DNA of 64,000 nucleotides, taken from an uncultured beta proteobacterium (lineage in GTDB: Bacteria > Pseudomonadota > Gammaproteobacteria > Burkholderiales > Rhodocyclaceae). Under the pieces are notes generated by a model. The model saw only the letters and a list, made by a program, of their open reading frames with translations, did not search any database and was not told where the DNA came from. The position numbers were made by a program, and so were the translations under genes. Within the stretch, counting starts at the first letter, position 1; each line of letters opens with the position of its first letter. Positions 1 through 64,000 of this stretch are shown piece after piece. The stretch lies in the NCBI GenBank assembly GCA_903908065.1, contig CAIVQO010000060.1:1-64000 (forward strand). The letters run 5' to 3'.

Positions 1-139
1 ACCGGCGAACGTCTCGCTCACGCGGCTTGCTCTTCTATCGCCTGATGCAACAAGCCGTCGCCACCTCAACGATCACCTACAGCGACATCACGAGCAAGAA
101 AGCAACGAAGCCCGCTTAGTGGAGCTAAGTGGATACCCC
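1..139 (+). mobile_element. right end of an insertion sequence (IS1595-like, partial)
   Basis: The window opens inside a mobile element. A transposase-like C-terminus ends at 119. About 20 bases later the sequence GGAGCTAAGTGGATACCCC (121-139) has the form of a terminal inverted repeat, reading GGGG inward on the other strand. The AT-rich ATCATTAT that follows could be the target duplication. The left end lies outside the window, so neither the inverted repeat nor the duplication can be confirmed here. Confidence 0.45.
3..119 (+). CDS. transposase C-terminus (IS1595/ISXO2-like), partial
   Basis: Only the last 38 codons are present. They include RRTSRSRGLLFYRLMQQAV and end at TAG 117-119. The Arg-rich start followed by GLLFYRLxQQAV resembles, from memory, the extreme C-terminus of IS1595-type DDE transposases after their FRFNRR segment. 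The catalytic residues would lie upstream of the window, so function cannot be judged. The family assignment is a recollection of the tail motif and not an alignment. Confidence 0.45.
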   Translation, partial: RRTSRSRGLLFYRLMQQAVATSTITYSDITSKKATKPA

Positions 140-204
140 ATCATTATATACAGCTGTTTTGCTGGCCGCATTGTTTGGGCGGCGTGGCAGAATCCGGCGT
201 CAAC

Positions 205-235
205 GTGACAAGAGTCGGCGCCGGCGACACGGCGA
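205..235 (+). repeat. dispersed repeat copy 1 (GTCGGCGCCGGCGACACGG type)
   Basis: GTGACAAGAGTCGGCGCCGG continues into CGACACGGCGA. This is one of six copies in the window with core AAGTCGGCGCYGGYGAYACG. This copy lies just upstream of the receiver-like gene. An upstream GAATCCGG block (190-197) is shared with the copy at 20152. Confidence 0.6.
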
Positions 236-252
236 CCCGTCGGAGACAAGGG

Positions 253-579
253 ATGAACAACAAGAAGATCTTGCTGCTGTGCCATGACCTCACCACGCGA
301 CTGCATCTCAACTCGACCTGGACGGCCGCCGGCGTCGAGATGCTGGCGGCGACCAGCGAGGAAAGTCCCGACTGCATCGTCATCGACCTGGGTCGTCGCG
401 ATGCCCTTGATGAAATCGCCCGGCGGCGCGAGCGCCATCCTGACGTAACCATCATTGCCTGCTTCGCCACGTACAACGACGAGGCCGTAGGCGCGGCCAA
501 GGCCGCTGGCGCCAACGACATCGCGGCGCGCAGCTTCGTCGACCGGCGCGTGGCCCGCCTGCTGCAGCTGGAACTCTGA
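253..579 (+). CDS. degenerate CheY-like receiver domain protein
   Basis: This 108-residue single-domain protein has the alternating pattern of a response-regulator receiver: KILLLCHD at the N-terminus, CIVIDL with the likely phospho-acceptor Asp around residue 45, IIACFAT, and GANDIAARS at the end. The acidic pair of the first loop is reduced to one Asp. The invariant Lys near the C-terminus is replaced by Arg-Ser, so classical phosphotransfer chemistry is doubtful. The ATG at 253 follows GGAGACAAGG, a good ribosome binding site; an upstream in-frame GTG would run through the dispersed repeat. The stop lies 6 bases before the next gene, so the two are probably co-translated. Confidence 0.65.
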   Translation: MNNKKILLLCHDLTTRLHLNSTWTAAGVEMLAATSEESPDCIVIDLGRRDALDEIARRRERHPDVTIIACFATYNDEAVGAAKAAGANDIAARSFVDRRVARLLQLEL

Positions 580-585
580 ACCCCG

Positions 586-1677
586 GTGCACCTGCTGGTC
601 GATATCTCGGCGCACGGCCTGGGTCACCTCGCACAGACGGCGCCGGTGCTGAATGCCCTGCGTCCCCTGCTGCCCGACCTGCGCCTGAGCCTGCGCAGTG
701 GCTTGCCATTGGGCAGGTTGAGGGCACGTGTCGAGGGCGAGTTCGACCACATCCCCGAGGCGCGCGACTTCGGTTTCGTGATGCACAATGCGGTGGACAT
801 CGATCGTGCCGGCAGCGCGCAAAGATATCGGGAGTTTCACGCCGACTGGGCGTCGCGCGTCGAGGCCGAGGCAGGCGAACTGCGGCGGCGGAAGGTCGAC
901 GCCGTGCTGTGCAATGCAGCTTACCTGCCGCTGGCCGCCGCCGCCGAGGCGGGAATCCCGGCGGTCGGCATGTCCTCGCTCAACTGGGCGGACATGTTTG
1001 CCCATTACCTTGGCGGCGAAGCCTGGGCGGCTCCGATCCATGCCCAGATCCTGCAGGCCTATAACTCGGCTGCCGCCTTCCTGTGCTTTGCGCCGGGGTT
1101 GCCGATGCCCGATTTCAGGCGCCGGATCGCGCTTGGCCCAGTCGCCAGGATCGGCCAGCGTGATCGCCAGTATTTCTCTCATTTGCTTGGCCTCGACGAG
1201 AGTAGGCGCTGGCTTTTGGTCGCCATGGGCGGCATGGATTTCCCCCTTGCAACCCAACGTTTACCGTCCCGAGAGGATGTTTGCTGGCTGTTGCCGGGGC
1301 CGCCGGAGGGGTTTGCCCGTGGCGACCTGCGCGGCTTCGACCCGGCCGAACCCCGCTTTGCCGACCTGCTCGCCAGTGTCGATGCTGTGATCACCAAGCC
1401 CGGCTATGGCACCTTTGTCGAGGCCGCATGCGCGGGCACGCCGATTGTCTATCTGGAACGCGACGATTGGCCCGAGACTCCGTATTTCGCCGCCTGGCTG
1501 GCGCAATATGGTCGGGCCGCCGCCATCGGGCGCGAGGCACTGCAGGCGGGCAGTTTCTTGCCCACGCTGGAGGCCCTGTGGCAGCAGCCGGCGCCGGCGC
1601 GGCCCGATCCGACGGGGGGGGGCGAGGCGGCACGGCTGCTGCTGCAGCTCTTCGCCCGCGCCAAAGGAAGTGTTTGA
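586..1677 (+). CDS. GT-B fold glycosyltransferase-like protein (MurG-like)
   Basis: A 363-residue protein starting at GTG. The N-terminal half opens with a Gly/His-rich loop ([19 protein letters not shown]) as in MurG/UDP-sugar transferases. The C-terminal half carries [29 protein letters not shown] in two adjoining blocks, matching the nucleotide-sugar binding region of GT-B enzymes. Substrate is unknown; lipid or polysaccharide glycosylation is only an inference from the fold. It follows the receiver-like gene by 6 bases and its end overlaps the -35 region of the rpsU promoter. A poly-G run (eight or more G near 1613-1622) lies near its 3' end and could be prone to slippage. Confidence 0.6.
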
Positions 1678-1701
1678 CTTCGACGGCGAAGTGGTTAGAA
1701 T
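1674..1701 (+). promoter_or_regulatory. sigma-70 promoter of rpsU
   Basis: TTGACT (1674-1679), a 16-base spacer and TAGAAT (1696-1701) precede rpsU by 31 bases. The -35 box overlaps the last codons of the upstream glycosyltransferase-like gene. Both boxes are near consensus, as expected for a ribosomal protein promoter. Confidence 0.75.
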
Positions 1702-1732
1702 GCGCGCCTTTCCCCGTTTCAGGATCAAGGCA

Positions 1733-1945
1733 ATGCCCGGAATTCGCGTCAAGGAAAACGAGCCCTTCGAAGTGGCGATCCGCCGTTTCAAGCGTGCGAT
1801 CGAGAAGACTGGCCTGCTCACCGAACTGCGTGCCCGCGAGTTCTACGAGAAGCCCACCACCGAGCGCAAGCGCAAGGCCGCTGCCGCCGTGAAGCGCCAC
1901 CACAAGCGCATCCGCAGCCAGCTGCTGCCGCCGAAGCTGTACTGA
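1733..1945 (+). CDS. rpsU: 30S ribosomal protein bS21
   Basis: The 70-residue basic protein begins [20 protein letters not shown] and has the family's Arg/Lys-rich tail ([15 protein letters not shown]), with the normal length for bS21. It binds the 30S subunit near the 16S 3' end and aids initiation. It heads the rpsU-yqeY-dnaG-rpoD macromolecular synthesis cluster, with its own strong promoter upstream and an intrinsic terminator 42 bases downstream. Expression of the distal genes therefore probably depends on read-through or internal promoters. Confidence 0.97.
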
Positions 1946-1987
1946 TTTCCGCCGGTTCGCCGCGGCGAACCATTGCAGTACCCCATG

Positions 1988-2010
1988 AAAACCGCCCTCC
2001 GGCGGTTTTT
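1988..2010 (+). terminator. intrinsic terminator after rpsU
   Basis: AAAACCGCC, loop CTCC, GGCGGTTTT, then a T-rich tract (GTGTTTTTTA). This is a classic rho-independent structure directly after rpsU. Confidence 0.85.
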
Positions 2011-2020
2011 GTGTTTTTTA

Positions 2021-2125
2021 TGTCCAGCCGCAAGGCTGGACGGTATGCACAGCAATGTCCGTCCGAAAGGACGGACGGTATCCACAGGAATGTCCGGCCG
2101 TAAGGCCGGGCCGCATCCACCGGAC
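2021..2125 (+). repeat. three tandem 35-bp units, each a GNRA-capped hairpin
   Basis: Units start at 2021, 2056 and 2091, an exact 35-base period. The stem-loops are GTCCAGCC-GCAA-GGCTGGAC, GTCCGTCC-GAAA-GGACGGAC and GTCCGGCC-GTAA-GGCCGGGC. Each is followed by a conserved CGGTATSCACAGSAA-like linker. Stem positions differ between units with matched changes on the opposite arm, and every loop has the GNRA pattern. The array lies between the rpsU terminator and yqeY. There are no unique spacers, so it is not a CRISPR array. Confidence 0.85.
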
Positions 2126-2138
2126 CAAGGACTGAGCC

Positions 2139-2588
2139 ATGAGCCTGGAAACCCGCATCGACGACGATTGGAAAGCCGCCATGAAGGCCGGCGATAAGGC
2201 CCGCAAGGATGCCCTGAGCCTGCTGCGTGCGGCGATCAAACAAAAGCGCGTGGACGACAAGGTCGAAATCACCGATGCCGTGGTGGTCGCGGTGATCGAG
2301 AAGATGCTCAAGCAGCGCAAGGATTCGATCGCGCAGTATGAAGCCGCGAAACGCCAGGACTTGGCCGACGCCGAGAAGTTCGAGGCCGGCGTGCTGGCCG
2401 GCTACATGCCGCAAGGCCTGTCCGCCGCCGAAGTCGAGGCCATTGTTGCCGCCGCAGTCGCCGAATCCGGCGCCAAGGGGCCGGCCGACATGGGCAAGGT
2501 CATCGCGCTGGTCAAGCCCAAGGTCGCCGGTCGCGCCGACATGGGCGAGGTTTCGAAGCTGGTCAAGGTGAAGCTGGCCGGCAGCTGA
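2139..2588 (+). CDS. yqeY: GatB/YqeY domain protein
   Basis: A 149-residue protein spanning the whole YqeY family: an N-terminal helical region (MSLETRIDDDWKAAMKAGDK), a middle AEKFEAGVLAGYMPQGLS segment and a C-terminal helical module related to the tRNA-binding tail of GatB (GPADMGKVIALVKPKVAGRADMG, seen in two adjoining pieces). Members are small soluble proteins, often next to rpsU and dnaG, with proposed tRNA-amidation or RNA-binding roles. It starts 13 bases after the hairpin array and ends 19 bases before dnaG. Confidence 0.92.
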   Translation: MSLETRIDDDWKAAMKAGDKARKDALSLLRAAIKQKRVDDKVEITDAVVVAVIEKMLKQRKDSIAQYEAAKRQDLADAEKFEAGVLAGYMPQGLSAAEVEAIVAAAVAESGAKGPADMGKVIALVKPKVAGRADMGEVSKLVKVKLAGS

Positions 2589-2607
2589 TGCGCGGCATAA
2601 TGCCCGC

Positions 2608-4362
2608 GTGATCCCCGAGAGCTTCGTCCAGGAACTGCTGGGCCGCGTCGACATCGTCGATGTGGTGGAACGCTATGTGCCGCTTAAGAAGGCGGGGGCC
2701 AACTACAGCGCCTGTTGCCCGTTCCATTCGGAAAAGACGCCGTCCTTTACGGTCAGCCCGTCCAAGCAGTTCTACCACTGCTTCGGCTGTGGCGCCCACG
2801 GCAGCGCCATCGGCTTCCTGATGCAGCACGCCGGGATCGGTTTCATCGAAGCGGTGGAAGACCTCGCCTCCTCGGTTGGCCTGCAGGTGCCCCATGAAGA
2901 ACGCCACCGCGCCGAGCGGGCGAAGAAGGCGCCGCTGACCGAACTCATGGCGCGCGCCGCGCGCTTTTATCGCGAACAACTCAAGGCCTCGCCCAAGGCC
3001 ATCGATTATTTCAAGGGCCGCGGCGTTTCCGGCGAGATCGCCGCCCGCTTCGGGCTCGGCTACGCGCCGGATGCCTGGCAGAGCCTGCAGCAGGTGTTCC
3101 CGGATTACAGCGATGCCGACCTGGTCGAATGCGGCCTGGTCATCGTCAACGACCAGGGCCGACGCTACGACCGCTTCCGCGACCGGGCGATGTTCCCCAT
3201 CCTCGATCAACGCGGCAACGTGATCGGCTTCGGCGGGCGAGTCATCGGCCAGGGCGAGCCCAAGTACCTGAATTCCCCGGAAACGCCGCTGTTCGAGAAG
3301 GGAAGGGAACTGTACGGCCTGACGCAGGCGCGCAAGGCGATCCAGGAACAGGACATGGTGCTCGTGGTGGAGGGCTACATGGACGTCGTCGGCCTGGCGC
3401 AGAGCGGCGTCGAAAACGTGGTGGCGACGCTGGGCACCGCCGCCACCGACGCCAACGTGCAGCGTCTGCTCAAGCTCGCCGACCGCGTGGTGTTCTGCTT
3501 CGACCGCGACGAGGCCGGCGACCGTGCCGCCTGGCGGGCGATGGAAGTCAGCCTTGGGCATCTCTCCGACAACAAGGTGGTCGAGATCCTGCAGATGTCC
3601 GGCGACCAGGACCCCGACGAGTTCGTCCGCGAGCATGGGCGCGAGGCCTTCCTCCACCAGGCGCGCAATGCGACGCGGCTTTCCGAGTTTCTGGTGCGCG
3701 AACTGGTGAAGCGCAGCGATCCGAATTCGGCCGAAGGAAGGGCGGCGCTGGTCCATGCCTCGAAGCCCTTGCTGCAAAAAATGAGTGCCCCCATCCTGCG
3801 CGTCCAGGTGACCAAGGAAATTGCGCGTCGGGCACAGGTCTCTCAAGCCGAGGTGGAAGCCCAGTGCGGGCTGAAGCCCCTGGCGCGAACCCGCTATGCT
3901 CCGCCACAAATGAAGCAGCGGCCGGCCCCCTCGTCGGTCGAGCGCAAGCTGCTGGAAATCGTCCTGCACAAGCCGGAATGGGCGGCACGCCTGCCGCTGG
4001 AACTGGTAGATGCAGAATTGATCGAATCTTCGGCCCTGGCCGTGATTGCCGACGCCATCGAGCATGGCGAGATGCCGAGTGGCGGATTCGGCCTGATGCT
4101 GGAGTTTTTTCGCGGAACCCCGCAGGAAGCGCTGATTTCCGAAGTCCTTGGCGGCATGGTGGACGACATCGAGCCCGGCGCCCTGGAGGCTGTCTTCAAT
4201 GATGCCATTGCACACCTGCGACAAGCTGCAATATCCATGGAAATCAAGCGCTTGAACGAGCGAGCCCGGCACGGTTTATGCGCCGAGGACAAACAGCGGC
4301 TGGCCGAACTGCTGGCATCGAAGCGATCGCCTGCCGGAGGGGCGGGTAGCGGCTCCATGTGA
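2608..4362 (+). CDS. dnaG: DNA primase
   Basis: A 584-residue primase that makes RNA primers for replication. The N-terminal zinc-binding domain shows CCPFHSEKTPSFTV and FHCFGCGAHG-type ligands (Cys/His/Cys/Cys, residues about 37-64). The TOPRIM core carries VVEGYMDVVGL, TLGTA and the DRDEAGD metal site (residues about 250-310). The C-terminal helical DnaB-interaction region is present. The GTG start is supported by alignment of MIPESFVQELL with the usual DnaG start. It lies in the macromolecular synthesis operon directly before rpoD, as in E. coli. Confidence 0.97.
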   Translation: MIPESFVQELLGRVDIVDVVERYVPLKKAGANYSACCPFHSEKTPSFTVSPSKQFYHCFGCGAHGSAIGFLMQHAGIGFIEAVEDLASSVGLQVPHEERHRAERAKKAPLTELMARAARFYREQLKASPKAIDYFKGRGVSGEIAARFGLGYAPDAWQSLQQVFPDYSDADLVECGLVIVNDQGRRYDRFRDRAMFPILDQRGNVIGFGGRVIGQGEPKYLNSPETPLFEKGRELYGLTQARKAIQEQDMVLVVEGYMDVVGLAQSGVENVVATLGTAATDANVQRLLKLADRVVFCFDRDEAGDRAAWRAMEVSLGHLSDNKVVEILQMSGDQDPDEFVREHGREAFLHQARNATRLSEFLVRELVKRSDPNSAEGRAALVHASKPLLQKMSAPILRVQVTKEIARRAQVSQAEVEAQCGLKPLARTRYAPPQMKQRPAPSSVERKLLEIVLHKPEWAARLPLELVDAELIESSALAVIADAIEHGEMPSGGFGLMLEFFRGTPQEALISEVLGGMVDDIEPGALEAVFNDAIAHLRQAAISMEIKRLNERARHGLCAEDKQRLAELLASKRSPAGGAGSGSM

Positions 4363-4368
4363 TATAAT
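4363..4368 (+). promoter_or_regulatory. rpoD: possible -10 element of an internal rpoD promoter
   Basis: TATAAT lies immediately after the dnaG stop codon and 104 bases before rpoD. No convincing -35 hexamer is visible 17 bases upstream, so this may need an activator or an alternative mode. The 110-base leader contains no other obvious element. Confidence 0.4.
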
Positions 4369-4472
4369 CAATGGTTCCCCAGCGCTCTCATGGCGCGTCG
4401 GGTCGGTTGCCCGCGCGGGTGGTGGCATTTCGTCGCCCAAGCGCAGCAATCGTGTCTTAGCCGAGGATAGAC

Positions 4473-6743
<2,271 letters not shown>

Positions 6744-6754
6744 ACGTGCAGCAC

Positions 6755-6780
6755 CGGCGGCCAGTTAGCAGCGGCCGCCG
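6755..6780 (+). terminator. stable hairpin after rpoD, no T-tract
   Basis: CGGCGGCC and GGCCGCCG form an 8-bp GC-only stem around a 10-base loop, 12 bases after the rpoD stop. No run of T follows, so it may be an mRNA-stabilising or processing structure, or a rho-assisted terminator ahead of the tRNA. Confidence 0.45.
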
Positions 6781-6792
6781 CAGTATCAAGCA

Positions 6793-6868
6793 GGGCCTGT
6801 AGCTCAATGGTTAGAGCAGAGGACTCATAATCCTTTGGTTGCGAGTTCGAGTCTCGCTGGGCCCACCA
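6793..6868 (+). tRNA. tRNA-Ile2 (CAU anticodon, lysidine type)
   Basis: The 76-base cloverleaf has acceptor GGGCCTG pairing with TGGGCCC plus an encoded ACCA end, D-loop AGCTCAATGGTTAGAGC, anticodon loop CTCATAA on stem GAGGA/TCCTT, and T-arm GCGAGTTCGAGTCTCGC. The anticodon is CAU, so it could be read as Met. The overall resemblance to bacterial tRNA-Ile2, including CTCATAATC, favours the isoleucine tRNA whose C34 is converted to lysidine by TilS to read AUA. Elongator Met is the alternative. Confidence 0.85.
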
Positions 6869-6894
6869 GCTTCAACTTACCCGGAGCAGCGGAT

Positions 6895-7143
6895 ATGCAA
6901 GAAATCATGCAATACCTCAAGGCCAACGGCCAGCGTTTCGATTCCGAAATTGCTGCCGCGACAGGCCTGTCGCTGGCGAAAGTGCGTCGCTCCATCTCCG
7001 ACCTGTCGGCGCGTGGCGAGATTTCCAAGTGCAGCGTCACGCGCTTCGGTGCCGACGGCGCCAAATTCGAAGCCGTGCTGTGCCGCGTCGCCGGTTACAT
7101 CCCGCCCAAGAGCCCCGGCCGCAAGCCTGGCGCATCGAGCTGA
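6895..7143 (+). CDS. small winged-helix-like DNA-binding protein, function unknown
   Basis: An 82-residue protein. Residues about 3-50 (IMQYLKANGQRFDSEIAAAT, then GLSLAKVRRSISDLSARGEI) read as a helix-turn-helix in the style of an IclR/MarR-type winged helix. A basic, Pro-rich tail (IPPKSPGRKPGASS) follows. The ATG at 6895 follows CCGGAGCAGC; earlier in-frame codons would run into the tRNA gene. It starts 26 bases after the tRNA, so it may ride on tRNA transcription. No closer family is recognised. Confidence 0.6.
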   Translation: MQEIMQYLKANGQRFDSEIAAATGLSLAKVRRSISDLSARGEISKCSVTRFGADGAKFEAVLCRVAGYIPPKSPGRKPGASS

Positions 7144-7200
7144 GCAAAGCCCGCCACGGCCGTCGTGACGGTAATGCGACGGCCTTCAATGCGCACTGAG

Positions 7201-8097
7201 ATGCGCCTGAGTTTCGCCCTGCTCGCCGCCGCGCTGCTTTCCGGCTGCGCGCTGCTCGGCGAAAAGCCGGCCCCGCCGCCGGCTCCCGTTCCCGTAAAGA
7301 TTGGCCTCGCGCTGGGTGGTGGCGCGGCGCGTGGTTTTGCCCACGTCGGCGTGATCAAGGCCCTGGAAGCCCAGGGCATCGTTCCCGACGTCATTGTCGG
7401 CACCAGCGCGGGCGCCGTGGTTGGTGCGCTGTATGCCGGCGGCCTCAACGGTTTTGAATTGCAAAAGCTGGCCATGGAAATGGACGAAGGCCAGGTCGGT
7501 GACTGGTCCTTGCCCGACCGCGGAGTCTTCAAGGGCGAGGCCCTGCAGAAATTCGTCAATCGCGCTGTCGGCAACCGCACGCTGGAAAAGCTGCCGCGCA
7601 GCTTCGGCGTGGTCGCCACCGACCTCAGGAGCGGCGACCTGACCCTGTTTCGCAGCGGCGATACCGGCATGGCCGTGCGCGCCTCCGCGACCGTGCCAGG
7701 CGTATTCCAGCCGGTGCCAATTAGCGGCCGCGAATATATTGATGGCGGTCTGGTGAGCCCGGTACCGGTGCGCTCGGTGCGCAAGCTGGGGGCCAATTTC
7801 GTGATTGCCGTCGATATCTCGGCCAAGCCGCGCGACGCCAAAACCGCCAGCACGCTGGATGTGCTGTTGCAGACTTTTGCCATCATGGGGCAATCGATAA
7901 GCCGCCATGAAACCGTCGATGCCGATGTCGTGATTCGCCCCTTGACTGCGGAGCTGCCGGCCACTGATTTCGCCGCCCGCCACAAGGCGGTGCTCGAGGG
8001 CGAAAAAGCCGCCGCTGCGGTGATGGCGGAGCTCAAGGACAAGCTGGCGAAGCTGCGCCAGCCACCTGCACCCACCGGCACTTCCGGCGGAAAATAA
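7201..8097 (+). CDS. patatin-like phospholipase, predicted lipoprotein (RssA-like)
   Basis: A patatin-fold serine hydrolase with the oxyanion loop GGGAARG (residues about 37-43), the nucleophile elbow GTSAG, and the catalytic Asp in DGG (YIDGGLVSPVPV). The N-terminus is a lipoprotein signal, MRLSFALLAAALLSGC, with lipobox LSGC, so the enzyme is probably anchored in the envelope. The start at 7201 is chosen because it gives a standard signal peptide; in-frame ATGs at 7189 and 7174 are possible. The residue order matches the RssA/YchK group. The substrate is probably membrane phospholipid, by family. Confidence 0.85.
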   Translation: MRLSFALLAAALLSGCALLGEKPAPPPAPVPVKIGLALGGGAARGFAHVGVIKALEAQGIVPDVIVGTSAGAVVGALYAGGLNGFELQKLAMEMDEGQVGDWSLPDRGVFKGEALQKFVNRAVGNRTLEKLPRSFGVVATDLRSGDLTLFRSGDTGMAVRASATVPGVFQPVPISGREYIDGGLVSPVPVRSVRKLGANFVIAVDISAKPRDAKTASTLDVLLQTFAIMGQSISRHETVDADVVIRPLTAELPATDFAARHKAVLEGEKAAAAVMAELKDKLAKLRQPPAPTGTSGGK

Positions 8098-8106
8098 GTC
8101 CCCGCC

Positions 8107-9477
8107 TCAGCGGCTGGCGAGCGCACTCATGCGTTCGACGGCGCCAAGCACGATGCGATAGGTATCGCGATCGAAGCGCGGCAGCGGGTTTTCCAGCAGG
8201 GCGTGAAGCTCGTCTTCGCTATGCGCCGTGCCGAGGTGGCGCCATTGGTCGAAGAGCAGCACCTCGTCGCCTTCGCGCAGCCATGCCGGCCCGGAAAAAG
8301 GCCAGGCCCGGAGTTGCAGCCGCGCCAACGCCGCCATCAATCGCGCGCTGTGAAAGGAAACCGGCTCCTTGCCGACGCAGGCCCCCTTGCATTGCTGCAC
8401 CTGATGGGCGAAGCAGGGGCGGCCGGGCTTGAGCTTTTCCAATCCAAGCAGGCCGTGGCACAGGCGGTGCTCGCGGGCCAGTTCATGCAAGGTCTTCTTG
8501 GCGTCGCGCGCTGTCTTGAAGGGGCCATACAGTTGTTCGCCGCGCTGGGCGCCCAGGTCACTGGAAAGCAGCAGCTGCGGTCGCCATTCGCCGGCGCGAA
8601 CTTCCTGCAATTGCCAGAAGCACTGCTCGTCGTTGCGGCGCAGGACGCGGTTGTGGCTCGGCTGCAAATTTTTGACCAATGCCGCCTCGAGCAACAGCGC
8701 GCCAACCTCGCCGCCGGTCGCAATGCTTTCGACGCGGCGCACCTGCTGGGCAAGGCTCATTTCCTTCGCCGTCGCGTGATCGGCGGCGAAATGCGCGAGC
8801 ACCCTTTTGCGCAGTCCGGTGCTCTTGCCGACATACAGCGGCAGGTCGTTTTCGCCATAAAACAGGTAGACCCCCGATCCTTCGGGCAGGGCATCGATCG
8901 CCGCCGCATCGAGATTTGCCGGCAAGCTGGGGCGGGCAGTGAGCTTCGCCACCGTGGCCGCGAGCAGGTCGGGGTCAACGCTGGCGAGCAGTTGTTGCCA
9001 GAACTGATGGATCAGTCGCGCGTCACCCAGGGCGCGATGGCGCGAACTGACCAGTAATCCATGGCGCTCGACCAGGCTGTCGAGATTGTGCCGCGCGTGC
9101 TGCGGGAACAGCTTGCGCGAAAGCTTGACGGTGCAAAGTACCGTGGCGCGAAAATCGAACCCGGCCCGCTTGAATTCATTTTTCAGGAAGCCGTAGTCGA
9201 AGCGCGCGTTGTGGGCGATGAACAACCTGCCATCGAGCCGCGCCAGGACCTCGTCGGCAACCTCCGCGAAGGCCGGCGCGGTGGCGACCATCGCGCTGGA
9301 GATCCCGGTCAGGCTTTCGATGAAGGACGAGATCGGCACCCCGGGATTGACCAGGGTAGACCATTCGCGTACGCCATCCGCGTCGACCTCGATGATGCCG
9401 ATTTCGGTGATGCGGTCGGCCGTCGCCGTGGCCCCCGTGGTTTCGAGGTCGACGAAGGCAAGGGGCGGAAAGGACAT
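8107..9477 (-). CDS. DnaQ-like 3'-5' exonuclease fused to GIY-YIG nuclease with UvrC-like Cys motif
   Basis: A 456-residue two-nuclease fusion. Residues 1-170 are a DEDDh exonuclease (FVDLETTG, HNARFDYGFLK, HRALGDA) like the Pol III epsilon subunit. Residues 201-280 are a GIY-YIG domain (SGVYLFYGENDLPLYVGKST). Beyond these, C340-x14-C355-x7-C363-x3-C367 (RPCFAHQVQQCKGAC) mirrors the Cys pattern of UvrC that has been reported to hold a 4Fe-4S cluster. The architecture suggests a role in DNA repair; the actual lesion or structure cut is unknown. It is divergent from the radical SAM gene, with 73 bases between the starts. Confidence 0.85.
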   Translation of the reverse strand: MSFPPLAFVDLETTGATATADRITEIGIIEVDADGVREWSTLVNPGVPISSFIESLTGISSAMVATAPAFAEVADEVLARLDGRLFIAHNARFDYGFLKNEFKRAGFDFRATVLCTVKLSRKLFPQHARHNLDSLVERHGLLVSSRHRALGDARLIHQFWQQLLASVDPDLLAATVAKLTARPSLPANLDAAAIDALPEGSGVYLFYGENDLPLYVGKSTGLRKRVLAHFAADHATAKEMSLAQQVRRVESIATGGEVGALLLEAALVKNLQPSHNRVLRRNDEQCFWQLQEVRAGEWRPQLLLSSDLGAQRGEQLYGPFKTARDAKKTLHELAREHRLCHGLLGLEKLKPGRPCFAHQVQQCKGACVGKEPVSFHSARLMAALARLQLRAWPFSGPAWLREGDEVLLFDQWRHLGTAHSEDELHALLENPLPRFDRDTYRIVLGAVERMSALASR

Positions 9478-9550
9478 GTAGCGGTAAGGTGACGAAGGGG
9501 CGCCGCATCATACCGCGCCATGCGGCGAACCCCGCTGCGATAATCCGGGC

Positions 9551-10450
9551 ATGAATGCCGACTTTCCCATTCGCTACATCGACCCCGTGTTTCGTCCGCC
9601 GAGCGAGGCGGAATCGCTGATCCTGCCGGTCACCGACGGCTGTTCCTGGAACCACTGCAGTTTCTGCGAGATGTACACCGCGCCGCAAAAAAAGTTTCGC
9701 GCGCGCGACGAAGCCGAGACGATGGAAACGATCCGTCGTTGCGGCGAACGTTTCGGTGCCGGCGTGCGCCGCGTCTTTCTCGCCGATGGCGACGCGCTGG
9801 TGCTGCCGACCCGGCGCCTGTTGCAGGTTTTGAGTGCGATTCGCGAACACCTGCCGGCGGTGCGCCGCGTTTCCAGCTACTGCCTGCCGCGCAACCTGCG
9901 CCGCAAGTCGGTCACCGAGCTGGAGGAACTGGCTGCGGCCGGTCTCAGCATGGCCTACGTCGGGGCCGAGTCCGGTGACGACGAGGTGCTGGCCAAGGTG
10001 AATAAGGGCGAAACCCATGCCAGTACCTGCGAGGCGCTCGACAAGTTGCAGCAGGCCAGCATCAAGCGTTCGGTGATGATCCTCAACGGCCTGGGCGGGC
10101 GTTCGCTGTCGCGCCAGCATGCGGAAAACTCGGCGCGGCTGGCGAATGCCACGCAACCGGAATTCCTTGCCACGCTGGTGGTGAATTTCCCCATGGGCGA
10201 GGCGCGCTTTCGCGCCGCGTTCCCGGAGTGGGAGCCTTGCAGCGAACACGAATTGTTTGCCGAGATGGAGCACTTCATCGGGGCGCTGGAATTGCGACGT
10301 ACCGTGTTTCGCGCCGACCACGTATCCAATCGCCTGGTCCTGAAGGGAAATCTCGGCGCCGAAAAAGCCAGGCTGCTGAATGAAATCCGGGTGGCCATGG
10401 ACCACCCGGATCAGGCCAGATTGCGACCGCTCTGGCAGCGCGGTTTGTAA
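9551..10450 (+). CDS. radical SAM protein with CX4CX2C cluster motif
   Basis: A 299-residue radical SAM enzyme. The cluster ligands appear as C31-x4-C36-x2-C39 (TDGCSWNHCSFCEMY), one residue longer in the first gap than the canonical CX3CX2C. MAYVGAESGDDEVLAKVNKG resembles the SAM-binding beta-strand segment of Elp3/MiaB-type barrels. There is no TRAM, B12 or SPASM extension. Substrate unknown. Its 3' end faces the OmpA-like gene, 15 bases away. Confidence 0.8.
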   Translation: MNADFPIRYIDPVFRPPSEAESLILPVTDGCSWNHCSFCEMYTAPQKKFRARDEAETMETIRRCGERFGAGVRRVFLADGDALVLPTRRLLQVLSAIREHLPAVRRVSSYCLPRNLRRKSVTELEELAAAGLSMAYVGAESGDDEVLAKVNKGETHASTCEALDKLQQASIKRSVMILNGLGGRSLSRQHAENSARLANATQPEFLATLVVNFPMGEARFRAAFPEWEPCSEHELFAEMEHFIGALELRRTVFRADHVSNRLVLKGNLGAEKARLLNEIRVAMDHPDQARLRPLWQRGL

Positions 10451-10465
10451 CCTGCCCGGCTCAGA

Positions 10466-11029
10466 TCACCATTCGGGCACGAACTCGATGCGGCGATTCG
10501 CCGCGCTGGTGGGGTCGGCCGTGTCCTTCGGTTGTTCGCTGGAGCGGCCCACGGTTTCGACGTTCTTCAGCGAATAGTTCTTGACCAAGTAGGACTTCAC
10601 CACGTCGGCACGTTCCTTGGACAGCTTTTCATTCAACGCTGGGCTGCCTGTGATGTCGGTGTGGCCTTCGATGCGGAGCGATGTCCACAGCGACTCACGC
10701 GCCTGCAGGGCCTTGCCGACGGCATCGAGGAATTCCTTCGCCTCGCTGGTCAGGGCTGCGGAGCCACGCGGGAAGGTGACCAGCACGGAATCCAGCGAGG
10801 ATTTGGGGATCCTGCTTTGGCAGCGCATGCCGGCCTTCTCGGCGGCGGCACATTCGGCCTTCAGGTCGCGGATTTCCTTGGGGAACATGGCTTCGGCCAC
10901 CTGATCGGGGGTCGGTACCTTGTCGTTGATCGACGTGGTTTTGCGCTCGGTGTCGGCGGCAGATGCCTGGAAGCTCGCCAGCAGGGCGCTTACCAGCGCG
11001 GTCATCAGGAACAGTTTGGATGTTTTCAC
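10466..11029 (-). CDS. OmpA-family outer membrane/peptidoglycan-binding protein
   Basis: The protein has a signal peptide (KTSKLFLMTALVSALLASFQ, then ASA) and a C-terminal OmpA domain: VLVTFPRGSAALTSEAKEFL, then IEGHTDITGSPALNEKLSKE and SAANRRIEFV. The peptidoglycan-binding Asp and Arg are in the usual positions. GTG at 11029 is preferred because GGAGG sits 5 bases upstream, although an ATG exists at 11041. A TATACT (11072-11067 on this strand) about 40 bases upstream may be its -10 box. It is periplasmic and probably anchors the envelope to peptidoglycan. Confidence 0.85.
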   Translation of the reverse strand: MKTSKLFLMTALVSALLASFQASAADTERKTTSINDKVPTPDQVAEAMFPKEIRDLKAECAAAEKAGMRCQSRIPKSSLDSVLVTFPRGSAALTSEAKEFLDAVGKALQARESLWTSLRIEGHTDITGSPALNEKLSKERADVVKSYLVKNYSLKNVETVGRSSEQPKDTADPTSAANRRIEFVPEW

Positions 11030-11099
11030 GATTGCCTCCATCAGGGGTGGGACGTTTCCTGCTATGAGTATAGCTCCGGCCAAAACGATCTCCAGTTAA

Positions 11100-12308
11100 C
11101 TATGTCACGGAATTGTCGAGAAATAATGACAGTAGACGGTTCAGGAAGCGGCGTCCGAGGGCCGTCGGCCGCAGGTAGCCGTCGGCGCTCTCCAGCAGCC
11201 CGGTGCGCCGTGCCGCCAGCGCCGCCTTTTCGATTGCAGTTAGCGGCAGGCCGGTGCGCTCGGTGAATAAACCGAGCGGAAAGCCCGAATTGAGACGCAG
11301 CGCGTTCATCATGAATTCGCCCGGCAAGTCGTGCGCGGCGATCATGGTTTGGGAGGCGCAAAACTCGCCGCGCGATGCTGCGTCGAGATAGGCGCGCGGA
11401 TGCCGCTGGCGCGTTTCGCGCCAGATCCGCTGATGGTCCGACAGCTTGCCGTGGGCGCCCGCACCGATGCCGAGATAGTCACCGAAGGTCCAGTAGTTGA
11501 GGTTGTGCCGGCAGGTTTGGCCCGAACGCGCGAAGGCCGAGGTTTCGTAATGCGCGAAACCGGCGGCGGCGAGCTTCTGCTCCACCATGTCCTGCATGTC
11601 GGCGGCCAGGTCGTCGTCGGGCAGCGGCGGTGGAGCGTGGTGAAACGCGGTATTCGGCTCCAGCGTTAGGTGATAGGCGGAAACATGGCCGACGCCGCTG
11701 GCGATGGCGGTGGCGATGTCCCGCTCCGCCTCGGCCAGGGTTTGCCTAGGCAGGGCGTACATCAGGTCGAGGTTGACGCGCTCGAAATGGCGCAACGCCA
11801 GTTCGATCGCCTGCCGGGCTTCGTGCGAATCGTGAATGCGCCCCAGCGCAGCCAGCTTGGCATCGTCAAAGCTTTGCACGCCGAGCGACAGGCGCGTCAC
11901 GCCGGCGGCGCGAAAGGCAGCAAATTTTCCGGCTTCGACGGTGCCGGGGTTGGCCTCCAGCGTGACCTCGGCGTCGGGCTGCAGCGGCAGGCGCATGCGA
12001 ATGGCCGCCAGCAGCGCATCCGCGGTTTCACCCTTCATCAGGCTCGGCGTGCCGCCGCCGATGAAGACGCTGCCTACCGGCCGGTTCCAGATCGCCGGCA
12101 ATGCCGCTTCGAGGTCGGCAATCAGCGCGGCAAGATAGGCTTGTTCGTCGAACGTTACTTGCACCTCGTGCGAATTGAAATCGCAGTAGGGACACTTGCG
12201 CACGCACCAGGGCCAATGCACGTAAAGCGAGAGCGGAGGTGGCGCCGCCAGCCCGCTGCCCGCAAGTGTCGGCGCGGGTGCCGCGGCGGCAGGATGAATC
12301 GGGATCAC
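11100..12308 (-). CDS. hemW: radical SAM heme chaperone HemW
   Basis: A 402-residue protein with the CX3CX2C motif in HWPWCVRKCPYCDFNSHEV, GGGTPSL, EANPGTVE and GVQSFDDAKLAALGR, all typical of the HemN/HemW group. The family short form without the HemN N-terminal arm, together with its place after rph-rdgB, indicates HemW, which binds heme and delivers it to respiratory enzymes. The GTG start overlaps the rdgB stop as GTGA. Confidence 0.92.
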   Translation of the reverse strand: MIPIHPAAAAPAPTLAGSGLAAPPPLSLYVHWPWCVRKCPYCDFNSHEVQVTFDEQAYLAALIADLEAALPAIWNRPVGSVFIGGGTPSLMKGETADALLAAIRMRLPLQPDAEVTLEANPGTVEAGKFAAFRAAGVTRLSLGVQSFDDAKLAALGRIHDSHEARQAIELALRHFERVNLDLMYALPRQTLAEAERDIATAIASGVGHVSAYHLTLEPNTAFHHAPPPLPDDDLAADMQDMVEQKLAAAGFAHYETSAFARSGQTCRHNLNYWTFGDYLGIGAGAHGKLSDHQRIWRETRQRHPRAYLDAASRGEFCASQTMIAAHDLPGEFMMNALRLNSGFPLGLFTERTGLPLTAIEKAALAARRTGLLESADGYLRPTALGRRFLNRLLSLFLDNSVT

Positions 12309-12895
12309 GCGCCGCTGCGCAGGCGGGCCAGCAACTGGGCGAGTGCCTGGCCGCGATGCGAGCGGCGGTTCTTTTCCTCGTGCGGCAATTCGGCGACGGT
12401 CAACTTAAGTTCCGGCACCAGGAAATACGGGTCATATCCGAAACCGCCGTCGCCGCGCGGCGCGTCGACGATCTCGCCGTGCCATTCGCCCTCTGTGACA
12501 ATGGGCTGCGGGTCGTCGGCATGGCGCATCAACACCAGCACGGCGACGTAATGGGCGCGGCGGTCGGCCTTGCCTTGCAACTCGGCAACCAGCTTGGCGT
12601 TGTTGCGCTGATCCGACTTCGGCTCGCCGGCATAGCGTGCCGAAAACACGCCCGGCGCCCCGCCCAGCGCGCTGACGCACAGGCCGGAATCGTCCGCCAG
12701 CGCCGGCAGCCCGGTCAGGCGTGCGGCGTGGCGCGCCTTGGCGATGGCGTTTTCGACGAAGGTGACGTGCGGCTCATCGGCTTCCGGCACATTGAAGGCT
12801 GATTGCGGCAGGACTTCAAAGTCGAATGGTGCCAGCAGCTGGCCGAATTCGCGCAGCTTGCCGACATTTCCCGAGGCGAGGACGAGCTTTTTCAC
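12305..12895 (-). CDS. rdgB: RdgB/HAM1 family non-canonical purine NTP pyrophosphatase
   Basis: A 196-residue enzyme hydrolysing ITP, XTP and dITP to monophosphates. Family marks are [14 protein letters not shown] at the N-terminus, [49 protein letters not shown] and SHRGQAL near the end. The GTG at 12895 overlaps the rph stop (GTGA), giving translational coupling. Upstream of the GTG the frame runs back into rph, so this is the only sensible start. Confidence 0.95.
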
Positions 12896-13623
12896 CGTAT
12901 CTCCAGCGCCGACTTTTGTGCCGCGACGATGTCGCCGATGCCGGCAGCGGCGAGTTCCAGCAGCGTATCCAGTTCGCCACGCGAGAATGGGGCGCCCTCG
13001 GCCGTACCCTGGACTTCGATGATGCCGCCGCCGGCCGTCATCACCACGTTCATGTCGGTGTCGCAGGCGGAGTCTTCCACGTAGTCCAGGTCCAGTACCG
13101 GCACGCCGTCGACAATGCCGACCGAGACGGCGGCGACCAACTCGCGCATCGGATGGCGCGCCAGCTTGCCGGCGCCGACCAGTTTGTTCAGCGCGTCGTG
13201 CAGGGCCACGCAGGCACCGCTGATTGACGCGCAACGGGTGCCGCCATCAGCCTGTATGACATCGCAATCAAGCGTGATCTGGCGTTCGCCGAGCGCCGCG
13301 AGATCGGTTACCGCGCGCAGCGAGCGGCCGATCAGGCGCTGGATCTCCTGGGTGCGGCCGGACTGCTTGCCCTTGGCGGCTTCGCGATCGGTGCGGGTAT
13401 TGGTCGAGCGCGGCAGCATGCCGTACTCGGCGGTGACCCAACCCTGGCCCTTGCCCTTGAGGAAGGACGGCACCCGTTCATCCACGCTGGCGGTGCACAG
13501 CACCCGGGTGTCGCCAAACTCCACCAGCACGCTGCCTTCGGCGTGGCGGGTGAAGTTGCGGGTGATGCGCAGCGGCCTCAACTGCGCGGCCTCGCGGTTC
13601 TGGCGGGATGGCGGGCGATTCAT
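12892..13623 (-). CDS. rph: ribonuclease PH
   Basis: A 243-residue 3'-5' phosphorolytic exoribonuclease that trims tRNA 3' ends. Typical blocks are [47 protein letters not shown]-type ([13 protein letters not shown]), [15 protein letters not shown] and LDLDYVEDS. The ATG start overlaps the stop of the PP2C gene (ATGA). The last codons ([10 protein letters not shown]) coincide with a match to the dispersed repeat of the window, possibly by chance because AAQK is conserved in Rph. Confidence 0.96.
12895..12918 (-). repeat. dispersed repeat copy 2, at the rph/rdgB junction (weaker)
   Basis: On the minus strand, AAAAGTCGGCGCTGGAGATA followed by CGG differs from the core consensus at about two positions. 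It encodes the last residues of Rph, so part of the similarity may come from conserved codons. Confidence 0.35.
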
Positions 13624-14516
13624 GAACGGACTCCAGTGTGGGTATGGGGCAGGCGGCTGCGAATCTCCGCCACGGCGCGCTCGAGTTCGTCGTCGCTGAT
13701 CTTTTGCAAAGGCAGCGGTATCGATCCGTCGTCGCGCAAGTTGAGCGTGTCGCCATCGGGATCAGGTGCTTCCCAGCGCATCGCAATCAGCGACAGGTTG
13801 TCGGCGTTGGGGCCGGCGGCACGCTCGGCGGCGTCGAGTACGCCGGGCACCGAGGAGGTCAGCGGATCGCGGGCCAGTGCGGCGACCAGCGCGTCGCCGA
13901 GCGGCGACCAGGTGCCGTCGGTGCAGAGCGCAATCAGGTCGCCGTCCTGGAGGGGCACCGGATCGGATATCTCGATCTGTGGTTCGGTGCCGCCCCCCAG
14001 GCAGCTGAATACGCGATTGCGCATCGGGTGGCAGGCGGCCTGTTCCTGGCTGAGGGTGCCGTCATCGACCAGGCGTTGCACCAGACTGTGGTCACGGGTC
14101 TGCAACGCACGTTGTTGTTCCCCGCCGCGTTCGTGCACCAGGTACAGCCGCGAATCGCCGGCATGAGCCCAGATCGCCTGGCCATCCTGGACCACGCAGG
14201 CGATGCAGGTGGTGCGCGGCGCGGCGTGGGCGGGGATGCGGCAATCCGTGGCATGGCGGACGATGCTCGCATGCCCCTGGCGCAGGGCCAGCGCGAGAAA
14301 CAGGGCCGGATCGGCCAGGCGGGGCTGGGCTTCGCGGCGGAAGCGGGCGCCGATGGTGTCGATCGCCAGCTGGGCCGCGATTTCGCCATGCAGGTGGCCG
14401 CCCATACCGTCGGCGACGATCATCAATACGGTGTCGTCAGTCGCCAGCCAACTGACCCGGTCCTGGTTGATGTCGCGTTTGCCGATGCGGCTTTCCTGGA
14501 TGATGCTGTACTTCAT
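13620..14516 (-). CDS. PP2C-family serine/threonine phosphatase
   Basis: A 298-residue PPM/PP2C phosphatase. Metal-binding motifs are NQDRVSWL (D), VADGMGGH (DGXXG), [18 protein letters not shown] and [10 protein letters not shown]. It starts at ATG 14516, overlapping the kinase stop in TAATG, and ends in ATGA with rph. The pairing with the upstream kinase gives a cognate kinase/phosphatase switch. The acidic C-terminal tail ([13 protein letters not shown]) is not part of the PP2C fold. Confidence 0.92.
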
Positions 14517-15445
14517 TACCAACCCTTGAGGCCGATGCGCGACAGCCATGACCCGGGCGGCTTGTCGGCGGCGGTGTCGGCGGCCAGCGTGGCTTGCAGG
14601 GCGCGCGCATGCTGCGGTCGCCGTGGCGGTTCCAGACGCAGGCATTCGTCGATGGTGGCCAGCAGGCGCGGCGAATATTCCATGCCCCAGCGCTGGCGGG
14701 CCGGCTGCAATTCGTCGTCGACCATCCGCTCGTCGGCCGCTTGCGGCGCCGAGCCGGCCAGGGCGGCATACATGCAGGCGCCCACGGCATAGATGTCGGT
14801 CCATGGCCCCAGGGTGAACTTGCCGTGGTATTGCTCGGGTGCTGCATAGCCCGGGGTGTACATGGCGCGCGGCGCCGGCGGGCCGATATCCACGGCATAG
14901 CGGGCGGCGCCGAAGTCGAGCAATACCGGGTTGCCATCGTCACGCAGCCAGATGTTCGCCGGCTTGATGTCGAGGTGCAGCATGCCGTGGCCATGCACCT
15001 CGCCCAGGCCGTCGAGCATGCCGCTGAACATCTTGCGCATGAAGGATTCGGAAAGCCGGCCGCGATGCTGGCGAATATGGTCGCGCAAGGTGTGGCCGGT
15101 TTCGAAACGCATCACCAGGTACACCGTTTCGTTGGCGCGGAAAAAATTCAGCACCCGCACCACGTTGGGGTGGTCGAGCTCGGTCAGCGCGCGGCCTTCC
15201 TCGAAAAAAAGCTTGAGACCGTGATTGAAGTCGGCCTGATGTTCCGGCGGAATGTTGGGCGCGATCTGGCCCTCGCCGCGCAAGGCGAGCGCGTTCGGCA
15301 TGTATTCCTTGATTGCGACCGGCACGCCTGCGGGATCATGTGCGAGATAGACAATGGAAAAGCCACCTACCGAGAGCTGCTTTTCGATGCGGTAGCCTTC
15401 CAGTTCGCAACCTGGCGGCAGGGCATGATTGTTCTGGGCAAACAA
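14516..15445 (-). CDS. Hanks-type serine/threonine protein kinase
   Basis: A 309-residue soluble eukaryotic-like kinase. The glycine loop is LSVGGFSIVYLA, the ATP-anchoring Lys is in VAIKEYMP, the catalytic loop is HLDIKPANI (Arg of HRD replaced by Leu), followed by DFGAAR and YAAPEQY. There is no transmembrane or PASTA segment. The LDIKP variant is common in non-RD kinases of this kind, so activation-loop phosphorylation may not be needed. It heads a five-gene coupled operon with PP2C, rph, rdgB and hemW. Targets are unknown. Confidence 0.92.
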   Translation of the reverse strand: MFAQNNHALPPGCELEGYRIEKQLSVGGFSIVYLAHDPAGVPVAIKEYMPNALALRGEGQIAPNIPPEHQADFNHGLKLFFEEGRALTELDHPNVVRVLNFFRANETVYLVMRFETGHTLRDHIRQHRGRLSESFMRKMFSGMLDGLGEVHGHGMLHLDIKPANIWLRDDGNPVLLDFGAARYAVDIGPPAPRAMYTPGYAAPEQYHGKFTLGPWTDIYAVGACMYAALAGSAPQAADERMVDDELQPARQRWGMEYSPRLLATIDECLRLEPPRRPQHARALQATLAADTAADKPPGSWLSRIGLKGW

Positions 15446-15470
15446 GGTCGTTGTGGCGCGGGCCGGTTGA

Positions 15471-15476
15471 TATACT
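15471..15476 (+). promoter_or_regulatory. yicC: possible -10 box upstream of yicC
   Basis: TATACT lies 77 bases upstream of yicC, in the region between the divergent kinase and yicC genes. TTGTGG 14 bases further upstream is a poor match and is spaced too close, so this is tentative. Confidence 0.35.
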
Positions 15477-15552
15477 GCCGCGATTTTCCTTGTTCGCCAC
15501 CGCGCTGTAAACCACGATCGGCGACAATCCCACTGGAGTCACCCCCAAGACC

Positions 15553-16428
15553 ATGATTCACAGCATGACCGGTTATGCCGCCGCCAACCGGGACCTCGGC
15601 AGCGCGGTGCTGAATTTCGAAATCAAGAGCGTCAATTCCCGTTACCTGGACATCGGCTTTCGCCTTGGCGAGGATCTGCGTTTCCTCGAAATGGCGATGC
15701 GAGAAAAGATCAGCGAGCGGGTAGGGCGCGGCAAGATCGAAGTGCGTGGCTACCTGCAGGCCCAGCCTGGTCAGGCCGGCGCCACGCGACGACAGATGCC
15801 GGACGCGGCAACCTTGGCCGAGCTGGGACGCATGGCAGAGGAAGTGCAGCGGGCCTTGCCGCAGGCGACGCCCCTGTCGGTGGCCGAGATATTGCGCTGG
15901 CCGGGCGTATTGGCCGATGACAGCCTGAGCGCGGAGCAGTTGCAGGCCGAGGGAATGGGCTTGTTCGCCGGCTTGCTCGACGAATTCGTCGCCAGCCGGA
16001 ATCGCGAAGGTGCCAAGCTGGCGGACGTGTTGCGCGAGCGGTCTCTGCGCATGCGCGAACAGGTCGCCGCGGTGTCGCCATTGGTGCCGCTGGCCCTGGC
16101 GGCGTATCAGGAGCGGATTGCGGCCAAGCTGCGCGAAGCCGTCGCCAACCTTGACGAGGATCGCATCCGGCAAGAGATCGGCGTCTTTGCCGCCAAGATC
16201 GATGTCGCCGAGGAACTGGCCCGGCTCAGCACCCATCTCGATGAACTCGAACGCGTGCTGAAGAAAGGCGGCGCGGTGGGCAAGCGACTGGATTTCCTGA
16301 TGCAGGAATTGAACCGCGAGGCCAATACGCTGTCCTCGAAGTCGGTGTCGTCGGAAGTTACCGTGATTGCCCTGGAGCTGAAGTTGTTGATCGAGCAGAT
16401 GCGGGAGCAGGTTCAGAACCTGGAGTAG
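15553..16428 (+). CDS. yicC: YicC family endoribonuclease/RNase adapter
   Basis: A 291-residue protein with the family N-terminus MIHSMTGYAAANRDLG and EIKSVNSRYLDIGFRL, and the DUF1732 C-terminus (RLDFLMQELNREANTLSSKS, ending ELKLLIEQMREQVQNLE). E. coli YicC has been linked to small-RNA turnover and RNA cleavage. In many betaproteobacteria gmk follows directly; here about 4 kb separates them, filled by a sensor gene and two minus-strand copper-related genes. Confidence 0.93.
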   Translation: MIHSMTGYAAANRDLGSAVLNFEIKSVNSRYLDIGFRLGEDLRFLEMAMREKISERVGRGKIEVRGYLQAQPGQAGATRRQMPDAATLAELGRMAEEVQRALPQATPLSVAEILRWPGVLADDSLSAEQLQAEGMGLFAGLLDEFVASRNREGAKLADVLRERSLRMREQVAAVSPLVPLALAAYQERIAAKLREAVANLDEDRIRQEIGVFAAKIDVAEELARLSTHLDELERVLKKGGAVGKRLDFLMQELNREANTLSSKSVSSEVTVIALELKLLIEQMREQVQNLE

Positions 16429-16480
16429 CCGCAGGCGCGAACACGGCGTGCCTTCGCCATCCGGTTAGTACCGCCTCGCC

Positions 16481-16486
16481 TATAAT
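16481..16486 (+). promoter_or_regulatory. possible -10 box ahead of the PAS-GGDEF-EAL gene
   Basis: TATAAT lies 93 bases upstream of the ATG at 16579, in the gap after yicC. No clear -35 hexamer is seen. Confidence 0.35.
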
Positions 16487-16578
16487 CCTCGCCATAAACA
16501 AGGCCTGCCTTCACCTCCCGACGACGTGACGTCGTTGCCGGAGTTCCATTGAGCGGGCCCGGGAGGAGAGGCAGTCGC

Positions 16579-19502
16579 ATGGAGCAGGCGGGTCGGAATC
16601 CGGCGTTACCGCGACGCTTTGCGTTGACGCGCTACTTTGCCTTTGCCAGCCTGGTCTGCACGTTGGCCTTGGCGGCTCTGCTGGGCTGGAGCTATCAGTT
16701 CCTGGCCTTGCGCGACCTGACCCACCTTGGCGAAGATCGCAATCTGGCGCTGACCCACGCACTTTCGAACTCGCTATGGCCCAAGTTCGCGCCGCTGGTA
16801 GGCGCCAGCGGCGCCGCGTCGGCCGACGAGTTGCAGTCCCTGGCGGCAGGGAACGATCTCTACAGCCTGGTTGTGCGTCAATTGATCGGCACCGAGGTAG
16901 TCAAGGTCAAAGTCTATTCGCTGAGCGGGCGTACGGTGTTCTCCAGCGAGCCGCGCCAGACCGGAGAGGATAAAAACGACAACCCGGCTTTTCGTGCCGC
17001 GATCGCCGGGGAGGTCACCAGCGGATTGACTCATCGCGACAGCTTCGATGCCTTCGAGGGGACCCGCAACGATCTCGACGTGATCTCGACCTATTTGCCA
17101 ATCCGTGACGAGGCTGGAAAGATCGTTGCGGTGTTCGAGATCTACAGCGATGTAACCGATCTGACGTCACATCTCGATCGAACCCGCAGCATGGTGATTG
17201 CCACGGTGGCCGGCTTGTTGGCCTTGCTGTATGCCCTGCTGTACCTTTTGGTGGCGCGTGCCCAGGGCATCATCGATCGCCAGGAAGCGCTCTCCTGCAG
17301 CAGTCGATCGATGAACTCGACCATCGCGTGCGCGAACGCACCGCCTCGCTCGATGCCAGCAACCGCGAACTATTGAACGAGATCGACGAGCGCAAGCAGG
17401 TTGAGCGCATCCTGCGCGAGAGTACCGCGCGGTATTACGCCGTCACCCAGTCCGCGAACGACGCCATTGCCACCGCCGACAGCCAGGGCAACATCGTCGG
17501 CTGGAACCGGCGCGCCGAAGCGATGTTCGGCTACAGCGAGGAGCAGGCGCTGGGCCGTCCGCTGACGTTGATCATTCCGCATCGGCACCGGGAGGCCCAT
17601 CAGAGAGGCATGAACCGGGTCCTTGCGGGGGGGGCATCGCGGGTGACCGGCAAGGCCTTCGAAACCGAGGGACTGCGCAGCGATGGCAGCGAGTTTCCGA
17701 TCGAGCTGTCGCTGGCCCACTGGGAAGTGGGCGACAGCCGCTTCGTCAGCGGCACCATCCGCGACATCTCGGAGCGCATCCGCACCGAGAACCACCTGCG
17801 CGTTGCCGCCACCACCTTCGAGGCGCAGGACGGCGTCACCATTACCGATGCGAACAAGCGCATCCTGCGCGTCAATCGCGCCTTCACCGAGATCACCGGC
17901 TACTCCGCCGAGGAGGCGATCGGACAGACACCGCATATGCTCAGTTCGGGACGGCATGACCCCGGTTTCTACGATGCGATGTGGGATAGCCTGGTGCGCA
18001 CCGGCAACTGGCAGGGCGAGATCTGGAACCGGCGCAAGAACGGCGAAATCTTTCCCGAGTGGTTGAGCATCACCGCGGTGCGCGACGCGCAGGGCCAGAT
18101 CACCAACTACGTCGGCACCTTTGCCGATATCACAGAGCGCAAGGCGGCAGAAAACGAGATCGCGCAGCTGGCCTTCTACGATCAACTCACCGGACTGCCG
18201 AATCGCCGCCTTCTCCTGGACCGCTTGCGCCACGCCTTGGCCGGGTGTTCGCGCAGTACCCGCAGTGGCGCCCTGCTGTTCCTCGATCTCGACAATTTCA
18301 AGACGCTGAACGATACCCTCGGCCACGATGTTGGCGACCAGCTGTTGCGCGAAGCGGCGGCTCGGCTTACTTCCTGTGTGCGGCAGAGCGATACGGTGGC
18401 GCGCCTCGGCGGCGACGAGTTCGTGATCGTCCTCGAAGACCTCGAGGGACCGGACGCGCACCACCTCGCGGCGATGCAGGTGGAAACCTTGGCGATCAAG
18501 GTGCAGACGCAGCTGAATCTGCCCTACCTGCTCGATGTCGGAACCATGGGCGATACCATCAACCGGCGCAGCCACCAATGCAGTTGCAGCATCGGCATCG
18601 CAATGTTCGACGGCCAGCCGGTCAGCGCCGAAGAGCTGATGAAGCGCGCCGACACGGCGATGTACCAGGCCAAGGCAGCGGGACGCAACGCGATGCGATT
18701 CTTCGATCCGGAAATGCAGGCGGCGGTGACGGCCCGTGCCGCGATGGAGGCCGACCTGCGGCGTGCCATCAAGGAAAACCAGTTCGTGCTGCACTACCAG
18801 GCCCAGGTTGATGCGGATGGCCGGGTTGTCGGTGCCGAAGCCCTGGTGCGTTGGCTACATCCCGAGCGCGGATTGATCTATCCGACTGAATTCATCCCCC
18901 TCGCCGAGGAAACCGGGATGATCCTCCGCCTGGGCCGCTGGGTATTGGAGTCGGCGTTCGCGCAACTGGCGGCCTGGGCGGCGCGCGCTGAATTCGCCGG
19001 CTTGACGCTGGCGGTGAATGTCAGTGCCCAGCAATTCCAGCACAAGGAATTCGTCAGCGAAGTGTTCGGTCTGCTGGATCGCAGCGGTGCCGACCCGTGC
19101 CGGGTCAAGCTCGAATTGACCGAACGCCTGCTGGTGCACAACGTGCAGGAGGTGATCGAGAAGATGCTCGCGCTCAAAGCGCGCGGCGTGAGTTTTGCGC
19201 TCGACGATTTCGGCACCGGCTACTCGTCTCTCGCCTATCTCAAGCGCATGCCGCTGGACCAGCTCAAGATCGACCAGTCCTTCGTGCGCGACGTGCTTGA
19301 TGACGGCAATGATGCAGTCATTGCGCGAAGTGTCGTCGCTTTGGCCCGCAGCCTCGGCCTAGGCGTGATTGCCGAGGGTGTCGAAACCGCGCGGCAGCGG
19401 GATTTTCTCGCTGATTCGGGGTGCCTGACCTACCAGGGTTACCTGTTCAGCGAGCCGCTGCCGGCCGCAGATTTCGAGCGCTTCGCTAACAGCGCCGCCT
19501 AG
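16579..19502 (+). pseudogene. membrane PAS-GGDEF-EAL c-di-GMP protein, broken by a frameshift
   Basis: The first part (16579-17376) has a transmembrane helix near residues 15-40, a periplasmic sensor region (VVKVKVYSLSGRTVFSSEPR) and a second helix (VIATVAGLLALLYALLYLLV). Near 17287-17296 the sequence GCGCTCTCCTGCAG carries an extra TC. Removing it restores EALLQQSIDELDHRVRERTA and joins the second frame, which ends at 19502. That frame has two PAS domains, GGDEF (ARLGGDEFVIV) and EAL (AEALVRW, ELTER, DDFGTGYSSL), both with intact motifs. Either the gene is a young pseudogene, the downstream part restarts alone (ATG or GTG near 17328), or the assembly has a 2-base error. ATG 16579 follows GGAGGAG. 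Confidence 0.85.
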
Positions 19503-19506
19503 CGCA

Positions 19507-19986
19507 TCAATGCTTGTGCTGGTGGTCCATCTTGCTGGCGGGTGCCGCGGTGGTGAGGGGCTTCACCGTCGCCTTGACCTCGACCGTGCTGCGCTTCTTG
19601 TCTTTGCCTTCGACTACCAGCGTCAGCGGCACGGTATCGCCGTCCTTCATCTGCTGCTTCAGGTCCATCAGCATGACGTGGTATCCGCCGGGCTTCAGCT
19701 CGACAGTCTTTCCGGCGGGCAAATCCAGGCCGGCAATGGCACGCATCTTCATTACGTCCTTTTCCATGGACATCTCGTGCACTTCGACCACTCCGGCGAC
19801 CGGCGACTTGGCTTCGACCAGGCGCGTATCCTGAGCCGAGGTAAGTTGCATGAAGGCGCCCGTGGCCTTTTGTTGCGAAACGGTGGCACGTACCCAGGGA
19901 TCCTTGACGGTGACCTGGGCGGAAGCGGAGAGCGGGATGCTGGCGGCGACGGCAAGGGTCGCACAGGTGATGACGAAGCGATTCAT
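19507..19986 (-). CDS. PCu(A)C periplasmic copper chaperone
   Basis: A 159-residue secreted protein with signal peptide MNRFVITCATLAVAASIPLS-ASA. The copper site is HEMSMEKDVMKMR followed about 20 residues later by GYHVMLMD, fitting the family H(M)X10MX21HXM pattern. The tail MDHQHKH adds metal-binding residues. It delivers Cu(I) to the CuA site of cytochrome oxidase in studied relatives. The DUF2946 gene lies upstream on the same strand. Confidence 0.93.
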   Translation of the reverse strand: MNRFVITCATLAVAASIPLSASAQVTVKDPWVRATVSQQKATGAFMQLTSAQDTRLVEAKSPVAGVVEVHEMSMEKDVMKMRAIAGLDLPAGKTVELKPGGYHVMLMDLKQQMKDGDTVPLTLVVEGKDKKRSTVEVKATVKPLTTAAPASKMDHQHKH

Positions 19987-20066
19987 GGTGACTCCTAAAA
20001 GTTGGCTGCCCCTTGAACGGGACGGATAGAACTCTGGACGCGATTACGTCCGACGACCGTGATGAA

Positions 20067-20462
20067 TCAGGCCCTGGCCGGCGGGCCGCGCGGGCGATGG
20101 GCCGAAGCCTGGGCTTGGCCGCGGGTTGCGGAATCCGGGTTTGCCTGGCGAGTGACGAAAGTCGGCGCTGGTGCTACGGCGGTCGTTGTGCCGGAGAGCA
20201 CGAGCGGCGCCCCGGCGGCACAGAGTTTGCAACAATCGTGACTGCCCTGCGTATCGGCCGGTGCTTGTTGTGCCCCCGGATTCGCCACGCCATGGCTGCC
20301 GCAGACTTGGGGAACAAAGCCGCTATCGCTGGCGATGCCGGCGCGTACCAGCCCTGTTCCTGCCAGCAAATGCAGCAGCATGGCGAACACGCCGACCACG
20401 AGCATACGTGTCGGATGGCGGTGCGGCCTCAGGCAGGATGGGAATCGAATCATCGCCCGCAT
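20067..20462 (-). CDS. DUF2946 family protein (copper-associated)
   Basis: A 131-residue protein with an N-terminal membrane or signal helix (RMLVVGVFAMLLHLLAGTGL) and the small HDCCKLCAAG Cys/His cluster characteristic of DUF2946, which commonly neighbours copper chaperones and receptors. Alternative starts at 20453 or the Met before LVVGV are possible. The stretch TAVAPAPTFVTR in its C-terminal half is encoded by the antisense of dispersed repeat copy 3, so the tail may be modified by that element. Confidence 0.6.
   Translation of the reverse strand: MRAMIRFPSCLRPHRHPTRMLVVGVFAMLLHLLAGTGLVRAGIASDSGFVPQVCGSHGVANPGAQQAPADTQGSHDCCKLCAAGAPLVLSGTTTAVAPAPTFVTRQANPDSATRGQAQASAHRPRGPPARA
20152..20183 (+). 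repeat. dispersed repeat copy 3, inside the DUF2946 gene (antisense)
   Basis: GTGACGAAAGTCGGCGCTGG continues into TGCTACGGCGGT. With copy 1 it also shares an upstream GAATCCGG block (20131-20138), suggesting an element longer than the core. Confidence 0.55.
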
Positions 20463-20520
20463 ATACTAACGCATGGGGCCTTTGGCCAAACTTGACACAC
20501 CTCAATCGCTTGCGACCATG

Positions 20521-21135
20521 ATTTCCGGAACCCTGTTCATTGTTGCGGCACCTTCGGGCGCCGGCAAGACCACCTTGGTGAGCCGCCTGCTGGAGCACGA
20601 TTCGCAGGTGCGGCATTCGATTTCCTTCACCACCCGCGCGCCGCGCAGCGGCGAGCAGGACGGCCGCGAATACCATTTCATCGACGTGCAGCGCTTCCTT
20701 GCCATGCGCGAGCGAGGCGAATTCGCGGAGTGGGCGGAGGTGCATGGCAATTTCTACGGCACCTCGCGCCACTGGCTGGAACAGCGCATGGGCGAAGGCT
20801 GCGACATGCTTCTGGAGATCGACTGGCAAGGAGCGCAGCAGATGCGCAAGCAGTTTCCCGAGGCCGTCAGCATATTCATCCTGCCGCCGTCCATTGCCGA
20901 ACTGGAGCGGAGGCTGCGCAATCGCGGGTCCGACAGCGAGGACGTCATCGCGCGTCGCGTGGCCGGCGCCCTGGGTGAAATGCGGCACGTGGCGGAGTTT
21001 GATTTTGTTATAATCAACAAAGACTTGGATGTGGCGCTCGATGAACTGCGGGCGGCCGTCCGCGCCTCGCGGCTGCGCTTCCCGCGCCAGCGCGCACGTC
21101 ATCCCGACGTTTTCCGTTTTCTCGACCAGGATTGA
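20521..21135 (+). CDS. gmk: guanylate kinase
   Basis: A 204-residue enzyme converting GMP to GDP with ATP. It has the P-loop APSGAGKTTLV, SFTTRAPRSGEQDGREYHFI, and DWQGAQQMRK with the GMP-binding and lid regions. ATG 20521 gives the standard start MISGTLFIVAAPSGAG; an ATG at 20473 would add 16 residues without family support. It is followed 7 bases later by rpoZ, then spoT, the classic order. Confidence 0.96.
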   Translation: MSGTLFIVAAPSGAGKTTLVSRLLEHDSQVRHSISFTTRAPRSGEQDGREYHFIDVQRFLAMRERGEFAEWAEVHGNFYGTSRHWLEQRMGEGCDMLLEIDWQGAQQMRKQFPEAVSIFILPPSIAELERRLRNRGSDSEDVIARRVAGALGEMRHVAEFDFVIINKDLDVALDELRAAVRASRLRFPRQRARHPDVFRFLDQD

Positions 21136-21142
21136 ATGAACC

Positions 21143-21349
21143 ATGGCCCGTGTCACCATTGACGATTGCATCAAACTGATCCCCAACCGCTTTCAGCTGA
21201 CCCTGGCGGCAACCTATCGTGCCCGCCAGCTGACGCTGGGCAGCACGCCCCAGGTGGACGCTGGCCGCGACAAGCCGACCGTCATCGCGCTGCGCGAGAT
21301 CGCGTCGGGCAAGGTTGGCGTCGAAATCCTGACTCGCAGCCAGTCCTAA
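21143..21349 (+). CDS. rpoZ: RNA polymerase omega subunit
   Basis: A 68-residue protein beginning [20 protein letters not shown], with ATYRARQL and [15 protein letters not shown] as in omega, which supports assembly of beta-prime. It sits between gmk and spoT as in E. coli. Length is normal for betaproteobacteria. Confidence 0.96.
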
Positions 21350-21372
21350 GCACCATGCTGGCGGGGTGAATC

Positions 21373-23628
21373 GTGACGACAGTCGCACCACCCCTGTTCG
21401 GCGGGCCGATTCCGGCCATCGAACCCGGCATGATGCCGGGATCTCCCGACGAGTCGCAGCTGATTCCGGCGGACATGCATCCGCCGATCGACCTCGCCGA
21501 GGATCTGGAACGCTTCAACGCCAAGCTCGCCACCTACCTCAAGCCGGAAGAGATTTCCCGGGTCGGCGCCGCCTTCGTCTTTGCCGATGCCGCCCACCGC
21601 GGGCAGTTGCGGATGTCGGGCGATCCTTATATTTCGCATCCGCTTGCCGTGGCGCAGAACCTGGCAAGCTGGCATCTCGACGCCAATGCCCTGATCGCCG
21701 CCTTGCTGCACGACGTGATGGAAGACACGGCGATCACCAAGGAGCAGATTGGCGCGCGTTTCGGCAAGGTGGCCGCCGAACTGGTTGACGGCGTTTCCAA
21801 GCTCGACCGCATCGAACACCAGAGCTTCGAAGAGGCGCAGGCGGAAAATTTCCGCAAGATGCTGTTGGCCATGGCGCGCGACGTGCGCGTGATCCTGATC
21901 AAGCTTTCCGATCGCCTGCACAACATGCAGACGCTGGATGTCATGCGGCCCGAAAAGCGCCGCCGCATTGCCCACGAAACGTTGGACATCTACGCCCCGA
22001 TCGCCAATCGTCTCGGCCTCAACGCCCTCTATCGCGAGTTGCAGGAACTGGCATTTCGCCACGCCCATCCGGTGCGCCAGCGCGTCCTGGCCAAGGCGGT
22101 AAAGCAGGCGCGCGGCAACCGGCGCGAAGTGGTTGGCCGCATTCTCGACGCGATCCGCAAGGCCTTGCCCGAGGCCGGCATCGATGCCGAGGTCAAGGGC
22201 CGCGAAAAGCATCTGTATGGCATTTATCGCAAGATGCGCGAAAAGCACCTGAGCTTTTCGCAGGTTCTCGACATCTATGGCTTTCGCATCGTGGTCAAGG
22301 ACCGGCCCACCTGCTACCTTGCGCTGGGTGCGTTGCACGCGCTATACCAGCCGGTGCCGGGCAAGTTCAAGGACTATATTGCGATCCCCAAGGCCAACGG
22401 CTACCAGTCCTTGCACACCACGCTGATCGGGCCGTTTGGCACGCCGGTCGAAATCCAGATTCGCGATGCCCACATGCACCATGTCGCCGAATCCGGGGTT
22501 GCCTCGCATTGGCTGTACAAGGACGAGACTGCGATCGACCAGTTGCAGCAGAAAACGCACAAGTGGCTGCAATCCCTGGTGGAGCTGCAATCCGCGAGTG
22601 GCGATTCCTCAGAATTTCTCGAACACGTCAAGGTCGACCTGTTCCCTGGCGAGGTGTATGTCTTCAGCCCCAAGGGCAAGATCTTTGCCTTGCCGCGCGG
22701 CTCAACGCCCGTGGACCTGGCCTATGCGGTGCATACCGACATTGGCAACCGGTGCGTCGCCTGCCGCATCAATTTCGAGACCATGCCCTTGCGTACCGAG
22801 TTGCGCAACGGCGACCGGGTGGAAATTGTCACCGCGCCGAATGCCGCGCCCAATCCGGCCTGGCTCAGTTACGTCAAGAGCGCGCGCGCTCGTTCAAAGA
22901 TTCGCCATTTCCTCAACACCAAGCAAAATGAGGAATCCGCGGCTCTCGGTGAACGCCTGCTGTCGCACGCCCTGCGTGACCTTGGGCTGGCATTGGCCAA
23001 GCTGCCTGCGCAAGCCTGGGAGCGATTCAAGCGCGCATCTGGAGCCCGCTCTCAAAAGGCCGTGCTGGCCGAGATCGGGCTCGGCAAGCGGCTGCCTGCG
23101 ATCGTGGCGCGCCGCCTGGCCGAGGGGGTCGAGGTGGAGCCGACCGAAAGCCCGGGCGATGGACGTGCAAAAACAGCGATCCTGATCCACGGTCCGGACG
23201 GAGTGGCCGTCAAACTCGGCGACTGCTGCCGGCCAATTCCCGGTGACCCGATCGTCGGCATGATTCGCAAGGGCCAGGGCCTGGTTGTACACACCCATGA
23301 TTGCCGTGCCATCGCCAAGCTGCGCAGCGAACGCGGCAATTGGGTCGATGTCGAATGGGAGCCTGGCATCAATGGCGTGTTCGAGGCCAACATCAAGGTG
23401 GTCGCTAAAAATGTGCGCGGTGTGTTGGCGCGGATCGCCGCCGGTATCGCCGAAGCGGGATCGAACATCATCAACATCAGCATGGATGACGACAGTGGCG
23501 AGGCAACCACGCTGTTCTTTACCCTTCAGGTGAGTGATCGCATTCACCTGGCTCGCATCCTGCGCGCGCTCAGGCGCGTGCCTGAAGTGGTGCGCATTAC
23601 CCGTTACGTTGATCAGAAACCCAAGTGA
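21373..23628 (+). CDS. spoT: bifunctional (p)ppGpp synthetase/hydrolase
   Basis: A 751-residue Rel/SpoT protein. The HD hydrolase shows HPLAVAQNL, LLHDVMEDT and IKLSDRLHNMQTL. The synthetase shows GREKHLYGIYRKM, DIYGFRIVV, KFKDYIAIPKANGYQSLHTT and VEIQIRD. TGS (VFSPKGKIFALPRGSTPVDL), zinc-finger-like (GDCCRPIPGDPIVGMI) and ACT domains follow. Both catalytic halves retain their motifs, so it should make and degrade the alarmone. GTG start after GGCGGGG. A 62-residue DUF3460 gene follows. Confidence 0.96.
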   Translation: MTTVAPPLFGGPIPAIEPGMMPGSPDESQLIPADMHPPIDLAEDLERFNAKLATYLKPEEISRVGAAFVFADAAHRGQLRMSGDPYISHPLAVAQNLASWHLDANALIAALLHDVMEDTAITKEQIGARFGKVAAELVDGVSKLDRIEHQSFEEAQAENFRKMLLAMARDVRVILIKLSDRLHNMQTLDVMRPEKRRRIAHETLDIYAPIANRLGLNALYRELQELAFRHAHPVRQRVLAKAVKQARGNRREVVGRILDAIRKALPEAGIDAEVKGREKHLYGIYRKMREKHLSFSQVLDIYGFRIVVKDRPTCYLALGALHALYQPVPGKFKDYIAIPKANGYQSLHTTLIGPFGTPVEIQIRDAHMHHVAESGVASHWLYKDETAIDQLQQKTHKWLQSLVELQSASGDSSEFLEHVKVDLFPGEVYVFSPKGKIFALPRGSTPVDLAYAVHTDIGNRCVACRINFETMPLRTELRNGDRVEIVTAPNAAPNPAWLSYVKSARARSKIRHFLNTKQNEESAALGERLLSHALRDLGLALAKLPAQAWERFKRASGARSQKAVLAEIGLGKRLPAIVARRLAEGVEVEPTESPGDGRAKTAILIHGPDGVAVKLGDCCRPIPGDPIVGMIRKGQGLVVHTHDCRAIAKLRSERGNWVDVEWEPGINGVFEANIKVVAKNVRGVLARIAAGIAEAGSNIINISMDDDSGEATTLFFTLQVSDRIHLARILRALRRVPEVVRITRYVDQKPK

Positions 23629-23639
23629 AAGGAAAAGGC

Positions 23640-23828
23640 ATGGCCCATTACGAATCCGAGCACACCAAATTCATCCGCGAATGGCTGGAGCAGCATCCTG
23701 AGGAAAAGGTCGAACAGCAGAAAGGGCGCGCCCTGTGGTGGGACAAGGCTCCCCGCTCATTGAGTGCGATGGACGAGACGGAGGCAGCGAGGGTGCCGAA
23801 CAAGGCGTATTACTACGACGCGAATTGA
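23640..23828 (+). CDS. DUF3460 family protein
   Basis: A 62-residue acidic/basic small protein (MAHYESEHTKFIREWLEQHP, then ALWWDKAPRS). The family is small and largely betaproteobacterial, function unknown. ATG 23640 follows AAAGGAAAAGG, 11 bases after the spoT stop. A strong intrinsic terminator follows immediately, closing the gmk-rpoZ-spoT unit. Confidence 0.85.
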   Translation: MAHYESEHTKFIREWLEQHPEEKVEQQKGRALWWDKAPRSLSAMDETEAARVPNKAYYYDAN

Positions 23829-23843
23829 ACGCGACGAAGCGCC

Positions 23844-23879
23844 AACAAGAAAGCCCGCTTGCGCGGGCTTTCTTGTTTT
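23844..23879 (+). terminator. intrinsic terminator after the spoT/DUF3460 unit
   Basis: CAAGAAAGCCCGC and GCGGGCTTTCTTG form a perfect 13-bp stem (15 bp with flanking AA/TT) around loop TTGC, followed by TTTT. The T/A symmetry lets it work on both strands, so it may also terminate transcripts arriving from the minus-strand side. Confidence 0.93.
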
Positions 23880-23892
23880 GCAGACCTGGAAT

Positions 23893-24144
23893 TTACTGGA
23901 ATTTGTAGATATAAGTCGCGCCAAGGAAGGTCACGTTCTGCTGATCCTTTTGCGTAACCGTAGACCCGTCGGAATAAAAGAACGGTACGCCATTGTTGTT
24001 CCAGAACCATTCGTTGGAATAGTAGCGCTGATGTGCCAAGCTGACCTTGATATCGGAGCTCTTGTCCAGTGTGTATTTGCCGTAGATGGAATCCCGTGAT
24101 TCTCTCGGCAGACGGCGAACGTTAGCCTTCATGTCACCAGAGTG
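23893..24144 (-). pseudogene. C-terminal remnant of an MtrB/PioB-type outer membrane beta-barrel
   Basis: About 80 codons remain: alternating beta-strand sequence (YGKYTLDKSSDIKVSLAHQR, then YSNEWFWNNN) ending FLGATYIYKFQ with a C-terminal aromatic-polar barrel signature. HSGDMKAN precedes it and is cut by an in-frame TGA, with no barrel sequence upstream. This looks like the tail of the MtrB/PioB family, which sheathes decaheme cytochromes for extracellular electron transfer. The rest of the gene and any cytochrome partner are missing. Assignment is from the tail motif only. Confidence 0.6.
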
Positions 24145-24194
24145 TCAATCGGAAGAATCCTACAGCGACCCGGAGGTGGCTTGGGTCCCCCGGG

Positions 24195-24215
24195 AGGCAA
24201 TGCCAGAAATTGCCT
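24195..24215 (-). terminator. weak hairpin after the methyltransferase gene
   Basis: AGGCAAT and ATTGCCT with a 7-base loop lie just past the methyltransferase stop. No T-tract is present on the minus strand, so termination efficiency is doubtful. Confidence 0.35.
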
Positions 24216-24222
24216 TCGATTC

Positions 24223-24984
24223 CTAGTCCGAGAACGGTTTCACCGCACGATGAAAGCCGATCATTCCATAGAAAACGCGATCCACACTGACTTCGGTGAA
24301 GCCAAGGTCGCGCAACATTATCGATAGTTCTTCAGCCGAATAGAACAGGTCGAGCGCGTCGATGAAATACTGCTTGAACTTGACCGCGCTGGGACCACTG
24401 CCGACAAGGGTGCTGGTGAAGTTCAGGCAGGCCTTGAGGTAGCCGTAATAGAGATTCTTTACCACCGGATTGCGCGGCCGCAACATGTCCGAATGGTGGA
24501 AATGGCCGCCCGGTTTGAGTACGCGGAGTATCTCCGGGAAGACTTCGTTCACCCGCAGGTGGCGCGACGCGAACTGCAAGGTGACGACATCGAAGTGGTT
24601 GTCCGGAAACGGGAGTTTGTGCACATCGCCGATGGTGCTGGCGATGGAAAAACCTAGTGCGGCGGCATTCTTTTGTCCCACTGCCTGCATCTCCGCACTG
24701 CGATCCATGGCCTGCACCTCTAGGGTGGGCTCTCGTTTCAGCAGCGCAACGCCAATGGCGTTTGTTCCGGCGCAGACATCCAGAACCTTTTGCCGCGGTT
24801 TGATGTCCACCGAGCGCATGAATCGCTCAAGAAACTGGGACCACATCCCCAAAGCGGCAATCTCGTTGGCGCGGTCGTAATACCGTGCGATGTCGGCAAA
24901 GGCATCGTTGAGCTCGTTGCTCCAGATGTCCTGAAAACGGGCTTCACGCAGGCGTTCGCGGGAAGCCAGGGTGGGCATTGCCAT
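24223..24984 (-). CDS. class I SAM-dependent methyltransferase, UbiE/COQ5-like
   Basis: A 253-residue protein. Motif I is VLDVCAGTNAIGVALL, motif II ASTIGDVHKLPFPDNHFDVV, and post-motif EILRVLKPGGHFHHSDML is typical of the UbiE group. The N-terminal YYDRANEIAALGMWSQFLER also fits quinone methyltransferases, but the sequence is divergent from canonical UbiE, so the substrate is open. ATG 24984 follows GGAG with 6 bases spacing; an earlier ATG at 24996 overlaps that site. Confidence 0.75.
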   Translation of the reverse strand: MAMPTLASRERLREARFQDIWSNELNDAFADIARYYDRANEIAALGMWSQFLERFMRSVDIKPRQKVLDVCAGTNAIGVALLKREPTLEVQAMDRSAEMQAVGQKNAAALGFSIASTIGDVHKLPFPDNHFDVVTLQFASRHLRVNEVFPEILRVLKPGGHFHHSDMLRPRNPVVKNLYYGYLKACLNFTSTLVGSGPSAVKFKQYFIDALDLFYSAEELSIMLRDLGFTEVSVDRVFYGMIGFHRAVKPFSD

Positions 24985-25088
24985 CGTCAACTCCATAGCC
25001 GGGCGGTCCGGCGGACAGTGGCAACGATTAAGCCCTTCAGCCGGATCGCTGTCAAGCCAGGGCGGTTACTTTGGACAAGTCACCAATG

Positions 25089-25114
25089 CGCCTGTCCCGG
25101 GGCCGGGACAGGCG
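25089..25114 (-). terminator. perfect 10-bp hairpin after hsp20
   Basis: CGCCTGTCCC and GGGACAGGCG with a 6-base GC loop lie 16 bases beyond the hsp20 stop. There is no T-run, but the position suggests 3'-end formation or mRNA protection. Confidence 0.55.
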
Positions 25115-25129
25115 ATGATTGGGCAGCGG

Positions 25130-25543
25130 CTACTGTATCGTGATGCGCCGTGCCTGCGTGGCTGCTTTTTTCGGCAAGCTCAGTTCGAGAACGCCGTCTG
25201 CGTACTTGGCGACCACCTTGCTTTCGTCGATTTCCTGCGCCAGTTGGAAGCTGCGCGAAACCTTGCCGAAGTAGCGTTCCGTGCGCAGCACGCGCTCACC
25301 TTCTTTGACATCCTTTTCTTCGCGGCGCTCGGCGGAGATGGATACCACCGGACCATCGACTGCGACATTGATGTCCTCCCGCTTTACGCCTGGGATTTCA
25401 GCGTGTACGAGGTAGCCAGATTCCTGCTCCTTGACGTCGATCTTCAAAGCGGGCGCATCAGGCTGATTGCCAAAATCTACCGGCCGTACGAAAAAGCCGC
25501 GAAAGAAATCATCTAGAGGATCACGTCGGATCACGCCGTTCAT
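25130..25543 (-). CDS. Hsp20/alpha-crystallin small heat-shock protein
   Basis: A 137-residue ATP-independent holdase. The alpha-crystallin domain runs from KIDVKEQESGYLVHAEIPGV to YADGVLELSLPKK, including the conserved GVLxLxxPK motif, with the C-terminal I-x-I anchor ITIQ-like. ATG follows AAAGGAGACTGAA. A clear sigma-32 promoter lies upstream, so it is probably heat inducible. Confidence 0.93.
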   Translation of the reverse strand: MNGVIRRDPLDDFFRGFFVRPVDFGNQPDAPALKIDVKEQESGYLVHAEIPGVKREDINVAVDGPVVSISAERREEKDVKEGERVLRTERYFGKVSRSFQLAQEIDESKVVAKYADGVLELSLPKKAATQARRITIQ

Positions 25544-25601
25544 TTCAGTCTCCTTTCAGTCAGTTGATGACTTCCGTCGGAGTGGAAGTCCCTTGACCTG
25601 A

Positions 25602-25630
25602 ATTTGGGAGTTGCGACCCTGGTTTTCAAG
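25602..25630 (-). promoter_or_regulatory. sigma-32 (RpoH) promoter of hsp20
   Basis: On the minus strand CTTGAAA (25630-25624), a 15-base spacer and CCCAAAT (25608-25602) match the RpoH consensus CTTGAAA-N-CCCCATNT well. The start codon is about 58 bases downstream of the -10 box. Confidence 0.75.
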
Positions 25631-25642
25631 GGCCGGCATGGG

Positions 25643-26107
25643 CTAGTCGGAACCCTCACGTAATAACTGAATCATATGTGGCAAGGCCAGGATGGCGTCG
25701 CGGTTGGTCCAGGAAAAGCAGGCTATGGCTGCATCGCGCCAGCCCAGCCATCTTGCGTCGAGGTGCTCGTCCGGCGCAATCTTGATCGGAACGTTCCTGT
25801 TGGCTACGCACAGGCTGAATACATGTTCCAGATTGTGGCTAACGCCAGGCGCATAGCGATGCCGCCACTCCGGGAAAATCTCGTATCTGTTGCTTTGCTG
25901 CCAGTCGATAAGTTCTGGGGCAGTCGCAACGATGCCCGTCTCTTCGCGAACTTCGCGCAAGGCGGTTTGCAGGAGGCTTTCGACATCCTCTTGGCTACCG
26001 GTCACCGATTGCCAGAACCCGGGGTGCCGGGTGCGCTCCAACAGCAGTATGTCCAGGTCGGGAGTATGGATCACCACCAGCACGGAGACTGGCTTTTTGT
26101 ATCTCAT
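25643..26107 (-). CDS. nudB: dihydroneopterin triphosphate diphosphatase (Nudix)
   Basis: A 154-residue Nudix hydrolase with a complete Nudix box (GSQEDVESLLQTALREVREE, then TGI) and NudB-specific features (MRYKKPVSVLVVIHTPDLDI, TRHPGFWQSVTGS, EHVFSL). It removes pyrophosphate from dihydroneopterin triphosphate in folate synthesis. ATG overlaps the barstar stop (ATGA). In relatives it usually follows aspS directly; here two genes are inserted between. Confidence 0.92.
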   Translation of the reverse strand: MRYKKPVSVLVVIHTPDLDILLLERTRHPGFWQSVTGSQEDVESLLQTALREVREETGIVATAPELIDWQQSNRYEIFPEWRHRYAPGVSHNLEHVFSLCVANRNVPIKIAPDEHLDARWLGWRDAAIACFSWTNRDAILALPHMIQLLREGSD

Positions 26108-26556
26108 TCAGGCTGCACGACGGTAGGCAACCAGGCGATGCCGTCGGCTTGCATGTCGACCAGGCACCAAAACGCCACATTGTCCTCGCGCCAAGTCTCG
26201 GCGGTCTCCTGGAAAACCTGCATCAACTTTACGAAATCGGACTCGGCGTGACCGTGGGCGCCGTCGCAATGGTCAAGGATGATGACGTAGCCGGCCGCCG
26301 GTAGCCAGCCCATGTCCATCAGGGAATCGGCCAATGCATCCCAGTTGTGCCCGAACCACTCCGGAAAGCGTAAGGATCTCGCAATGCAGTCGAGCATCTG
26401 CGCCTTGTTGCGGGCGCTAGCCAGGTCAACTCTGAGTACAAGGCAGCCTGCAGCCGAGGCACCAGCCACCAAGTCGTCGATCGGTCCGTGGGGCAGGTGA
26501 TGGACGCCGGCCATGTTAACGTCCGAAAACACTTGTTCATAGTGGGATATGCTCAT
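26104..26556 (-). CDS. barstar-family ribonuclease inhibitor
   Basis: A 150-residue cytoplasmic protein with the barstar core: VLRVDLASARNKAQMLDCIA, then SLRFPEWFGHNWDALADSLM, DM, and VIILDHCD. The acidic helix facing the RNase active site is retained (NWDALADSL). Start overlaps the upstream RNase stop and its stop overlaps the nudB start, both as ATGA. This fixes stoichiometry with the toxin. Confidence 0.92.
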   Translation of the reverse strand: MSISHYEQVFSDVNMAGVHHLPHGPIDDLVAGASAAGCLVLRVDLASARNKAQMLDCIARSLRFPEWFGHNWDALADSLMDMGWLPAAGYVIILDHCDGAHGHAESDFVKLMQVFQETAETWREDNVAFWCLVDMQADGIAWLPTVVQPE

Positions 26557-26897
26557 CGCTCGATCCGGCGGAAGCTGTTGTAGTGGTCGGCAGTGAAATA
26601 GTAGCTGGTGGGAGGCTTACCACCAGTGACAATGCGGCGAGCACCACGGTCGGCACGACCGGGGGTGGGCACGGTGTACTCTCGATAGTAGCCTTTGGGT
26701 TGTTCGGGCAAGCGGCCTTCACGATTCTGAAAGGTGATGCCATCGCGACGATAGGGAAACGGACCTCCCGAATCGATCAGGCGCAGGGTTTCGCGAGCTT
26801 CGACCGGCAGTTGCGCCGCAGCAATGGCGGGTAAATCGCGTCCCTGGGCGGCGCCGAACAGCGTGGCGCCAAGCAGCGCGACGAAGAGGCGACTCAT
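26553..26897 (-). CDS. secreted guanyl-type ribonuclease (barnase/RNase T1-like)
   Basis: A 114-residue protein with a signal peptide (MSRLFVALLGATLFGAAQG) and a mature microbial RNase domain: GGPFPYRRDGITFQNREGRL, then YYREYTVPTPG and a C-terminal TADHYNSFRRI. The Glu of YREYTV, an Arg and the terminal His of ADHY correspond to the catalytic residues of the N1/T1 superfamily. It overlaps barstar by 4 bases, a typical RNase/inhibitor pair. Exported RNase with cytoplasmic inhibitor suggests defence of self and RNA scavenging or competition; which of these is unknown. Confidence 0.9.
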   Translation of the reverse strand: MSRLFVALLGATLFGAAQGRDLPAIAAAQLPVEARETLRLIDSGGPFPYRRDGITFQNREGRLPEQPKGYYREYTVPTPGRADRGARRIVTGGKPPTSYYFTADHYNSFRRIER

Positions 26898-26912
26898 GGT
26901 GCCCAGGGCAGA

Positions 26913-28724
26913 TCAGGCTTTGCCGACTTCGACCTGGGTTTCGACTTTCTGCCGGAGCCGGATGTGCAGTTCGCGCAACTGCTTTTCATCTACGCCAGAG
27001 GGCGCATCGGTCAGCAGACATTGGGCACGCTGGGTCTTGGGGAAGGCGATCACGTCGCGGATCGACTCGGCGCCAGCCATCATGGTGACGATGCGGTCCA
27101 GGCCGAACGCCAAGCCGCCATGGGGCGGCGCACCGTACTTGAGAGCATCAAGGAGAAAGCCGAACTTTGCCTGCTGCTCTTCGGCACCGATGCCGAGCGC
27201 CTGGAAAACCTTTTCCTGCACGGAAGCCGAGTGGATACGTACGGAGCCGCCACCCATTTCCCAGCCGTTCAGCGCCAGGTCGTAGGCCTTGGCAAGGCAT
27301 TTGCCGGGGTCGGTTGTCATCAATTCCTCATGACCATCCTTGGGGCTGGTGAAGGGATGGTGACAGGCCGCCCAGCGCTTGTTTTCCTCGTCGTATTCGA
27401 ACATCGGGAAATCGACGACCCACAGCGGCTCCCATGCCTTGCCGTTGGTGTATCCCTTCTCGTGGCCAAGCTTGATGCGCAGAGCCCCGAGGGCGTCATT
27501 TACCACCTTGGTCTTGTCAGCACCAAAAAAGATCAGGTCGCCGGATTGCGCTCCGGTGCGTTCAATGATGGTCCTCAGCGCAGTGGCATGTAGATTTTTG
27601 ACAATGGGTGACTGCAGGCCCTCCTCGTTCAGCTTCGAGGCATCGTTGACCTTGATGTAGGCGAGACCTTTGGCGCCGTAGATCTTGACAAATTCGGTAT
27701 AGCCATCGATCTCGCCGCGGGTCAGCGCAGTTGCCCCAAGCGCGCCGCCAGGTACGCGCAGGGCGGCAACGCGTCCGCCTGATGTCGCCGGCCCACTGAA
27801 GACCTTGAAAGCGACGTCGGCCACGGCATCGGTCACTTCGGTCAATTCCAGTGTGACGCGCAGGTCCGGCTTGTCCGAACCAAAACGGGCCATTGCCTCG
27901 CTATAGCGCATGCGCGGGAAAGGATTCGGCAGTTCGACCCCCAGCGCTGTCTTGAACACGCTGCGAATCATCGACTCCATCAGAGCGGTTATCTGCTCTT
28001 CCGTGAGGAAGGAGGTTTCGATATCGACCTGGGTGAACTCAGGTTGGCGGTCAGCCCGCAAATCCTCGTCACGGAAGCACTTGGTGATCTGGTAGTAGCG
28101 ATCGAAACCGGCCACCATCAGCAGCTGTTTGAACAGCTGCGGCGACTGCGGCAGGGCAAAAAACTGGCCAGGATGCACGCGCGAAGGGACCAGATAGTCG
28201 CGCGCGCCCTCCGGCGTCGACTTGGTGAGCATCGGGGTTTCGATGTCGATAAACCCGTTCTCGTCGAGGAAGCGGCGGAAGGCCATTGCCACCTTGTAAC
28301 GCAGCATCAGGTTCTTCTGCATCTGCGGCCGGCGCAAATCGATCACGCGATGCGTCAGGCGCACATTCTCGGAAAGGTTTTCCTCGTCGAGCTGGAACGG
28401 AGGCGTCACTGCTGCGTTGAGCACTTCCAGTTCATGACACAGGATTTCAACCTCACCCGAGGCCAAGTTTGGATTTTCGGTTCCGGCAGGGCGGCGGCGG
28501 ACCTTTCCGGTGACTTTCAGCACGAACTCATTGCGAACGCTCTCGGCAATCTTGAACATTTCGGGACGGTCAGGATCGCAAACCACCTGGGCCAGGCCCT
28601 GACGATCGCGCAGATCGATAAAGATCACGCCGCCATGGTCGCGCCGGCGATGGTTCCAGCCGCACAGGGTGACGATCTGATCGATGTGGGAGGCATTGAC
28701 CCCGCCGCAGTATTGAGTACGCAT
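26913..28724 (-). CDS. aspS: aspartyl-tRNA synthetase
   Basis: A 603-residue class IIb synthetase. It has the N-terminal OB-fold ([20 protein letters not shown]), motif 2 ([19 protein letters not shown]), the bacterial GAD insertion ([20 protein letters not shown]) and motif 3 ([13 protein letters not shown]). Length matches bacterial AspRS. Whether it also charges tRNA-Asn cannot be decided here. It is fourth from the end of an operon that starts at the FmdB gene. Confidence 0.97.
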
Positions 28725-28759
28725 AGTAATTCCGGATGGTTGGCTGCCCCTCTGGGGCC

Positions 28760-29389
28760 TTACTGGTTTTGTGCGCGCCCTGAGGGATTGCGCATGGGCG
28801 GGGCGACGACGCCCATGGACACGATGTACTTCAATGCTTCATCGACGTTCATGTCAAGCTCCATGACATCCTTGCGCTTGACGAAGAAGAAGAAGCCGTT
28901 GACCGGGCTGGGGGTGGTCGGAATAAAAACGCCAACATGTTCATCCGGCAGAAGGTCGGCGACATCGCGGGCCGGGTGTCCGGTCTGAAAGGCGACGGAC
29001 CATGCTTCCGGGTGTGGGTAGCGGACCAGCAGCACCTTACGGAAGGCGACGCCGCTGCCGGAGAAGAGCGTATCGCTGACCTGCTTTACGCTGTAATAGA
29101 TGGACTTGACCACCGGGATCCTTGCCAGCACCCCTTCCCAGAATCGAACAAGTTTCTGACCGACGATGTTCGCGGTTACCAGTCCGGTAAGAAAAACCAC
29201 CAACAGCGTCAGTAGTGCACCGATGCCGGGAATGTACAAGCCCAGCAGCTGCTCCGGATGTATCGCCTGCGGCAGCAGCAGCAGGGATTGATCCATGGTA
29301 CGGACGATCAGCGAAAGCACCCATGCGGTGATCGCCAACGGGACCCAGATCAGGAGCCCCGTGATGAAGTATTTTTTTAGCGCGGTCAA
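28760..29389 (-). CDS. DUF502 family membrane protein
   Basis: A 209-residue protein with two transmembrane segments ([40 protein letters not shown]) and the DUF502 signature [18 protein letters not shown] and [17 protein letters not shown]. The start is TTG, 2 bases after the FmdB stop, which fits the conserved [11 protein letters not shown]-terminus. The family sits upstream of aspS in many betaproteobacteria; function unknown. Confidence 0.88.
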
Positions 29390-29391
29390 GG

Positions 29392-29652
29392 TCAGGGGTT
29401 GGCGGCGCAGCTACCCGTTCCACCCTGACAAGGCGGCGGGTTGTCGCTCTTGCTGTTGGCCGCGCAACCGCCGCCTTTGAAATCAGTGGCGTACCAACCG
29501 CTGCCCTTAAGCTGGAAGCCGGGCGCCGTCAGTTGTTTGCTGAAGTTCTCGGTTTTGCATTCGGGGCAGGTGGTCAGCAGTGGGTCGCTGATTTTCCGCA
29601 TCACATCTTTTTCAAAGCCGCAGGATGTGCAGCGATAGGCGTAGATCGGCAT
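29392..29652 (-). CDS. FmdB-family zinc ribbon protein
   Basis: An 86-residue protein with a zinc ribbon CTSCGFEKDVMRKISDPLLT followed by CPEC, then KLTAPGFQLKGSGWYATDF-like FmdB core. Start at MPIYAYRC is preceded by GGAGATTGCC. A Cys-containing Gly/Pro tail follows. Function unknown, possibly regulatory. It is the first gene of the aspS operon. Confidence 0.9.
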   Translation of the reverse strand: MPIYAYRCTSCGFEKDVMRKISDPLLTTCPECKTENFSKQLTAPGFQLKGSGWYATDFKGGGCAANSKSDNPPPCQGGTGSCAANP

Positions 29653-29684
29653 GGCAATCTCCGGCAATCTCGTAAAAGGTTGAA

Positions 29685-29690
29685 ATTATA
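29685..29690 (-). promoter_or_regulatory. probable -10 box of the FmdB-DUF502-aspS operon
   Basis: A perfect TATAAT on the minus strand lies 33 bases upstream of the FmdB ATG. The -35 region is not recognisable. Confidence 0.5.
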
Positions 29691-29794
29691 GCTGAAAGGC
29701 GTGATGCGGCAGCCGCATGCACGGTGTCGGCTCACTCAAAATGCAGGCGATGCCGCCCAATTCAAGTGTCTGATGGCCCTTGGTAAGGCGGTAG

Positions 29795-32700
29795 TTAGGA
29801 GGCTTTCCGTTCTGACGTTTCGCGTCGCGCGACCGCAGCCCTTAACGCGGACAAGGCGCGTTCGTAATCGAATTCGCGAACCGCGGTCTGGATGGCGTCG
29901 AAGCCCTGACCCAGGCCCGCCCTCAGCAGCCCTTCCTGAGCCTCGATTGACTGCCCCGCCATGAAATTTCCCGTTTCCAATTGCGATGACAAATCTGCAC
30001 AAGCCGAGTCAAATTTTACTGGGTCGAACACAAGGTCGGGCAGTTGCGAACCGGTTTCGGGTAGCCTGCTTTCGATGGAGAGGATGAGGCGATCAAGCAC
30101 TTCAGCGATCTGCCCTTCGAGCGTCGAGATCACTTCATTAGGTTCGCGGCGGATCAAGGCATTTTCCATGAGTTCGGCGATTGCGCGCAGGGTTTGCGCG
30201 CCGATTTGCCCGGACAAACCTTTGAGCGTGTGGGCCAACCGTATTGCGGTCTCCCAGTCGCCAGAGTTTAGAGCTGCATCGAGGAATGCCTTGAAATCTC
30301 GCTGGTTGTCGACGTAGCGCCGAAGCAGGGACAGGTAAAGTTTTTCTCTTCCGCGGGCAAGTTTCAGACCTGTTGCCACGTCCAGGCCTGGAACATCGTG
30401 CATTGCCTTGATCGACTCACTTGCGGCGATCTCTATCGCGTCCTCCGGGGATGCGCCGGCGATCCCCTCGAAGTTTCCGATCCAGCGTTGTATGGTTTGC
30501 AGCAGATGGTCAGGGTCAATCGGTTTGCCGAGATGATCGTTCATTCCGGCGCTGATACAAATATCCCTGTCCCTGCTCATCGCGTTGGCTGTCATTGCGA
30601 CAATCGGGAGACCTGACAATTCCGGCCGCTTGCGTATTTCTCTGGTGGCCTCGACGCCATCCATCACGGGCATCTGCATGTCCATCAAGACTAGATCGTA
30701 GTGGTCGTTGGCCAGCCTCTCCAAAGCTACGGCACCGTTTTCCGCAATATCCACCTTCAGGCCAGCGTCCACAAGAAGGTCGCGTGCGACCTCTTGGTTG
30801 AGTTCGTTGTCCTCGACCAATAGGATGCGCCGTCCTGTTATTGCCATGGCACCGCCAGCGGGTGTTGCGGCGCTGAGTCGTGGCAGTGCGGCCTTGTCGT
30901 CGGTTCCAAAGGCATCGATCAGCGCATCAAACAGCGACGACGCCGTCACCGGCTTTGCCACTACGTCGGAAATCCCTGCTGCCCCGGCTTGATCGGCCAG
31001 GTCATCGCGTCCATAGGCAGTGATCATGATCATGTGCGGAAGTTGGCGCAGGCCGAGAGTTGCGATGGCGCGAGCGGTGGCGATTCCGTCCAGCTCGGGC
31101 ATGTGCCAGTCCAGGATGATGACGTCGTAGGCCCTGTTATCTGCTTCTTCATTCGCTATGGCCCGCAGGGCATCGGTTCCCGATGCAGCGACAGCAACCT
31201 CGAAGTTCATCGAGCGCAATAGGGTGCCAACCACCTCGCGTGCGTTCTCGTTGTCGTCTACGACCAGGATGCGGCGGCCCCGCAGGTCTGGGCTGGGCAA
31301 GCGTCGGCGTCCCTGGCCGGACCCCAGGCCCAGGCGGGCGGTAAATGCAAACCTTGAACCTTTGCCGGCCTCGCTGGACACGCTGATTTTCCCGCCCATG
31401 AGCTCCGCCATTCGTTTGGATATGGCGAGGCCCAGGCCCGTGCCCCCGTATTTTCTGGTGATTGAATTGTCAGCCTGCTCGAAGCTGTTGAACAGGCGAT
31501 TCAGGGCGTCGGGCGGGATGCCGATACCCGTGTCGAGCACGGCGAATTCCAGCAGTACTTCACCATCGCGAGCCTCTTTGCTGCGGACCACGATGTCGAT
31601 TTCGCCCTGGTCGGTAAACTTCACTGCATTGCTGCCCAGATTGAGGAGGATTTGGCGCAGACGCAGGGAATCTCCAATCAGCGCTCGAGGGACATCGGGG
31701 TCGATGTCAATCACGAGTTCAAGTTCCTTGCTTGCGACTTTTTCCCCGAGCTGGCTGGCGACATTGTCGAACAGGTCATCGAGGTCGAACTCGCGACGCT
31801 CGATCACCAGCTTGCCGGCGTCGATCTTGGAAAAATCGAGGATGTCATTGATCACCCCCAGCAGGTGCTGGCTGGCTCCATGAATTTTTTGCAGGTAGTT
31901 GCGTTGGCCGGGGGTCAGGTTTGTCTTCAGTGTCAGATGTGACATGCCGATGATTGCATTCATAGGCGTGCGTATTTCATGGCTCATATTGGCGAGAAAC
32001 GCGCTCTTTGCGACGTTCGCCGCATCCGCTGCCACGCGGGCTTCCTCCAAAGCTGAATTCGACTGCTCCAACTTTTTCCTGGTCGATTCAAGGTCGCCGA
32101 TCGTGTCGCCCAAATTAAACCAGCGCCGTCGCAACAGGTTCAGCAGGAATCCCCCGAGCCCAGCAACCAGCAAGAACACGGTGACGTGAGAAATGATGGA
32201 CTGGCGCCTAGCCGGCAGCGTCGCAGCTTCTATGGGCTGGAAGGGCAGGCTGATGCTGATTCCGCCGCGTACGTCGCCGAGTTTGTAGCCCTGCTTTTCG
32301 TGACACTGCATGCATGGCTTTCCGACATGCAGCGGTGCCATGTAGCGAAGTTGCCGGGTCGAAGCCGGACTGCCCCCGGGGTCATCAAGCAGCTCTACCA
32401 GTTCTTTGGTGCCGGACTCGAAGAGTTTCAGCGCCTTGGCTTCCCAATCGTCAGGCGCATTAGCGGGCCTGATCGGCTTCAGGCTGGTGATATGAAACGC
32501 TGTCCCGTTCTGTTTCTGCGCCAGTTCAGCCAGCAAACGCGTCATAAATGCTGGATTGACCAGAGTAAGTTTCTGCCCATCCGTCGTGACAATGTCGCGT
32601 CGCGGATGTTCCAGGTAAGGGTTGGGCTGAACCGTTTCGCCTACCGCAACATATACCCCGCCATGTTCTGCGTTCCATGCACGTGTCAGGACCACCATGC

Positions 32701-32866
32701 GAAACATGTTGCGTGCTCCCTCTGTGGCGACATTGAGGGACTGTTGCGTAAGCTCCCCGAGGTGGTCGTGCAGGGAAAAACCGGTGATCGCCGCCCACGC
32801 GAACAAAGGCACCAGCCACCAGCGCCGTTTTGCAATCAGTCCGGGAATATGGGGAGGGGGAGGCAT
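29795..32866 (-). CDS. hybrid sensor histidine kinase with heme-c type DUF3365 sensor
   Basis: A 1023-residue protein. TM1 is near residues 15-32. A periplasmic DUF3365 (Tll0287-like) domain follows with a c-type heme motif C185-M-Q-C188-H189, then TM2 near 226-246. HisKA has [12 protein letters not shown] with phospho-His near 296. HATPase_c has NAVKFTD, DTGIGIP and [10 protein letters not shown]. Two receiver domains ([41 protein letters not shown]) and a C-terminal HPt ([13 protein letters not shown]) complete an intramolecular phosphorelay. No separate output regulator is adjacent. Redox or gas sensing is inferred from the heme motif. Confidence 0.93.
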
Positions 32867-32957
32867 GTTGCCGGTATTGAAACGGTCAAAAAGACAGATA
32901 ACCGCATAACGGCACTCGGCGTGCAGACTTTAGTCGAGCCGATGACCCTGCCGGGGC

Positions 32958-33812
32958 TTAAAGGCTGACCCCGACAAACGCCTGAGTCAGGGACTTGCCC
33001 CAGAAAAGTGCAATCAAGCCGGCGGCGGCTAGATAGGGACCAAAAGGAATGGGAACGTTGCGTCCGTGGCGTGCGAAAACCATCAGCAAAATGCCTACAA
33101 CGGCGCCCACCAGAGAGGAAAGGAGAATGATCAGGGGCAGCATTTGCCAGCCGAACCAGGCGCCTAGTGCGCCCAGCAGCTTGAAATCGCCATAGCCCAT
33201 GCCCTCTTTGCCGGTGGCCAGCTTGAAAGCCCAATAGACCGTCCAAAGCGCCAGATATCCCAGTATGGCACCCGCAACCGCATTGTGGAGGGAGGTGAAT
33301 ACATTGAAATAATTGAATGCCAGCCCGGCCCAGAGCAGGGGCAGGGTAATGTCGTCCGGTAGCAACTGGGTGTCGAAGTCGATCCCAGCCAGGGCGATTG
33401 CGGCGGCCGCCAACATCATCGCACCAAGTGCGGTCGCGCCGAATCCGAACTTCCAGGCCGAGCAGGCAAACAGAATCCCGGTGGCGACTTCGATCAAGGG
33501 GTAGCGCAAGGAAATGGGCGCCCGGCAAGCACGACATTTCCCTCCCAGCAGGATCCAGCTGGCAAGCGGAATGTTTTCCAGCGCGGAAATCGGGTGCCCG
33601 CATTTTGGGCAGCGTGAGCGAGGGCTGGCGAGAGAAATCGGGGCGTGCGTGTCGGGAGTGTCTCCCCTGAGCTCCGCGCATTGGGCCGCCCAGTCGCGCT
33701 CCATCATGAGGGGGAGTCGATGGATGACGACATTGAGGAAGCTGCCGACCATCAAGCCGAACACTCCGGCAACGAAGGCAAACGCCGCCGGATCGGCGAG
33801 AAACGCAAGCAT
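32958..33812 (-). CDS. pilD: type IV prepilin peptidase/N-methyltransferase
   Basis: A 284-residue polytopic aspartic protease. It has the N-terminal methyltransferase part with two CxxC pairs (CPKCGHPI, CRACRAPI), the catalytic Asp in GIDFDTQLLPDDITLP and the second in GYGDFKLLGALGAWFG. It cleaves and methylates type IV pilins in the inner membrane. It starts 12 bases after the pilC stop. coaE, which often follows, is replaced here by the hybrid kinase gene. Confidence 0.95.
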   Translation of the reverse strand: MLAFLADPAAFAFVAGVFGLMVGSFLNVVIHRLPLMMERDWAAQCAELRGDTPDTHAPISLASPRSRCPKCGHPISALENIPLASWILLGGKCRACRAPISLRYPLIEVATGILFACSAWKFGFGATALGAMMLAAAAIALAGIDFDTQLLPDDITLPLLWAGLAFNYFNVFTSLHNAVAGAILGYLALWTVYWAFKLATGKEGMGYGDFKLLGALGAWFGWQMLPLIILLSSLVGAVVGILLMVFARHGRNVPIPFGPYLAAAGLIALFWGKSLTQAFVGVSL

Positions 33813-33824
33813 GAGGGCTAAGGC

Positions 33825-35057
33825 TTAGCCGACCACGGATCCGAGCTTGAAGATCGGCAGATACATGGCGACCACCAAGCCGCCGATCAGGCCGCCCAGG
33901 AAGACCATGATCAATGGTTCCATCAGGCTCGAAAGAGCTTCGACCGCATCATCCACCTCGGCCTCGTAAAAGTCCGCCGTTTTGCCAAGCATCCCGTCCA
34001 GCTGTCCAGATTCCTCGCCAATGGCAACCATCTGGGTCACCATGGCCGGAAACAGGCCGGAAGCCTCCATGGCCGATGTCAAATTCGAGCCGGTCGACAC
34101 TTCGTTCTTGATTTGCAGGGTGCCTTGAGTGTAGACGTAGTTACCGGCAGCGCCGCCCACCGAGTCAAGCGCATCGACCAGCGGCACACCGGCAGCGAAC
34201 ATGGTCGACAATGTTCTTGTCCATCGGGCGATTGATGACTTGACGAGCAGATCGCCGAAAACCGGAAGCTTCAGCGAATATTTGTCCACAGCGATCTGCA
34301 ATGCCCGCGAGCGTTTGAATGTTTGGACAAAACCATAAATGACAGCGTAGATGCCGCCAAAAATTATGTGCCAGTTGGCGACGAAACCATCGGAGATCGC
34401 GATTACGACCAGCGTAGGCGCGGGCAACTCGCCGCCGAAACTGGCGAACACGCCCTTGAAGGCAGGCACCACGAAAATCATGATGACCGCCGTGATGATG
34501 AACGCCACCACGAGAATCGATACTGGATAGAACAGCGCGCCCTTGATCTTCGCCTTGATCGCCTGGGTTTTTTCCTTGTATGTAGCCAGTCGGTCGAGCA
34601 GGCTGTCCAGAATACCGGCCTGTTCGCCGGCTTCGACGAGGTTGCAAAACAGGGGATCGAAATAAAGCGGGTATTTGCGAAATGCCGTTGCGAGGTTGGA
34701 ACCCGTCTCGACGTCGGCCTTGATGTCGTAGAGCAGCTTGGCCAACGCGGGATTGTTGGTCCCTTTACCGACGATGTCGAAAGATTGCAGCAACGGGACG
34801 CCGGACTTGACCATCGTCGCCAATTGCCTGGAGAAAAGGGTGATGTCCTTGTCGGAGACCTTACCCGAGGCAGTTTTTTGCTTTTTCAGCTTGGTGACAT
34901 TGATGCCTTGGCGACGCAGGGCGGCGTTGGCGGCGGATTCACTGGGTGCGCGTATGTCGCCGCGGACCACTTTCCCGGCCTTGTTTTTGCCCTCCCAGGA
35001 GAAATTAAGCTCCTTCGGGCCTTCCTTTTTTGCGTCCGCCTTGCCTGCAGTGGCCAT
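33825..35057 (-). CDS. pilC: type IV pilus inner-membrane platform protein
   Basis: A 410-residue GspF/PilC protein with two T2SSF repeats. Blocks seen are FSWEGKNKAGKVVRGDIRAP, TLFSRQLATMVKSGVPLLQS, LFCNLVEAGEQAG, and the second copy with TLSTMFAAGVPLVDALDSV and MVAIGEESGQLDGML. Three membrane segments. It pairs with the downstream pilD. The pilB ATPase that normally precedes pilC is not in this window; the gene upstream is corB. Confidence 0.95.
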   Translation of the reverse strand: MATAGKADAKKEGPKELNFSWEGKNKAGKVVRGDIRAPSESAANAALRRQGINVTKLKKQKTASGKVSDKDITLFSRQLATMVKSGVPLLQSFDIVGKGTNNPALAKLLYDIKADVETGSNLATAFRKYPLYFDPLFCNLVEAGEQAGILDSLLDRLATYKEKTQAIKAKIKGALFYPVSILVVAFIITAVIMIFVVPAFKGVFASFGGELPAPTLVVIAISDGFVANWHIIFGGIYAVIYGFVQTFKRSRALQIAVDKYSLKLPVFGDLLVKSSIARWTRTLSTMFAAGVPLVDALDSVGGAAGNYVYTQGTLQIKNEVSTGSNLTSAMEASGLFPAMVTQMVAIGEESGQLDGMLGKTADFYEAEVDDAVEALSSLMEPLIMVFLGGLIGGLVVAMYLPIFKLGSVVG

Positions 35058-35185
35058 CCGCCTCTCCTGATCGCTCCGGCGCCGATTCTAGCCGCCAGCA
35101 AGGTATCCGGCACGTGAAAAAAGCCCGGATAGCCCTTACAAAATCATGCTTCAGGGCAAGGATCGCCCTCTCTATGCCGAGAGTA

Positions 35186-36457
35186 TCACTCTCCGCTGGG
35201 CCGGTGAAGCCGTACCATCTTGATTTTTCGGTCCTGTGTTTGCACGATCTCGATCGCTACGGTACCGATTCGAACGCCCAGACCAACTTCCGGAATATCG
35301 CCCAGATGCTCCAGGATCAGTCCATTCAGGGTGCGCGGCCCATCCAGCGGAAAGTCCAGATCCAGCAGGCGGTTCAATTCTCGTAGCGCTACCGCTCCAT
35401 CCACCAGGACGGTGCCTGATTCGTTCCAGGTGATCGCGCCACCAACATCCGACTGTCGGGTGGTGAATTTGCCGACCAGCTCCTCGATGATGTCTTCCAG
35501 GGTCACCAGGCCATCGATTTCGCCGTATTCATCCACCACCATGCCCAGGCGCTGACGGTTTTCACGGAAGAACTGAAGCTGGGTGTAAATCGGGGTGGCG
35601 GCAGGGATGAAATAGGGCTCGGACATCCGTTCGCGCAGTGTCGCGTGAGTGATTCCGTCAGTGAAGGCGTCGGCGAGGAGACGTCGCTGGTGCAGGATGC
35701 CGATGATGTTGGCCGGATCGTTTTCGAACACGGCGACGCGGGTGTGGAAGCTGGTCGCCAGTTGCCGTTTGATGTCGTCGATGGGCGCGCCGATGTCGAC
35801 GGCCTCGATTTCTCCGCGCGGTGTCATGACGTCGGCCACCGTCAGCTGCTCCAGTTCGAACAGGTTGAGCAGGATTTCGCGGTGTTGCTGGGGGATGAAA
35901 TTTCCCGATTCCAGGACCAGCGAGCGCAGTTCCTCGACGCTCAGGTGAGTGTTTTCTGCGCCGGCCTTCGGTTTCAGGCGCAAGAGCCACAGCAAGCCTT
36001 CAACGAAGAGGTTGACGAACCAGACCACCGGATAGGCGGCCCGAAGCAGCGGCCAGATCAAGTAGGCCAGCATCCGCGCCAGGCGGTCGGCGTGGGCGGC
36101 GCCGATCACTTTCGGCGTGATCTCGGCAAACACCAGGATGGCAAAGGTGACCAGCAGGGTGCCAACCGAGAGCGCCCATTTTTCCTCGCCAAAAAGTTCT
36201 ATGGTGATGACCGACACCAGGGTCGCGGCTGCGGCGTTGATCAGGTTGTTGCCGAGCAGGATGACACCGAGCATCTTGTCGGTGCGGCCGAGCAGGTCGA
36301 GCGCCAGTTGCGCGCCGCGATCGCCCTGGCCCGCAAGGTGGCGCAGCCGATGGCGGTTGCAGGCCATCATTGCCGTTTCGGTGATCGAGAAGAACGCCGA
36401 GCAGGCCAGAAGTACCGCCAGCGCAGCGAACTGCGCGGAAAGCGGAATTCCGTCCAT
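35186..36457 (-). CDS. corB: CorB/HlyC family CNNM-type transporter (DUF21-CBS-CorC)
   Basis: A 423-residue membrane protein. The N-terminal DUF21 has four hydrophobic segments (FAALAVLLACSAFFSITETA, LLGNNLINAAAATLVS). A CBS pair is at VADVMTPRGEIEAVD and MVVDEYGEIDGLVTLEDIIE, and a CorC/HlyC C-terminal domain follows. Family members are linked to Mg/Co homeostasis. Start overlaps the ypjD stop (TGATG). The ffh-ypjD-corB(yfjD) arrangement is the same as in E. coli. Confidence 0.92.
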   Translation of the reverse strand: MDGIPLSAQFAALAVLLACSAFFSITETAMMACNRHRLRHLAGQGDRGAQLALDLLGRTDKMLGVILLGNNLINAAAATLVSVITIELFGEEKWALSVGTLLVTFAILVFAEITPKVIGAAHADRLARMLAYLIWPLLRAAYPVVWFVNLFVEGLLWLLRLKPKAGAENTHLSVEELRSLVLESGNFIPQQHREILLNLFELEQLTVADVMTPRGEIEAVDIGAPIDDIKRQLATSFHTRVAVFENDPANIIGILHQRRLLADAFTDGITHATLRERMSEPYFIPAATPIYTQLQFFRENRQRLGMVVDEYGEIDGLVTLEDIIEELVGKFTTRQSDVGGAITWNESGTVLVDGAVALRELNRLLDLDFPLDGPRTLNGLILEHLGDIPEVGLGVRIGTVAIEIVQTQDRKIKMVRLHRPSGE

Positions 36458-37281
36458 CAGCGACCGAGGATGACTTCGAGCACGAAGCGACTGCCGACGT
36501 AGGCCAGCAGCAGCGCGACGAAACCGGCCAGCGTCCAGCGCAGGGCAAGCCGACCGCGCCAGCCGCGCAGGTGGCGTCCGGCAAGCAGGGCGGCGAAGAT
36601 CAGCCAGGAAATGAAGGCGAAAAGGGTCTTGTGGTTGAAGCTCAAGGCTTTGCCGAACAGGGTTTCGGAAAAGAAAACGCCGCTGATCAGGGTCAGGGTC
36701 AGCAGGGCAAAGGCCACATGGATCAGGCGGAACAACAGGGCTTCCATGGTTAGCAGGGGGGGAAGGCCCGCCAGCAACGGCGAGATACGTCCACGATGCA
36801 GGCTCTTTTCAGCTGTCGCCATCAGCAGTGCATGCAGGGCCGCCAGGGTAAACAGGCTGTAGGCCAGCATCGCCATCAGGAAATGCAGACGAAAGGCAGG
36901 CGAACCGGCATTGGCCAAAATATGGGCGCCCGAGAAAACCGCAGGCAGCAGCGCGGACACTGCGGCCGCAGGAAGCCCGATCACCTGCAGGCCCTCCATG
37001 CGGGCGTAGAAGCTTTCGATCCAGTAGAAGGCGATCGCCAGCCAGAGCATCACCGAGATGGCGATGGCGAAATTGAAGCGCATGCTGTCGCCGTCGAAGA
37101 TTTCCATGCGCAGGCTGACGCCATGGGCGATCAATGCGACCAGCAGCAGGCCGCGCTCGCCGAGCTTGAGTCCGCCTGGCGGATGGTCGAGGGCCGGGCC
37201 GCGCCAACGCGTGCGCCAGAGATGGACCGCGAGGGCGGCATACAGGGCGGCCGCCAGCAGATGCATTAAGATTGCGGGCAT
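36457..37281 (-). CDS. ypjD: cytochrome c assembly-like membrane protein YpjD
   Basis: A 274-residue protein with about eight hydrophobic helices and the CcsA/CcmF-type core (FRLHFLMAMLAYSLFTLAAL, FNHKTLFAFISWLIFA). The family resembles heme handlers, but YpjD function is not established. It is coupled to corB and divergent from ffh with 55 bases between the starts. Confidence 0.9.
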   Translation of the reverse strand: MPAILMHLLAAALYAALAVHLWRTRWRGPALDHPPGGLKLGERGLLLVALIAHGVSLRMEIFDGDSMRFNFAIAISVMLWLAIAFYWIESFYARMEGLQVIGLPAAAVSALLPAVFSGAHILANAGSPAFRLHFLMAMLAYSLFTLAALHALLMATAEKSLHRGRISPLLAGLPPLLTMEALLFRLIHVAFALLTLTLISGVFFSETLFGKALSFNHKTLFAFISWLIFAALLAGRHLRGWRGRLALRWTLAGFVALLLAYVGSRFVLEVILGR

Positions 37282-37336
37282 CGGCCAAGTCTACACCAAG
37301 GCCCCCGACTCTTTTCCCGGCTTTCCCCACCCCACC

Positions 37337-38692
37337 ATGCTCGACAACCTTACCCAACGCCTTGGCCGCGTCGTCAAGAACCTGCGCGGACAGGCACGCC
37401 TTACCGAAGACAACATCGGCGAAATGCTGCGCGAAGTGCGCATGGCCCTGCTCGAGGCCGACGTGGCCTTGCCCGTGGTGAAGGACTTTATTGCGAAGGT
37501 CAAGGAAAAGGCGCTTGGTCAGGAAGTGATCGGTTCCCTGACACCCGGCCAGGCGCTGGTTGGCGTTGTCCATCGCGAATTGACGGAGTTGATGGGCGGC
37601 GCCAGCAGCGGGCTCAACCTGGCTACCCAGCCGCCGGCGGTGATCCTGATGTCCGGCCTGCAGGGCGCCGGCAAAACCACCACCACGGCCAAGCTCGGCA
37701 AGTGGCTCAAGGAGCGGCAGAAGAAGAAAGTGCTGACGGTAAGCTGCGACGTGTATCGCCCCGCCGCCATCGAGCAGCTGAAGGCCGTATCGGCCCAGGC
37801 CGGGATCGATTTCTTTCCTTCGACGGGGGTGCAGAAGCCGGCCGATATTGCCGCCGCCGCCCTCGATCATGCCAAACGCCATTACTACGACGTGATCTTC
37901 GTCGATACGGCCGGCCGCCTGGCGATCGATGAAGCCATGATGGCCGAAATCAAGGATCTGCACGCCCTGTTGAAGCCGATCGAGACCCTGTTCGTGGTCG
38001 ATGCCATGCTGGGCCAGGACGCGGTCAATACCGCAAAGGCGTTCAACGAGGCGCTGCCGCTTTCCGGTGTGGTCCTGACCAAGCTCGATGGCGATTCGCG
38101 CGGTGGCGCGGCGCTGTCGGTTCGCCACGTCACCGGCAAACCGATCAAGTTTGCCGGCGTCGGCGAAAAGCTTGCCGGGCTGGAGGAGTTCCACCCCGAG
38201 CGCATGGCCAGCCGCATTCTTGGCATGGGCGACATACTCGGCCTGGTCGAGGAAGCGCAACGTGGTGTCGATCAGGAAAAGGCCCAGGAGTTCGTCAAGA
38301 AGATGAAGTCCGGCAAGGGCTTCGACCTCAACGACTTCAAGGACCAGATCGGGCAGATGAAGAAAATGGGCGGCCTCGGCGCCATGCTCGACAAGCTGCC
38401 GGCGCAGTTTGGCGCACTGGCGCAGCAGGCGGGAGGTGCCGTCGAGGAAAAGGCGGTGCGTCGCATCGAGGGCATCATCAATTCCATGACGCCGGCCGAG
38501 CGCTCCAAGCCCGAACTGATCAAGGCTAGCCGCAAACGGCGCATCGCCACCGGCGCCGGCGTTCAGGTACAGGAGGTCAATCGCCTGCTGAACCAGTTCG
38601 AGCAGACGCAGAAGATGATGAAGCAATTTTCCAAAGGCGGCATGGCCAAGATGATGCGTGGCATGAAGGGCTTGATTCCCGGCATGCGCTGA
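37337..38692 (+). CDS. ffh: signal recognition particle protein Ffh
   Basis: A 451-residue SRP GTPase. The N domain is MLDNLTQRLGRVVKNLRGQA. The G domain has GLQGAGKTTTTAKLG, DVYRPAAIEQL, DTAGRLAID and TKLDGDSRGGAAL. The Met-rich M domain (QTQKMMKQFSKGGMAKMMRG, ending GLIPGMR) binds 4.5S RNA and signal peptides. It targets nascent membrane proteins to FtsY/SecYEG. ATG 37337 gives the standard N-terminus. Confidence 0.97.
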   Translation: MLDNLTQRLGRVVKNLRGQARLTEDNIGEMLREVRMALLEADVALPVVKDFIAKVKEKALGQEVIGSLTPGQALVGVVHRELTELMGGASSGLNLATQPPAVILMSGLQGAGKTTTTAKLGKWLKERQKKKVLTVSCDVYRPAAIEQLKAVSAQAGIDFFPSTGVQKPADIAAAALDHAKRHYYDVIFVDTAGRLAIDEAMMAEIKDLHALLKPIETLFVVDAMLGQDAVNTAKAFNEALPLSGVVLTKLDGDSRGGAALSVRHVTGKPIKFAGVGEKLAGLEEFHPERMASRILGMGDILGLVEEAQRGVDQEKAQEFVKKMKSGKGFDLNDFKDQIGQMKKMGGLGAMLDKLPAQFGALAQQAGGAVEEKAVRRIEGIINSMTPAERSKPELIKASRKRRIATGAGVQVQEVNRLLNQFEQTQKMMKQFSKGGMAKMMRGMKGLIPGMR

Positions 38693-38706
38693 TCGCCGCG
38701 GAAATC

Positions 38707-38730
38707 GCCGCTCCGCCAGCGCCGACTTTG
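38707..38730 (-). repeat. dispersed repeat copy 4, between ffh and the kinase-like gene
   Basis: On the minus strand, CAAAGTCGGCGCTGGCGGAG continues CGGC. It matches the core except in the ACAC segment and lies in the 86-base gap after ffh. Confidence 0.5.
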
Positions 38731-38778
38731 CCGCAGCGGGTGCTGGCGCTGGAGGCTGGGGCGCGGTACCCTACGCCA

Positions 38779-40086
38779 ATGGATTATCTGGATTGGTTTG
38801 TGCCGCCGGAGTCGCTCGACGATTCCCGGATGCGTACGCGCCACCGGGGCATCACCAAGGCGCTGCTGACGATCTCGCTGGTGGTGACGGTAATGTTGCT
38901 GGCCGTGGCGCTGCTGCGTGGCCGCCTTGTCTGGGTGGAGTACCTGTTGTTTGCCGGCTGCATCCTGACGCCAGTAGCCGGCGCGCTGTTGATCCGAGCC
39001 ACTTCCAGCATTACCCTGGGACTGGTTGCCACCAACCTTGGCGGCATCGTGGTGGTGACGGCCTGGGCCTGGCTGAGCGGCGGCATCCTGTCGATTGCCC
39101 TGCCGGCCTTCCTGGCGAACATTGCCCTGCTGGGCACCTTCGGCAATGTGCCGATCCTGATCGCGATGGGTGTCGTGTTGGCCGCGGCCCTGCTTCTCCT
39201 CTACCTGTCGACCGTACTCGCCTGGTTGCCTCCCAGCATTGTCGCCGCCGCCGACCTGCCCGGTCTGATGCTGACGGCGATGCTGGGTTCGGCCGGGATC
39301 GTAGTGCTGGCTGGCTACTTCCTCGCCCGCGATCGTGCCCTGGTCAAGGCGCGCCTGCATGATGCACGCCTGGCCGCCGAGCAGTCCAGCCGGGCCAAGG
39401 CGGCTTTCCTGCGGTCGATGAGCCAGGAATTCCGCGCCCCTCTGGAGGCCATCCTGGGGCAGGCCGAAAGCTTGCGCGCCGCGCTGCCCGGCGATGCGCG
39501 CGAACAGCAGAGCCTGCAAGGCATCGTGATCGCCGGCCAGTATCTTGGCGACCTGCTGAACCAGTTGCTGGAAATGGGGCGTGTCGAGGCCGACGAGACC
39601 TCGGTGCGCATCGAGCCCGTCAAAGTGTCCGAGATCGTTGGCCCTTGCCTGGCCATCATTCGCCCCGAACTGGAGAAGCGCCGCCTTGCGCTGACCGATG
39701 ATTGCGGAGAGCTTGGCGCGCGCCATGTCTGGGCAGACCGGGTGCTGGTGCGCCAGGTCGTGCTCAACCTGCTGACCAATGCCGTCAAGTTCAACCGTGA
39801 GGGCGGATCGGTGGCGGTATCCTGCCAGGTACTGGCGGAATCCTTTTTGCGCATTGTTGTTGCCGACACCGGTGCCGGCATTGCCAAGTCGCGCCAGCGA
39901 GAGTTGTTCGAACCCTTCTCGCGCCTCGGCTTGCAGCAGGGCAGCGTGCGCGGAGCCGGTCTCGGACTGGTAATGTCAAAGCGGCTGATTGAGCGCATGC
40001 GCGGGCGCATTGCCTTCGAATCGATCGACGGCATGGGCAGCAGCTTTTGGATCGACCTGCCGCTGGCCGACGTCGGCAGCACTTGA
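38779..40086 (+). CDS. membrane histidine-kinase-like protein lacking the phospho-His (pseudokinase candidate)
   Basis: A 435-residue protein from ATG 38779. About six N-terminal transmembrane helices (residues about 25-185) form the input module. The HisKA-type dimerisation segment reads SMSQEFRAPLEAI, with Gln216 (codon CAG 39424-39426) where family members have the phospho-accepting His. The ATPase domain is intact: NLLTNAVKFN, VVADTGAGIA, GAGLGLVMSKRL. It may act by protein contact or as an allosteric partner; a sequencing error is unlikely to explain a clean codon change in-frame. No response regulator is adjacent. Confidence 0.85.
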   Translation: MDYLDWFVPPESLDDSRMRTRHRGITKALLTISLVVTVMLLAVALLRGRLVWVEYLLFAGCILTPVAGALLIRATSSITLGLVATNLGGIVVVTAWAWLSGGILSIALPAFLANIALLGTFGNVPILIAMGVVLAAALLLLYLSTVLAWLPPSIVAAADLPGLMLTAMLGSAGIVVLAGYFLARDRALVKARLHDARLAAEQSSRAKAAFLRSMSQEFRAPLEAILGQAESLRAALPGDAREQQSLQGIVIAGQYLGDLLNQLLEMGRVEADETSVRIEPVKVSEIVGPCLAIIRPELEKRRLALTDDCGELGARHVWADRVLVRQVVLNLLTNAVKFNREGGSVAVSCQVLAESFLRIVVADTGAGIAKSRQRELFEPFSRLGLQQGSVRGAGLGLVMSKRLIERMRGRIAFESIDGMGSSFWIDLPLADVGST

Positions 40087-40133
40087 AATCCGCTGCCGCG
40101 ACATCCATCTCCTCAGAGTCGAAGTCACGTTAT

Positions 40134-40158
40134 AATCCCGACAAAATAAGTCGGGTAT
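40134..40158 (+). promoter_or_regulatory. apbC: probable IscR type 1 binding site at the apbC promoter
   Basis: The 25-base imperfect palindrome (half-sites CCCGAC and GTCGGG around AAAATAA, ending TAT) agrees with the E. coli type 1 IscR consensus at 21 of 25 positions. It directly follows a perfect TATAAT (40131-40136), so bound [2Fe-2S]-IscR would block RNA polymerase. Confidence 0.65.
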
Positions 40159-40233
40159 GTTCGCCGCGGGTTCCGGGCGATAATCCGCGTCCGATTTTCG
40201 CCACCCTTCATTCGCTTTTCAAAAAGGTCTTTC

Positions 40234-41325
40234 ATGTCCATCAACGAACAGAGCATCCAGGCCGCGCTGCAGGCCGTTTTCGACCCCAATACCGGCAAAG
40301 ACTTGGTGGCCAGCCGCAGCGTGAAGAACATCAAGGTCAATGGCAACGACGTCGCCCTGGATGTCGAACTCGGCTATCCGGCGAAAAGCCAGATCGACAG
40401 CCTGCGTGCTGCCGTGATCGGCGCGCTGAAGGCGCTGCCCGGCATCGGCAACGTCAGCGCCAACGTGTTCTCTAAGGTGGTCACCCACGCCGTGCAGAAG
40501 GGCGTCAAGCTGATCCCCGGGGTGAAGAACATCATCGCCGTGGCCAGCGGCAAGGGCGGCGTCGGCAAGTCGACCACGGCCGTGAACCTGGCGCTGGCAC
40601 TGGCTGCCGAAGGCGCCACGGTCGGCCTGCTCGACGCCGACATCTACGGCCCCTCACTGCCGACCATGCTCGGCATCCCCACCGGCCGCCCCGAGTCGGC
40701 CGACGGCAAGAGCCTGGAGCCCATGGACGCCCACGGCATCCAGGCCATGTCGATCGGCTTCCTCATCGATCCCGAGCAGCCCATGGTCTGGCGCGGCCCG
40801 ATGGTGACCCAGGCCCTGACCCAGTTACTGACCGAAACGCGCTGGCGTGACGTGGACTACCTGGTGATCGACATGCCGCCCGGTACCGGCGACATCCAGC
40901 TCACCCTGGCGCAGCAGGTACCGGTGACCGGCGCGGTGATCGTCACCACGCCGCAGGACATTGCCCTGCTCGATGCGCGCAAGGGTCTCAAGATGTTCGA
41001 AAAAGTCGGCATCCCCATCCTCGGCATCGTCGAGAACATGAGCATCCACATCTGCTCGAAGTGCGGTCATGCCGAGCACATCTTCGGCTCCGGCGGCGGC
41101 GACCGCATGGCCAAGGACTACGAAGTCGAGATGCTGGGCGCGCTGCCGCTGGCGATGTCGATCCGCGAACAGATGGATGGCGGCAAGCCCACCGTCGAGG
41201 CCGAACCGGTCGGAAAGGCCACCGAGATCTACAAGGCCATCGCGCGCCGCGTGGCGGTCAAGATTGCCGAAAAGGCCAAGGACCATTCCAGCAAATTCCC
41301 CAGCATCAAGGTGATGAACACCTGA
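40234..41325 (+). CDS. apbC: iron-sulfur cluster carrier protein ApbC/Mrp
   Basis: A 363-residue protein with an N-terminal MIP18/DUF59 domain (NTGKDLVASRSVKNIKVN) and a ParA/Mrp NTPase. The P-loop is ASGKGGVGKSTTAVNLALAL, with DADIYGPSLPTMLG, DMPPGTGD, and CSKCGHAEHIFG supplying the CxxC cluster ligands. It binds and transfers Fe-S clusters in the cytoplasm. Its 3' end overlaps that of bioF by 20 bases on opposite strands. The upstream IscR-like site fits iron-sulfur control. Confidence 0.96.
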   Translation: MSINEQSIQAALQAVFDPNTGKDLVASRSVKNIKVNGNDVALDVELGYPAKSQIDSLRAAVIGALKALPGIGNVSANVFSKVVTHAVQKGVKLIPGVKNIIAVASGKGGVGKSTTAVNLALALAAEGATVGLLDADIYGPSLPTMLGIPTGRPESADGKSLEPMDAHGIQAMSIGFLIDPEQPMVWRGPMVTQALTQLLTETRWRDVDYLVIDMPPGTGDIQLTLAQQVPVTGAVIVTTPQDIALLDARKGLKMFEKVGIPILGIVENMSIHICSKCGHAEHIFGSGGGDRMAKDYEVEMLGALPLAMSIREQMDGGKPTVEAEPVGKATEIYKAIARRVAVKIAEKAKDHSSKFPSIKVMNT

Positions 41326-42499
41326 TCCCGGACAGGGCCGCCAGCAGGCGGCCCATTTCCGCCTCGCCCAGGCCGCTGTTGATTGCCAGGCGCAGGCGGC
41401 TGGTCCCGGGTGCCACGGTGGGCGGCCGGATCGCCACGGCAAGGATGCCGGCGTCGTCGAGTGCGGCCGCCGCGGTGAGCGTATCGGTCTCGGCGCCGAA
41501 TACCGCAGGCACGATCTGCGTTGCAGAGTCCAGCGTCGGGATGCCTTGCGCCGCCAGCGCCTGGCGCAGGCGTTCGGCATTGGCGGCGACGCGTGCGCGT
41601 TCCGCGTCCATGCCCGGAAGCAGGTCCAGCGCAGCATCCACCGCACCCAGCACCGGCGGCGGCAGCGCCGTGGTGAAAATGAAGCCCGAGCAGCGATTCA
41701 CCAGCCAGTCGATCAGTGCGCGAGAGCCGGCGACATAGGCGCCGAAGGCACCGAAGGCTTTGCCCAGCGTGCCCATCACCACATCGACGCCTTCGACGTC
41801 GGCGGCCAGGCCGCGCCCGCCCGGGCCGAGGATGCCAGTCGCGTGGGCCTCATCGACGTAGAGCAGGGCGCCGTGGCGCCGGGCGATTCCGGCCAGGCCC
41901 GGCAGGTCGGCGCGATCGCCGTCCATGCTGAACACCGATTCGGTGGCGATCAGCTTGCGTCCACGGTGCAGGCCCAGCAGCGTGTCGAGGTGATCGAGGT
42001 CATTGTGGCGAAACACATGAACCGGGCAGCGTGCGGCGCGGGCGCCATGGATCATGCTGGCGTGGTTGAGCTGGTCGCTGAAGATCGCCGTCGCATTTGC
42101 CGTGTCACCGGCGCCGACTTTCTGCCCCAGGCGCGCCAGCGCCGGCAGCACCGTGGCATTGGCCTGGAAACCGCTGGAAAACAGGAGCGCGGCCTCGCGC
42201 CCCTTGAAGGCGGCCAGGCGTTGCTCGACTGCCAGGGTGATTTCGCGGGTGCCCGTCACCAGGCGCGATGCGGGCGCGCCGGCGCCGTGGCACTGCGCCC
42301 ACTCCGCGGCGCGCTGCCTGAGCAGAGGATGCTGCGCAAGACACAGGTAATCGTTGGATGAGGCGTCGATCAGCGGCCGGCCGGTTGCATCGTGCAACGC
42401 GCCATTCCGATGCGAAAGGCCCCGCAAGCGCCGGCGCTGGTGGGCCCCATCGAGCGCCGCGAGTTCGGCATCGAGGAGACGTTCGAACTCGGAATTCAC
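41306..42499 (-). CDS. bioF: 8-amino-7-oxononanoate synthase with an in-frame repeat-encoded insertion
   Basis: A 397-residue PLP enzyme condensing pimeloyl thioester with alanine. Family marks are SSNDYLCLAQHP, GSRLVTG-like ASRLVTGTR, FSDQLNHASMIHG, DEAHATGILGPGGRGL and GTLGKAFGAFGAY (Lys binds PLP). Residues 127-133 read KVGAGDT inside LARLGQ-KVGAGDT-ANATAIFSDQ, about ten residues more than the usual connection here, and are encoded by dispersed repeat copy 5. GTG start overlaps bioA (GTGA). Confidence 0.93.
   Translation of the reverse strand: MNSEFERLLDAELAALDGAHQRRRLRGLSHRNGALHDATGRPLIDASSNDYLCLAQHPLLRQRAAEWAQCHGAGAPASRLVTGTREITLAVEQRLAAFKGREAALLFSSGFQANATVLPALARLGQKVGAGDTANATAIFSDQLNHASMIHGARAARCPVHVFRHNDLDHLDTLLGLHRGRKLIATESVFSMDGDRADLPGLAGIARRHGALLYVDEAHATGILGPGGRGLAADVEGVDVVMGTLGKAFGAFGAYVAGSRALIDWLVNRCSGFIFTTALPPPVLGAVDAALDLLPGMDAERARVAANAERLRQALAAQGIPTLDSATQIVPAVFGAETDTLTAAAALDDAGILAVAIRPPTVAPGTSRLRLAINSGLGEAEMGRLLAALSGIRCSSP
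42099..42124 (-). repeat. dispersed repeat copy 5, inside bioF in frame
   Basis: On the minus strand CAGAAAGTCGGCGCCGGTGA continues CACGGC, a full match to the core consensus. It sits inside the bioF coding sequence in a frame that reads KVGAGDT and keeps bioF open. Confidence 0.7.
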
Positions 42500-43767
42500 T
42501 TCAGCGTCGTCGCTCGCTCGGCCAGCACCTGGCGGACTGCCGCGGTAAGCCGCGCCAAGTCATCTGAGCCAATCACGAAGGGGGGCATCAGGTACACGAT
42601 GCGGCCGAAGGGGCGAATCCAGACGCCCAGCTCGGGGAAGCGGCGACGTAGGGCGTCGAGGTCGATCGCGCCCGACAATTCCACCGCGCCGATGGCGCCC
42701 TTGACGCGCAACGCTGCCACTCCCGGGATGGCGCGGCAGGGTTCCAGCTCGGCGCGCAACTGTGCCTCGATGGCCGCCACCTGGTGCAGGCGCGGCTCGC
42801 GTTCGAACAAGTCGAGCGAAGCATGGGCGGTCGCGCAGGCGAGCGGGTTGGCCATGTAGGTCGGGCCGTGCATCAGGGCGGCGGCGGGATCGGCGGAAAG
42901 GAAGGCGTCGAAGACGTGGTGCCGCGCCACGGTGGCGGCCAAGGGTAGGGTGCCGCCGGTCAGTGCCTTGGACAGGCAGACGATGTCGGGCACTACCTTC
43001 GCCTCCTCGCAGGCAAAAAGGTGGCCTGTACGACCGAAGCCGGTCATGATCTCGTCGGCGATAAGCAGTACCTCGTGGCGCCGGCAGGCCTCGGCGATGT
43101 GGCGCAGGGTGGCCGGATCGTGCATGTGCATGCCGCCGGCACCCTGCACCAGCGGCTCGACGATTACCGCGGCAATCCGTTCGGCATGGGTGGCGAGGAT
43201 GCGGTCGAAAGCCGCTGCCAACTCTGGCGTATCGGGCAACTCGGCCATGATCTGGTCCGGCATCGACCCGGCAAAAAGGGTGTGCATGCCTTCTTCCGGG
43301 TCGCACAGTGCCATGGTGGCAAAGGTGTCGCCGTGATAGCCGTGGCGGAAATACACGATGCGCTTTTTCTCCGCCTGGCCGCGGTTGCGCCAGTACTGGA
43401 GCGCCATTTTCAGCGCGACTTCAACCGAGACCGAGCCCGACTCGGTGAAGAACACCCGCTCCAGGTCGCCCGGAAGCAGTGCCGCCAGGCGCGTTGCCAG
43501 GCGCGCCGCCGGTTCATGCACCAGGCCAGCGAACATGACATGGGGCAGCTGCGCCAGCTGGGCCTCGACGGCGGTGCGGATATGCGGATGGTTGTAGCCG
43601 TGGCAGGCGGTCCACCACGAAGAGATGCCGTCGATCAGCTCGCGGCCGTCGGCAAGCCGCAGGCGCACGCCATGGCTGGCCACCACCGGCAGCGGCGCCG
43701 GCGCGGTCTGCATCTGGGTATAAGGCAGCCAGAGGTGGGCGAGGCCCGGGGTCAGCCAGTCGGACAT
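42496..43767 (-). CDS. bioA: adenosylmethionine-8-amino-7-oxononanoate transaminase
   Basis: A 423-residue class III aminotransferase. It starts MSDWLTPGLAHLWLPYTQM, with DGISSWWTACHGYNHP, FFTESGSVSVEVALKMALQY, ADEIMTGFGRTG and CLSKALTGGTLPL (PLP-Lys). The WxPYTQM and SSWW signatures are specific to BioA. The start at 43767 is divergent from bioD with 52 bases between; no BirA-type operator is seen there. Confidence 0.96.
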   Translation of the reverse strand: MSDWLTPGLAHLWLPYTQMQTAPAPLPVVASHGVRLRLADGRELIDGISSWWTACHGYNHPHIRTAVEAQLAQLPHVMFAGLVHEPAARLATRLAALLPGDLERVFFTESGSVSVEVALKMALQYWRNRGQAEKKRIVYFRHGYHGDTFATMALCDPEEGMHTLFAGSMPDQIMAELPDTPELAAAFDRILATHAERIAAVIVEPLVQGAGGMHMHDPATLRHIAEACRRHEVLLIADEIMTGFGRTGHLFACEEAKVVPDIVCLSKALTGGTLPLAATVARHHVFDAFLSADPAAALMHGPTYMANPLACATAHASLDLFEREPRLHQVAAIEAQLRAELEPCRAIPGVAALRVKGAIGAVELSGAIDLDALRRRFPELGVWIRPFGRIVYLMPPFVIGSDDLARLTAAVRQVLAERATTLK

Positions 43768-43819
43768 GGGATGGGCATTGGCCGGAGGGCCGCTAGAATC
43801 GCGGCGCAACGGGGGAACT

Positions 43820-44488
43820 ATGGGCGCAAATTTTATCACCGGTACCGGTACCGACATCGGCAAGACGTGGCTCTGCTGCGCCCTGTTGCGCCATTGGCGG
43901 GCGGCGGGGTTGCGACCGGCGGCACTCAAGCCAGTGCTCTCCGGCTTCGACCCGGATGCGCCGCAGGCCAGCGATGCCGGCCAGCTGCTGGCCGCGCTGG
44001 AGCAGCCGGTCGATGATCGCGCGCTGGACGCCATCGCGCCCTGGCGTTATGCGGCGGCGCTGTCGCCCGACATGGCAGCGGCGCAGGAGCGCCGCCAGGT
44101 GCCCTTCGACGCCCTGGTGGCATTCACGCGGCGGGCCGCGCAGGCCCGAGGGGGCCCCCTGCTGGTGGAGGGGGTAGGCGGTGTCATGGTGCCGCTGGAC
44201 CAGGTCCATACGGTGCGCGACTGGATCGCTGCCGGCGGCCTGCCGGCGGTGCTGGTGGCCGGCTCCTATCTGGGCAGCATGAGCCACACCCTGACGGCAC
44301 TGGAATCGCTGATCCGCGCCGATGCTCCCGTCGCCGCCATCGTGGTCAACGAAAGCGAGGGATCGCCGGTGCCGATCGAGCTGACGCTGGACAGCCTGCT
44401 GCGCCATGTGGCGGGAATTCCACTGGTGGGCATCCGCCGTGCCGACCCGGCGCCGGGCGTTGCCCGCCTCGCCGCCTTGTTGGCGTGA
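43820..44488 (+). CDS. bioD: dethiobiotin synthetase
   Basis: A 222-residue P-loop enzyme (FITGTGTDIGKTWLCCALL) forming dethiobiotin from DAPA, CO2 and ATP. KPVLSGFD, VEGVGGVMVPL and the closing NESEGSP loop match BioD. GGGGGAAC precedes ATG 43820, and TAGAAT at 43794 may be the -10 box. bioC, bioB and bioH are not in the window. Confidence 0.95.
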   Translation: MGANFITGTGTDIGKTWLCCALLRHWRAAGLRPAALKPVLSGFDPDAPQASDAGQLLAALEQPVDDRALDAIAPWRYAAALSPDMAAAQERRQVPFDALVAFTRRAAQARGGPLLVEGVGGVMVPLDQVHTVRDWIAAGGLPAVLVAGSYLGSMSHTLTALESLIRADAPVAAIVVNESEGSPVPIELTLDSLLRHVAGIPLVGIRRADPAPGVARLAALLA

Positions 44489-44529
44489 CAAGGGCAGGGT
44501 TGGGGGCGGGGGGCAAAACATGGGCGGCG

Positions 44530-44556
44530 CCTAACGTTCCCTGCGGGAAAGTTAGG
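44530..44556. promoter_or_regulatory. 27-base near-perfect inverted repeat upstream of dcd
   Basis: CCTAACGTTCCC-TGC-GGGAAAGTTAGG has 12-base arms with one mismatch. It lies 42 bases after bioD and directly before TATACT (44560-44565), so it covers the -35 region of the likely dcd promoter. It could be an operator or the bioD 3' hairpin; no T-run follows. Confidence 0.5.
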
Positions 44557-44598
44557 TCGTATACTGCGCCCCCTTGACCACCTTTCCCCGGAAGCGCC

Positions 44599-45165
44599 AT
44601 GGCCATCAAGTCTGACAAGTGGATACGCCGCATGGCGGCCCAGCACGGAATGATCGAACCCTTCGAGGCGGGTCAGGTACGTGAGGCCAACGGCCACAAG
44701 ATCGTTTCCTACGGAACCTCGAGCTACGGTTACGACATCCGCTGTTCGCGCGAATTCAAGCTGTTCACAAATATCAACAGCACCATCGTCGACCCGAAGA
44801 ATTTCGACCCGAATTCCTTCGTCGAAGTGAATGCCGATCACTGCATCATTCCGCCCAATTCCTTCGCCCTGGCACGTACCGTCGAGTATTTCCGCATTCC
44901 GCGCAATGTATTGACCGTCTGTCTGGGCAAGAGCACCTATGCCCGCTGCGGCATCATCGTCAATGTCACGCCGTTCGAGCCCGAGTGGGAAGGCTACGTG
45001 ACGCTGGAATTCTCGAACACGACGCCGCTGCCGGCCAAGATCTACGCCGGCGAAGGCTGCGCCCAGGTGCTTTTTTTCGAGTCCGACGAGGTCTGCGAGA
45101 CGTCCTACAAGGACCGCGGCGGCAAGTACCAGGGGCAGACCGGCGTCACCCTGCCCAAGATCTGA
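44599..45165 (+). CDS. dcd: dCTP deaminase
   Basis: A 188-residue trimeric deaminase giving dUTP. It begins [13 protein letters not shown] and contains [40 protein letters not shown] with the catalytic Glu in [13 protein letters not shown], and a Gln/Gly-rich tail ([13 protein letters not shown]). Normal length. A terminator follows and separates it from the decarboxylase gene. Confidence 0.96.
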
Positions 45166-45200
45166 CGCCTAGCGCCAGTCTCGTCCATCTTTACTCTCGA

Positions 45201-45226
45201 CCCGCCCCCGGCGGGTTTTCGCTTTT
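45201..45226 (+). terminator. intrinsic terminator after dcd
   Basis: ACCCGCC-CCC-GGCGGGT-type hairpin followed by TTTCGCTTTT, ending 13 bases before the next gene's start. Read-through could still supply the decarboxylase. Confidence 0.6.
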
Positions 45227-45238
45227 GAGGAAACCGCG

Positions 45239-47485
45239 ATGCGATTTCATTTCCCCATCATCATCATCGACGAGGATTTCCGTTCCGAGAATGCTTCCGG
45301 TCTTGGCATCCGCGCCCTGGCCGAAGCCATCGAGAAGGAAGGCCTCGATGTGCTGGGCGTCACCAGTTACGGCGACCTGACTTCCTTCGCCCAGCAACAA
45401 AGCCGCGCCTCGGCCTTCATCCTGTCGATCGACGATGAGGAATTCACCCCGGGCCCCGAACTCGACCCGGCGGTGCTCAACCTGCGCTCCTTCGTCGAGG
45501 AGATCCGCCACAAGAACCCCGACATCCCTATCTTCCTCCACGGCGAGACGCGCACCTCACGCCACATCCCGAACGACATCCTGCGCGAGCTGCATGGCTT
45601 CATCCACATGTACGAGGACACGCCGGAATTCATCGCCCGCCATGTCGTGCGCGAGGCCAAGGCCTACCTCGATTCGCTGCCGCCACCCTTCTTCCGCGCG
45701 CTGACGCACTACGCGGCCGATGGTTCCTATTCCTGGCACTGCCCCGGCCATTCGGGTGGCGTGGCCTTCCTCAAGTCGCCCGTCGGCCAGATGTTCCACC
45801 AGTTCTTCGGCGAAAACATGCTGCGCGCCGACGTCTGCAACGCGGTCGAGGAACTCGGGCAACTGCTCGACCACACCGGCCCGGTCGCCGCCTCCGAGCG
45901 CAACGCCGCGCGCATCTTCAATGCCGACCATCTGTTCTTCGTCACCAATGGCACCTCGACCTCGAACAAGATCGTCTGGCATTCCACGGTGGCGCCCGGC
46001 GACGTGGTGATCGTCGACCGCAACTGCCACAAGTCGGTGCTGCACTCGATCATGATGACCGGCGCGATTCCCGTCTTCCTCATGCCGACGCGCAACAACT
46101 ACGGCATCATCGGCCCGATCCCGAAGGAAGAGTTCTCCTGGAAGAACATCAAGAAGAAGATCGCCGCCCATCCCTTCGCCAGCCAGGTCAAGGGCAAGCC
46201 GCGGGTGCTGACCATCACCCAGAGCACCTATGACGGCATCCTCTACAACGTCGAGGACATCAAGGAGGAGCTCGACGGCAAGATCGACACCCTGCATTTC
46301 GACGAGGCCTGGCTGCCGCACGCGGCCTTCCACGACTTCTACGGTGACTACCACGCGATCGGCGCCGACCGGCCGCGCTGCAAGGAGTCGATGGTGTTCT
46401 CCACCCAGTCCACCCACAAGCTGCTGGCCGGCCTCTCCCAGGCCTCGCAGATCCTGGTGCAAGACGCTGAGCACAGCCGCCTCGATCGCGACGTGTTCAA
46501 CGAGGCCTACCTGATGCACACCTCGACCTCGCCGCAGTATTCGATCATTGCCTCCTGCGACGTCGCCGCGGCGATGATGGAGGAGCCGGGCGGCACCGCC
46601 CTGGTCGAGGAATCGATCAGCGAGGCACTGGACTTCCGCCGCGCCATGCGCAAGGTGGACAAGGAGTGGGGTGCCGACTGGTGGTTCCAGGTCTGGGGGC
46701 CGAAGGACCTGTCGGAAGAAGGCATCGAAGAGCGCGAGGCCTGGATGCTCAAGCCCGGCGAAAAGTGGCACGGCTTCGGCAAGCTGGCCAAGGGCTTCAA
46801 CCTGCTCGATCCGATCAAGGCCACCATCATCACCCCTGGACTCGACGTCGATGGCGATTTCTCCGACGACAATGGCATTCCGGCGGCGATCGTCACCAAG
46901 TACCTGGCCGAGCATGGCGTGATCGTCGAGAAGTGCGGACTGTATTCCTTCTTCATCATGTTCACCATCGGCATTACCAAGGGCCGCTGGAACACGCTGG
47001 TCACCGCGCTGCAACAGTTCAAGGACGACTACGACCGCAACCATCCGCTGTGGAAGGTGTTGCCCGAGTTCGTCGCCAAGCATCCGCGCTACGAGCGCGT
47101 CGGCCTCAAGGACCTGTGCACCCAGATCCACGAGGTCTACAAGAAGAACGACGTGGCGCGCCTGACCACCGAGATGTACCTGTCCGACATGGTGCCGGCG
47201 ATGCGCCCGGCCGATGCCTTCGCCAGGATGGCCCATCGCGAGATCGAACGCGTGCCGCTCGACGACCTGGAAGGGCGCGTGACCGCCGTCCTGCTCACAC
47301 CCTATCCGCCGGGCATTCCGCTGCTGATCCCGGGCGAGTGTTTCAACGCCACCATCGTGCGCTACCTCAAGTTCGCACGGGAGTTCAATGACCAGTTCCC
47401 GGGGTTCGAAACCGACATCCACGGCCTGGTCAAGGACGGCAGCAACGGCTCGGTGCGCTACTACGTGGACTGCGTCGCCGCCTGA
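45239..47485 (+). CDS. Orn/Lys/Arg decarboxylase, fold-type I PLP enzyme
   Basis: A 748-residue inducible-type amino-acid decarboxylase. An N-terminal receiver-like wing domain starts MRFHFPIIIIDEDFRSE. The PLP core has SWHCPGHSGGVAF, NADHLFFVTNGTSTSNKIVW, HFDEAWLPHAAF and FSTQSTHKLLAGLSQ (Lys binds PLP). A C-terminal domain follows (LLIPGECFNATIVRYL). The family includes lysine, ornithine and biodegradative arginine decarboxylases; the substrate cannot be fixed from sequence. Likely roles are polyamine/cadaverine synthesis or acid resistance. Confidence 0.92.
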   Translation: MRFHFPIIIIDEDFRSENASGLGIRALAEAIEKEGLDVLGVTSYGDLTSFAQQQSRASAFILSIDDEEFTPGPELDPAVLNLRSFVEEIRHKNPDIPIFLHGETRTSRHIPNDILRELHGFIHMYEDTPEFIARHVVREAKAYLDSLPPPFFRALTHYAADGSYSWHCPGHSGGVAFLKSPVGQMFHQFFGENMLRADVCNAVEELGQLLDHTGPVAASERNAARIFNADHLFFVTNGTSTSNKIVWHSTVAPGDVVIVDRNCHKSVLHSIMMTGAIPVFLMPTRNNYGIIGPIPKEEFSWKNIKKKIAAHPFASQVKGKPRVLTITQSTYDGILYNVEDIKEELDGKIDTLHFDEAWLPHAAFHDFYGDYHAIGADRPRCKESMVFSTQSTHKLLAGLSQASQILVQDAEHSRLDRDVFNEAYLMHTSTSPQYSIIASCDVAAAMMEEPGGTALVEESISEALDFRRAMRKVDKEWGADWWFQVWGPKDLSEEGIEEREAWMLKPGEKWHGFGKLAKGFNLLDPIKATIITPGLDVDGDFSDDNGIPAAIVTKYLAEHGVIVEKCGLYSFFIMFTIGITKGRWNTLVTALQQFKDDYDRNHPLWKVLPEFVAKHPRYERVGLKDLCTQIHEVYKKNDVARLTTEMYLSDMVPAMRPADAFARMAHREIERVPLDDLEGRVTAVLLTPYPPGIPLLIPGECFNATIVRYLKFAREFNDQFPGFETDIHGLVKDGSNGSVRYYVDCVAA

Positions 47486-47505
47486 CCCGCGCAACTGGGC
47501 ACCGT

Positions 47506-47519
47506 TTGACGCAAGTCAA
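47506..47519 (+). promoter_or_regulatory. FNR/Anr box with class II promoter geometry
   Basis: TTGAC-GCAA-GTCAA is a perfect palindrome of FNR/Dnr type. TAGGAT (47541-47546) is suitably placed as a -10 box, which puts the box centre near -41 from a start site around 47553. The start codon would then lie at or after 47556, an unusually short leader. Confidence 0.6.
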
Positions 47520-47555
47520 AGGTGCCTGCCCTGCTAGGCATAGGATGGGCTGATC

Positions 47556-48798
47556 ATGCGAGCCCCCGACGGCTTGAACGTGGCCAGCCTTTACAGCGAT
47601 TTCCGGATAGACGAAGTTGCCATCGCGCGCGAGGTGATGGCGGAGCGCGTCCGCGTGTTCACGGACCGCTCGGTTTCCGGAGCCTTGTCGTCGCCCTTCG
47701 GCACCCTGTTGCTGGCGGCAATCATCGGTCCCGGCGCGGGTTGGCAACAGGCTGCGATATGGCTGGTGCTGATCAACCTGGGCGAGTTGTTGATCCTCGG
47801 CTTCGGCTATCGCTATCGCGCCGTCCGTCCGGATGCACGGAGCAGCCACGTCTGGGCCCGCTACCAGATCGGTGCCAATGCCGCGACCGGGCTGGCATGG
47901 GGCTGCTCGATCTGGATCATGGCGGTCGATCCGGTCTCGCCGCTTTACCTATTCAATATCTGCGTGCTGGTCGGCGTTTCGGCCCTGTGCGTCAGCATCA
48001 TGTCCGCCTTTCGTCTTGGCATGCGGCTGTTCGCCCTGGGCGTGCTGCTGCCGCCGATACTGCATGTGTTCTGGATTTCGCATCCTCAAGCGGCGCAGAT
48101 CGGTTCCGGGCTGTCGATCCTGCTGGCGCTGGAGTTGTATTACGGCCACTTTGCGCGGCGTCAGCTGATTCACGGTTTGGATGCGGCGCAACGCAGCCGG
48201 GCCCAGGTGGCGCAACTGTCGCAGTTGCGCGGGGAACTATTCCAGAGCAACCAGCAGCTGGGGGAAAAAATGCCGACCTTGGCCAGGCATTGGAACGCCT
48301 CAACGAACTGGCCACCCGGGACGAGCTGACCGGGGCCTTCAATCGTCGCATCATGGTCGAGTACCTCGAACGTCAGGTGGTCACAAATCGCGTTACGGCA
48401 CCCCCGCCAGCCTGCTGATGTTCGATCTGGACCACTTCAAGAACATCAACGATACGCACGGCCACCTGGTTGGCGATCAGGCTCTGCAAGTCTTGGTGCG
48501 CACCGTGAGCGGGGAGCTGCGCGAAGGCGATATTCTTGCCCGCTTCGGTGGCGAGGAATTCCTGGTCCTGTTGCCGATGGCCCCGCGCGACGCTGCCTCG
48601 CAACTGGTCGAGCGTCTGCGCTGCGCCATTTCGGCGATCGAACTGCGGGATGGCGATACGCCGGTGCTACTGCGTGCATCCTTCGGCGTGGCAGAACTGG
48701 CGGCCGACGAGGGCGTCGCTGGCTGGTTGCGCCGCGTTGATCTTGCGATGTACCAGGCCAAGGAAGCCGGGCGCAACCGGGTGATCAATGCGGAATAG
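47556..48798 (+). pseudogene. membrane GGDEF diguanylate cyclase, disrupted by two single-base frameshifts
   Basis: The first frame encodes four to five transmembrane helices (GTLLLAAIIGPGAGW, AAIWLVLINLGELLILGF, YLFNICVLVGVSALCVSIMS, LGVLLPPILHVFWI) and a linker. At 48265-48270 an A6 run should be A7 to continue into NADLGQALERLNELATRDEL. Near 48388-48392 one base is missing before RYGTPASLLMFDLDHFK. The third frame carries GGEEF (ARFGGEEFLVLL) and ends at 48798. With both bases restored a normal DGC of about 414 residues results. It may be a real pseudogene or assembly indels. ATG 47638 is an alternative start. Confidence 0.85.
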
Positions 48799-48879
48799 TT
48801 CTTTCGATCATAAGCGGTAGCCGGGTCGGGCGAAGGCGCACCGCAGTTCGGCATTCGTGCCCGCCGAAGATCAAGCATC

Positions 48880-48906
48880 GCCGTGTCGCCGGCGCCGACT
48901 TTCGGC
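48880..48906 (-). repeat. dispersed repeat copy 6, upstream of the SRPBCC gene
   Basis: On the minus strand CCGAAAGTCGGCGCCGGCGA continues CACGGCG, a full core match in the 165-base gap between the GGDEF gene and the SRPBCC gene. The rest of the gap shows no clear promoter. Confidence 0.65.
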
Positions 48907-48963
48907 CGGGTTAGGGTGTAGGCTGTGGCCTCCGCAACCCCCCGACCTGCCGAGAGGATAGTC

Positions 48964-49410
48964 ATGGCCACCCATACCGTTCGCCTGCATCGCGTGCTGC
49001 GGGCGCCGCCCGAGCGCATCTACCGTGCCTTCCTCGATCCCGATGCAATGGTCAAGTGGGTGCCGCCGCACGGCTTCACCGGCAAGGTGCATCACCTCGA
49101 CGCACGGGTGGGTGGCAGCTACCGGATGTCCTTCACCAACTTCAGCAGCGGGGCCACGCATTCCTTCGGCGGTGGTTATCTTGAACTGGTCCCGAACGAA
49201 CGCATTCGCCACACGGACGGCTTCGACGACCCCAATCTGCCGGGCACCATGGTGACGACGATTTCGCTGCGCGCGGTGTCCTGCGGTACCGAAGTCGACA
49301 TCGTGCAGGAAGGCATTCCGGAACCGATCCCGGGCGAGGCTTGTTACCTCGGCTGGCAGGAGTCCCTGCTGCTGCTGGCGCAGCTGGTCGAGGCCGAGAT
49401 TCCCGACTAG
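48964..49410 (+). CDS. SRPBCC/AHSA1-like ligand-binding protein
   Basis: A 148-residue START-fold protein: [20 protein letters not shown] at the N-terminus, [20 protein letters not shown], and a C-terminal helix ([17 protein letters not shown]). This is the usual AHSA1 domain in full. Such proteins bind hydrophobic ligands; no specific function is known. ATG 48964 follows GAGAGGATAG. Its TAG and the folA stop share CTAG at 49407-49410. Confidence 0.85.
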
Positions 49411-49901
49411 ATCCGCTGGTAGCCGACAAAGGCGTAGCCAAGCCCTGCTTCGTCGGTATGCGCTTCGCGCGCTACTTCCCGCCACTGCGCAGGATCGCGG
49501 GCCGGAAAGAAAGCGTCGCCCTCGTAGTCCCGGTCGATTTCGGTAAGCTCCAGCCGAGCGGCCAGCGGCAGGGCCGCAGCGTAGAGTTCGGCACCGCCAA
49601 TGACAAAGGCCTGCAGGTCCCGAGCCGCGGCGATCGCCGCGGGCAGCGATGCGGCAAGGCTGGCGCCCTCGGCCCGGTAGGCGCTGTTGCGGGTGACGAC
49701 GATGTTCTGCCGGCCGGGTAGGGGGCGAAATTTTTCCGGCAGCGATTCCCATGTCTTGCGCCCCATGATCACGGCATGACCGCTGGTCAGCGCCTTGAAG
49801 TGCCGCAAGTCGGCCGGCAGGTGCCAGGGCAGTCGATTGTCCTTGCCGATCACGCCATTGCGGGCCAGGGCGGCGATCAGGATCAGCTTGGTTTCAGTCA
49901 T
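49407..49901 (-). CDS. folA: dihydrofolate reductase
   Basis: A 164-residue enzyme: [57 protein letters not shown] and [13 protein letters not shown] match DHFR, including the substrate-binding Asp/Glu region and NADPH loops. ATG overlaps the glgA stop (ATGA). Here it closes the glycogen operon, which is an unusual partner; thyA is not adjacent. Confidence 0.95.
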
Positions 49902-51343
49902 GATGCTTCGCGCAGGATGGATTCGTAGAGTTCGACATAGTGGCCGGCGGCTTCGCGCCAGCTGGAGTCGCGCGCCATGCCGTGCTTTTGCAGCCTGCGC
50001 CAGAGCGTCGGCTCCTGGAAGGCGCTGGCCGCGCGTTGCAGGGCGGCGAACAGGGCTTCACCCGTCGCCGGTCCAAAGACGAAGCCATTGCCATGTTTTT
50101 CGTCGGCGGCATCGATCACCGTGTCAGCCAGGCCGCCGGTGGCGCGCACTACGGGGGGCGTGCCGTAGCGCAGGCTGTACATCTGGTTGAGGCCGCAGGG
50201 TTCGAAGCGCGAGGGCATGACGAAGATGTCGGCGCCGGCTTCGATGCGATGTGCGAGTCCCTCGTCGAAGCCGATGCGTACCGCGCAGCTTCCGGGATGG
50301 CGATGGGCGAAGGCGGTCCAGCCATGTTCAAGGCCGTGCGCGCCGCTGCCGAGGACGACGATCTGTGCCGGCAGGGCAAGTGTTTGCGCGGCGACCTCGA
50401 GGAACAGGTCAAGGCCTTTCTGTTCGGTCAGCCGGCTGACCACCGCCAGCAAGGGCAAGTCGGCGCGCACGGCCAAGCCCATTTCCGCCTGCAGGTTGGC
50501 CTTGTTGACGGCCTTGCCTTCCAGTCGGCGTTGGCCGTAGTGCTGTGGCAGGTGGCGGTCGCGGGCCGGGTCCCACTCGCGCGTATCGATGCCGTTGAGG
50601 ATGCCCGACAACTGCGCTGAACGATGGCGTAGCAGCCCGGCCATGCCCATGCCTTCAGCGTCGGTCTGGATTTCGCGTGCATAGCTCGGGCTCACCGTAC
50701 TGATCGCGCTTGCGTGCTGCAGGCCGGCCTTGAGGAAGGAGAGGTGGCCATAGAACTCGACGCCGTCCATGGTCCAGGCTTCGTCGGGCAGGCCGAGCTC
50801 GAACAGTGCGGCATGGTCGAAGAGGCCCTGGAAGGCCAGGTTGTGTATCGTGACCAGCGACTTTGCGCGACGTTCGGCACGATAGGCGAGGTAGGCGGGC
50901 GCCAGTCCGGTTTGCCAGTCATTGCAATGGATCACGTCCGGCGCCCAGTCCAGGGTACTGGCTTCGGAACCGAGCCAGGCGGCCACCCGTGACAGCAAGC
51001 CAAAGCGCAGGTGGTTGTCGAGCCAGTCGCGGCCTTCGGGGCCAAGATAGGGATTGCCGGGGCGGTCGAAAAAGTGCGGGTAATCGAGCAGCAGCAGCGG
51101 CGTGCCGTCGCCGGCCAGCGCCTGGCGCAGGCTGGGTGTCGGCAGCAGCCCCCCGAGCCAGTGCGGACGCGCGATTTCAAGCGCGTCGGGAAATGCGCGC
51201 AGCAGCGCCGGGTAGGCCGGGACCAACACGCGCACGTCGTGGCCGAGTGCCCGCAGCGCGGCGGGCAGAGCGCCGGCCACGTCGCCAAGGCCGCCGGTCT
51301 TGACCCAGGGCGCCATCTCTGAAGTTGCAAACAGTATCTTCAT
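49898..51343 (-). CDS. glgA: glycogen synthase (ADP-glucose)
   Basis: A 481-residue GT5 enzyme. The N-terminal [16 protein letters not shown] loop binds ADP-glucose. [31 protein letters not shown] and the C-terminal catalytic [20 protein letters not shown] and TGGLADTV follow. It extends alpha-1,4-glucan. It starts 4 bases after the TPR gene and overlaps folA. Confidence 0.96.
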
Positions 51344-51347
51344 ACGC

Positions 51348-53210
51348 CTACCCAGACAGACTATCCATTCGTTGTCGTAGCGCCGTAACCACTCGGGTTA
51401 CGACATTGTTCCAGCCGTCGGTGCGATCTTGCCTGAAAAGTCGCACGACCCCCGGATACCATGGGGAGTCGTCGCGATCGGTCAGCCAACGCCAGTCGGT
51501 ACCTTTTGCGGCGAGGAGTATCCACACCGGTTTGCCCATGGCAGCGGCAAGATGTGCCACTGCAGTATCCACCGTGATGACCAGGTCGAGGTGGCTGATG
51601 ATGGCCGCCGTGTCCGCGAAGTCCCGGATCTCCGGGCCCAGGTTCGTCAGCGTCAACCCCGGCGGCGGCGATGCGGCCTCGTCTTCGCCAAGCCCCTTCT
51701 GGAGGCTGAAGAAGCGCAATCCGGGCACGGACCAAAGGGGGGCGAGCATGGAGAGGCTCCGCAAGGAGCGCGAGCCGTCGAAGTCATGGTTCGGGTTGCC
51801 GCGCCACACCAATCCGATGCGCAATCCCTCGCCAGCGAGGCGCGGGCGCCATTTCTCGATTCGGTCGGGGACAGCGGACAGGTAGGGAATCCGGGCGGGC
51901 AGTGTTTCGAGCGTGATTGCCAAACGATGGGGAAGGCTGAGGAACGGGCACCAGACATCGTATTCGTCGGCCATCGTATCCTGCCAGGCGTCCTTGCTTA
52001 TGACCTGGTCTGCAAGCTGGCCAGCCTCGAAAAGCGGCTTCAGTTCCCGCCGACAGGCGAGCGTGACATGGCGGGCCCCACGTTGCCTGAGCATCGGAAT
52101 GAAGCGCGCGAACTGGATTTCGTCACCGAAGCCACCCTCCGACCAGGCGACGATTTTTTTTCGGTCAAGCGGCTCGCCCAGCCAGAGACGGGGAAGCCGG
52201 TACGGGGAGTCTGGACGGGCAGGCTCCAATAATTTCACCTCGGCCTGCCGGCCATCTGCGACTGCACCCAGGCGCACCTCGTATTCCCGCCATCCTTCTT
52301 CGTAGCGTCCTTGTCCCAGCAGCAGCAGCGACAGGTTCCAGCGTGCCTCGGGGGTTCCGCGGTCCCTGTCCAGTTCCCGTCGAAAGGCAGCCTCAGCTTC
52401 GATTGGGCGCCTGGCTTCCAACAAGACCCCCCCCAGGTTGTTCCACGCCAGGGGGTAAGCCGGGTCGATTCTTAGGGCGGCGCGAAACCGCGCTTCTGCT
52501 TCAGGAAGATTGCCGCGGCGCCAGTAAAGATTGCCAAGGCCGAATTCCAGCGGCGCCGATTCGATGCCCGAACTCCTTGCCAGCGCGTAGCTTGACTCGG
52601 CGTCTTCAAGGCGATCAAGTTCGACCAGGGCCAGGCAAAGATTGCTGATGGCAGGCGCATGGCCGGGATCGATGGCAAGTGCCTTGCGGCAGGCCGACAC
52701 GGCGTCGGCACAGCGTCGCAACTTGATCAGTACCGCCGCCAGGTTGCCATGAGCATCAGGAGAATCCGGCATCAAGTCGGACGCCGACTGAAACGCGTTC
52801 GCAGCATTCTCGTGGCGCCCGAGGTCCATGAAGAGCAGGCCGAGGTTGAGATATGCCCGACCATAGGCGGGGCGAATTTCAATCGCCCTGCGGTAGGCCG
52901 CTTCGGCATCGGTAAAGCCGTGGCTGCCGGAAAGCAGATTGCCGAGGTTGTTCCAGGCTTCCGCCAGATCGGGTCGTAAGGCCAGGGCGCGGCGGTAGGC
53001 CGCCTCGGCGGTGGCACGGTCGCCGAGCGCTGCGGCGAAAATCCCCTGGTTGATCAGCAGGCCAACGTGGTCAGGGTCGTGTTTCAGTGCCTGGCAGGTG
53101 ATATCCAGCGCCTCCGTGCTGGCGCCGGCAGAGTGCAATGCCCGGCCGTGGGTGAGGGCCTCGTCTATGGACGCCATGGGCGCCGCCGGAAATTGCGGCG
53201 TAGTCCCCAT
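51348..53210 (-). CDS. TPR protein with C-terminal GT9-like glycosyltransferase domain
   Basis: A 620-residue protein. Residues about 10-300 form eight or more TPR repeats (AEAAYRRALALRPDLAEAWN, NLG and variants). Residues about 340-615 resemble GT-B ADP-heptose-type transferases: WSEGGFGDEIQFARFIPML, RIGLVWRGNPNHDFDGSRS, LRFFSLQKG, DLVITVDTAVAHLAAAMGKP and VWILL. It resembles bacterial TPR-fused transferases, some analogous to O-GlcNAc transferase. ATG 53210 is 5 bases after the pgi stop. Its place inside the glycogen operon is unexplained. Confidence 0.85.
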   Translation of the reverse strand: MGTTPQFPAAPMASIDEALTHGRALHSAGASTEALDITCQALKHDPDHVGLLINQGIFAAALGDRATAEAAYRRALALRPDLAEAWNNLGNLLSGSHGFTDAEAAYRRAIEIRPAYGRAYLNLGLLFMDLGRHENAANAFQSASDLMPDSPDAHGNLAAVLIKLRRCADAVSACRKALAIDPGHAPAISNLCLALVELDRLEDAESSYALARSSGIESAPLEFGLGNLYWRRGNLPEAEARFRAALRIDPAYPLAWNNLGGVLLEARRPIEAEAAFRRELDRDRGTPEARWNLSLLLLGQGRYEEGWREYEVRLGAVADGRQAEVKLLEPARPDSPYRLPRLWLGEPLDRKKIVAWSEGGFGDEIQFARFIPMLRQRGARHVTLACRRELKPLFEAGQLADQVISKDAWQDTMADEYDVWCPFLSLPHRLAITLETLPARIPYLSAVPDRIEKWRPRLAGEGLRIGLVWRGNPNHDFDGSRSLRSLSMLAPLWSVPGLRFFSLQKGLGEDEAASPPPGLTLTNLGPEIRDFADTAAIISHLDLVITVDTAVAHLAAAMGKPVWILLAAKGTDWRWLTDRDDSPWYPGVVRLFRQDRTDGWNNVVTRVVTALRQRMDSLSG

Positions 53211-53215
53211 GGGGC

Positions 53216-54868
53216 TCAGCCTGCCATGCCGTTCGCGCCGATCCAGGCGATCAGTCCCCTGGTGGAACTGTCCAGTTCCGTGGCCTCCGCATTGCCCTCG
53301 AGTATCGGCAGCAGGCGATTGGCCAGCTGCTTGCCGTATTCGACGCCCCACTGGTCAAAGGGATTGATGTCCCAGATCGCGCTTTCGGCGAAAACCTTGT
53401 GCTCATAGAGTGCGAGCAGCGCACCGAGATTGAATGGATCGAGGCGCGGCAGCAGCAGCGTGGTCGAAGGCTGGTTGCCGGGAAAGCTGCGATAGGGTGC
53501 CAGGCGTGCTACTTCGTCGGCGGGCAGGCCGGCAGCCGTCAGTTCCGTCGTGGTTTCGGCCAGGGTCTTGCCACGCATCAGGGCCTCGGCCTGGGCGAAG
53601 CAGTTGGCCAGCAGCTTTTCGTGGTGGCCCGGGAGCTCGAAGTCGGCGCGCCGGCAGGCGATGAATTCGCAGGGGATCAGGCGCCCGCCCTGATGGATCA
53701 ACTGATAGAAGGCATGCTGGCCGTTGGTGCCCGCCTCGCCCCAGAGCACGGGGGCCACGGCGCATTCGAGCGGCTGGCCCTGGCGATCGACCCGCTTGCC
53801 GTTGGACTCCATTTCCAGCTGCTGCAGGTAGCGCGGCAGCAGGCCCAGCGACTGCGAGTAGGGCAACAGGGCCCGGTTGTCGGCGCCGAGGAAGTTCGTG
53901 TTCCAGATTTCGAGCAGGGCGAGCAGTCCGGGCAGGTTGGCCTCGGGCGGCGCGCTGAAGAAGTGCTCGTCCATGGCATGTGCCCCGGCCAGCAGCTTTT
54001 CGAAATTATCGAAGCCGATCGCCAGCGCCAGCGGCAGGCCGATCACCGACCACAGCGAGTAGCGGCCGCCGACCCAGTCCCAGAAGGCGAAGGCGTTGGC
54101 CGGGTCGATGCCGAAGCGGGCCACTTCGCCGAGGTTGGTCGACACCGCGACAAAGTGGCGCGCCACGGCGGCCTCGCCCAGCGCGGCGACCAGCCAGGCA
54201 CGCGCCGAGGCCGCGTTCTGCATGGTCTCCTGGGTGGTGAAGGTCTTGCTGGCGATGACGAACAGGGTGGTGCGCGCCTGCAATCCGGCCAGTACGGTGG
54301 CGAGGTCGGCGGCATCGAGGTTGGCGACGTAGTGGGCGCGGATCTCGGGGTGGCGGTGCGCGGCCAGCGCCTGCGTCGCCATGCGCGGCCCGAGGTCGGA
54401 GCCGCCGATGCCGATGTTCACGATGTCGGTGATCGGCTCGCCGGTGGCGCCGCGCCAGTGGCGGCCGTGGATCTCGCCGCAGAAGTGGCGCATCTTTGCC
54501 AGCTCGTCATGCACGGCGGGCATCACATCCTTGCCGGCATGGACGATGGGCCCTTTGCCAATTGGATGGCGCAGGGCGATGTGCAGCGCTGCGCGGCGCT
54601 CGGTGTGGTTGATCCCTTCCCCGCCGCGCATGCGCGCGATCCAGCCCGGCAGGTCGGCTGCCTGCCACAGAGCGTAAAGCTGCGCCATGGCATGGGCATC
54701 GACGCGCTGCTTGGAATAATCCAGCAACCAGTCGTGCCAGACCACCGAATGGCGGGCAAAACGATCCGCATCGGCGGCAAACATGTCGCGCAGGTGGCGC
54801 CCGCGCAGGCCCTCGGCGGCGGCGTCCAGCTGCTTCCAGGCGCTGGCGACGGCGGGTTTCATAGCCAA
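53216..54868 (-). CDS. pgi: glucose-6-phosphate isomerase
   Basis: A 550-residue enzyme: NIGIGGSDLGPRMATQAL, VIASKTFTTQETM (P-SIS loop), WDWVGGRYSLWSVIGLPLAL, GEAGTNGQHAFYQLIHQG with catalytic Glu/His, and QWGVEYGKQLANR with catalytic Lys. It interconverts glucose-6-P and fructose-6-P and links glycogen turnover to glycolysis. It overlaps glgP by 10 bases. Confidence 0.97.
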   Translation of the reverse strand: MAMKPAVASAWKQLDAAAEGLRGRHLRDMFAADADRFARHSVVWHDWLLDYSKQRVDAHAMAQLYALWQAADLPGWIARMRGGEGINHTERRAALHIALRHPIGKGPIVHAGKDVMPAVHDELAKMRHFCGEIHGRHWRGATGEPITDIVNIGIGGSDLGPRMATQALAAHRHPEIRAHYVANLDAADLATVLAGLQARTTLFVIASKTFTTQETMQNAASARAWLVAALGEAAVARHFVAVSTNLGEVARFGIDPANAFAFWDWVGGRYSLWSVIGLPLALAIGFDNFEKLLAGAHAMDEHFFSAPPEANLPGLLALLEIWNTNFLGADNRALLPYSQSLGLLPRYLQQLEMESNGKRVDRQGQPLECAVAPVLWGEAGTNGQHAFYQLIHQGGRLIPCEFIACRRADFELPGHHEKLLANCFAQAEALMRGKTLAETTTELTAAGLPADEVARLAPYRSFPGNQPSTTLLLPRLDPFNLGALLALYEHKVFAESAIWDINPFDQWGVEYGKQLANRLLPILEGNAEATELDSSTRGLIAWIGANGMAG

Positions 54869-57417
54869 AGCATCATGCCCATCTCGAAGGGATGGGTCAG
54901 CAGTTCATGGGTTGGATAGACGCGCACGCGGTATTCCATCTTGCCGCACTGGTCGGGCGTCAGTTCGCGGGCGTAGAGATGCTCGCCGTTGTCCAGCGCG
55001 CGTTCGTGCTTCAGGGCATAGCGCCGCGCGCGTGCGCTGGTCGGTTCGCCGGGACGGGTGAACACCATTTCCACCGCCAGGTCGCCGGGCGTTAGTCCAT
55101 CGAGTTGCACAGCCACCTCGAACCGCATTGCCTCGCCGTAACGGATGCGCGGCGCGGACTGATCGAGGCGGCGTATGGCGATCTTCGGCCAGGCGCCTCG
55201 CACCCGCGCCTTCCACTCGGCGACGTTGCGCGCGCCGGAAAAGTCGGCGCTGGAGTAACGGCGCCATTGCTCCGCGGCGGGCGAGTAGAACTTTTCGGCG
55301 TAGTCGGTCAGCATGCGCTGCATGTTGTAGCGCGGCATGATCGAGGCGATCGACTGCTTGGCCATGGCCACCCATTCCGGGGAGTAGCCGAGCGCGGTGC
55401 TGCGGTAGTACATCGGGATCACGCTGTCCTGCAACAGCTCGTAGAGCGTGCGCGCCTCGTCGGCATCGCGCTCGGAGGGGTCGAGGCCTTCGGCGGCCGG
55501 TTTGATCGCCCAGCCGTTCTTGCCGTCGTAGCCCTCGCCCCACCAGCCGTCGAGCACCGACAGGTTGATGGCGCCGTTGATGGCCGCCTTCATGCCCGAG
55601 GTGCCCGAGGCTTCCAGCGGGTAGATCGGGTTGTTGAGCCAAACGTCGACGCCGGCCACCATGCGCCGCGCCAGGTGCAGGTCGTAGCCTTCGACCAGCA
55701 GGATGCGGCCCTCGAACTCGCGCTTCCTGGAGAGATCGGCGATCTGGCGGATCAGTTCGCGGCCGGGTTCGTCGGCGGGATGCGCCTTGCCGGCGAAGAT
55801 GAACAGCACCGGCCGCTGCGCGTCGGAAATGATTTCGCGCAGCCAGTCGAGGTTGTTGAACAGCAGTGTGGCGCGCTTGTAGGTGGCGAAACGGCGCGCA
55901 AAGCCGATGGTCAGCACAGTCGGGTTGTTGGGATCGGCGCTGCGCAGCACGCGATCGAGGTGGGCCTCGGAGCCCTGGTTGCGAAGGTGCTGCTGGCGCA
56001 CGCGGCTTTGCACCAGGTGCAGCAGCTGGGCCTTGAGCGACTGGCGGATGCTCCAGAAGATCTGGTCGGGAATCTTGTGCACGCCGTTCCAGCAGGCCTG
56101 GTCGGCGAGGCGGTGCTGCCAGCCGAGGCCAAGGTGGCGGTCGAAGGTTTCGTACCAATCGGTGGCGAGGAAGGTGGGTACGTGCACCGCATTGGTGACG
56201 TAGTCCATCGGGTTCTCGGGGGGCGTGACCTGCGGCCACATCTCCGAGCAGATGCGCGAGGACACGTCGCCGTGGATGCGCGAAACGCCGTTGTGAAAAC
56301 GCGAGCCGCGTAGCGCCAGCGCGGTCATGTTGAATTCTCCGCCGCCATTGCCGACGCGCCCCATGCCGAGCAGGCCGTCGCGGTCGAGGCCTGCCGCGGC
56401 GCAGAACTCGCCGAAATAGTGCATCACCATGTCGTCGGCGAAATGGTCGTGGCCGGCGGGGACCGCGGTGTGGGTGGTGAACACGGTATTGGCGGCGGCA
56501 GCCTCCAGCGCGGCGGCGAAGGACATGCCTTGGCCGGTGACCAGGTCGCGGATGCGCTCCAGCACCAGGAAGGCGGCATGACCTTCGTTGATATGCCAGA
56601 CCGTAGGCTTGAGGCCCAGCGCGGCCAGCGCGCGGGCACCGCCGACGCCGAGCAGGATCTCCTGTTCGATGCGGGTGCGGCGGTCGCCGCCGTAGAGCTG
56701 GTAGGCGATGGCGCGATCGGCCTCGCTGTTCTCGGCGAGCTGGGTGTCGAGCAGGTAGAGCTGGTTGTTGCCGACACGGGCCCGCCAGATGCGCGCCCAC
56801 ACGGTGCGGCCGGGAAAGGCGACACCGATGCGCAGATCCTTGCCGTCGGCACCGGCTACCATCTCGATCGGCATGTCGTCGAAGTCGTTGTCGCCGTAGT
56901 GGGCGGTCTGCCGTCCCTCGCGGTCGATGGTCTGGCGGAAATAGCCCTGGCGATAGAGCAGGCCGACGGCAACGAAGGGCAGGCGCATGTCGGAGGCACC
57001 CTTGCAGTGGTCGCCGGCGAGGATGCCGAGGCCGCCGGAATAGATCGGCAGGCTTTCATGGAAGCCGAACTCGGCGCAGAAGTAGGCGATCAGGTCGTTG
57101 CCCTGCAGCGGCGGCTTGCCGGGCAGCTCCAGCTTGTGCACGGCGTGGTAGGAATCGTAGGCCGAGAGCACCCGGTTCATGGTGCCGAGGAAGACCGGAT
57201 CGTCGCCTGCCTCGTTGATGCGCTTTTGGTCGATGCGTTTGAGGAAGGCCTTGGGACTGTGGTGCACGGCGCGCCAGAGTCCGGCGGATAGCCGCGCGAA
57301 CAGCGAGCGCGTGGGGCGATCCCAGCTGTACCAGAGGTTGTTGGCGAGTTCGTCGAGGCGACTCAGGCGCGACGGAATCTCGGGATTGACTTCGAGCTGG
57401 TAGCGGGTGCCGGGCAT
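54859..57417 (-). CDS. glgP: alpha-glucan phosphorylase (short GT35, DUF3417 N-terminus)
   Basis: An 852-residue enzyme of the short bacterial/archaeal type. The N-terminal DUF3417 region is PSRLSRLDELANNLWYSWDR. FGFHESLPIYSGGLGILAGD, WHINEGHAAFLVLERI, RFATYKRATLLF, KAHPADEPGRELI and EASGTSGMKAAINGAINLS (PLP-Lys within SGMKA) define the phosphorolytic core. It releases glucose-1-P. It overlaps pgi, so its products flow to coupled genes. Confidence 0.94.
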   Translation of the reverse strand: MPGTRYQLEVNPEIPSRLSRLDELANNLWYSWDRPTRSLFARLSAGLWRAVHHSPKAFLKRIDQKRINEAGDDPVFLGTMNRVLSAYDSYHAVHKLELPGKPPLQGNDLIAYFCAEFGFHESLPIYSGGLGILAGDHCKGASDMRLPFVAVGLLYRQGYFRQTIDREGRQTAHYGDNDFDDMPIEMVAGADGKDLRIGVAFPGRTVWARIWRARVGNNQLYLLDTQLAENSEADRAIAYQLYGGDRRTRIEQEILLGVGGARALAALGLKPTVWHINEGHAAFLVLERIRDLVTGQGMSFAAALEAAAANTVFTTHTAVPAGHDHFADDMVMHYFGEFCAAAGLDRDGLLGMGRVGNGGGEFNMTALALRGSRFHNGVSRIHGDVSSRICSEMWPQVTPPENPMDYVTNAVHVPTFLATDWYETFDRHLGLGWQHRLADQACWNGVHKIPDQIFWSIRQSLKAQLLHLVQSRVRQQHLRNQGSEAHLDRVLRSADPNNPTVLTIGFARRFATYKRATLLFNNLDWLREIISDAQRPVLFIFAGKAHPADEPGRELIRQIADLSRKREFEGRILLVEGYDLHLARRMVAGVDVWLNNPIYPLEASGTSGMKAAINGAINLSVLDGWWGEGYDGKNGWAIKPAAEGLDPSERDADEARTLYELLQDSVIPMYYRSTALGYSPEWVAMAKQSIASIMPRYNMQRMLTDYAEKFYSPAAEQWRRYSSADFSGARNVAEWKARVRGAWPKIAIRRLDQSAPRIRYGEAMRFEVAVQLDGLTPGDLAVEMVFTRPGEPTSARARRYALKHERALDNGEHLYARELTPDQCGKMEYRVRVYPTHELLTHPFEMGMMLWL

Positions 57418-57450
57418 GATGGTGGACCTAGGTGTTCTTGTCGGGAAATT

Positions 57451-59457
57451 TTACGCCGCGGGAATCACGCGCAGTGCAATGCGCTGCTCGCCGGCGGCCG
57501 GCGCCCAGGCCAGCGTAAGGCAAACGGCCTGCATGATCTTCTCGAAGCCGGCCTCGGATTGCGACACGGTACGGTGGGCGCGAGCTTCGACGGATACAGG
57601 CTGGCTGGTTTCGATGCACAGCGCGCCGCGCAGTTCGCTGTCCTCAAGCCTGAGCTGCGTTGCCTCGGCAAGGGCCAGCGCATCGCCGAAGCCGCCCGGC
57701 ACGCTGCCGTCTGCCAGCAGGTAGCGGCCGCCGAAACCGTCGCAGCTGGGCATCGCGAGGTTGATCTCGGTCTCGATCAGGGACGGCAGGCGCGCACCGT
57801 CGATTCGGAAGCTGACGACCAGGGCATCGCCTTCCAGTGCGAAGCGCTTTTCGATGCGCCAGCCTTCGCCGCCGGCCACCCAGCGATCGGGTTCGGCACC
57901 CGGCACATAGGCATCGAGTGGTCGCGGCATGTTGTTGGCATCGATCGCGCTGTCGACGAACAGGCCGCGCGGACGCTCGTCGGGATCGGCGTCGCCGGGC
58001 AGGATGGTGTGGAGGAAGGCGACCCGGTCGTGGGCCGAGGCGATGCCTTCACCGCTGTGCTGCGCCGGGGCGGTGTCCGCGAGGTGGATCTTGGCATGAT
58101 AGGCCTCGGCATAGGCGCGCAGGGTATCGCCGAAATTGTGCGCCAGCGGAAGGCTCGAAAGTTCCACCAGGGCGGCGTTGCCGTCGTCGCGCACATAGGC
58201 GTGGATGCTCTGGTTGCGCAAGGCAGTCTCGACGCAGCCATCGTGATCGAGGTCGCCCTGCTGCTGGCGCGGCCAGGGCGCGAGACGTTCCAGCGCGGCT
58301 TCCAGTTGCAGCAAATTGTTCCAGATGGCGCGGCGCAGGTGGGGCAGGTAGAGGCCGCCGAACAGGCCGTGCCAATAGGCGTCATTGGCCTGGGCGCGGT
58401 GCAGGTGTTCTTGCAGCGCCGGCGTGCGTTGCTCCGGCGGCAGGGCGGCCAGGCGGCGCGAGGCGCCGAGCATGCGTTTGTGCATCCAGTTGGCCTCGGG
58501 GTAGCGCGACATGAAGTTGCGCCAGATGCCTCCGCGCAGGAAGGGCTTGTGTGCCTCGAAGCGACCGGATGCCTTTTCGGTTTCGACCAGGGCGTGGTAC
58601 TCGGCGGCACGCGGCGCCGGCAGCGTCCATTCGTTCATTTCGATGTAGGACGTGGTTGGCAGATAGACGATGCCGCGCGTACGTTCGCGGGCGTGGTACT
58701 CGGCATAGGTCTCGGTGCGGATCAGCTTCGAGGCCAGTACGCCCTCGACGAACTGCGTCAGCCAGCCCTTCTCGTACACCCACTGGTAGGTTTCCGGCCA
58801 GATGCCGAATTTTTCGATGTCGTCGAAATAGATCGCGGCACGTCGTCCCTGTCGCGCGAGGTCTTCCAGCCAGGCCACGGTCTCGCCGGCAGGCGAGAAG
58901 GGCAGGCGGTAACGCGCTGCTTCCGAGATCGGGAACAGGTCGAGGCGGCGACCGTCTTCGTCGGTGGAGAAGAAGCTGTCGAGGCGCGAACCGTCTTCGC
59001 CGGCACAGAGGAAATGGTAGTCGTCCACCGCCACGTAGCGGATGCCGGTGGCGACCAGCGAGGTCACCACCGAGGATTCCCAGACCCGCTCGGTGAGCCA
59101 GGCGCCGGTCGGGCGCATGCCGAAGCGGCGCTCGATCTTGTCCGAAAGCGTGGCGATCTGGCTGACGCGGTCACGATGCGGGATGGCGGCCAGCACCGGC
59201 TCGCAATCGCCGGAGCCGAACCATTCGACCTGGCCGCGCCGGGTCATCGCCGCCAGGCGCGCCATGTCGTCGGGGAAGCGCTCGTAGAGCACGTCGAGCA
59301 GCCAGCCTGAAAAATGCACGCTGAAGCGGAACTCCGGATAACGCTCCATGACGCGGATGAACATGCCGTAGCTGCGGATGTGGGCGTCGTCGATAACGGC
59401 AGGGAAATTGCCGACGGGCTGGTGGGCGTGGACGCCGAAGAGGAGGCTGATGGTCAT
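57451..59457 (-). CDS. GH57 4-alpha-glucanotransferase/amylase-like enzyme
   Basis: A 668-residue GH57 protein. The N-terminal HAHQPVGNFPAVIDDAH motif 1, GDCEPVLAAIPHRDR, the nucleophile Glu in GAWLTERVWESS, and the acid/base Asp in IYFDDIEKFGIWPETYQW match the Thermococcus-type 4-alpha-glucanotransferase. C-terminal DUF1925/1926-like beta domains follow. It probably rearranges maltodextrins. It lies 33 bases upstream of glgP. Confidence 0.88.
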   Translation of the reverse strand: MTISLLFGVHAHQPVGNFPAVIDDAHIRSYGMFIRVMERYPEFRFSVHFSGWLLDVLYERFPDDMARLAAMTRRGQVEWFGSGDCEPVLAAIPHRDRVSQIATLSDKIERRFGMRPTGAWLTERVWESSVVTSLVATGIRYVAVDDYHFLCAGEDGSRLDSFFSTDEDGRRLDLFPISEAARYRLPFSPAGETVAWLEDLARQGRRAAIYFDDIEKFGIWPETYQWVYEKGWLTQFVEGVLASKLIRTETYAEYHARERTRGIVYLPTTSYIEMNEWTLPAPRAAEYHALVETEKASGRFEAHKPFLRGGIWRNFMSRYPEANWMHKRMLGASRRLAALPPEQRTPALQEHLHRAQANDAYWHGLFGGLYLPHLRRAIWNNLLQLEAALERLAPWPRQQQGDLDHDGCVETALRNQSIHAYVRDDGNAALVELSSLPLAHNFGDTLRAYAEAYHAKIHLADTAPAQHSGEGIASAHDRVAFLHTILPGDADPDERPRGLFVDSAIDANNMPRPLDAYVPGAEPDRWVAGGEGWRIEKRFALEGDALVVSFRIDGARLPSLIETEINLAMPSCDGFGGRYLLADGSVPGGFGDALALAEATQLRLEDSELRGALCIETSQPVSVEARAHRTVSQSEAGFEKIMQAVCLTLAWAPAAGEQRIALRVIPAA

Positions 59458-59465
59458 GGGAACAG

Positions 59466-61169
59466 TCAGGAATGTGAAGCAGTGACACGTCGCATCGAGC
59501 CGCCAGTGGCGGTCTCCGATCCGGCGCAGATGGGGGTGGCGAGGCTGGCGGGCGGCTCCAACTGGAGCAGGCGGTATAGGCGGGCCAAGTTGCGCCGATA
59601 GAGGCCGTCAAAGCTGGCGACCGCGGCGGAGGGGTTGTAGTCGCCGAACCACCAGAACCAGTCCGAGCTTTCGCAGATCGCCAACTGCTTCTCGACGGCA
59701 GCAACTTGCGCGGCATCGAGCCGGCCGCTGGCGAGCACCCGGTCGCAGCTCTGCTTGGCTTCGCACAGCAGGTCCCAGCCGCGATTCTTGGCCTCGTCGC
59801 CGATCCAGGTCGACAGCGTGCCATAGACCCAGCTGCCGGCGGTCAGCCTCGGCAGCGTGGTGGCCGCCGGCGGCATTTCGCGCGCCAGCAATTCGGCATA
59901 GGTGGTGGTGCGGATGTCGGGATGTTCAGCGAGCAGGCCGTAGAGGTCGTCGAAGAAGTAATAGCCGTTGTAGGGGAAGTGCTCCCAGGCGTTCTCGCCG
60001 TCGAGGATGATGCTGACCACCGGATGTTCGTCAGGGCCGGCGCTGTCGAGGATGGCCTTCAGTTGCTGCACCAGGTGCTGGGCGGCGTCGCGGCCGTGCC
60101 ATTTGGCATAGTCGAAGCCGATCAGGTCCGACAGCCTTTCGTCGCGGAAGAACAAGGTCAGCCCCGGGGCCTGGTCGAGGCGCCAGGGATGGTAGGCCGC
60201 GCGCGGATCGTCGATGCCGCTGGCCTTGAGGCTGTTCCTCAGCACGCCTTCGCCGCTGGCGATCCAGCGGCAGCCGGCGCCGGCAAGGTGGCCGACGAAT
60301 TCGGTGGAAATGGCGCCTTCCGCCGGCCACATGCCGGCCGGGGCGACGCCGAAATGCCGAGCGTGGCTGGCTTGGGCGGCATCGATATGGGCTCGCACGC
60401 GGGTGCGCCCGCCCGGATAGGCGGCGGCATAGGGCAGCGGTGCGTCGGGCACCGACTCGCGGGCGACGCGGAAGTCGAGCAGCAGTGGCGCCAGCGGATG
60501 CGTTTGCGGCGTCGAGGACAGCTCGACCTGGCCGCGCGCGGCCAGCGCGCGCCAGCGCGGGATCAAGCCGCTGATCATCTCGCCGATGCTGGCCAGCAAC
60601 TGGCGGCGGTCGTCGGCATCGTAGCCTTCGCCCTGGCTCATCAGGCGGGCGATCAGCGGATTGCGCCGCCGTTCGGTTTCGCCGCACCAGGCGAGGTGGT
60701 ACCAGGTCACCAGGTCGGAAAAATACTCGGCGGAAAGGTAACGGCAGGCGCCTTCCCCTTGCGCCGTCAGCATCTGGTACAGCTCGTGCAGCCGCTTGTA
60801 CTGGGGGAAGGGCGCCAGCATCGTGGTGTGGTTGCTGCGAAAGCAGGTGCCCAGCAGCAGGTTCCGTTCGCCCTCCGAGATGGTGCCGAGGTCGGGCGTC
60901 GACAGCATGCGCAGCAGCGGGTCGCGGAAGTGGCCGCCGGCAAACTGCCCGCAGTAGTCGTCGATCTGGTCGAGCAGCACCGGCACCAGGTTCACCACGC
61001 ACTTGATGCCCGGATGCCGCTCCAGGTGGGCCGCCATGTCGGTGTAATCCTTCATGGCGTGGAGATAGACCCAGGGCAGCATGAACTCGCCTTCGCTCGC
61101 CGTGTCGCCGTGGTCACGGTAGTCCGGCTGATGCATGTGCCAGAGGAAGACGAGGTCGAGGGTTTTCAT
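59466..61169 (-). CDS. GH57 family glycoside hydrolase (amylase-like)
   Basis: A 567-residue GH57 protein. The motif LVFLWHMHQPDYRD, then FGVAPAGMWPAEGAIS (nucleophile Glu), and SIILDGENAWEHFPYNGYYF (acid/base Asp) are the conserved regions. It differs in length and order from its neighbour and belongs to another GH57 subgroup. ATG 61169 gives MKTLDLVFLWH; an upstream ATG at 61187 is possible. It ends 8 bases before the next GH57 start. Confidence 0.88.
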   Translation of the reverse strand: MKTLDLVFLWHMHQPDYRDHGDTASEGEFMLPWVYLHAMKDYTDMAAHLERHPGIKCVVNLVPVLLDQIDDYCGQFAGGHFRDPLLRMLSTPDLGTISEGERNLLLGTCFRSNHTTMLAPFPQYKRLHELYQMLTAQGEGACRYLSAEYFSDLVTWYHLAWCGETERRRNPLIARLMSQGEGYDADDRRQLLASIGEMISGLIPRWRALAARGQVELSSTPQTHPLAPLLLDFRVARESVPDAPLPYAAAYPGGRTRVRAHIDAAQASHARHFGVAPAGMWPAEGAISTEFVGHLAGAGCRWIASGEGVLRNSLKASGIDDPRAAYHPWRLDQAPGLTLFFRDERLSDLIGFDYAKWHGRDAAQHLVQQLKAILDSAGPDEHPVVSIILDGENAWEHFPYNGYYFFDDLYGLLAEHPDIRTTTYAELLAREMPPAATTLPRLTAGSWVYGTLSTWIGDEAKNRGWDLLCEAKQSCDRVLASGRLDAAQVAAVEKQLAICESSDWFWWFGDYNPSAAVASFDGLYRRNLARLYRLLQLEPPASLATPICAGSETATGGSMRRVTASHS

Positions 61170-61235
61170 GATCCTGGGTGGCGCCAAGGGTCGCAGCAGC
61201 CGTTCATGGTGCCGAGCGTAGCGAGCAAGCTTTGA

Positions 61236-61255
61236 CCCCCGCCCCGGGGCGGGGG
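61236..61255. other. perfect 20-bp GC palindrome between glgC and GH57
   Basis: CCCCCGCCCC is followed directly by GGGGCGGGGG, a perfect palindrome without loop. It may be a strong mRNA barrier. It lies 28 bases from the glgC-end hairpin. Confidence 0.6.
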
Positions 61256-61282
61256 ATGGGGGTGGGGGGCCTTGATGATCTT

Positions 61283-61307
61283 GGTAACTTTCACTTTGAA
61301 AGTTACC
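61283..61307 (-). terminator. hairpin overlapping the glgC stop codon
   Basis: GGTAACTTTC and GAAAGTTACC form a perfect 10-bp stem around ACTTT. The arm contains the TAA stop of glgC (61305-61303). There is no T-run. It may be an attenuator or mRNA-stability element that reduces expression of the downstream glg genes relative to glgC. Confidence 0.5.
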
Positions 61308-62562
61308 TAATGTGATGCGCCTGCTGGCCGAGCATTTCGGGCGTGACCAGAGTTATGCCGTTTTCGCTGACATGGAAGCGCTTGCGGTCGGCCTCGATGT
61401 CGTAGCCGATGCTGAGTCCCTCCGGCACCCGGCAGTGCTTGTCCATCACCACGCGGCGCAGCCGGGCGTGGCGGCCGATGTCGACATCGGGCAGGATCAC
61501 CGAGTCCTCGATCGTTGCATAGCTATGCACATGCACGCGCGAGAACAGCAGGGAATGGCGCACGGTGGCGCCGCTGATGATGTCGCCGCCCGAGACCAGC
61601 GAGTCGACCGCCATGCCGCGCCGTCCGTCGTCGTCGAAGACGAACTTGGCCGGCGGCAGCTGTTCCTGGTGGGTCCAGATCGGCCAGTCGTCGTCGTAGA
61701 GATTGAGTTCGGGCGTGACCTTGGTCAGTTCCATATTGGCTTCCCAGTACGCGTCGATGGTGCCGGCATCGCGCCAGTAGGGAATGTTGGTGTCGTCCAT
61801 GCCGACGCAGGAGTCGGCGAAGTTATGGGCAAACAGCCGGTAGCGCGGCACGCAGTGCGGAATCACGTCCTTGCCGAAATCATGCGAGGAACGCGGATCG
61901 TCGTGATCGCGGATCAGCTGCTCGTAAAGGAATTCGGCATTGAAGACATAGACGCCCATGCTGGCCAGCGCGCGGTCGGGGCGGTCGGGCATCGGTGGTG
62001 GATCCTTGGGTTTCTCGACGAAATTCACGATGCGCTTTTGCGCGTCGGTGTGCATTACGCCGAATCCGCTGGCTTCCGCCAGGGGCACGTCGATGCAGGC
62101 CACACTCAGGTCGGCGGAATTCCGCACGTGCTGCTCCAGCATGCGACCGTAATCCATCTTGTACACATGGTCGCCGGACAGCACCAGCACGTGCTTGGGG
62201 CGCGAGCGACGGATCAGGTCGAGGTTCTGGAACACGGCGTCGGCCGTGCCTTGGTACCAGTCCTCGCTGACCTGCTGCTGCGCCGGCAGGATGTCGATGA
62301 ATTCGTGGAAGCGCCCGTCGAGGAAGCTCCAGCCGCGCTGCAGGTGCTGGATCAGGCTCTGCGCCTTGTACTGGGTGGCGACGCCGATGCGGCGGATGCC
62401 GGAGTTCACGCAGTTGGAAAGCGTGAAGTCGATGATGCGGAATTTGCCGCCGAAGGGGACGGCCGGCTTGGAGCGCCAGTCGGTGAGCTGCATCAGGCGG
62501 CTGCCACGGCCCCCGGCGAGGATGATGGCGAAAGCCTGGTGGGTCAGCATGGCGTTGCTCAT
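61303..62562 (-). CDS. glgC: glucose-1-phosphate adenylyltransferase
   Basis: A 419-residue enzyme making ADP-glucose, the committed step of glycogen synthesis. It has [62 protein letters not shown] and a left-handed beta-helix C-terminus ([20 protein letters not shown]). It is first in the minus-strand glycogen operon and divergent from glgB with 131 bases between the starts. Confidence 0.97.
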
Positions 62563-62693
62563 CGCGATGCCCCCCCTCGCTTGATGCGGGACGCATCCGC
62601 CGTGACGCGGTTCATTATTTTCGTCTGCATGGTCTTATCTCCCTTGCGGCTACAATCCGCACGATAGCAAAAAATTCCTCGGCCCAAGCCCTT

Positions 62694-64000
62694 ATGAAAG
62701 ACAACAGTTGCGCTGCATTGCTTGCGGCGCGCGAGCACGATCCCTTCGCGGTGCTCGGCCTGCATGCCCTCGGCGCCGGGTGGCGCCTGCGTGTCCTGCG
62801 GCCCGGGGTGCGCACCGTGGCGCTGGTGATGGCCGACGATCGCCGCGCGATGCTGGAACGACTGCCGGGCACCGATGTCTTCGAATGGCATGGCACCACG
62901 CCGCCGCCGTGCCCCTGGCGCCTCGAGGTCGATGGCAAGGAAGTCCGCGATGCATATGCCTTTCCGCCGCAGCCGCCGGCCGACGACCTATATCTCTTCA
63001 ATGCCGGACGCCTGCGCCAGGCCTGGCGCCGTCTTGGTGCCGTGACCGAGACTCGCGACGGCGTTGATGGCGTTTGCTTCCGTGTCTGGGCGCCGAACGC
63101 AGAACGCGCTTCGGTGGTCGGCGATTTCAATGCCTGGGACGGTCGGGTGCACCAGATGGCAACGCTGGGTGCCTCGGGTGTTTGGGAGCTGTTCGTTCCC
63201 GACCTGCGGCCCGGTGCGTTGTATCGCTTCGAACTGCGCCTGCGCGGAGGTGCGATCAAGCTCAAGAGCGACCCCTACGCCCGCGCCTTCGAGCGCCGGC
63301 CGGCCACCGCCTGCCGGGTAACGGCGCCGGCGGCCCATGCCTGGGGTGACGCGGCCTGGATGCAGAAGCGGGCCACGGCCGACTGGCTTGCCGCGCCGAT
63401 GAGCGTGTATGAAATGCACCCTGGCAGCTGGATGCGCCATCCCGACCGCAGTTTCTACAGTTACCGGGAACTTGCCGCGCGCCTGGTGCCCTACCTGCGT
63501 GAGATGGGCTACACCCATGTCGAATTCCTGCCGCTGATGGAGCATCCGCTCGACGAGTCCTGGGGTTATCAATGCACGGGTTTCTTCGCCCCCAGCTCGC
63601 GCTTCGGCGCCGACGACGACCTGCGTTTCCTGATCGACAGCCTGCACGAGGCGAATATCGGCGTGATCCTGGACTGGGTGCCCGGCCACTTTCCGGCTGA
63701 CGACTGGGCGCTGGCCCACTTCGACGGCTCGGCCTTGTATGAGCATGAGGACCCGAAGCAGAAGATGCACCCCGACTGGGGCACCCATGTCTTCAACTAC
63801 GGCCGCAATGAAGTGCGCAGCTTCCTGCTTTCTTCGGCAGCCTACTGGCTTGCCGAGTTCCACGTCGATGCGCTGCGCGTCGATGCGGTGGCCTCGATGC
63901 TTTACCTCGACTATTCGCGCAAGCCCGGCGAGTGGACGCCGAACGTGCATGGAGGGCGCGAGAACCTCGAAGCCATCGCCTTCCTGCGCGAACTGAACGA
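62694..64000 (+). CDS. glgB: 1,4-alpha-glucan branching enzyme (3' truncated by the window)
   Basis: The first 435 codons are present. An N-terminal CBM48-type beta domain is followed by FRVWAPNAERASVVGDFNAW. The GH13 barrel begins YEMHPGSWMRH, with FLPLMEHPLDESWGYQ, GVILDWVPGHFP and ALRVDAVASMLYLDYSR with the nucleophile Asp. It makes alpha-1,6 branches. ATG 62694; TACAAT at 62651 may be the -10 box. The gene runs past the window end, so the Glu acid/base is not seen. Confidence 0.95.
   Translation, partial: MKDNSCAALLAAREHDPFAVLGLHALGAGWRLRVLRPGVRTVALVMADDRRAMLERLPGTDVFEWHGTTPPPCPWRLEVDGKEVRDAYAFPPQPPADDLYLFNAGRLRQAWRRLGAVTETRDGVDGVCFRVWAPNAERASVVGDFNAWDGRVHQMATLGASGVWELFVPDLRPGALYRFELRLRGGAIKLKSDPYARAFERRPATACRVTAPAAHAWGDAAWMQKRATADWLAAPMSVYEMHPGSWMRHPDRSFYSYRELAARLVPYLREMGYTHVEFLPLMEHPLDESWGYQCTGFFAPSSRFGADDDLRFLIDSLHEANIGVILDWVPGHFPADDWALAHFDGSALYEHEDPKQKMHPDWGTHVFNYGRNEVRSFLLSSAAYWLAEFHVDALRVDAVASMLYLDYSRKPGEWTPNVHGGRENLEAIAFLRELN

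Follow-up and report, generated by a model that had tools for sequence, protein, structure and literature searches.

The window analysed here is a 64-kb stretch from a Sulfuritalea genome of the order Rhodocyclales (3.84 Mb in 103 contigs; G000 below). It carries a short dispersed repeat, of which a first-pass annotation had reported six copies. All six are present, and a search of both strands with the 20-mer, allowing up to 3 mismatches, gave 8 matches (212+, 11209-, 12896-, 20159+, 38709-, 42101-, 48882- and 55241+) against a mean of 0.10 and a maximum of 1 in 100 shuffled sequences. The dispersed repeat is real and larger than claimed, the copies at 11209- and 55241+ being additional. The copies, together with one degenerate copy, are listed below with their mismatches to the 24-mer AAAGTCGGCGCYGGYGAYACGGCG. 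Where the counterpart in G008 is mentioned, this genome is the nearest sister by a one-locus comparison; it is 83-91% identical over the region and was compared in part.

211..234 (+): motif copy, 1 mismatch; an ATG, itself preceded by GGAGACAAGG, follows about 20 nt downstream; the gene caller places the copy inside a 135-codon TTG-start ORF (175-579, +), a doubtful call
11206..11229 (-): motif copy, 2 mismatches; lies in a radical SAM/HemN_C gene (11100-12308, -), whose own coding sequence may make up part of it
12265..12288 (+): degenerate copy with 5 mismatches; runs antisense to the opening codons of the HemN-like gene
12893..12916 (-): motif copy, 2 mismatches; covers the RNase PH stop codon (gene at 12892-13623, -) together with the start of a Ham1-family gene
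20158..20181 (+): motif copy, 1 mismatch; assigned to the space between two divergent genes; 22/24 bases the same in G008
38706..38729 (-): motif copy, 3 mismatches; a histidine-kinase ORF (38728-40086, +) begins within it
42098..42121 (-): motif copy, 1 mismatch; in an aminotransferase-family gene (41306-42499, -), class I/II, AONS-like
48879..48902 (-): motif copy, perfect 24-mer; called intergenic, also within the putative ORF 48871-49752 (-), a doubtful call
55240..55263 (+): motif copy, 3 mismatches; antisense in a carbohydrate phosphorylase gene (54859-57417, -); 24/24 bases identical in G008

Over the whole of G000, the 20-mer occurs 480 times with at most 2 mismatches (226 forward and 254 reverse), while the reversed pattern is found on neither strand. 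In a 464 kb sample of this genome, the 24-mer yielded 9, 15, 20, 24, 9 and 6 sites at 0 to 5 mismatches, respectively; the reversed pattern and five shuffled patterns gave no more than 2 sites in any of these classes. Lists of 13-mers in G000 and two congeners were topped by words derived from the motif. Its consensus, AAAGTCGGCGCYGGYGAYACGGCGAT, is 24-26 bp long, ungapped and sharply bounded. Alignments of 45 and 77 copies located sharp edges: the shared sequence extends from about -1 to +26 and then ends abruptly, the flanks not being common to the copies. Within the motif, positions 12 and 15-18 are loose.

A GAATCCGG block upstream of the first and third reported copies had been taken as a hint of a longer unit. 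It is not a trait of the family, since positions -24 to -2 carry at most 0.16 bits in 45 aligned copies, and it was rejected as part of such a unit. The nearly self-complementary centre does not translate into a significant hairpin either (z = -0.94 for the 26-mer compared with shuffles). With no significant hairpin, and with no match to PF01797 (Y1 transposase) in G000, the suggestion that the 24-mer itself is a REP element was abandoned. A known RNA element was also ruled out, as an Rfam scan of the window at gathering thresholds returned one tRNA only and no curated RNA family at the copies.

Genomic context was analysed for the 77 copies that the 464 kb sample contains at up to 4 mismatches, using a simple in-house gene caller. 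Fifty-two copies lie inside called genes, 4 partly so and 21 between genes, which is an enrichment over the 11.9% of noncoding sequence (88% of the sample was called coding; p = 0.0002). All six reading frames are used by the coding copies, the commonest reading being KVGAGDTA (23/52); the window copy at 42098..42121 is read in this way, in a length-variable loop of the AONS-like gene. The frequency of this peptide would fit an origin of the motif in chance or in a codon or peptide bias, an explanation to which we give a negligible chance: it is already refuted by the near-zero counts of the reversed and shuffled patterns, and both the 21 intergenic copies and the use of all six frames argue against it.

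The copies are spaced more evenly than simulated ones. In G000, G002, G008 and G045 pooled (G000 and G008 have orthologous sites in common), gaps shorter than 1 kb amount to 7.5%, compared with 17.4% in simulations, and 0 of 2000 simulations were as low. Taken genome by genome, the deficit of short gaps was significant in G000 (p = 0.0005), G002 (p = 0.011) and G008 (0 of 2000 simulations) but not in G045 (p = 0.485); the CV of the spacing was low in G000, G008 and G045 (0.044) and not significant in G002 (0.29). Even spacing is a trait of USS, the uptake sequences of Pasteurellaceae. The strands are used almost symmetrically (226/254 genome-wide), with a slight excess in the direction of the GC-skew leading strand (133 versus 93 in nine sampled stretches, two of which are nearly skewless). 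A strong strand polarity along the replichores, of the KOPS type, was not observed in these counts.

Copies are largely kept in place between species. From G000 to G008, 23 of 68 copies have an orthologous site in the part compared and 21 of these are conserved, the two others being a long form and a site with 5 mismatches. In the opposite direction, an orthologous site was found for 20 of 119 copies and the motif is conserved at 19; at the single absence G000 is 24 nt shorter, matching an insertion in G008. Over 20 aligned pairs (a row was kept if its length difference did not exceed 10 and its target mismatches did not exceed 6), identity to G008 reaches 347/360 at the 18 positions of at least 1.2 bits, which were chosen from the 77-copy logo, 97/120 at the other 6 positions and 444/480 over all 24, compared with 0.86 in the flanks.

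A broader comparison with 60 sequence sets found orthologs for 73 of 236 copies, 252 pairs in all, with the motif present in 168, ambiguous in 44 and absent in 40. The absent pairs comprise 15 of equal length, 2 that are 24 nt shorter (one site), 12 that are 18-60 nt longer and 11 others. The 15 equal-length pairs represent 8 copies and, by our grouping, 5 sites, one of which aligns poorly. Because motif-less orthologs have the same length at these sites, several copies arose without insertion; USS are described as evolving by point mutations in passages of PMC7811141. A clean 24 nt insertion fits two sites, one in the comparison of G008 with G000 and one in the 60-set comparison. The first-pass annotation had also considered a Rickettsia-type insertion. 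Such an event may account for the two sites that are 24 nt shorter when motif-less, but it disagrees with the five of equal length and does not represent the main pattern. Rickettsia palindromic elements (RPE) resemble the motif in lying in frame within genes. They are far longer than 24-26 bp, and the motif differs from them in its length, in the several copies gained without length change and in its strong conservation across species.

Repeat units can also be nested within the motif. Gains of 18-60 nt were found in 48 of 252 motif pairs (16 of 73 copies), whereas the control showed them in 8 of 2769 pairs (5 of 564 positions); this control is unmatched for permissive loops, and since motif sites lie in such loops, part of the excess may reflect tolerance. 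In the long forms the two ends of the motif are retained around an unrelated middle part, which contains units like TATG-hairpin-CGGTATCCC between AAAGT and CGGCGC. In the window, a by-eye comparison indicates a 27 nt repeat unit between GTGT and CGGCGC in the G008 counterpart of the degenerate copy at 12265. The repeat units (TTATGTCYCCGGC..GCCGGRGACGGTATCCC) have an evident inverted repeat and are either nested in the motif or stand-alone: among 35 units, 14 have both motif halves around them, 3 have one and 18 have neither. These 35 were retained from 51 CGGTATCCC hits after leaving out 15 that had no upstream TATG and one duplicate. Some of the rows left out look nested too, with CATG or TACG replacing TATG. 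When folded, a full nested copy of G000 outperformed its shuffles (z = -2.81), a stand-alone copy did so less clearly (z = -1.23), and four shortened long forms had no significant hairpin (z = 1.00, 0.25, 0.95 and -0.52). Nested forms located in genes differ in length mostly by multiples of 3, a further likeness to RPE.

The longer unit first suspected from the upstream block thus exists in another guise, as REP-like repeat units nested in a subset of the copies, both in G000 and in its relatives. The nested and stand-alone units resemble REP/RAYT elements by their inverted repeat and folding, unlike the 24-mer, which has no significant hairpin. At least one PF01797 match was found in 6 of the 9 genomes searched and none in G000, for which reason a Y1 transposase was rejected as the driver. 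As 18 of the 35 units lie outside the motif, the motif seems to be their target, and we read the REP-like elements as preferring it. The same forms could alternatively suggest a minimal mobile repeat family: a longer element would insert and excise, and the 24-mer would be its empty or scar form. The excess of length gains, the long forms bounded by both motif ends, the 14 units found in both halves and the two sites that are 24 nt shorter without the motif are consistent with this. We nevertheless consider it quite improbable in view of the five sites of equal length, the strong conservation in place, the over-even spacing, the 18 units outside the motif and the absence of a PF01797 protein from the matches in G000.

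The motif is widespread in the genus and restricted beyond it. All 24 sampled congeners hold 36-629 copies (reversed control 0-2 each), and 16 genomes of other families hold 0-4 each. Wider counts were made with a pattern covering the dialects described below, in 399 genomes of the order and in 395 genomes of the family representing 68 genera. The motif is abundant in 7 of these 68 genera: g1 (23 genomes, 35-664 copies), g18 (266-694 copies in 17 of 19 genomes, 63 in one and 0 in one), g22 (4/4 genomes, 272-492), g215 (9/9 genomes, 264-423) and g166, g192 and g199, each with a single genome (623, 700 and 174 copies, respectively). Weak counts were obtained elsewhere in the family (30 in G448, 17 in G477, 14 in G443 and at most 10 in the remaining genomes), and the maximum outside the family in the order-wide count is 7 (G113). 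A few members of motif-rich genera have low counts, namely G655 (0), G667 (63) and G017 (35). The form of the motif varies between genera: Sulfuritalea favours ...GGCGAYACGGCG (...GAYACGGCG), while two g18 genomes read ...GGCGGGACGGCA (...GGGACGGCA), as compared over 100 kb each of G180, G050 and G278 with 19-30 copies each. A dialect proper to G655 was discarded, no comparable over-represented word being found in a small sample of 43.5 kb.

Searches for the competence machinery gave a mixed picture. ComEC was found in 27/27 genomes, DprA in 14/14 and N_methyl pilins in 4/4; in G667, the ComEC match is in two pieces on two contigs. Since ComEC is also found in motif-free genomes, including G655 with its 0 copies, it is not diagnostic and was dropped as a discriminator. 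The ComEA model TIGR00426 exceeded its cut-off in 2 of 14 genomes, the motif-rich G484 and the motif-free G553. With this model no small ComEA was found in the other 12, of which 11 carry the motif. The matches below the cut-off, among them the sole one in G000 (798 aa), come from frames of 781-940 aa that probably encode Tex-like proteins, and G002 and G599 gave no match at E 0.001. Nothing weighs more heavily against ordinary transformation than this missing ComEA in the TIGR00426 search, although the genomes may encode a divergent ComEA. The pilin lists of four genomes contain no clear receptor candidate, and no core enrichment was found in two syntenic spans, where the density is not clearly lower in G000 DNA unaligned to G008 (0.180 versus 0.158 and 0.142 versus 0.155 copies per kb).

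The motif is also carried by phages. Exact copies are present in 60 stretches of IMG/VR contigs, some at a GC content of 0.49-0.57. A scan covered ten proteins encoded by three of them (seven by L309, two by L305 and one by L316); eight match phage families, including primase, terminase large subunit, RusA-like resolvase, exonuclease and DNA methyltransferase, and two have no family match. In 40 non-redundant viral stretches, further copies amount to 34-77 per Mb depending on the GC class (reversed control 0), counts that say nothing about phages generally as the stretches were picked for an exact copy; the density in four hosts, 142-205 per Mb, is higher. In a family of phage methyltransferases, the motif lies near the C-terminus within a tail common to several otherwise diverged homologs, which suggests exchange. 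Neither pure insertion nor pure substitution accounts for these C-termini, because motif-bearing and motif-less tails vary in their length difference.

Phage copies of this kind would be expected if the motif were the binding site of a protein of chromosome maintenance, repair or self-versus-foreign defence, and if phages had acquired it to pass as self. This main rival to an uptake function, which we hold to be unlikely, draws on the over-even spacing and positional conservation, on the exact copies that accompany primase, terminase and exonuclease genes in phage DNA, on the further copies in the 40 viral stretches, and on the missing ComEA-sized match in most of the motif-bearing genomes tested. 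Against it, the motif, at 24-26 bp with two conserved blocks, is longer than Chi-type sites, and its near strand symmetry (226/254; 133 versus 93) is unlike KOPS. The low counts in G655, G667 and G017 suggest that the site is dispensable.

That the motif is a functional DNA signal recognised by some protein is well supported and probable. Among the options raised by the first-pass annotation, which is borne out in part, a protein-binding or uptake motif fits best. Our preferred reading, with a probability of roughly 0.43, is a dispersed recognition signal, shared by Sulfuritalea and several of its relatives at genus level, that would most likely be a DUS/USS-like DNA uptake sequence. It is a tentative reading based on likeness in population-genetic traits. 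It is supported by the copy number, sharp length, presence on both strands, intergenic enrichment and positional conservation of the motif, by its over-even spacing in the sampled stretches, by genus dialects and restriction to part of the family, and by the presence of ComEC and DprA. It is weakened by the mostly missing ComEA, by ComEC in motif-free genomes, by the phage copies and the lack of core enrichment, by a density below that of known DUS, by the two sites that fit a clean 24 nt insertion, by an evenness that is not significant on every measure (G002, G045) and by the want of a receptor among the pilins. Uptake alone does not explain the nested repeat units.

Under the uptake reading, free DNA bearing the 24-26 bp motif would be bound by a DNA receptor on the cell surface or a pilus and would enter preferentially; uptake followed by homologous recombination would then spread, keep and space the motif across the genome. 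The uptake receptor as reader, the competence of the cells and the upkeep of the motif by drive or selection through uptake are steps that we infer.

The comparison with known uptake sequences is instructive on both sides. Like the DUS of Neisseriaceae, the motif is the most over-represented short motif, occurs within and between genes, is conserved, occupies permissive sites and has genus dialects; passages of PMC3630211 describe DUS dialects, and passages of PMC2397512 place DUS in permissive locations with high conservation. The two are unrelated in sequence, and DUS are 10-12 bp long and occur at about 1000 per Mb (from the copy numbers in passages of PMC3630211 and the usual genome size), compared with 24-26 bp and about 140-205 per Mb here. 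Unlike DUS, the motif is phage-borne, is mostly found with no ComEA-type gene detected and shows no core enrichment. With the USS of Pasteurellaceae, it shares the great length of the motif (31 bp for core plus flanks of USS, according to passages of PMC7811141). USS are nevertheless denser, being spaced by about 1,000 bp, and belong to hosts of a different class of proteobacteria, whereas the present motif, known from sequence, is GC-rich and two-block with no AT tracts. Passages of PMC7811141 assign strong sequence bias in uptake to two bacterial families. Within the open-licence literature we found no published account of this motif or of uptake sequences in Rhodocyclaceae or Rhodocyclales, and no over-represented uptake-type motif reported for betaproteobacteria.

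A more encompassing proposal, which as a whole is rather unlikely, would make the motif a genome-wide self tag of Rhodocyclales, evolved independently and the third of its kind, common to bacteria and some phages, with a reader that acts without canonical ComEA in uptake or defence, and a preferred nest of REP-like units. If the uptake reading is true, the motif would represent a third, unrelated uptake motif, found in environmental Betaproteobacteria, and the debate of sex versus selfish drive would become testable in an independent case. Natural comparisons are at hand in members of the same genus with hundreds, tens or 0 copies, in the dialects and in the tag-carrying phages. Should a defence or chromosome protein turn out to be the reader, the motif would be a new genome-wide mark of self.

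The longest stretch without the motif in the sample of the window's contig spans 18.5 kb (window 20158-38706) and contains a class II tRNA synthetase with a GAD domain as well as a large hybrid histidine kinase.

Other repeated words were observed alongside the motif. A REP-like repeat unit of the form (T)TATGTCYCCGGC-n-GCCGGRGACGGTATCCC, which may stand by itself, form tandem copies or sit inside the motif, occurs at the following places:

Related genome G045, contig C19 sample, offsets ~56.95-57.04 kb, reverse strand: REP-like repeat unit
Stretch L155, 1386-1440: REP-like repeat unit
Own genome, contig C90, 152211 and 154956: REP-like repeat unit
Sister genome G008: several copies of the REP-like repeat unit

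In the samples of G002 (L181-L200), TCCGCAGATTTCG and shifted versions of it make up a further family of dispersed words, with 10 copies each in 400 kb. The variant AACTCGGCGCTGGCGATACG, with C as the third base of the 20-mer, was seen in L048 and L039, and AACTCGGCG is likewise over-represented in three genomes (24/7, 18/6 and 17/5 versus the reversed pattern).

Diverged phage methyltransferases with differing flanks end in the motif followed by a tail that is related between them and in most cases reads VQGDMLLPAN or VQEDWTK (L358-L360, L362-L365, L367-L371, L376, L397, L410, L411, L414 and L431). Motif and tail may form an exchange cassette.

The competence proteins ComEC and DprA were found in 11 motif-carrying genomes in which a search with the ComEA model TIGR00426 gave no ComEA-sized match above cut-off (G000, G002, G008, G599, G180, G278, G435, G461, G468, G017 and G667). 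Within the motif-rich genera, genome counts of the motif fall to 63 in G667, 35 in G017 and 0 in G655. These three genomes offer natural comparisons toward identifying the gene for a presumed motif-recognising protein.
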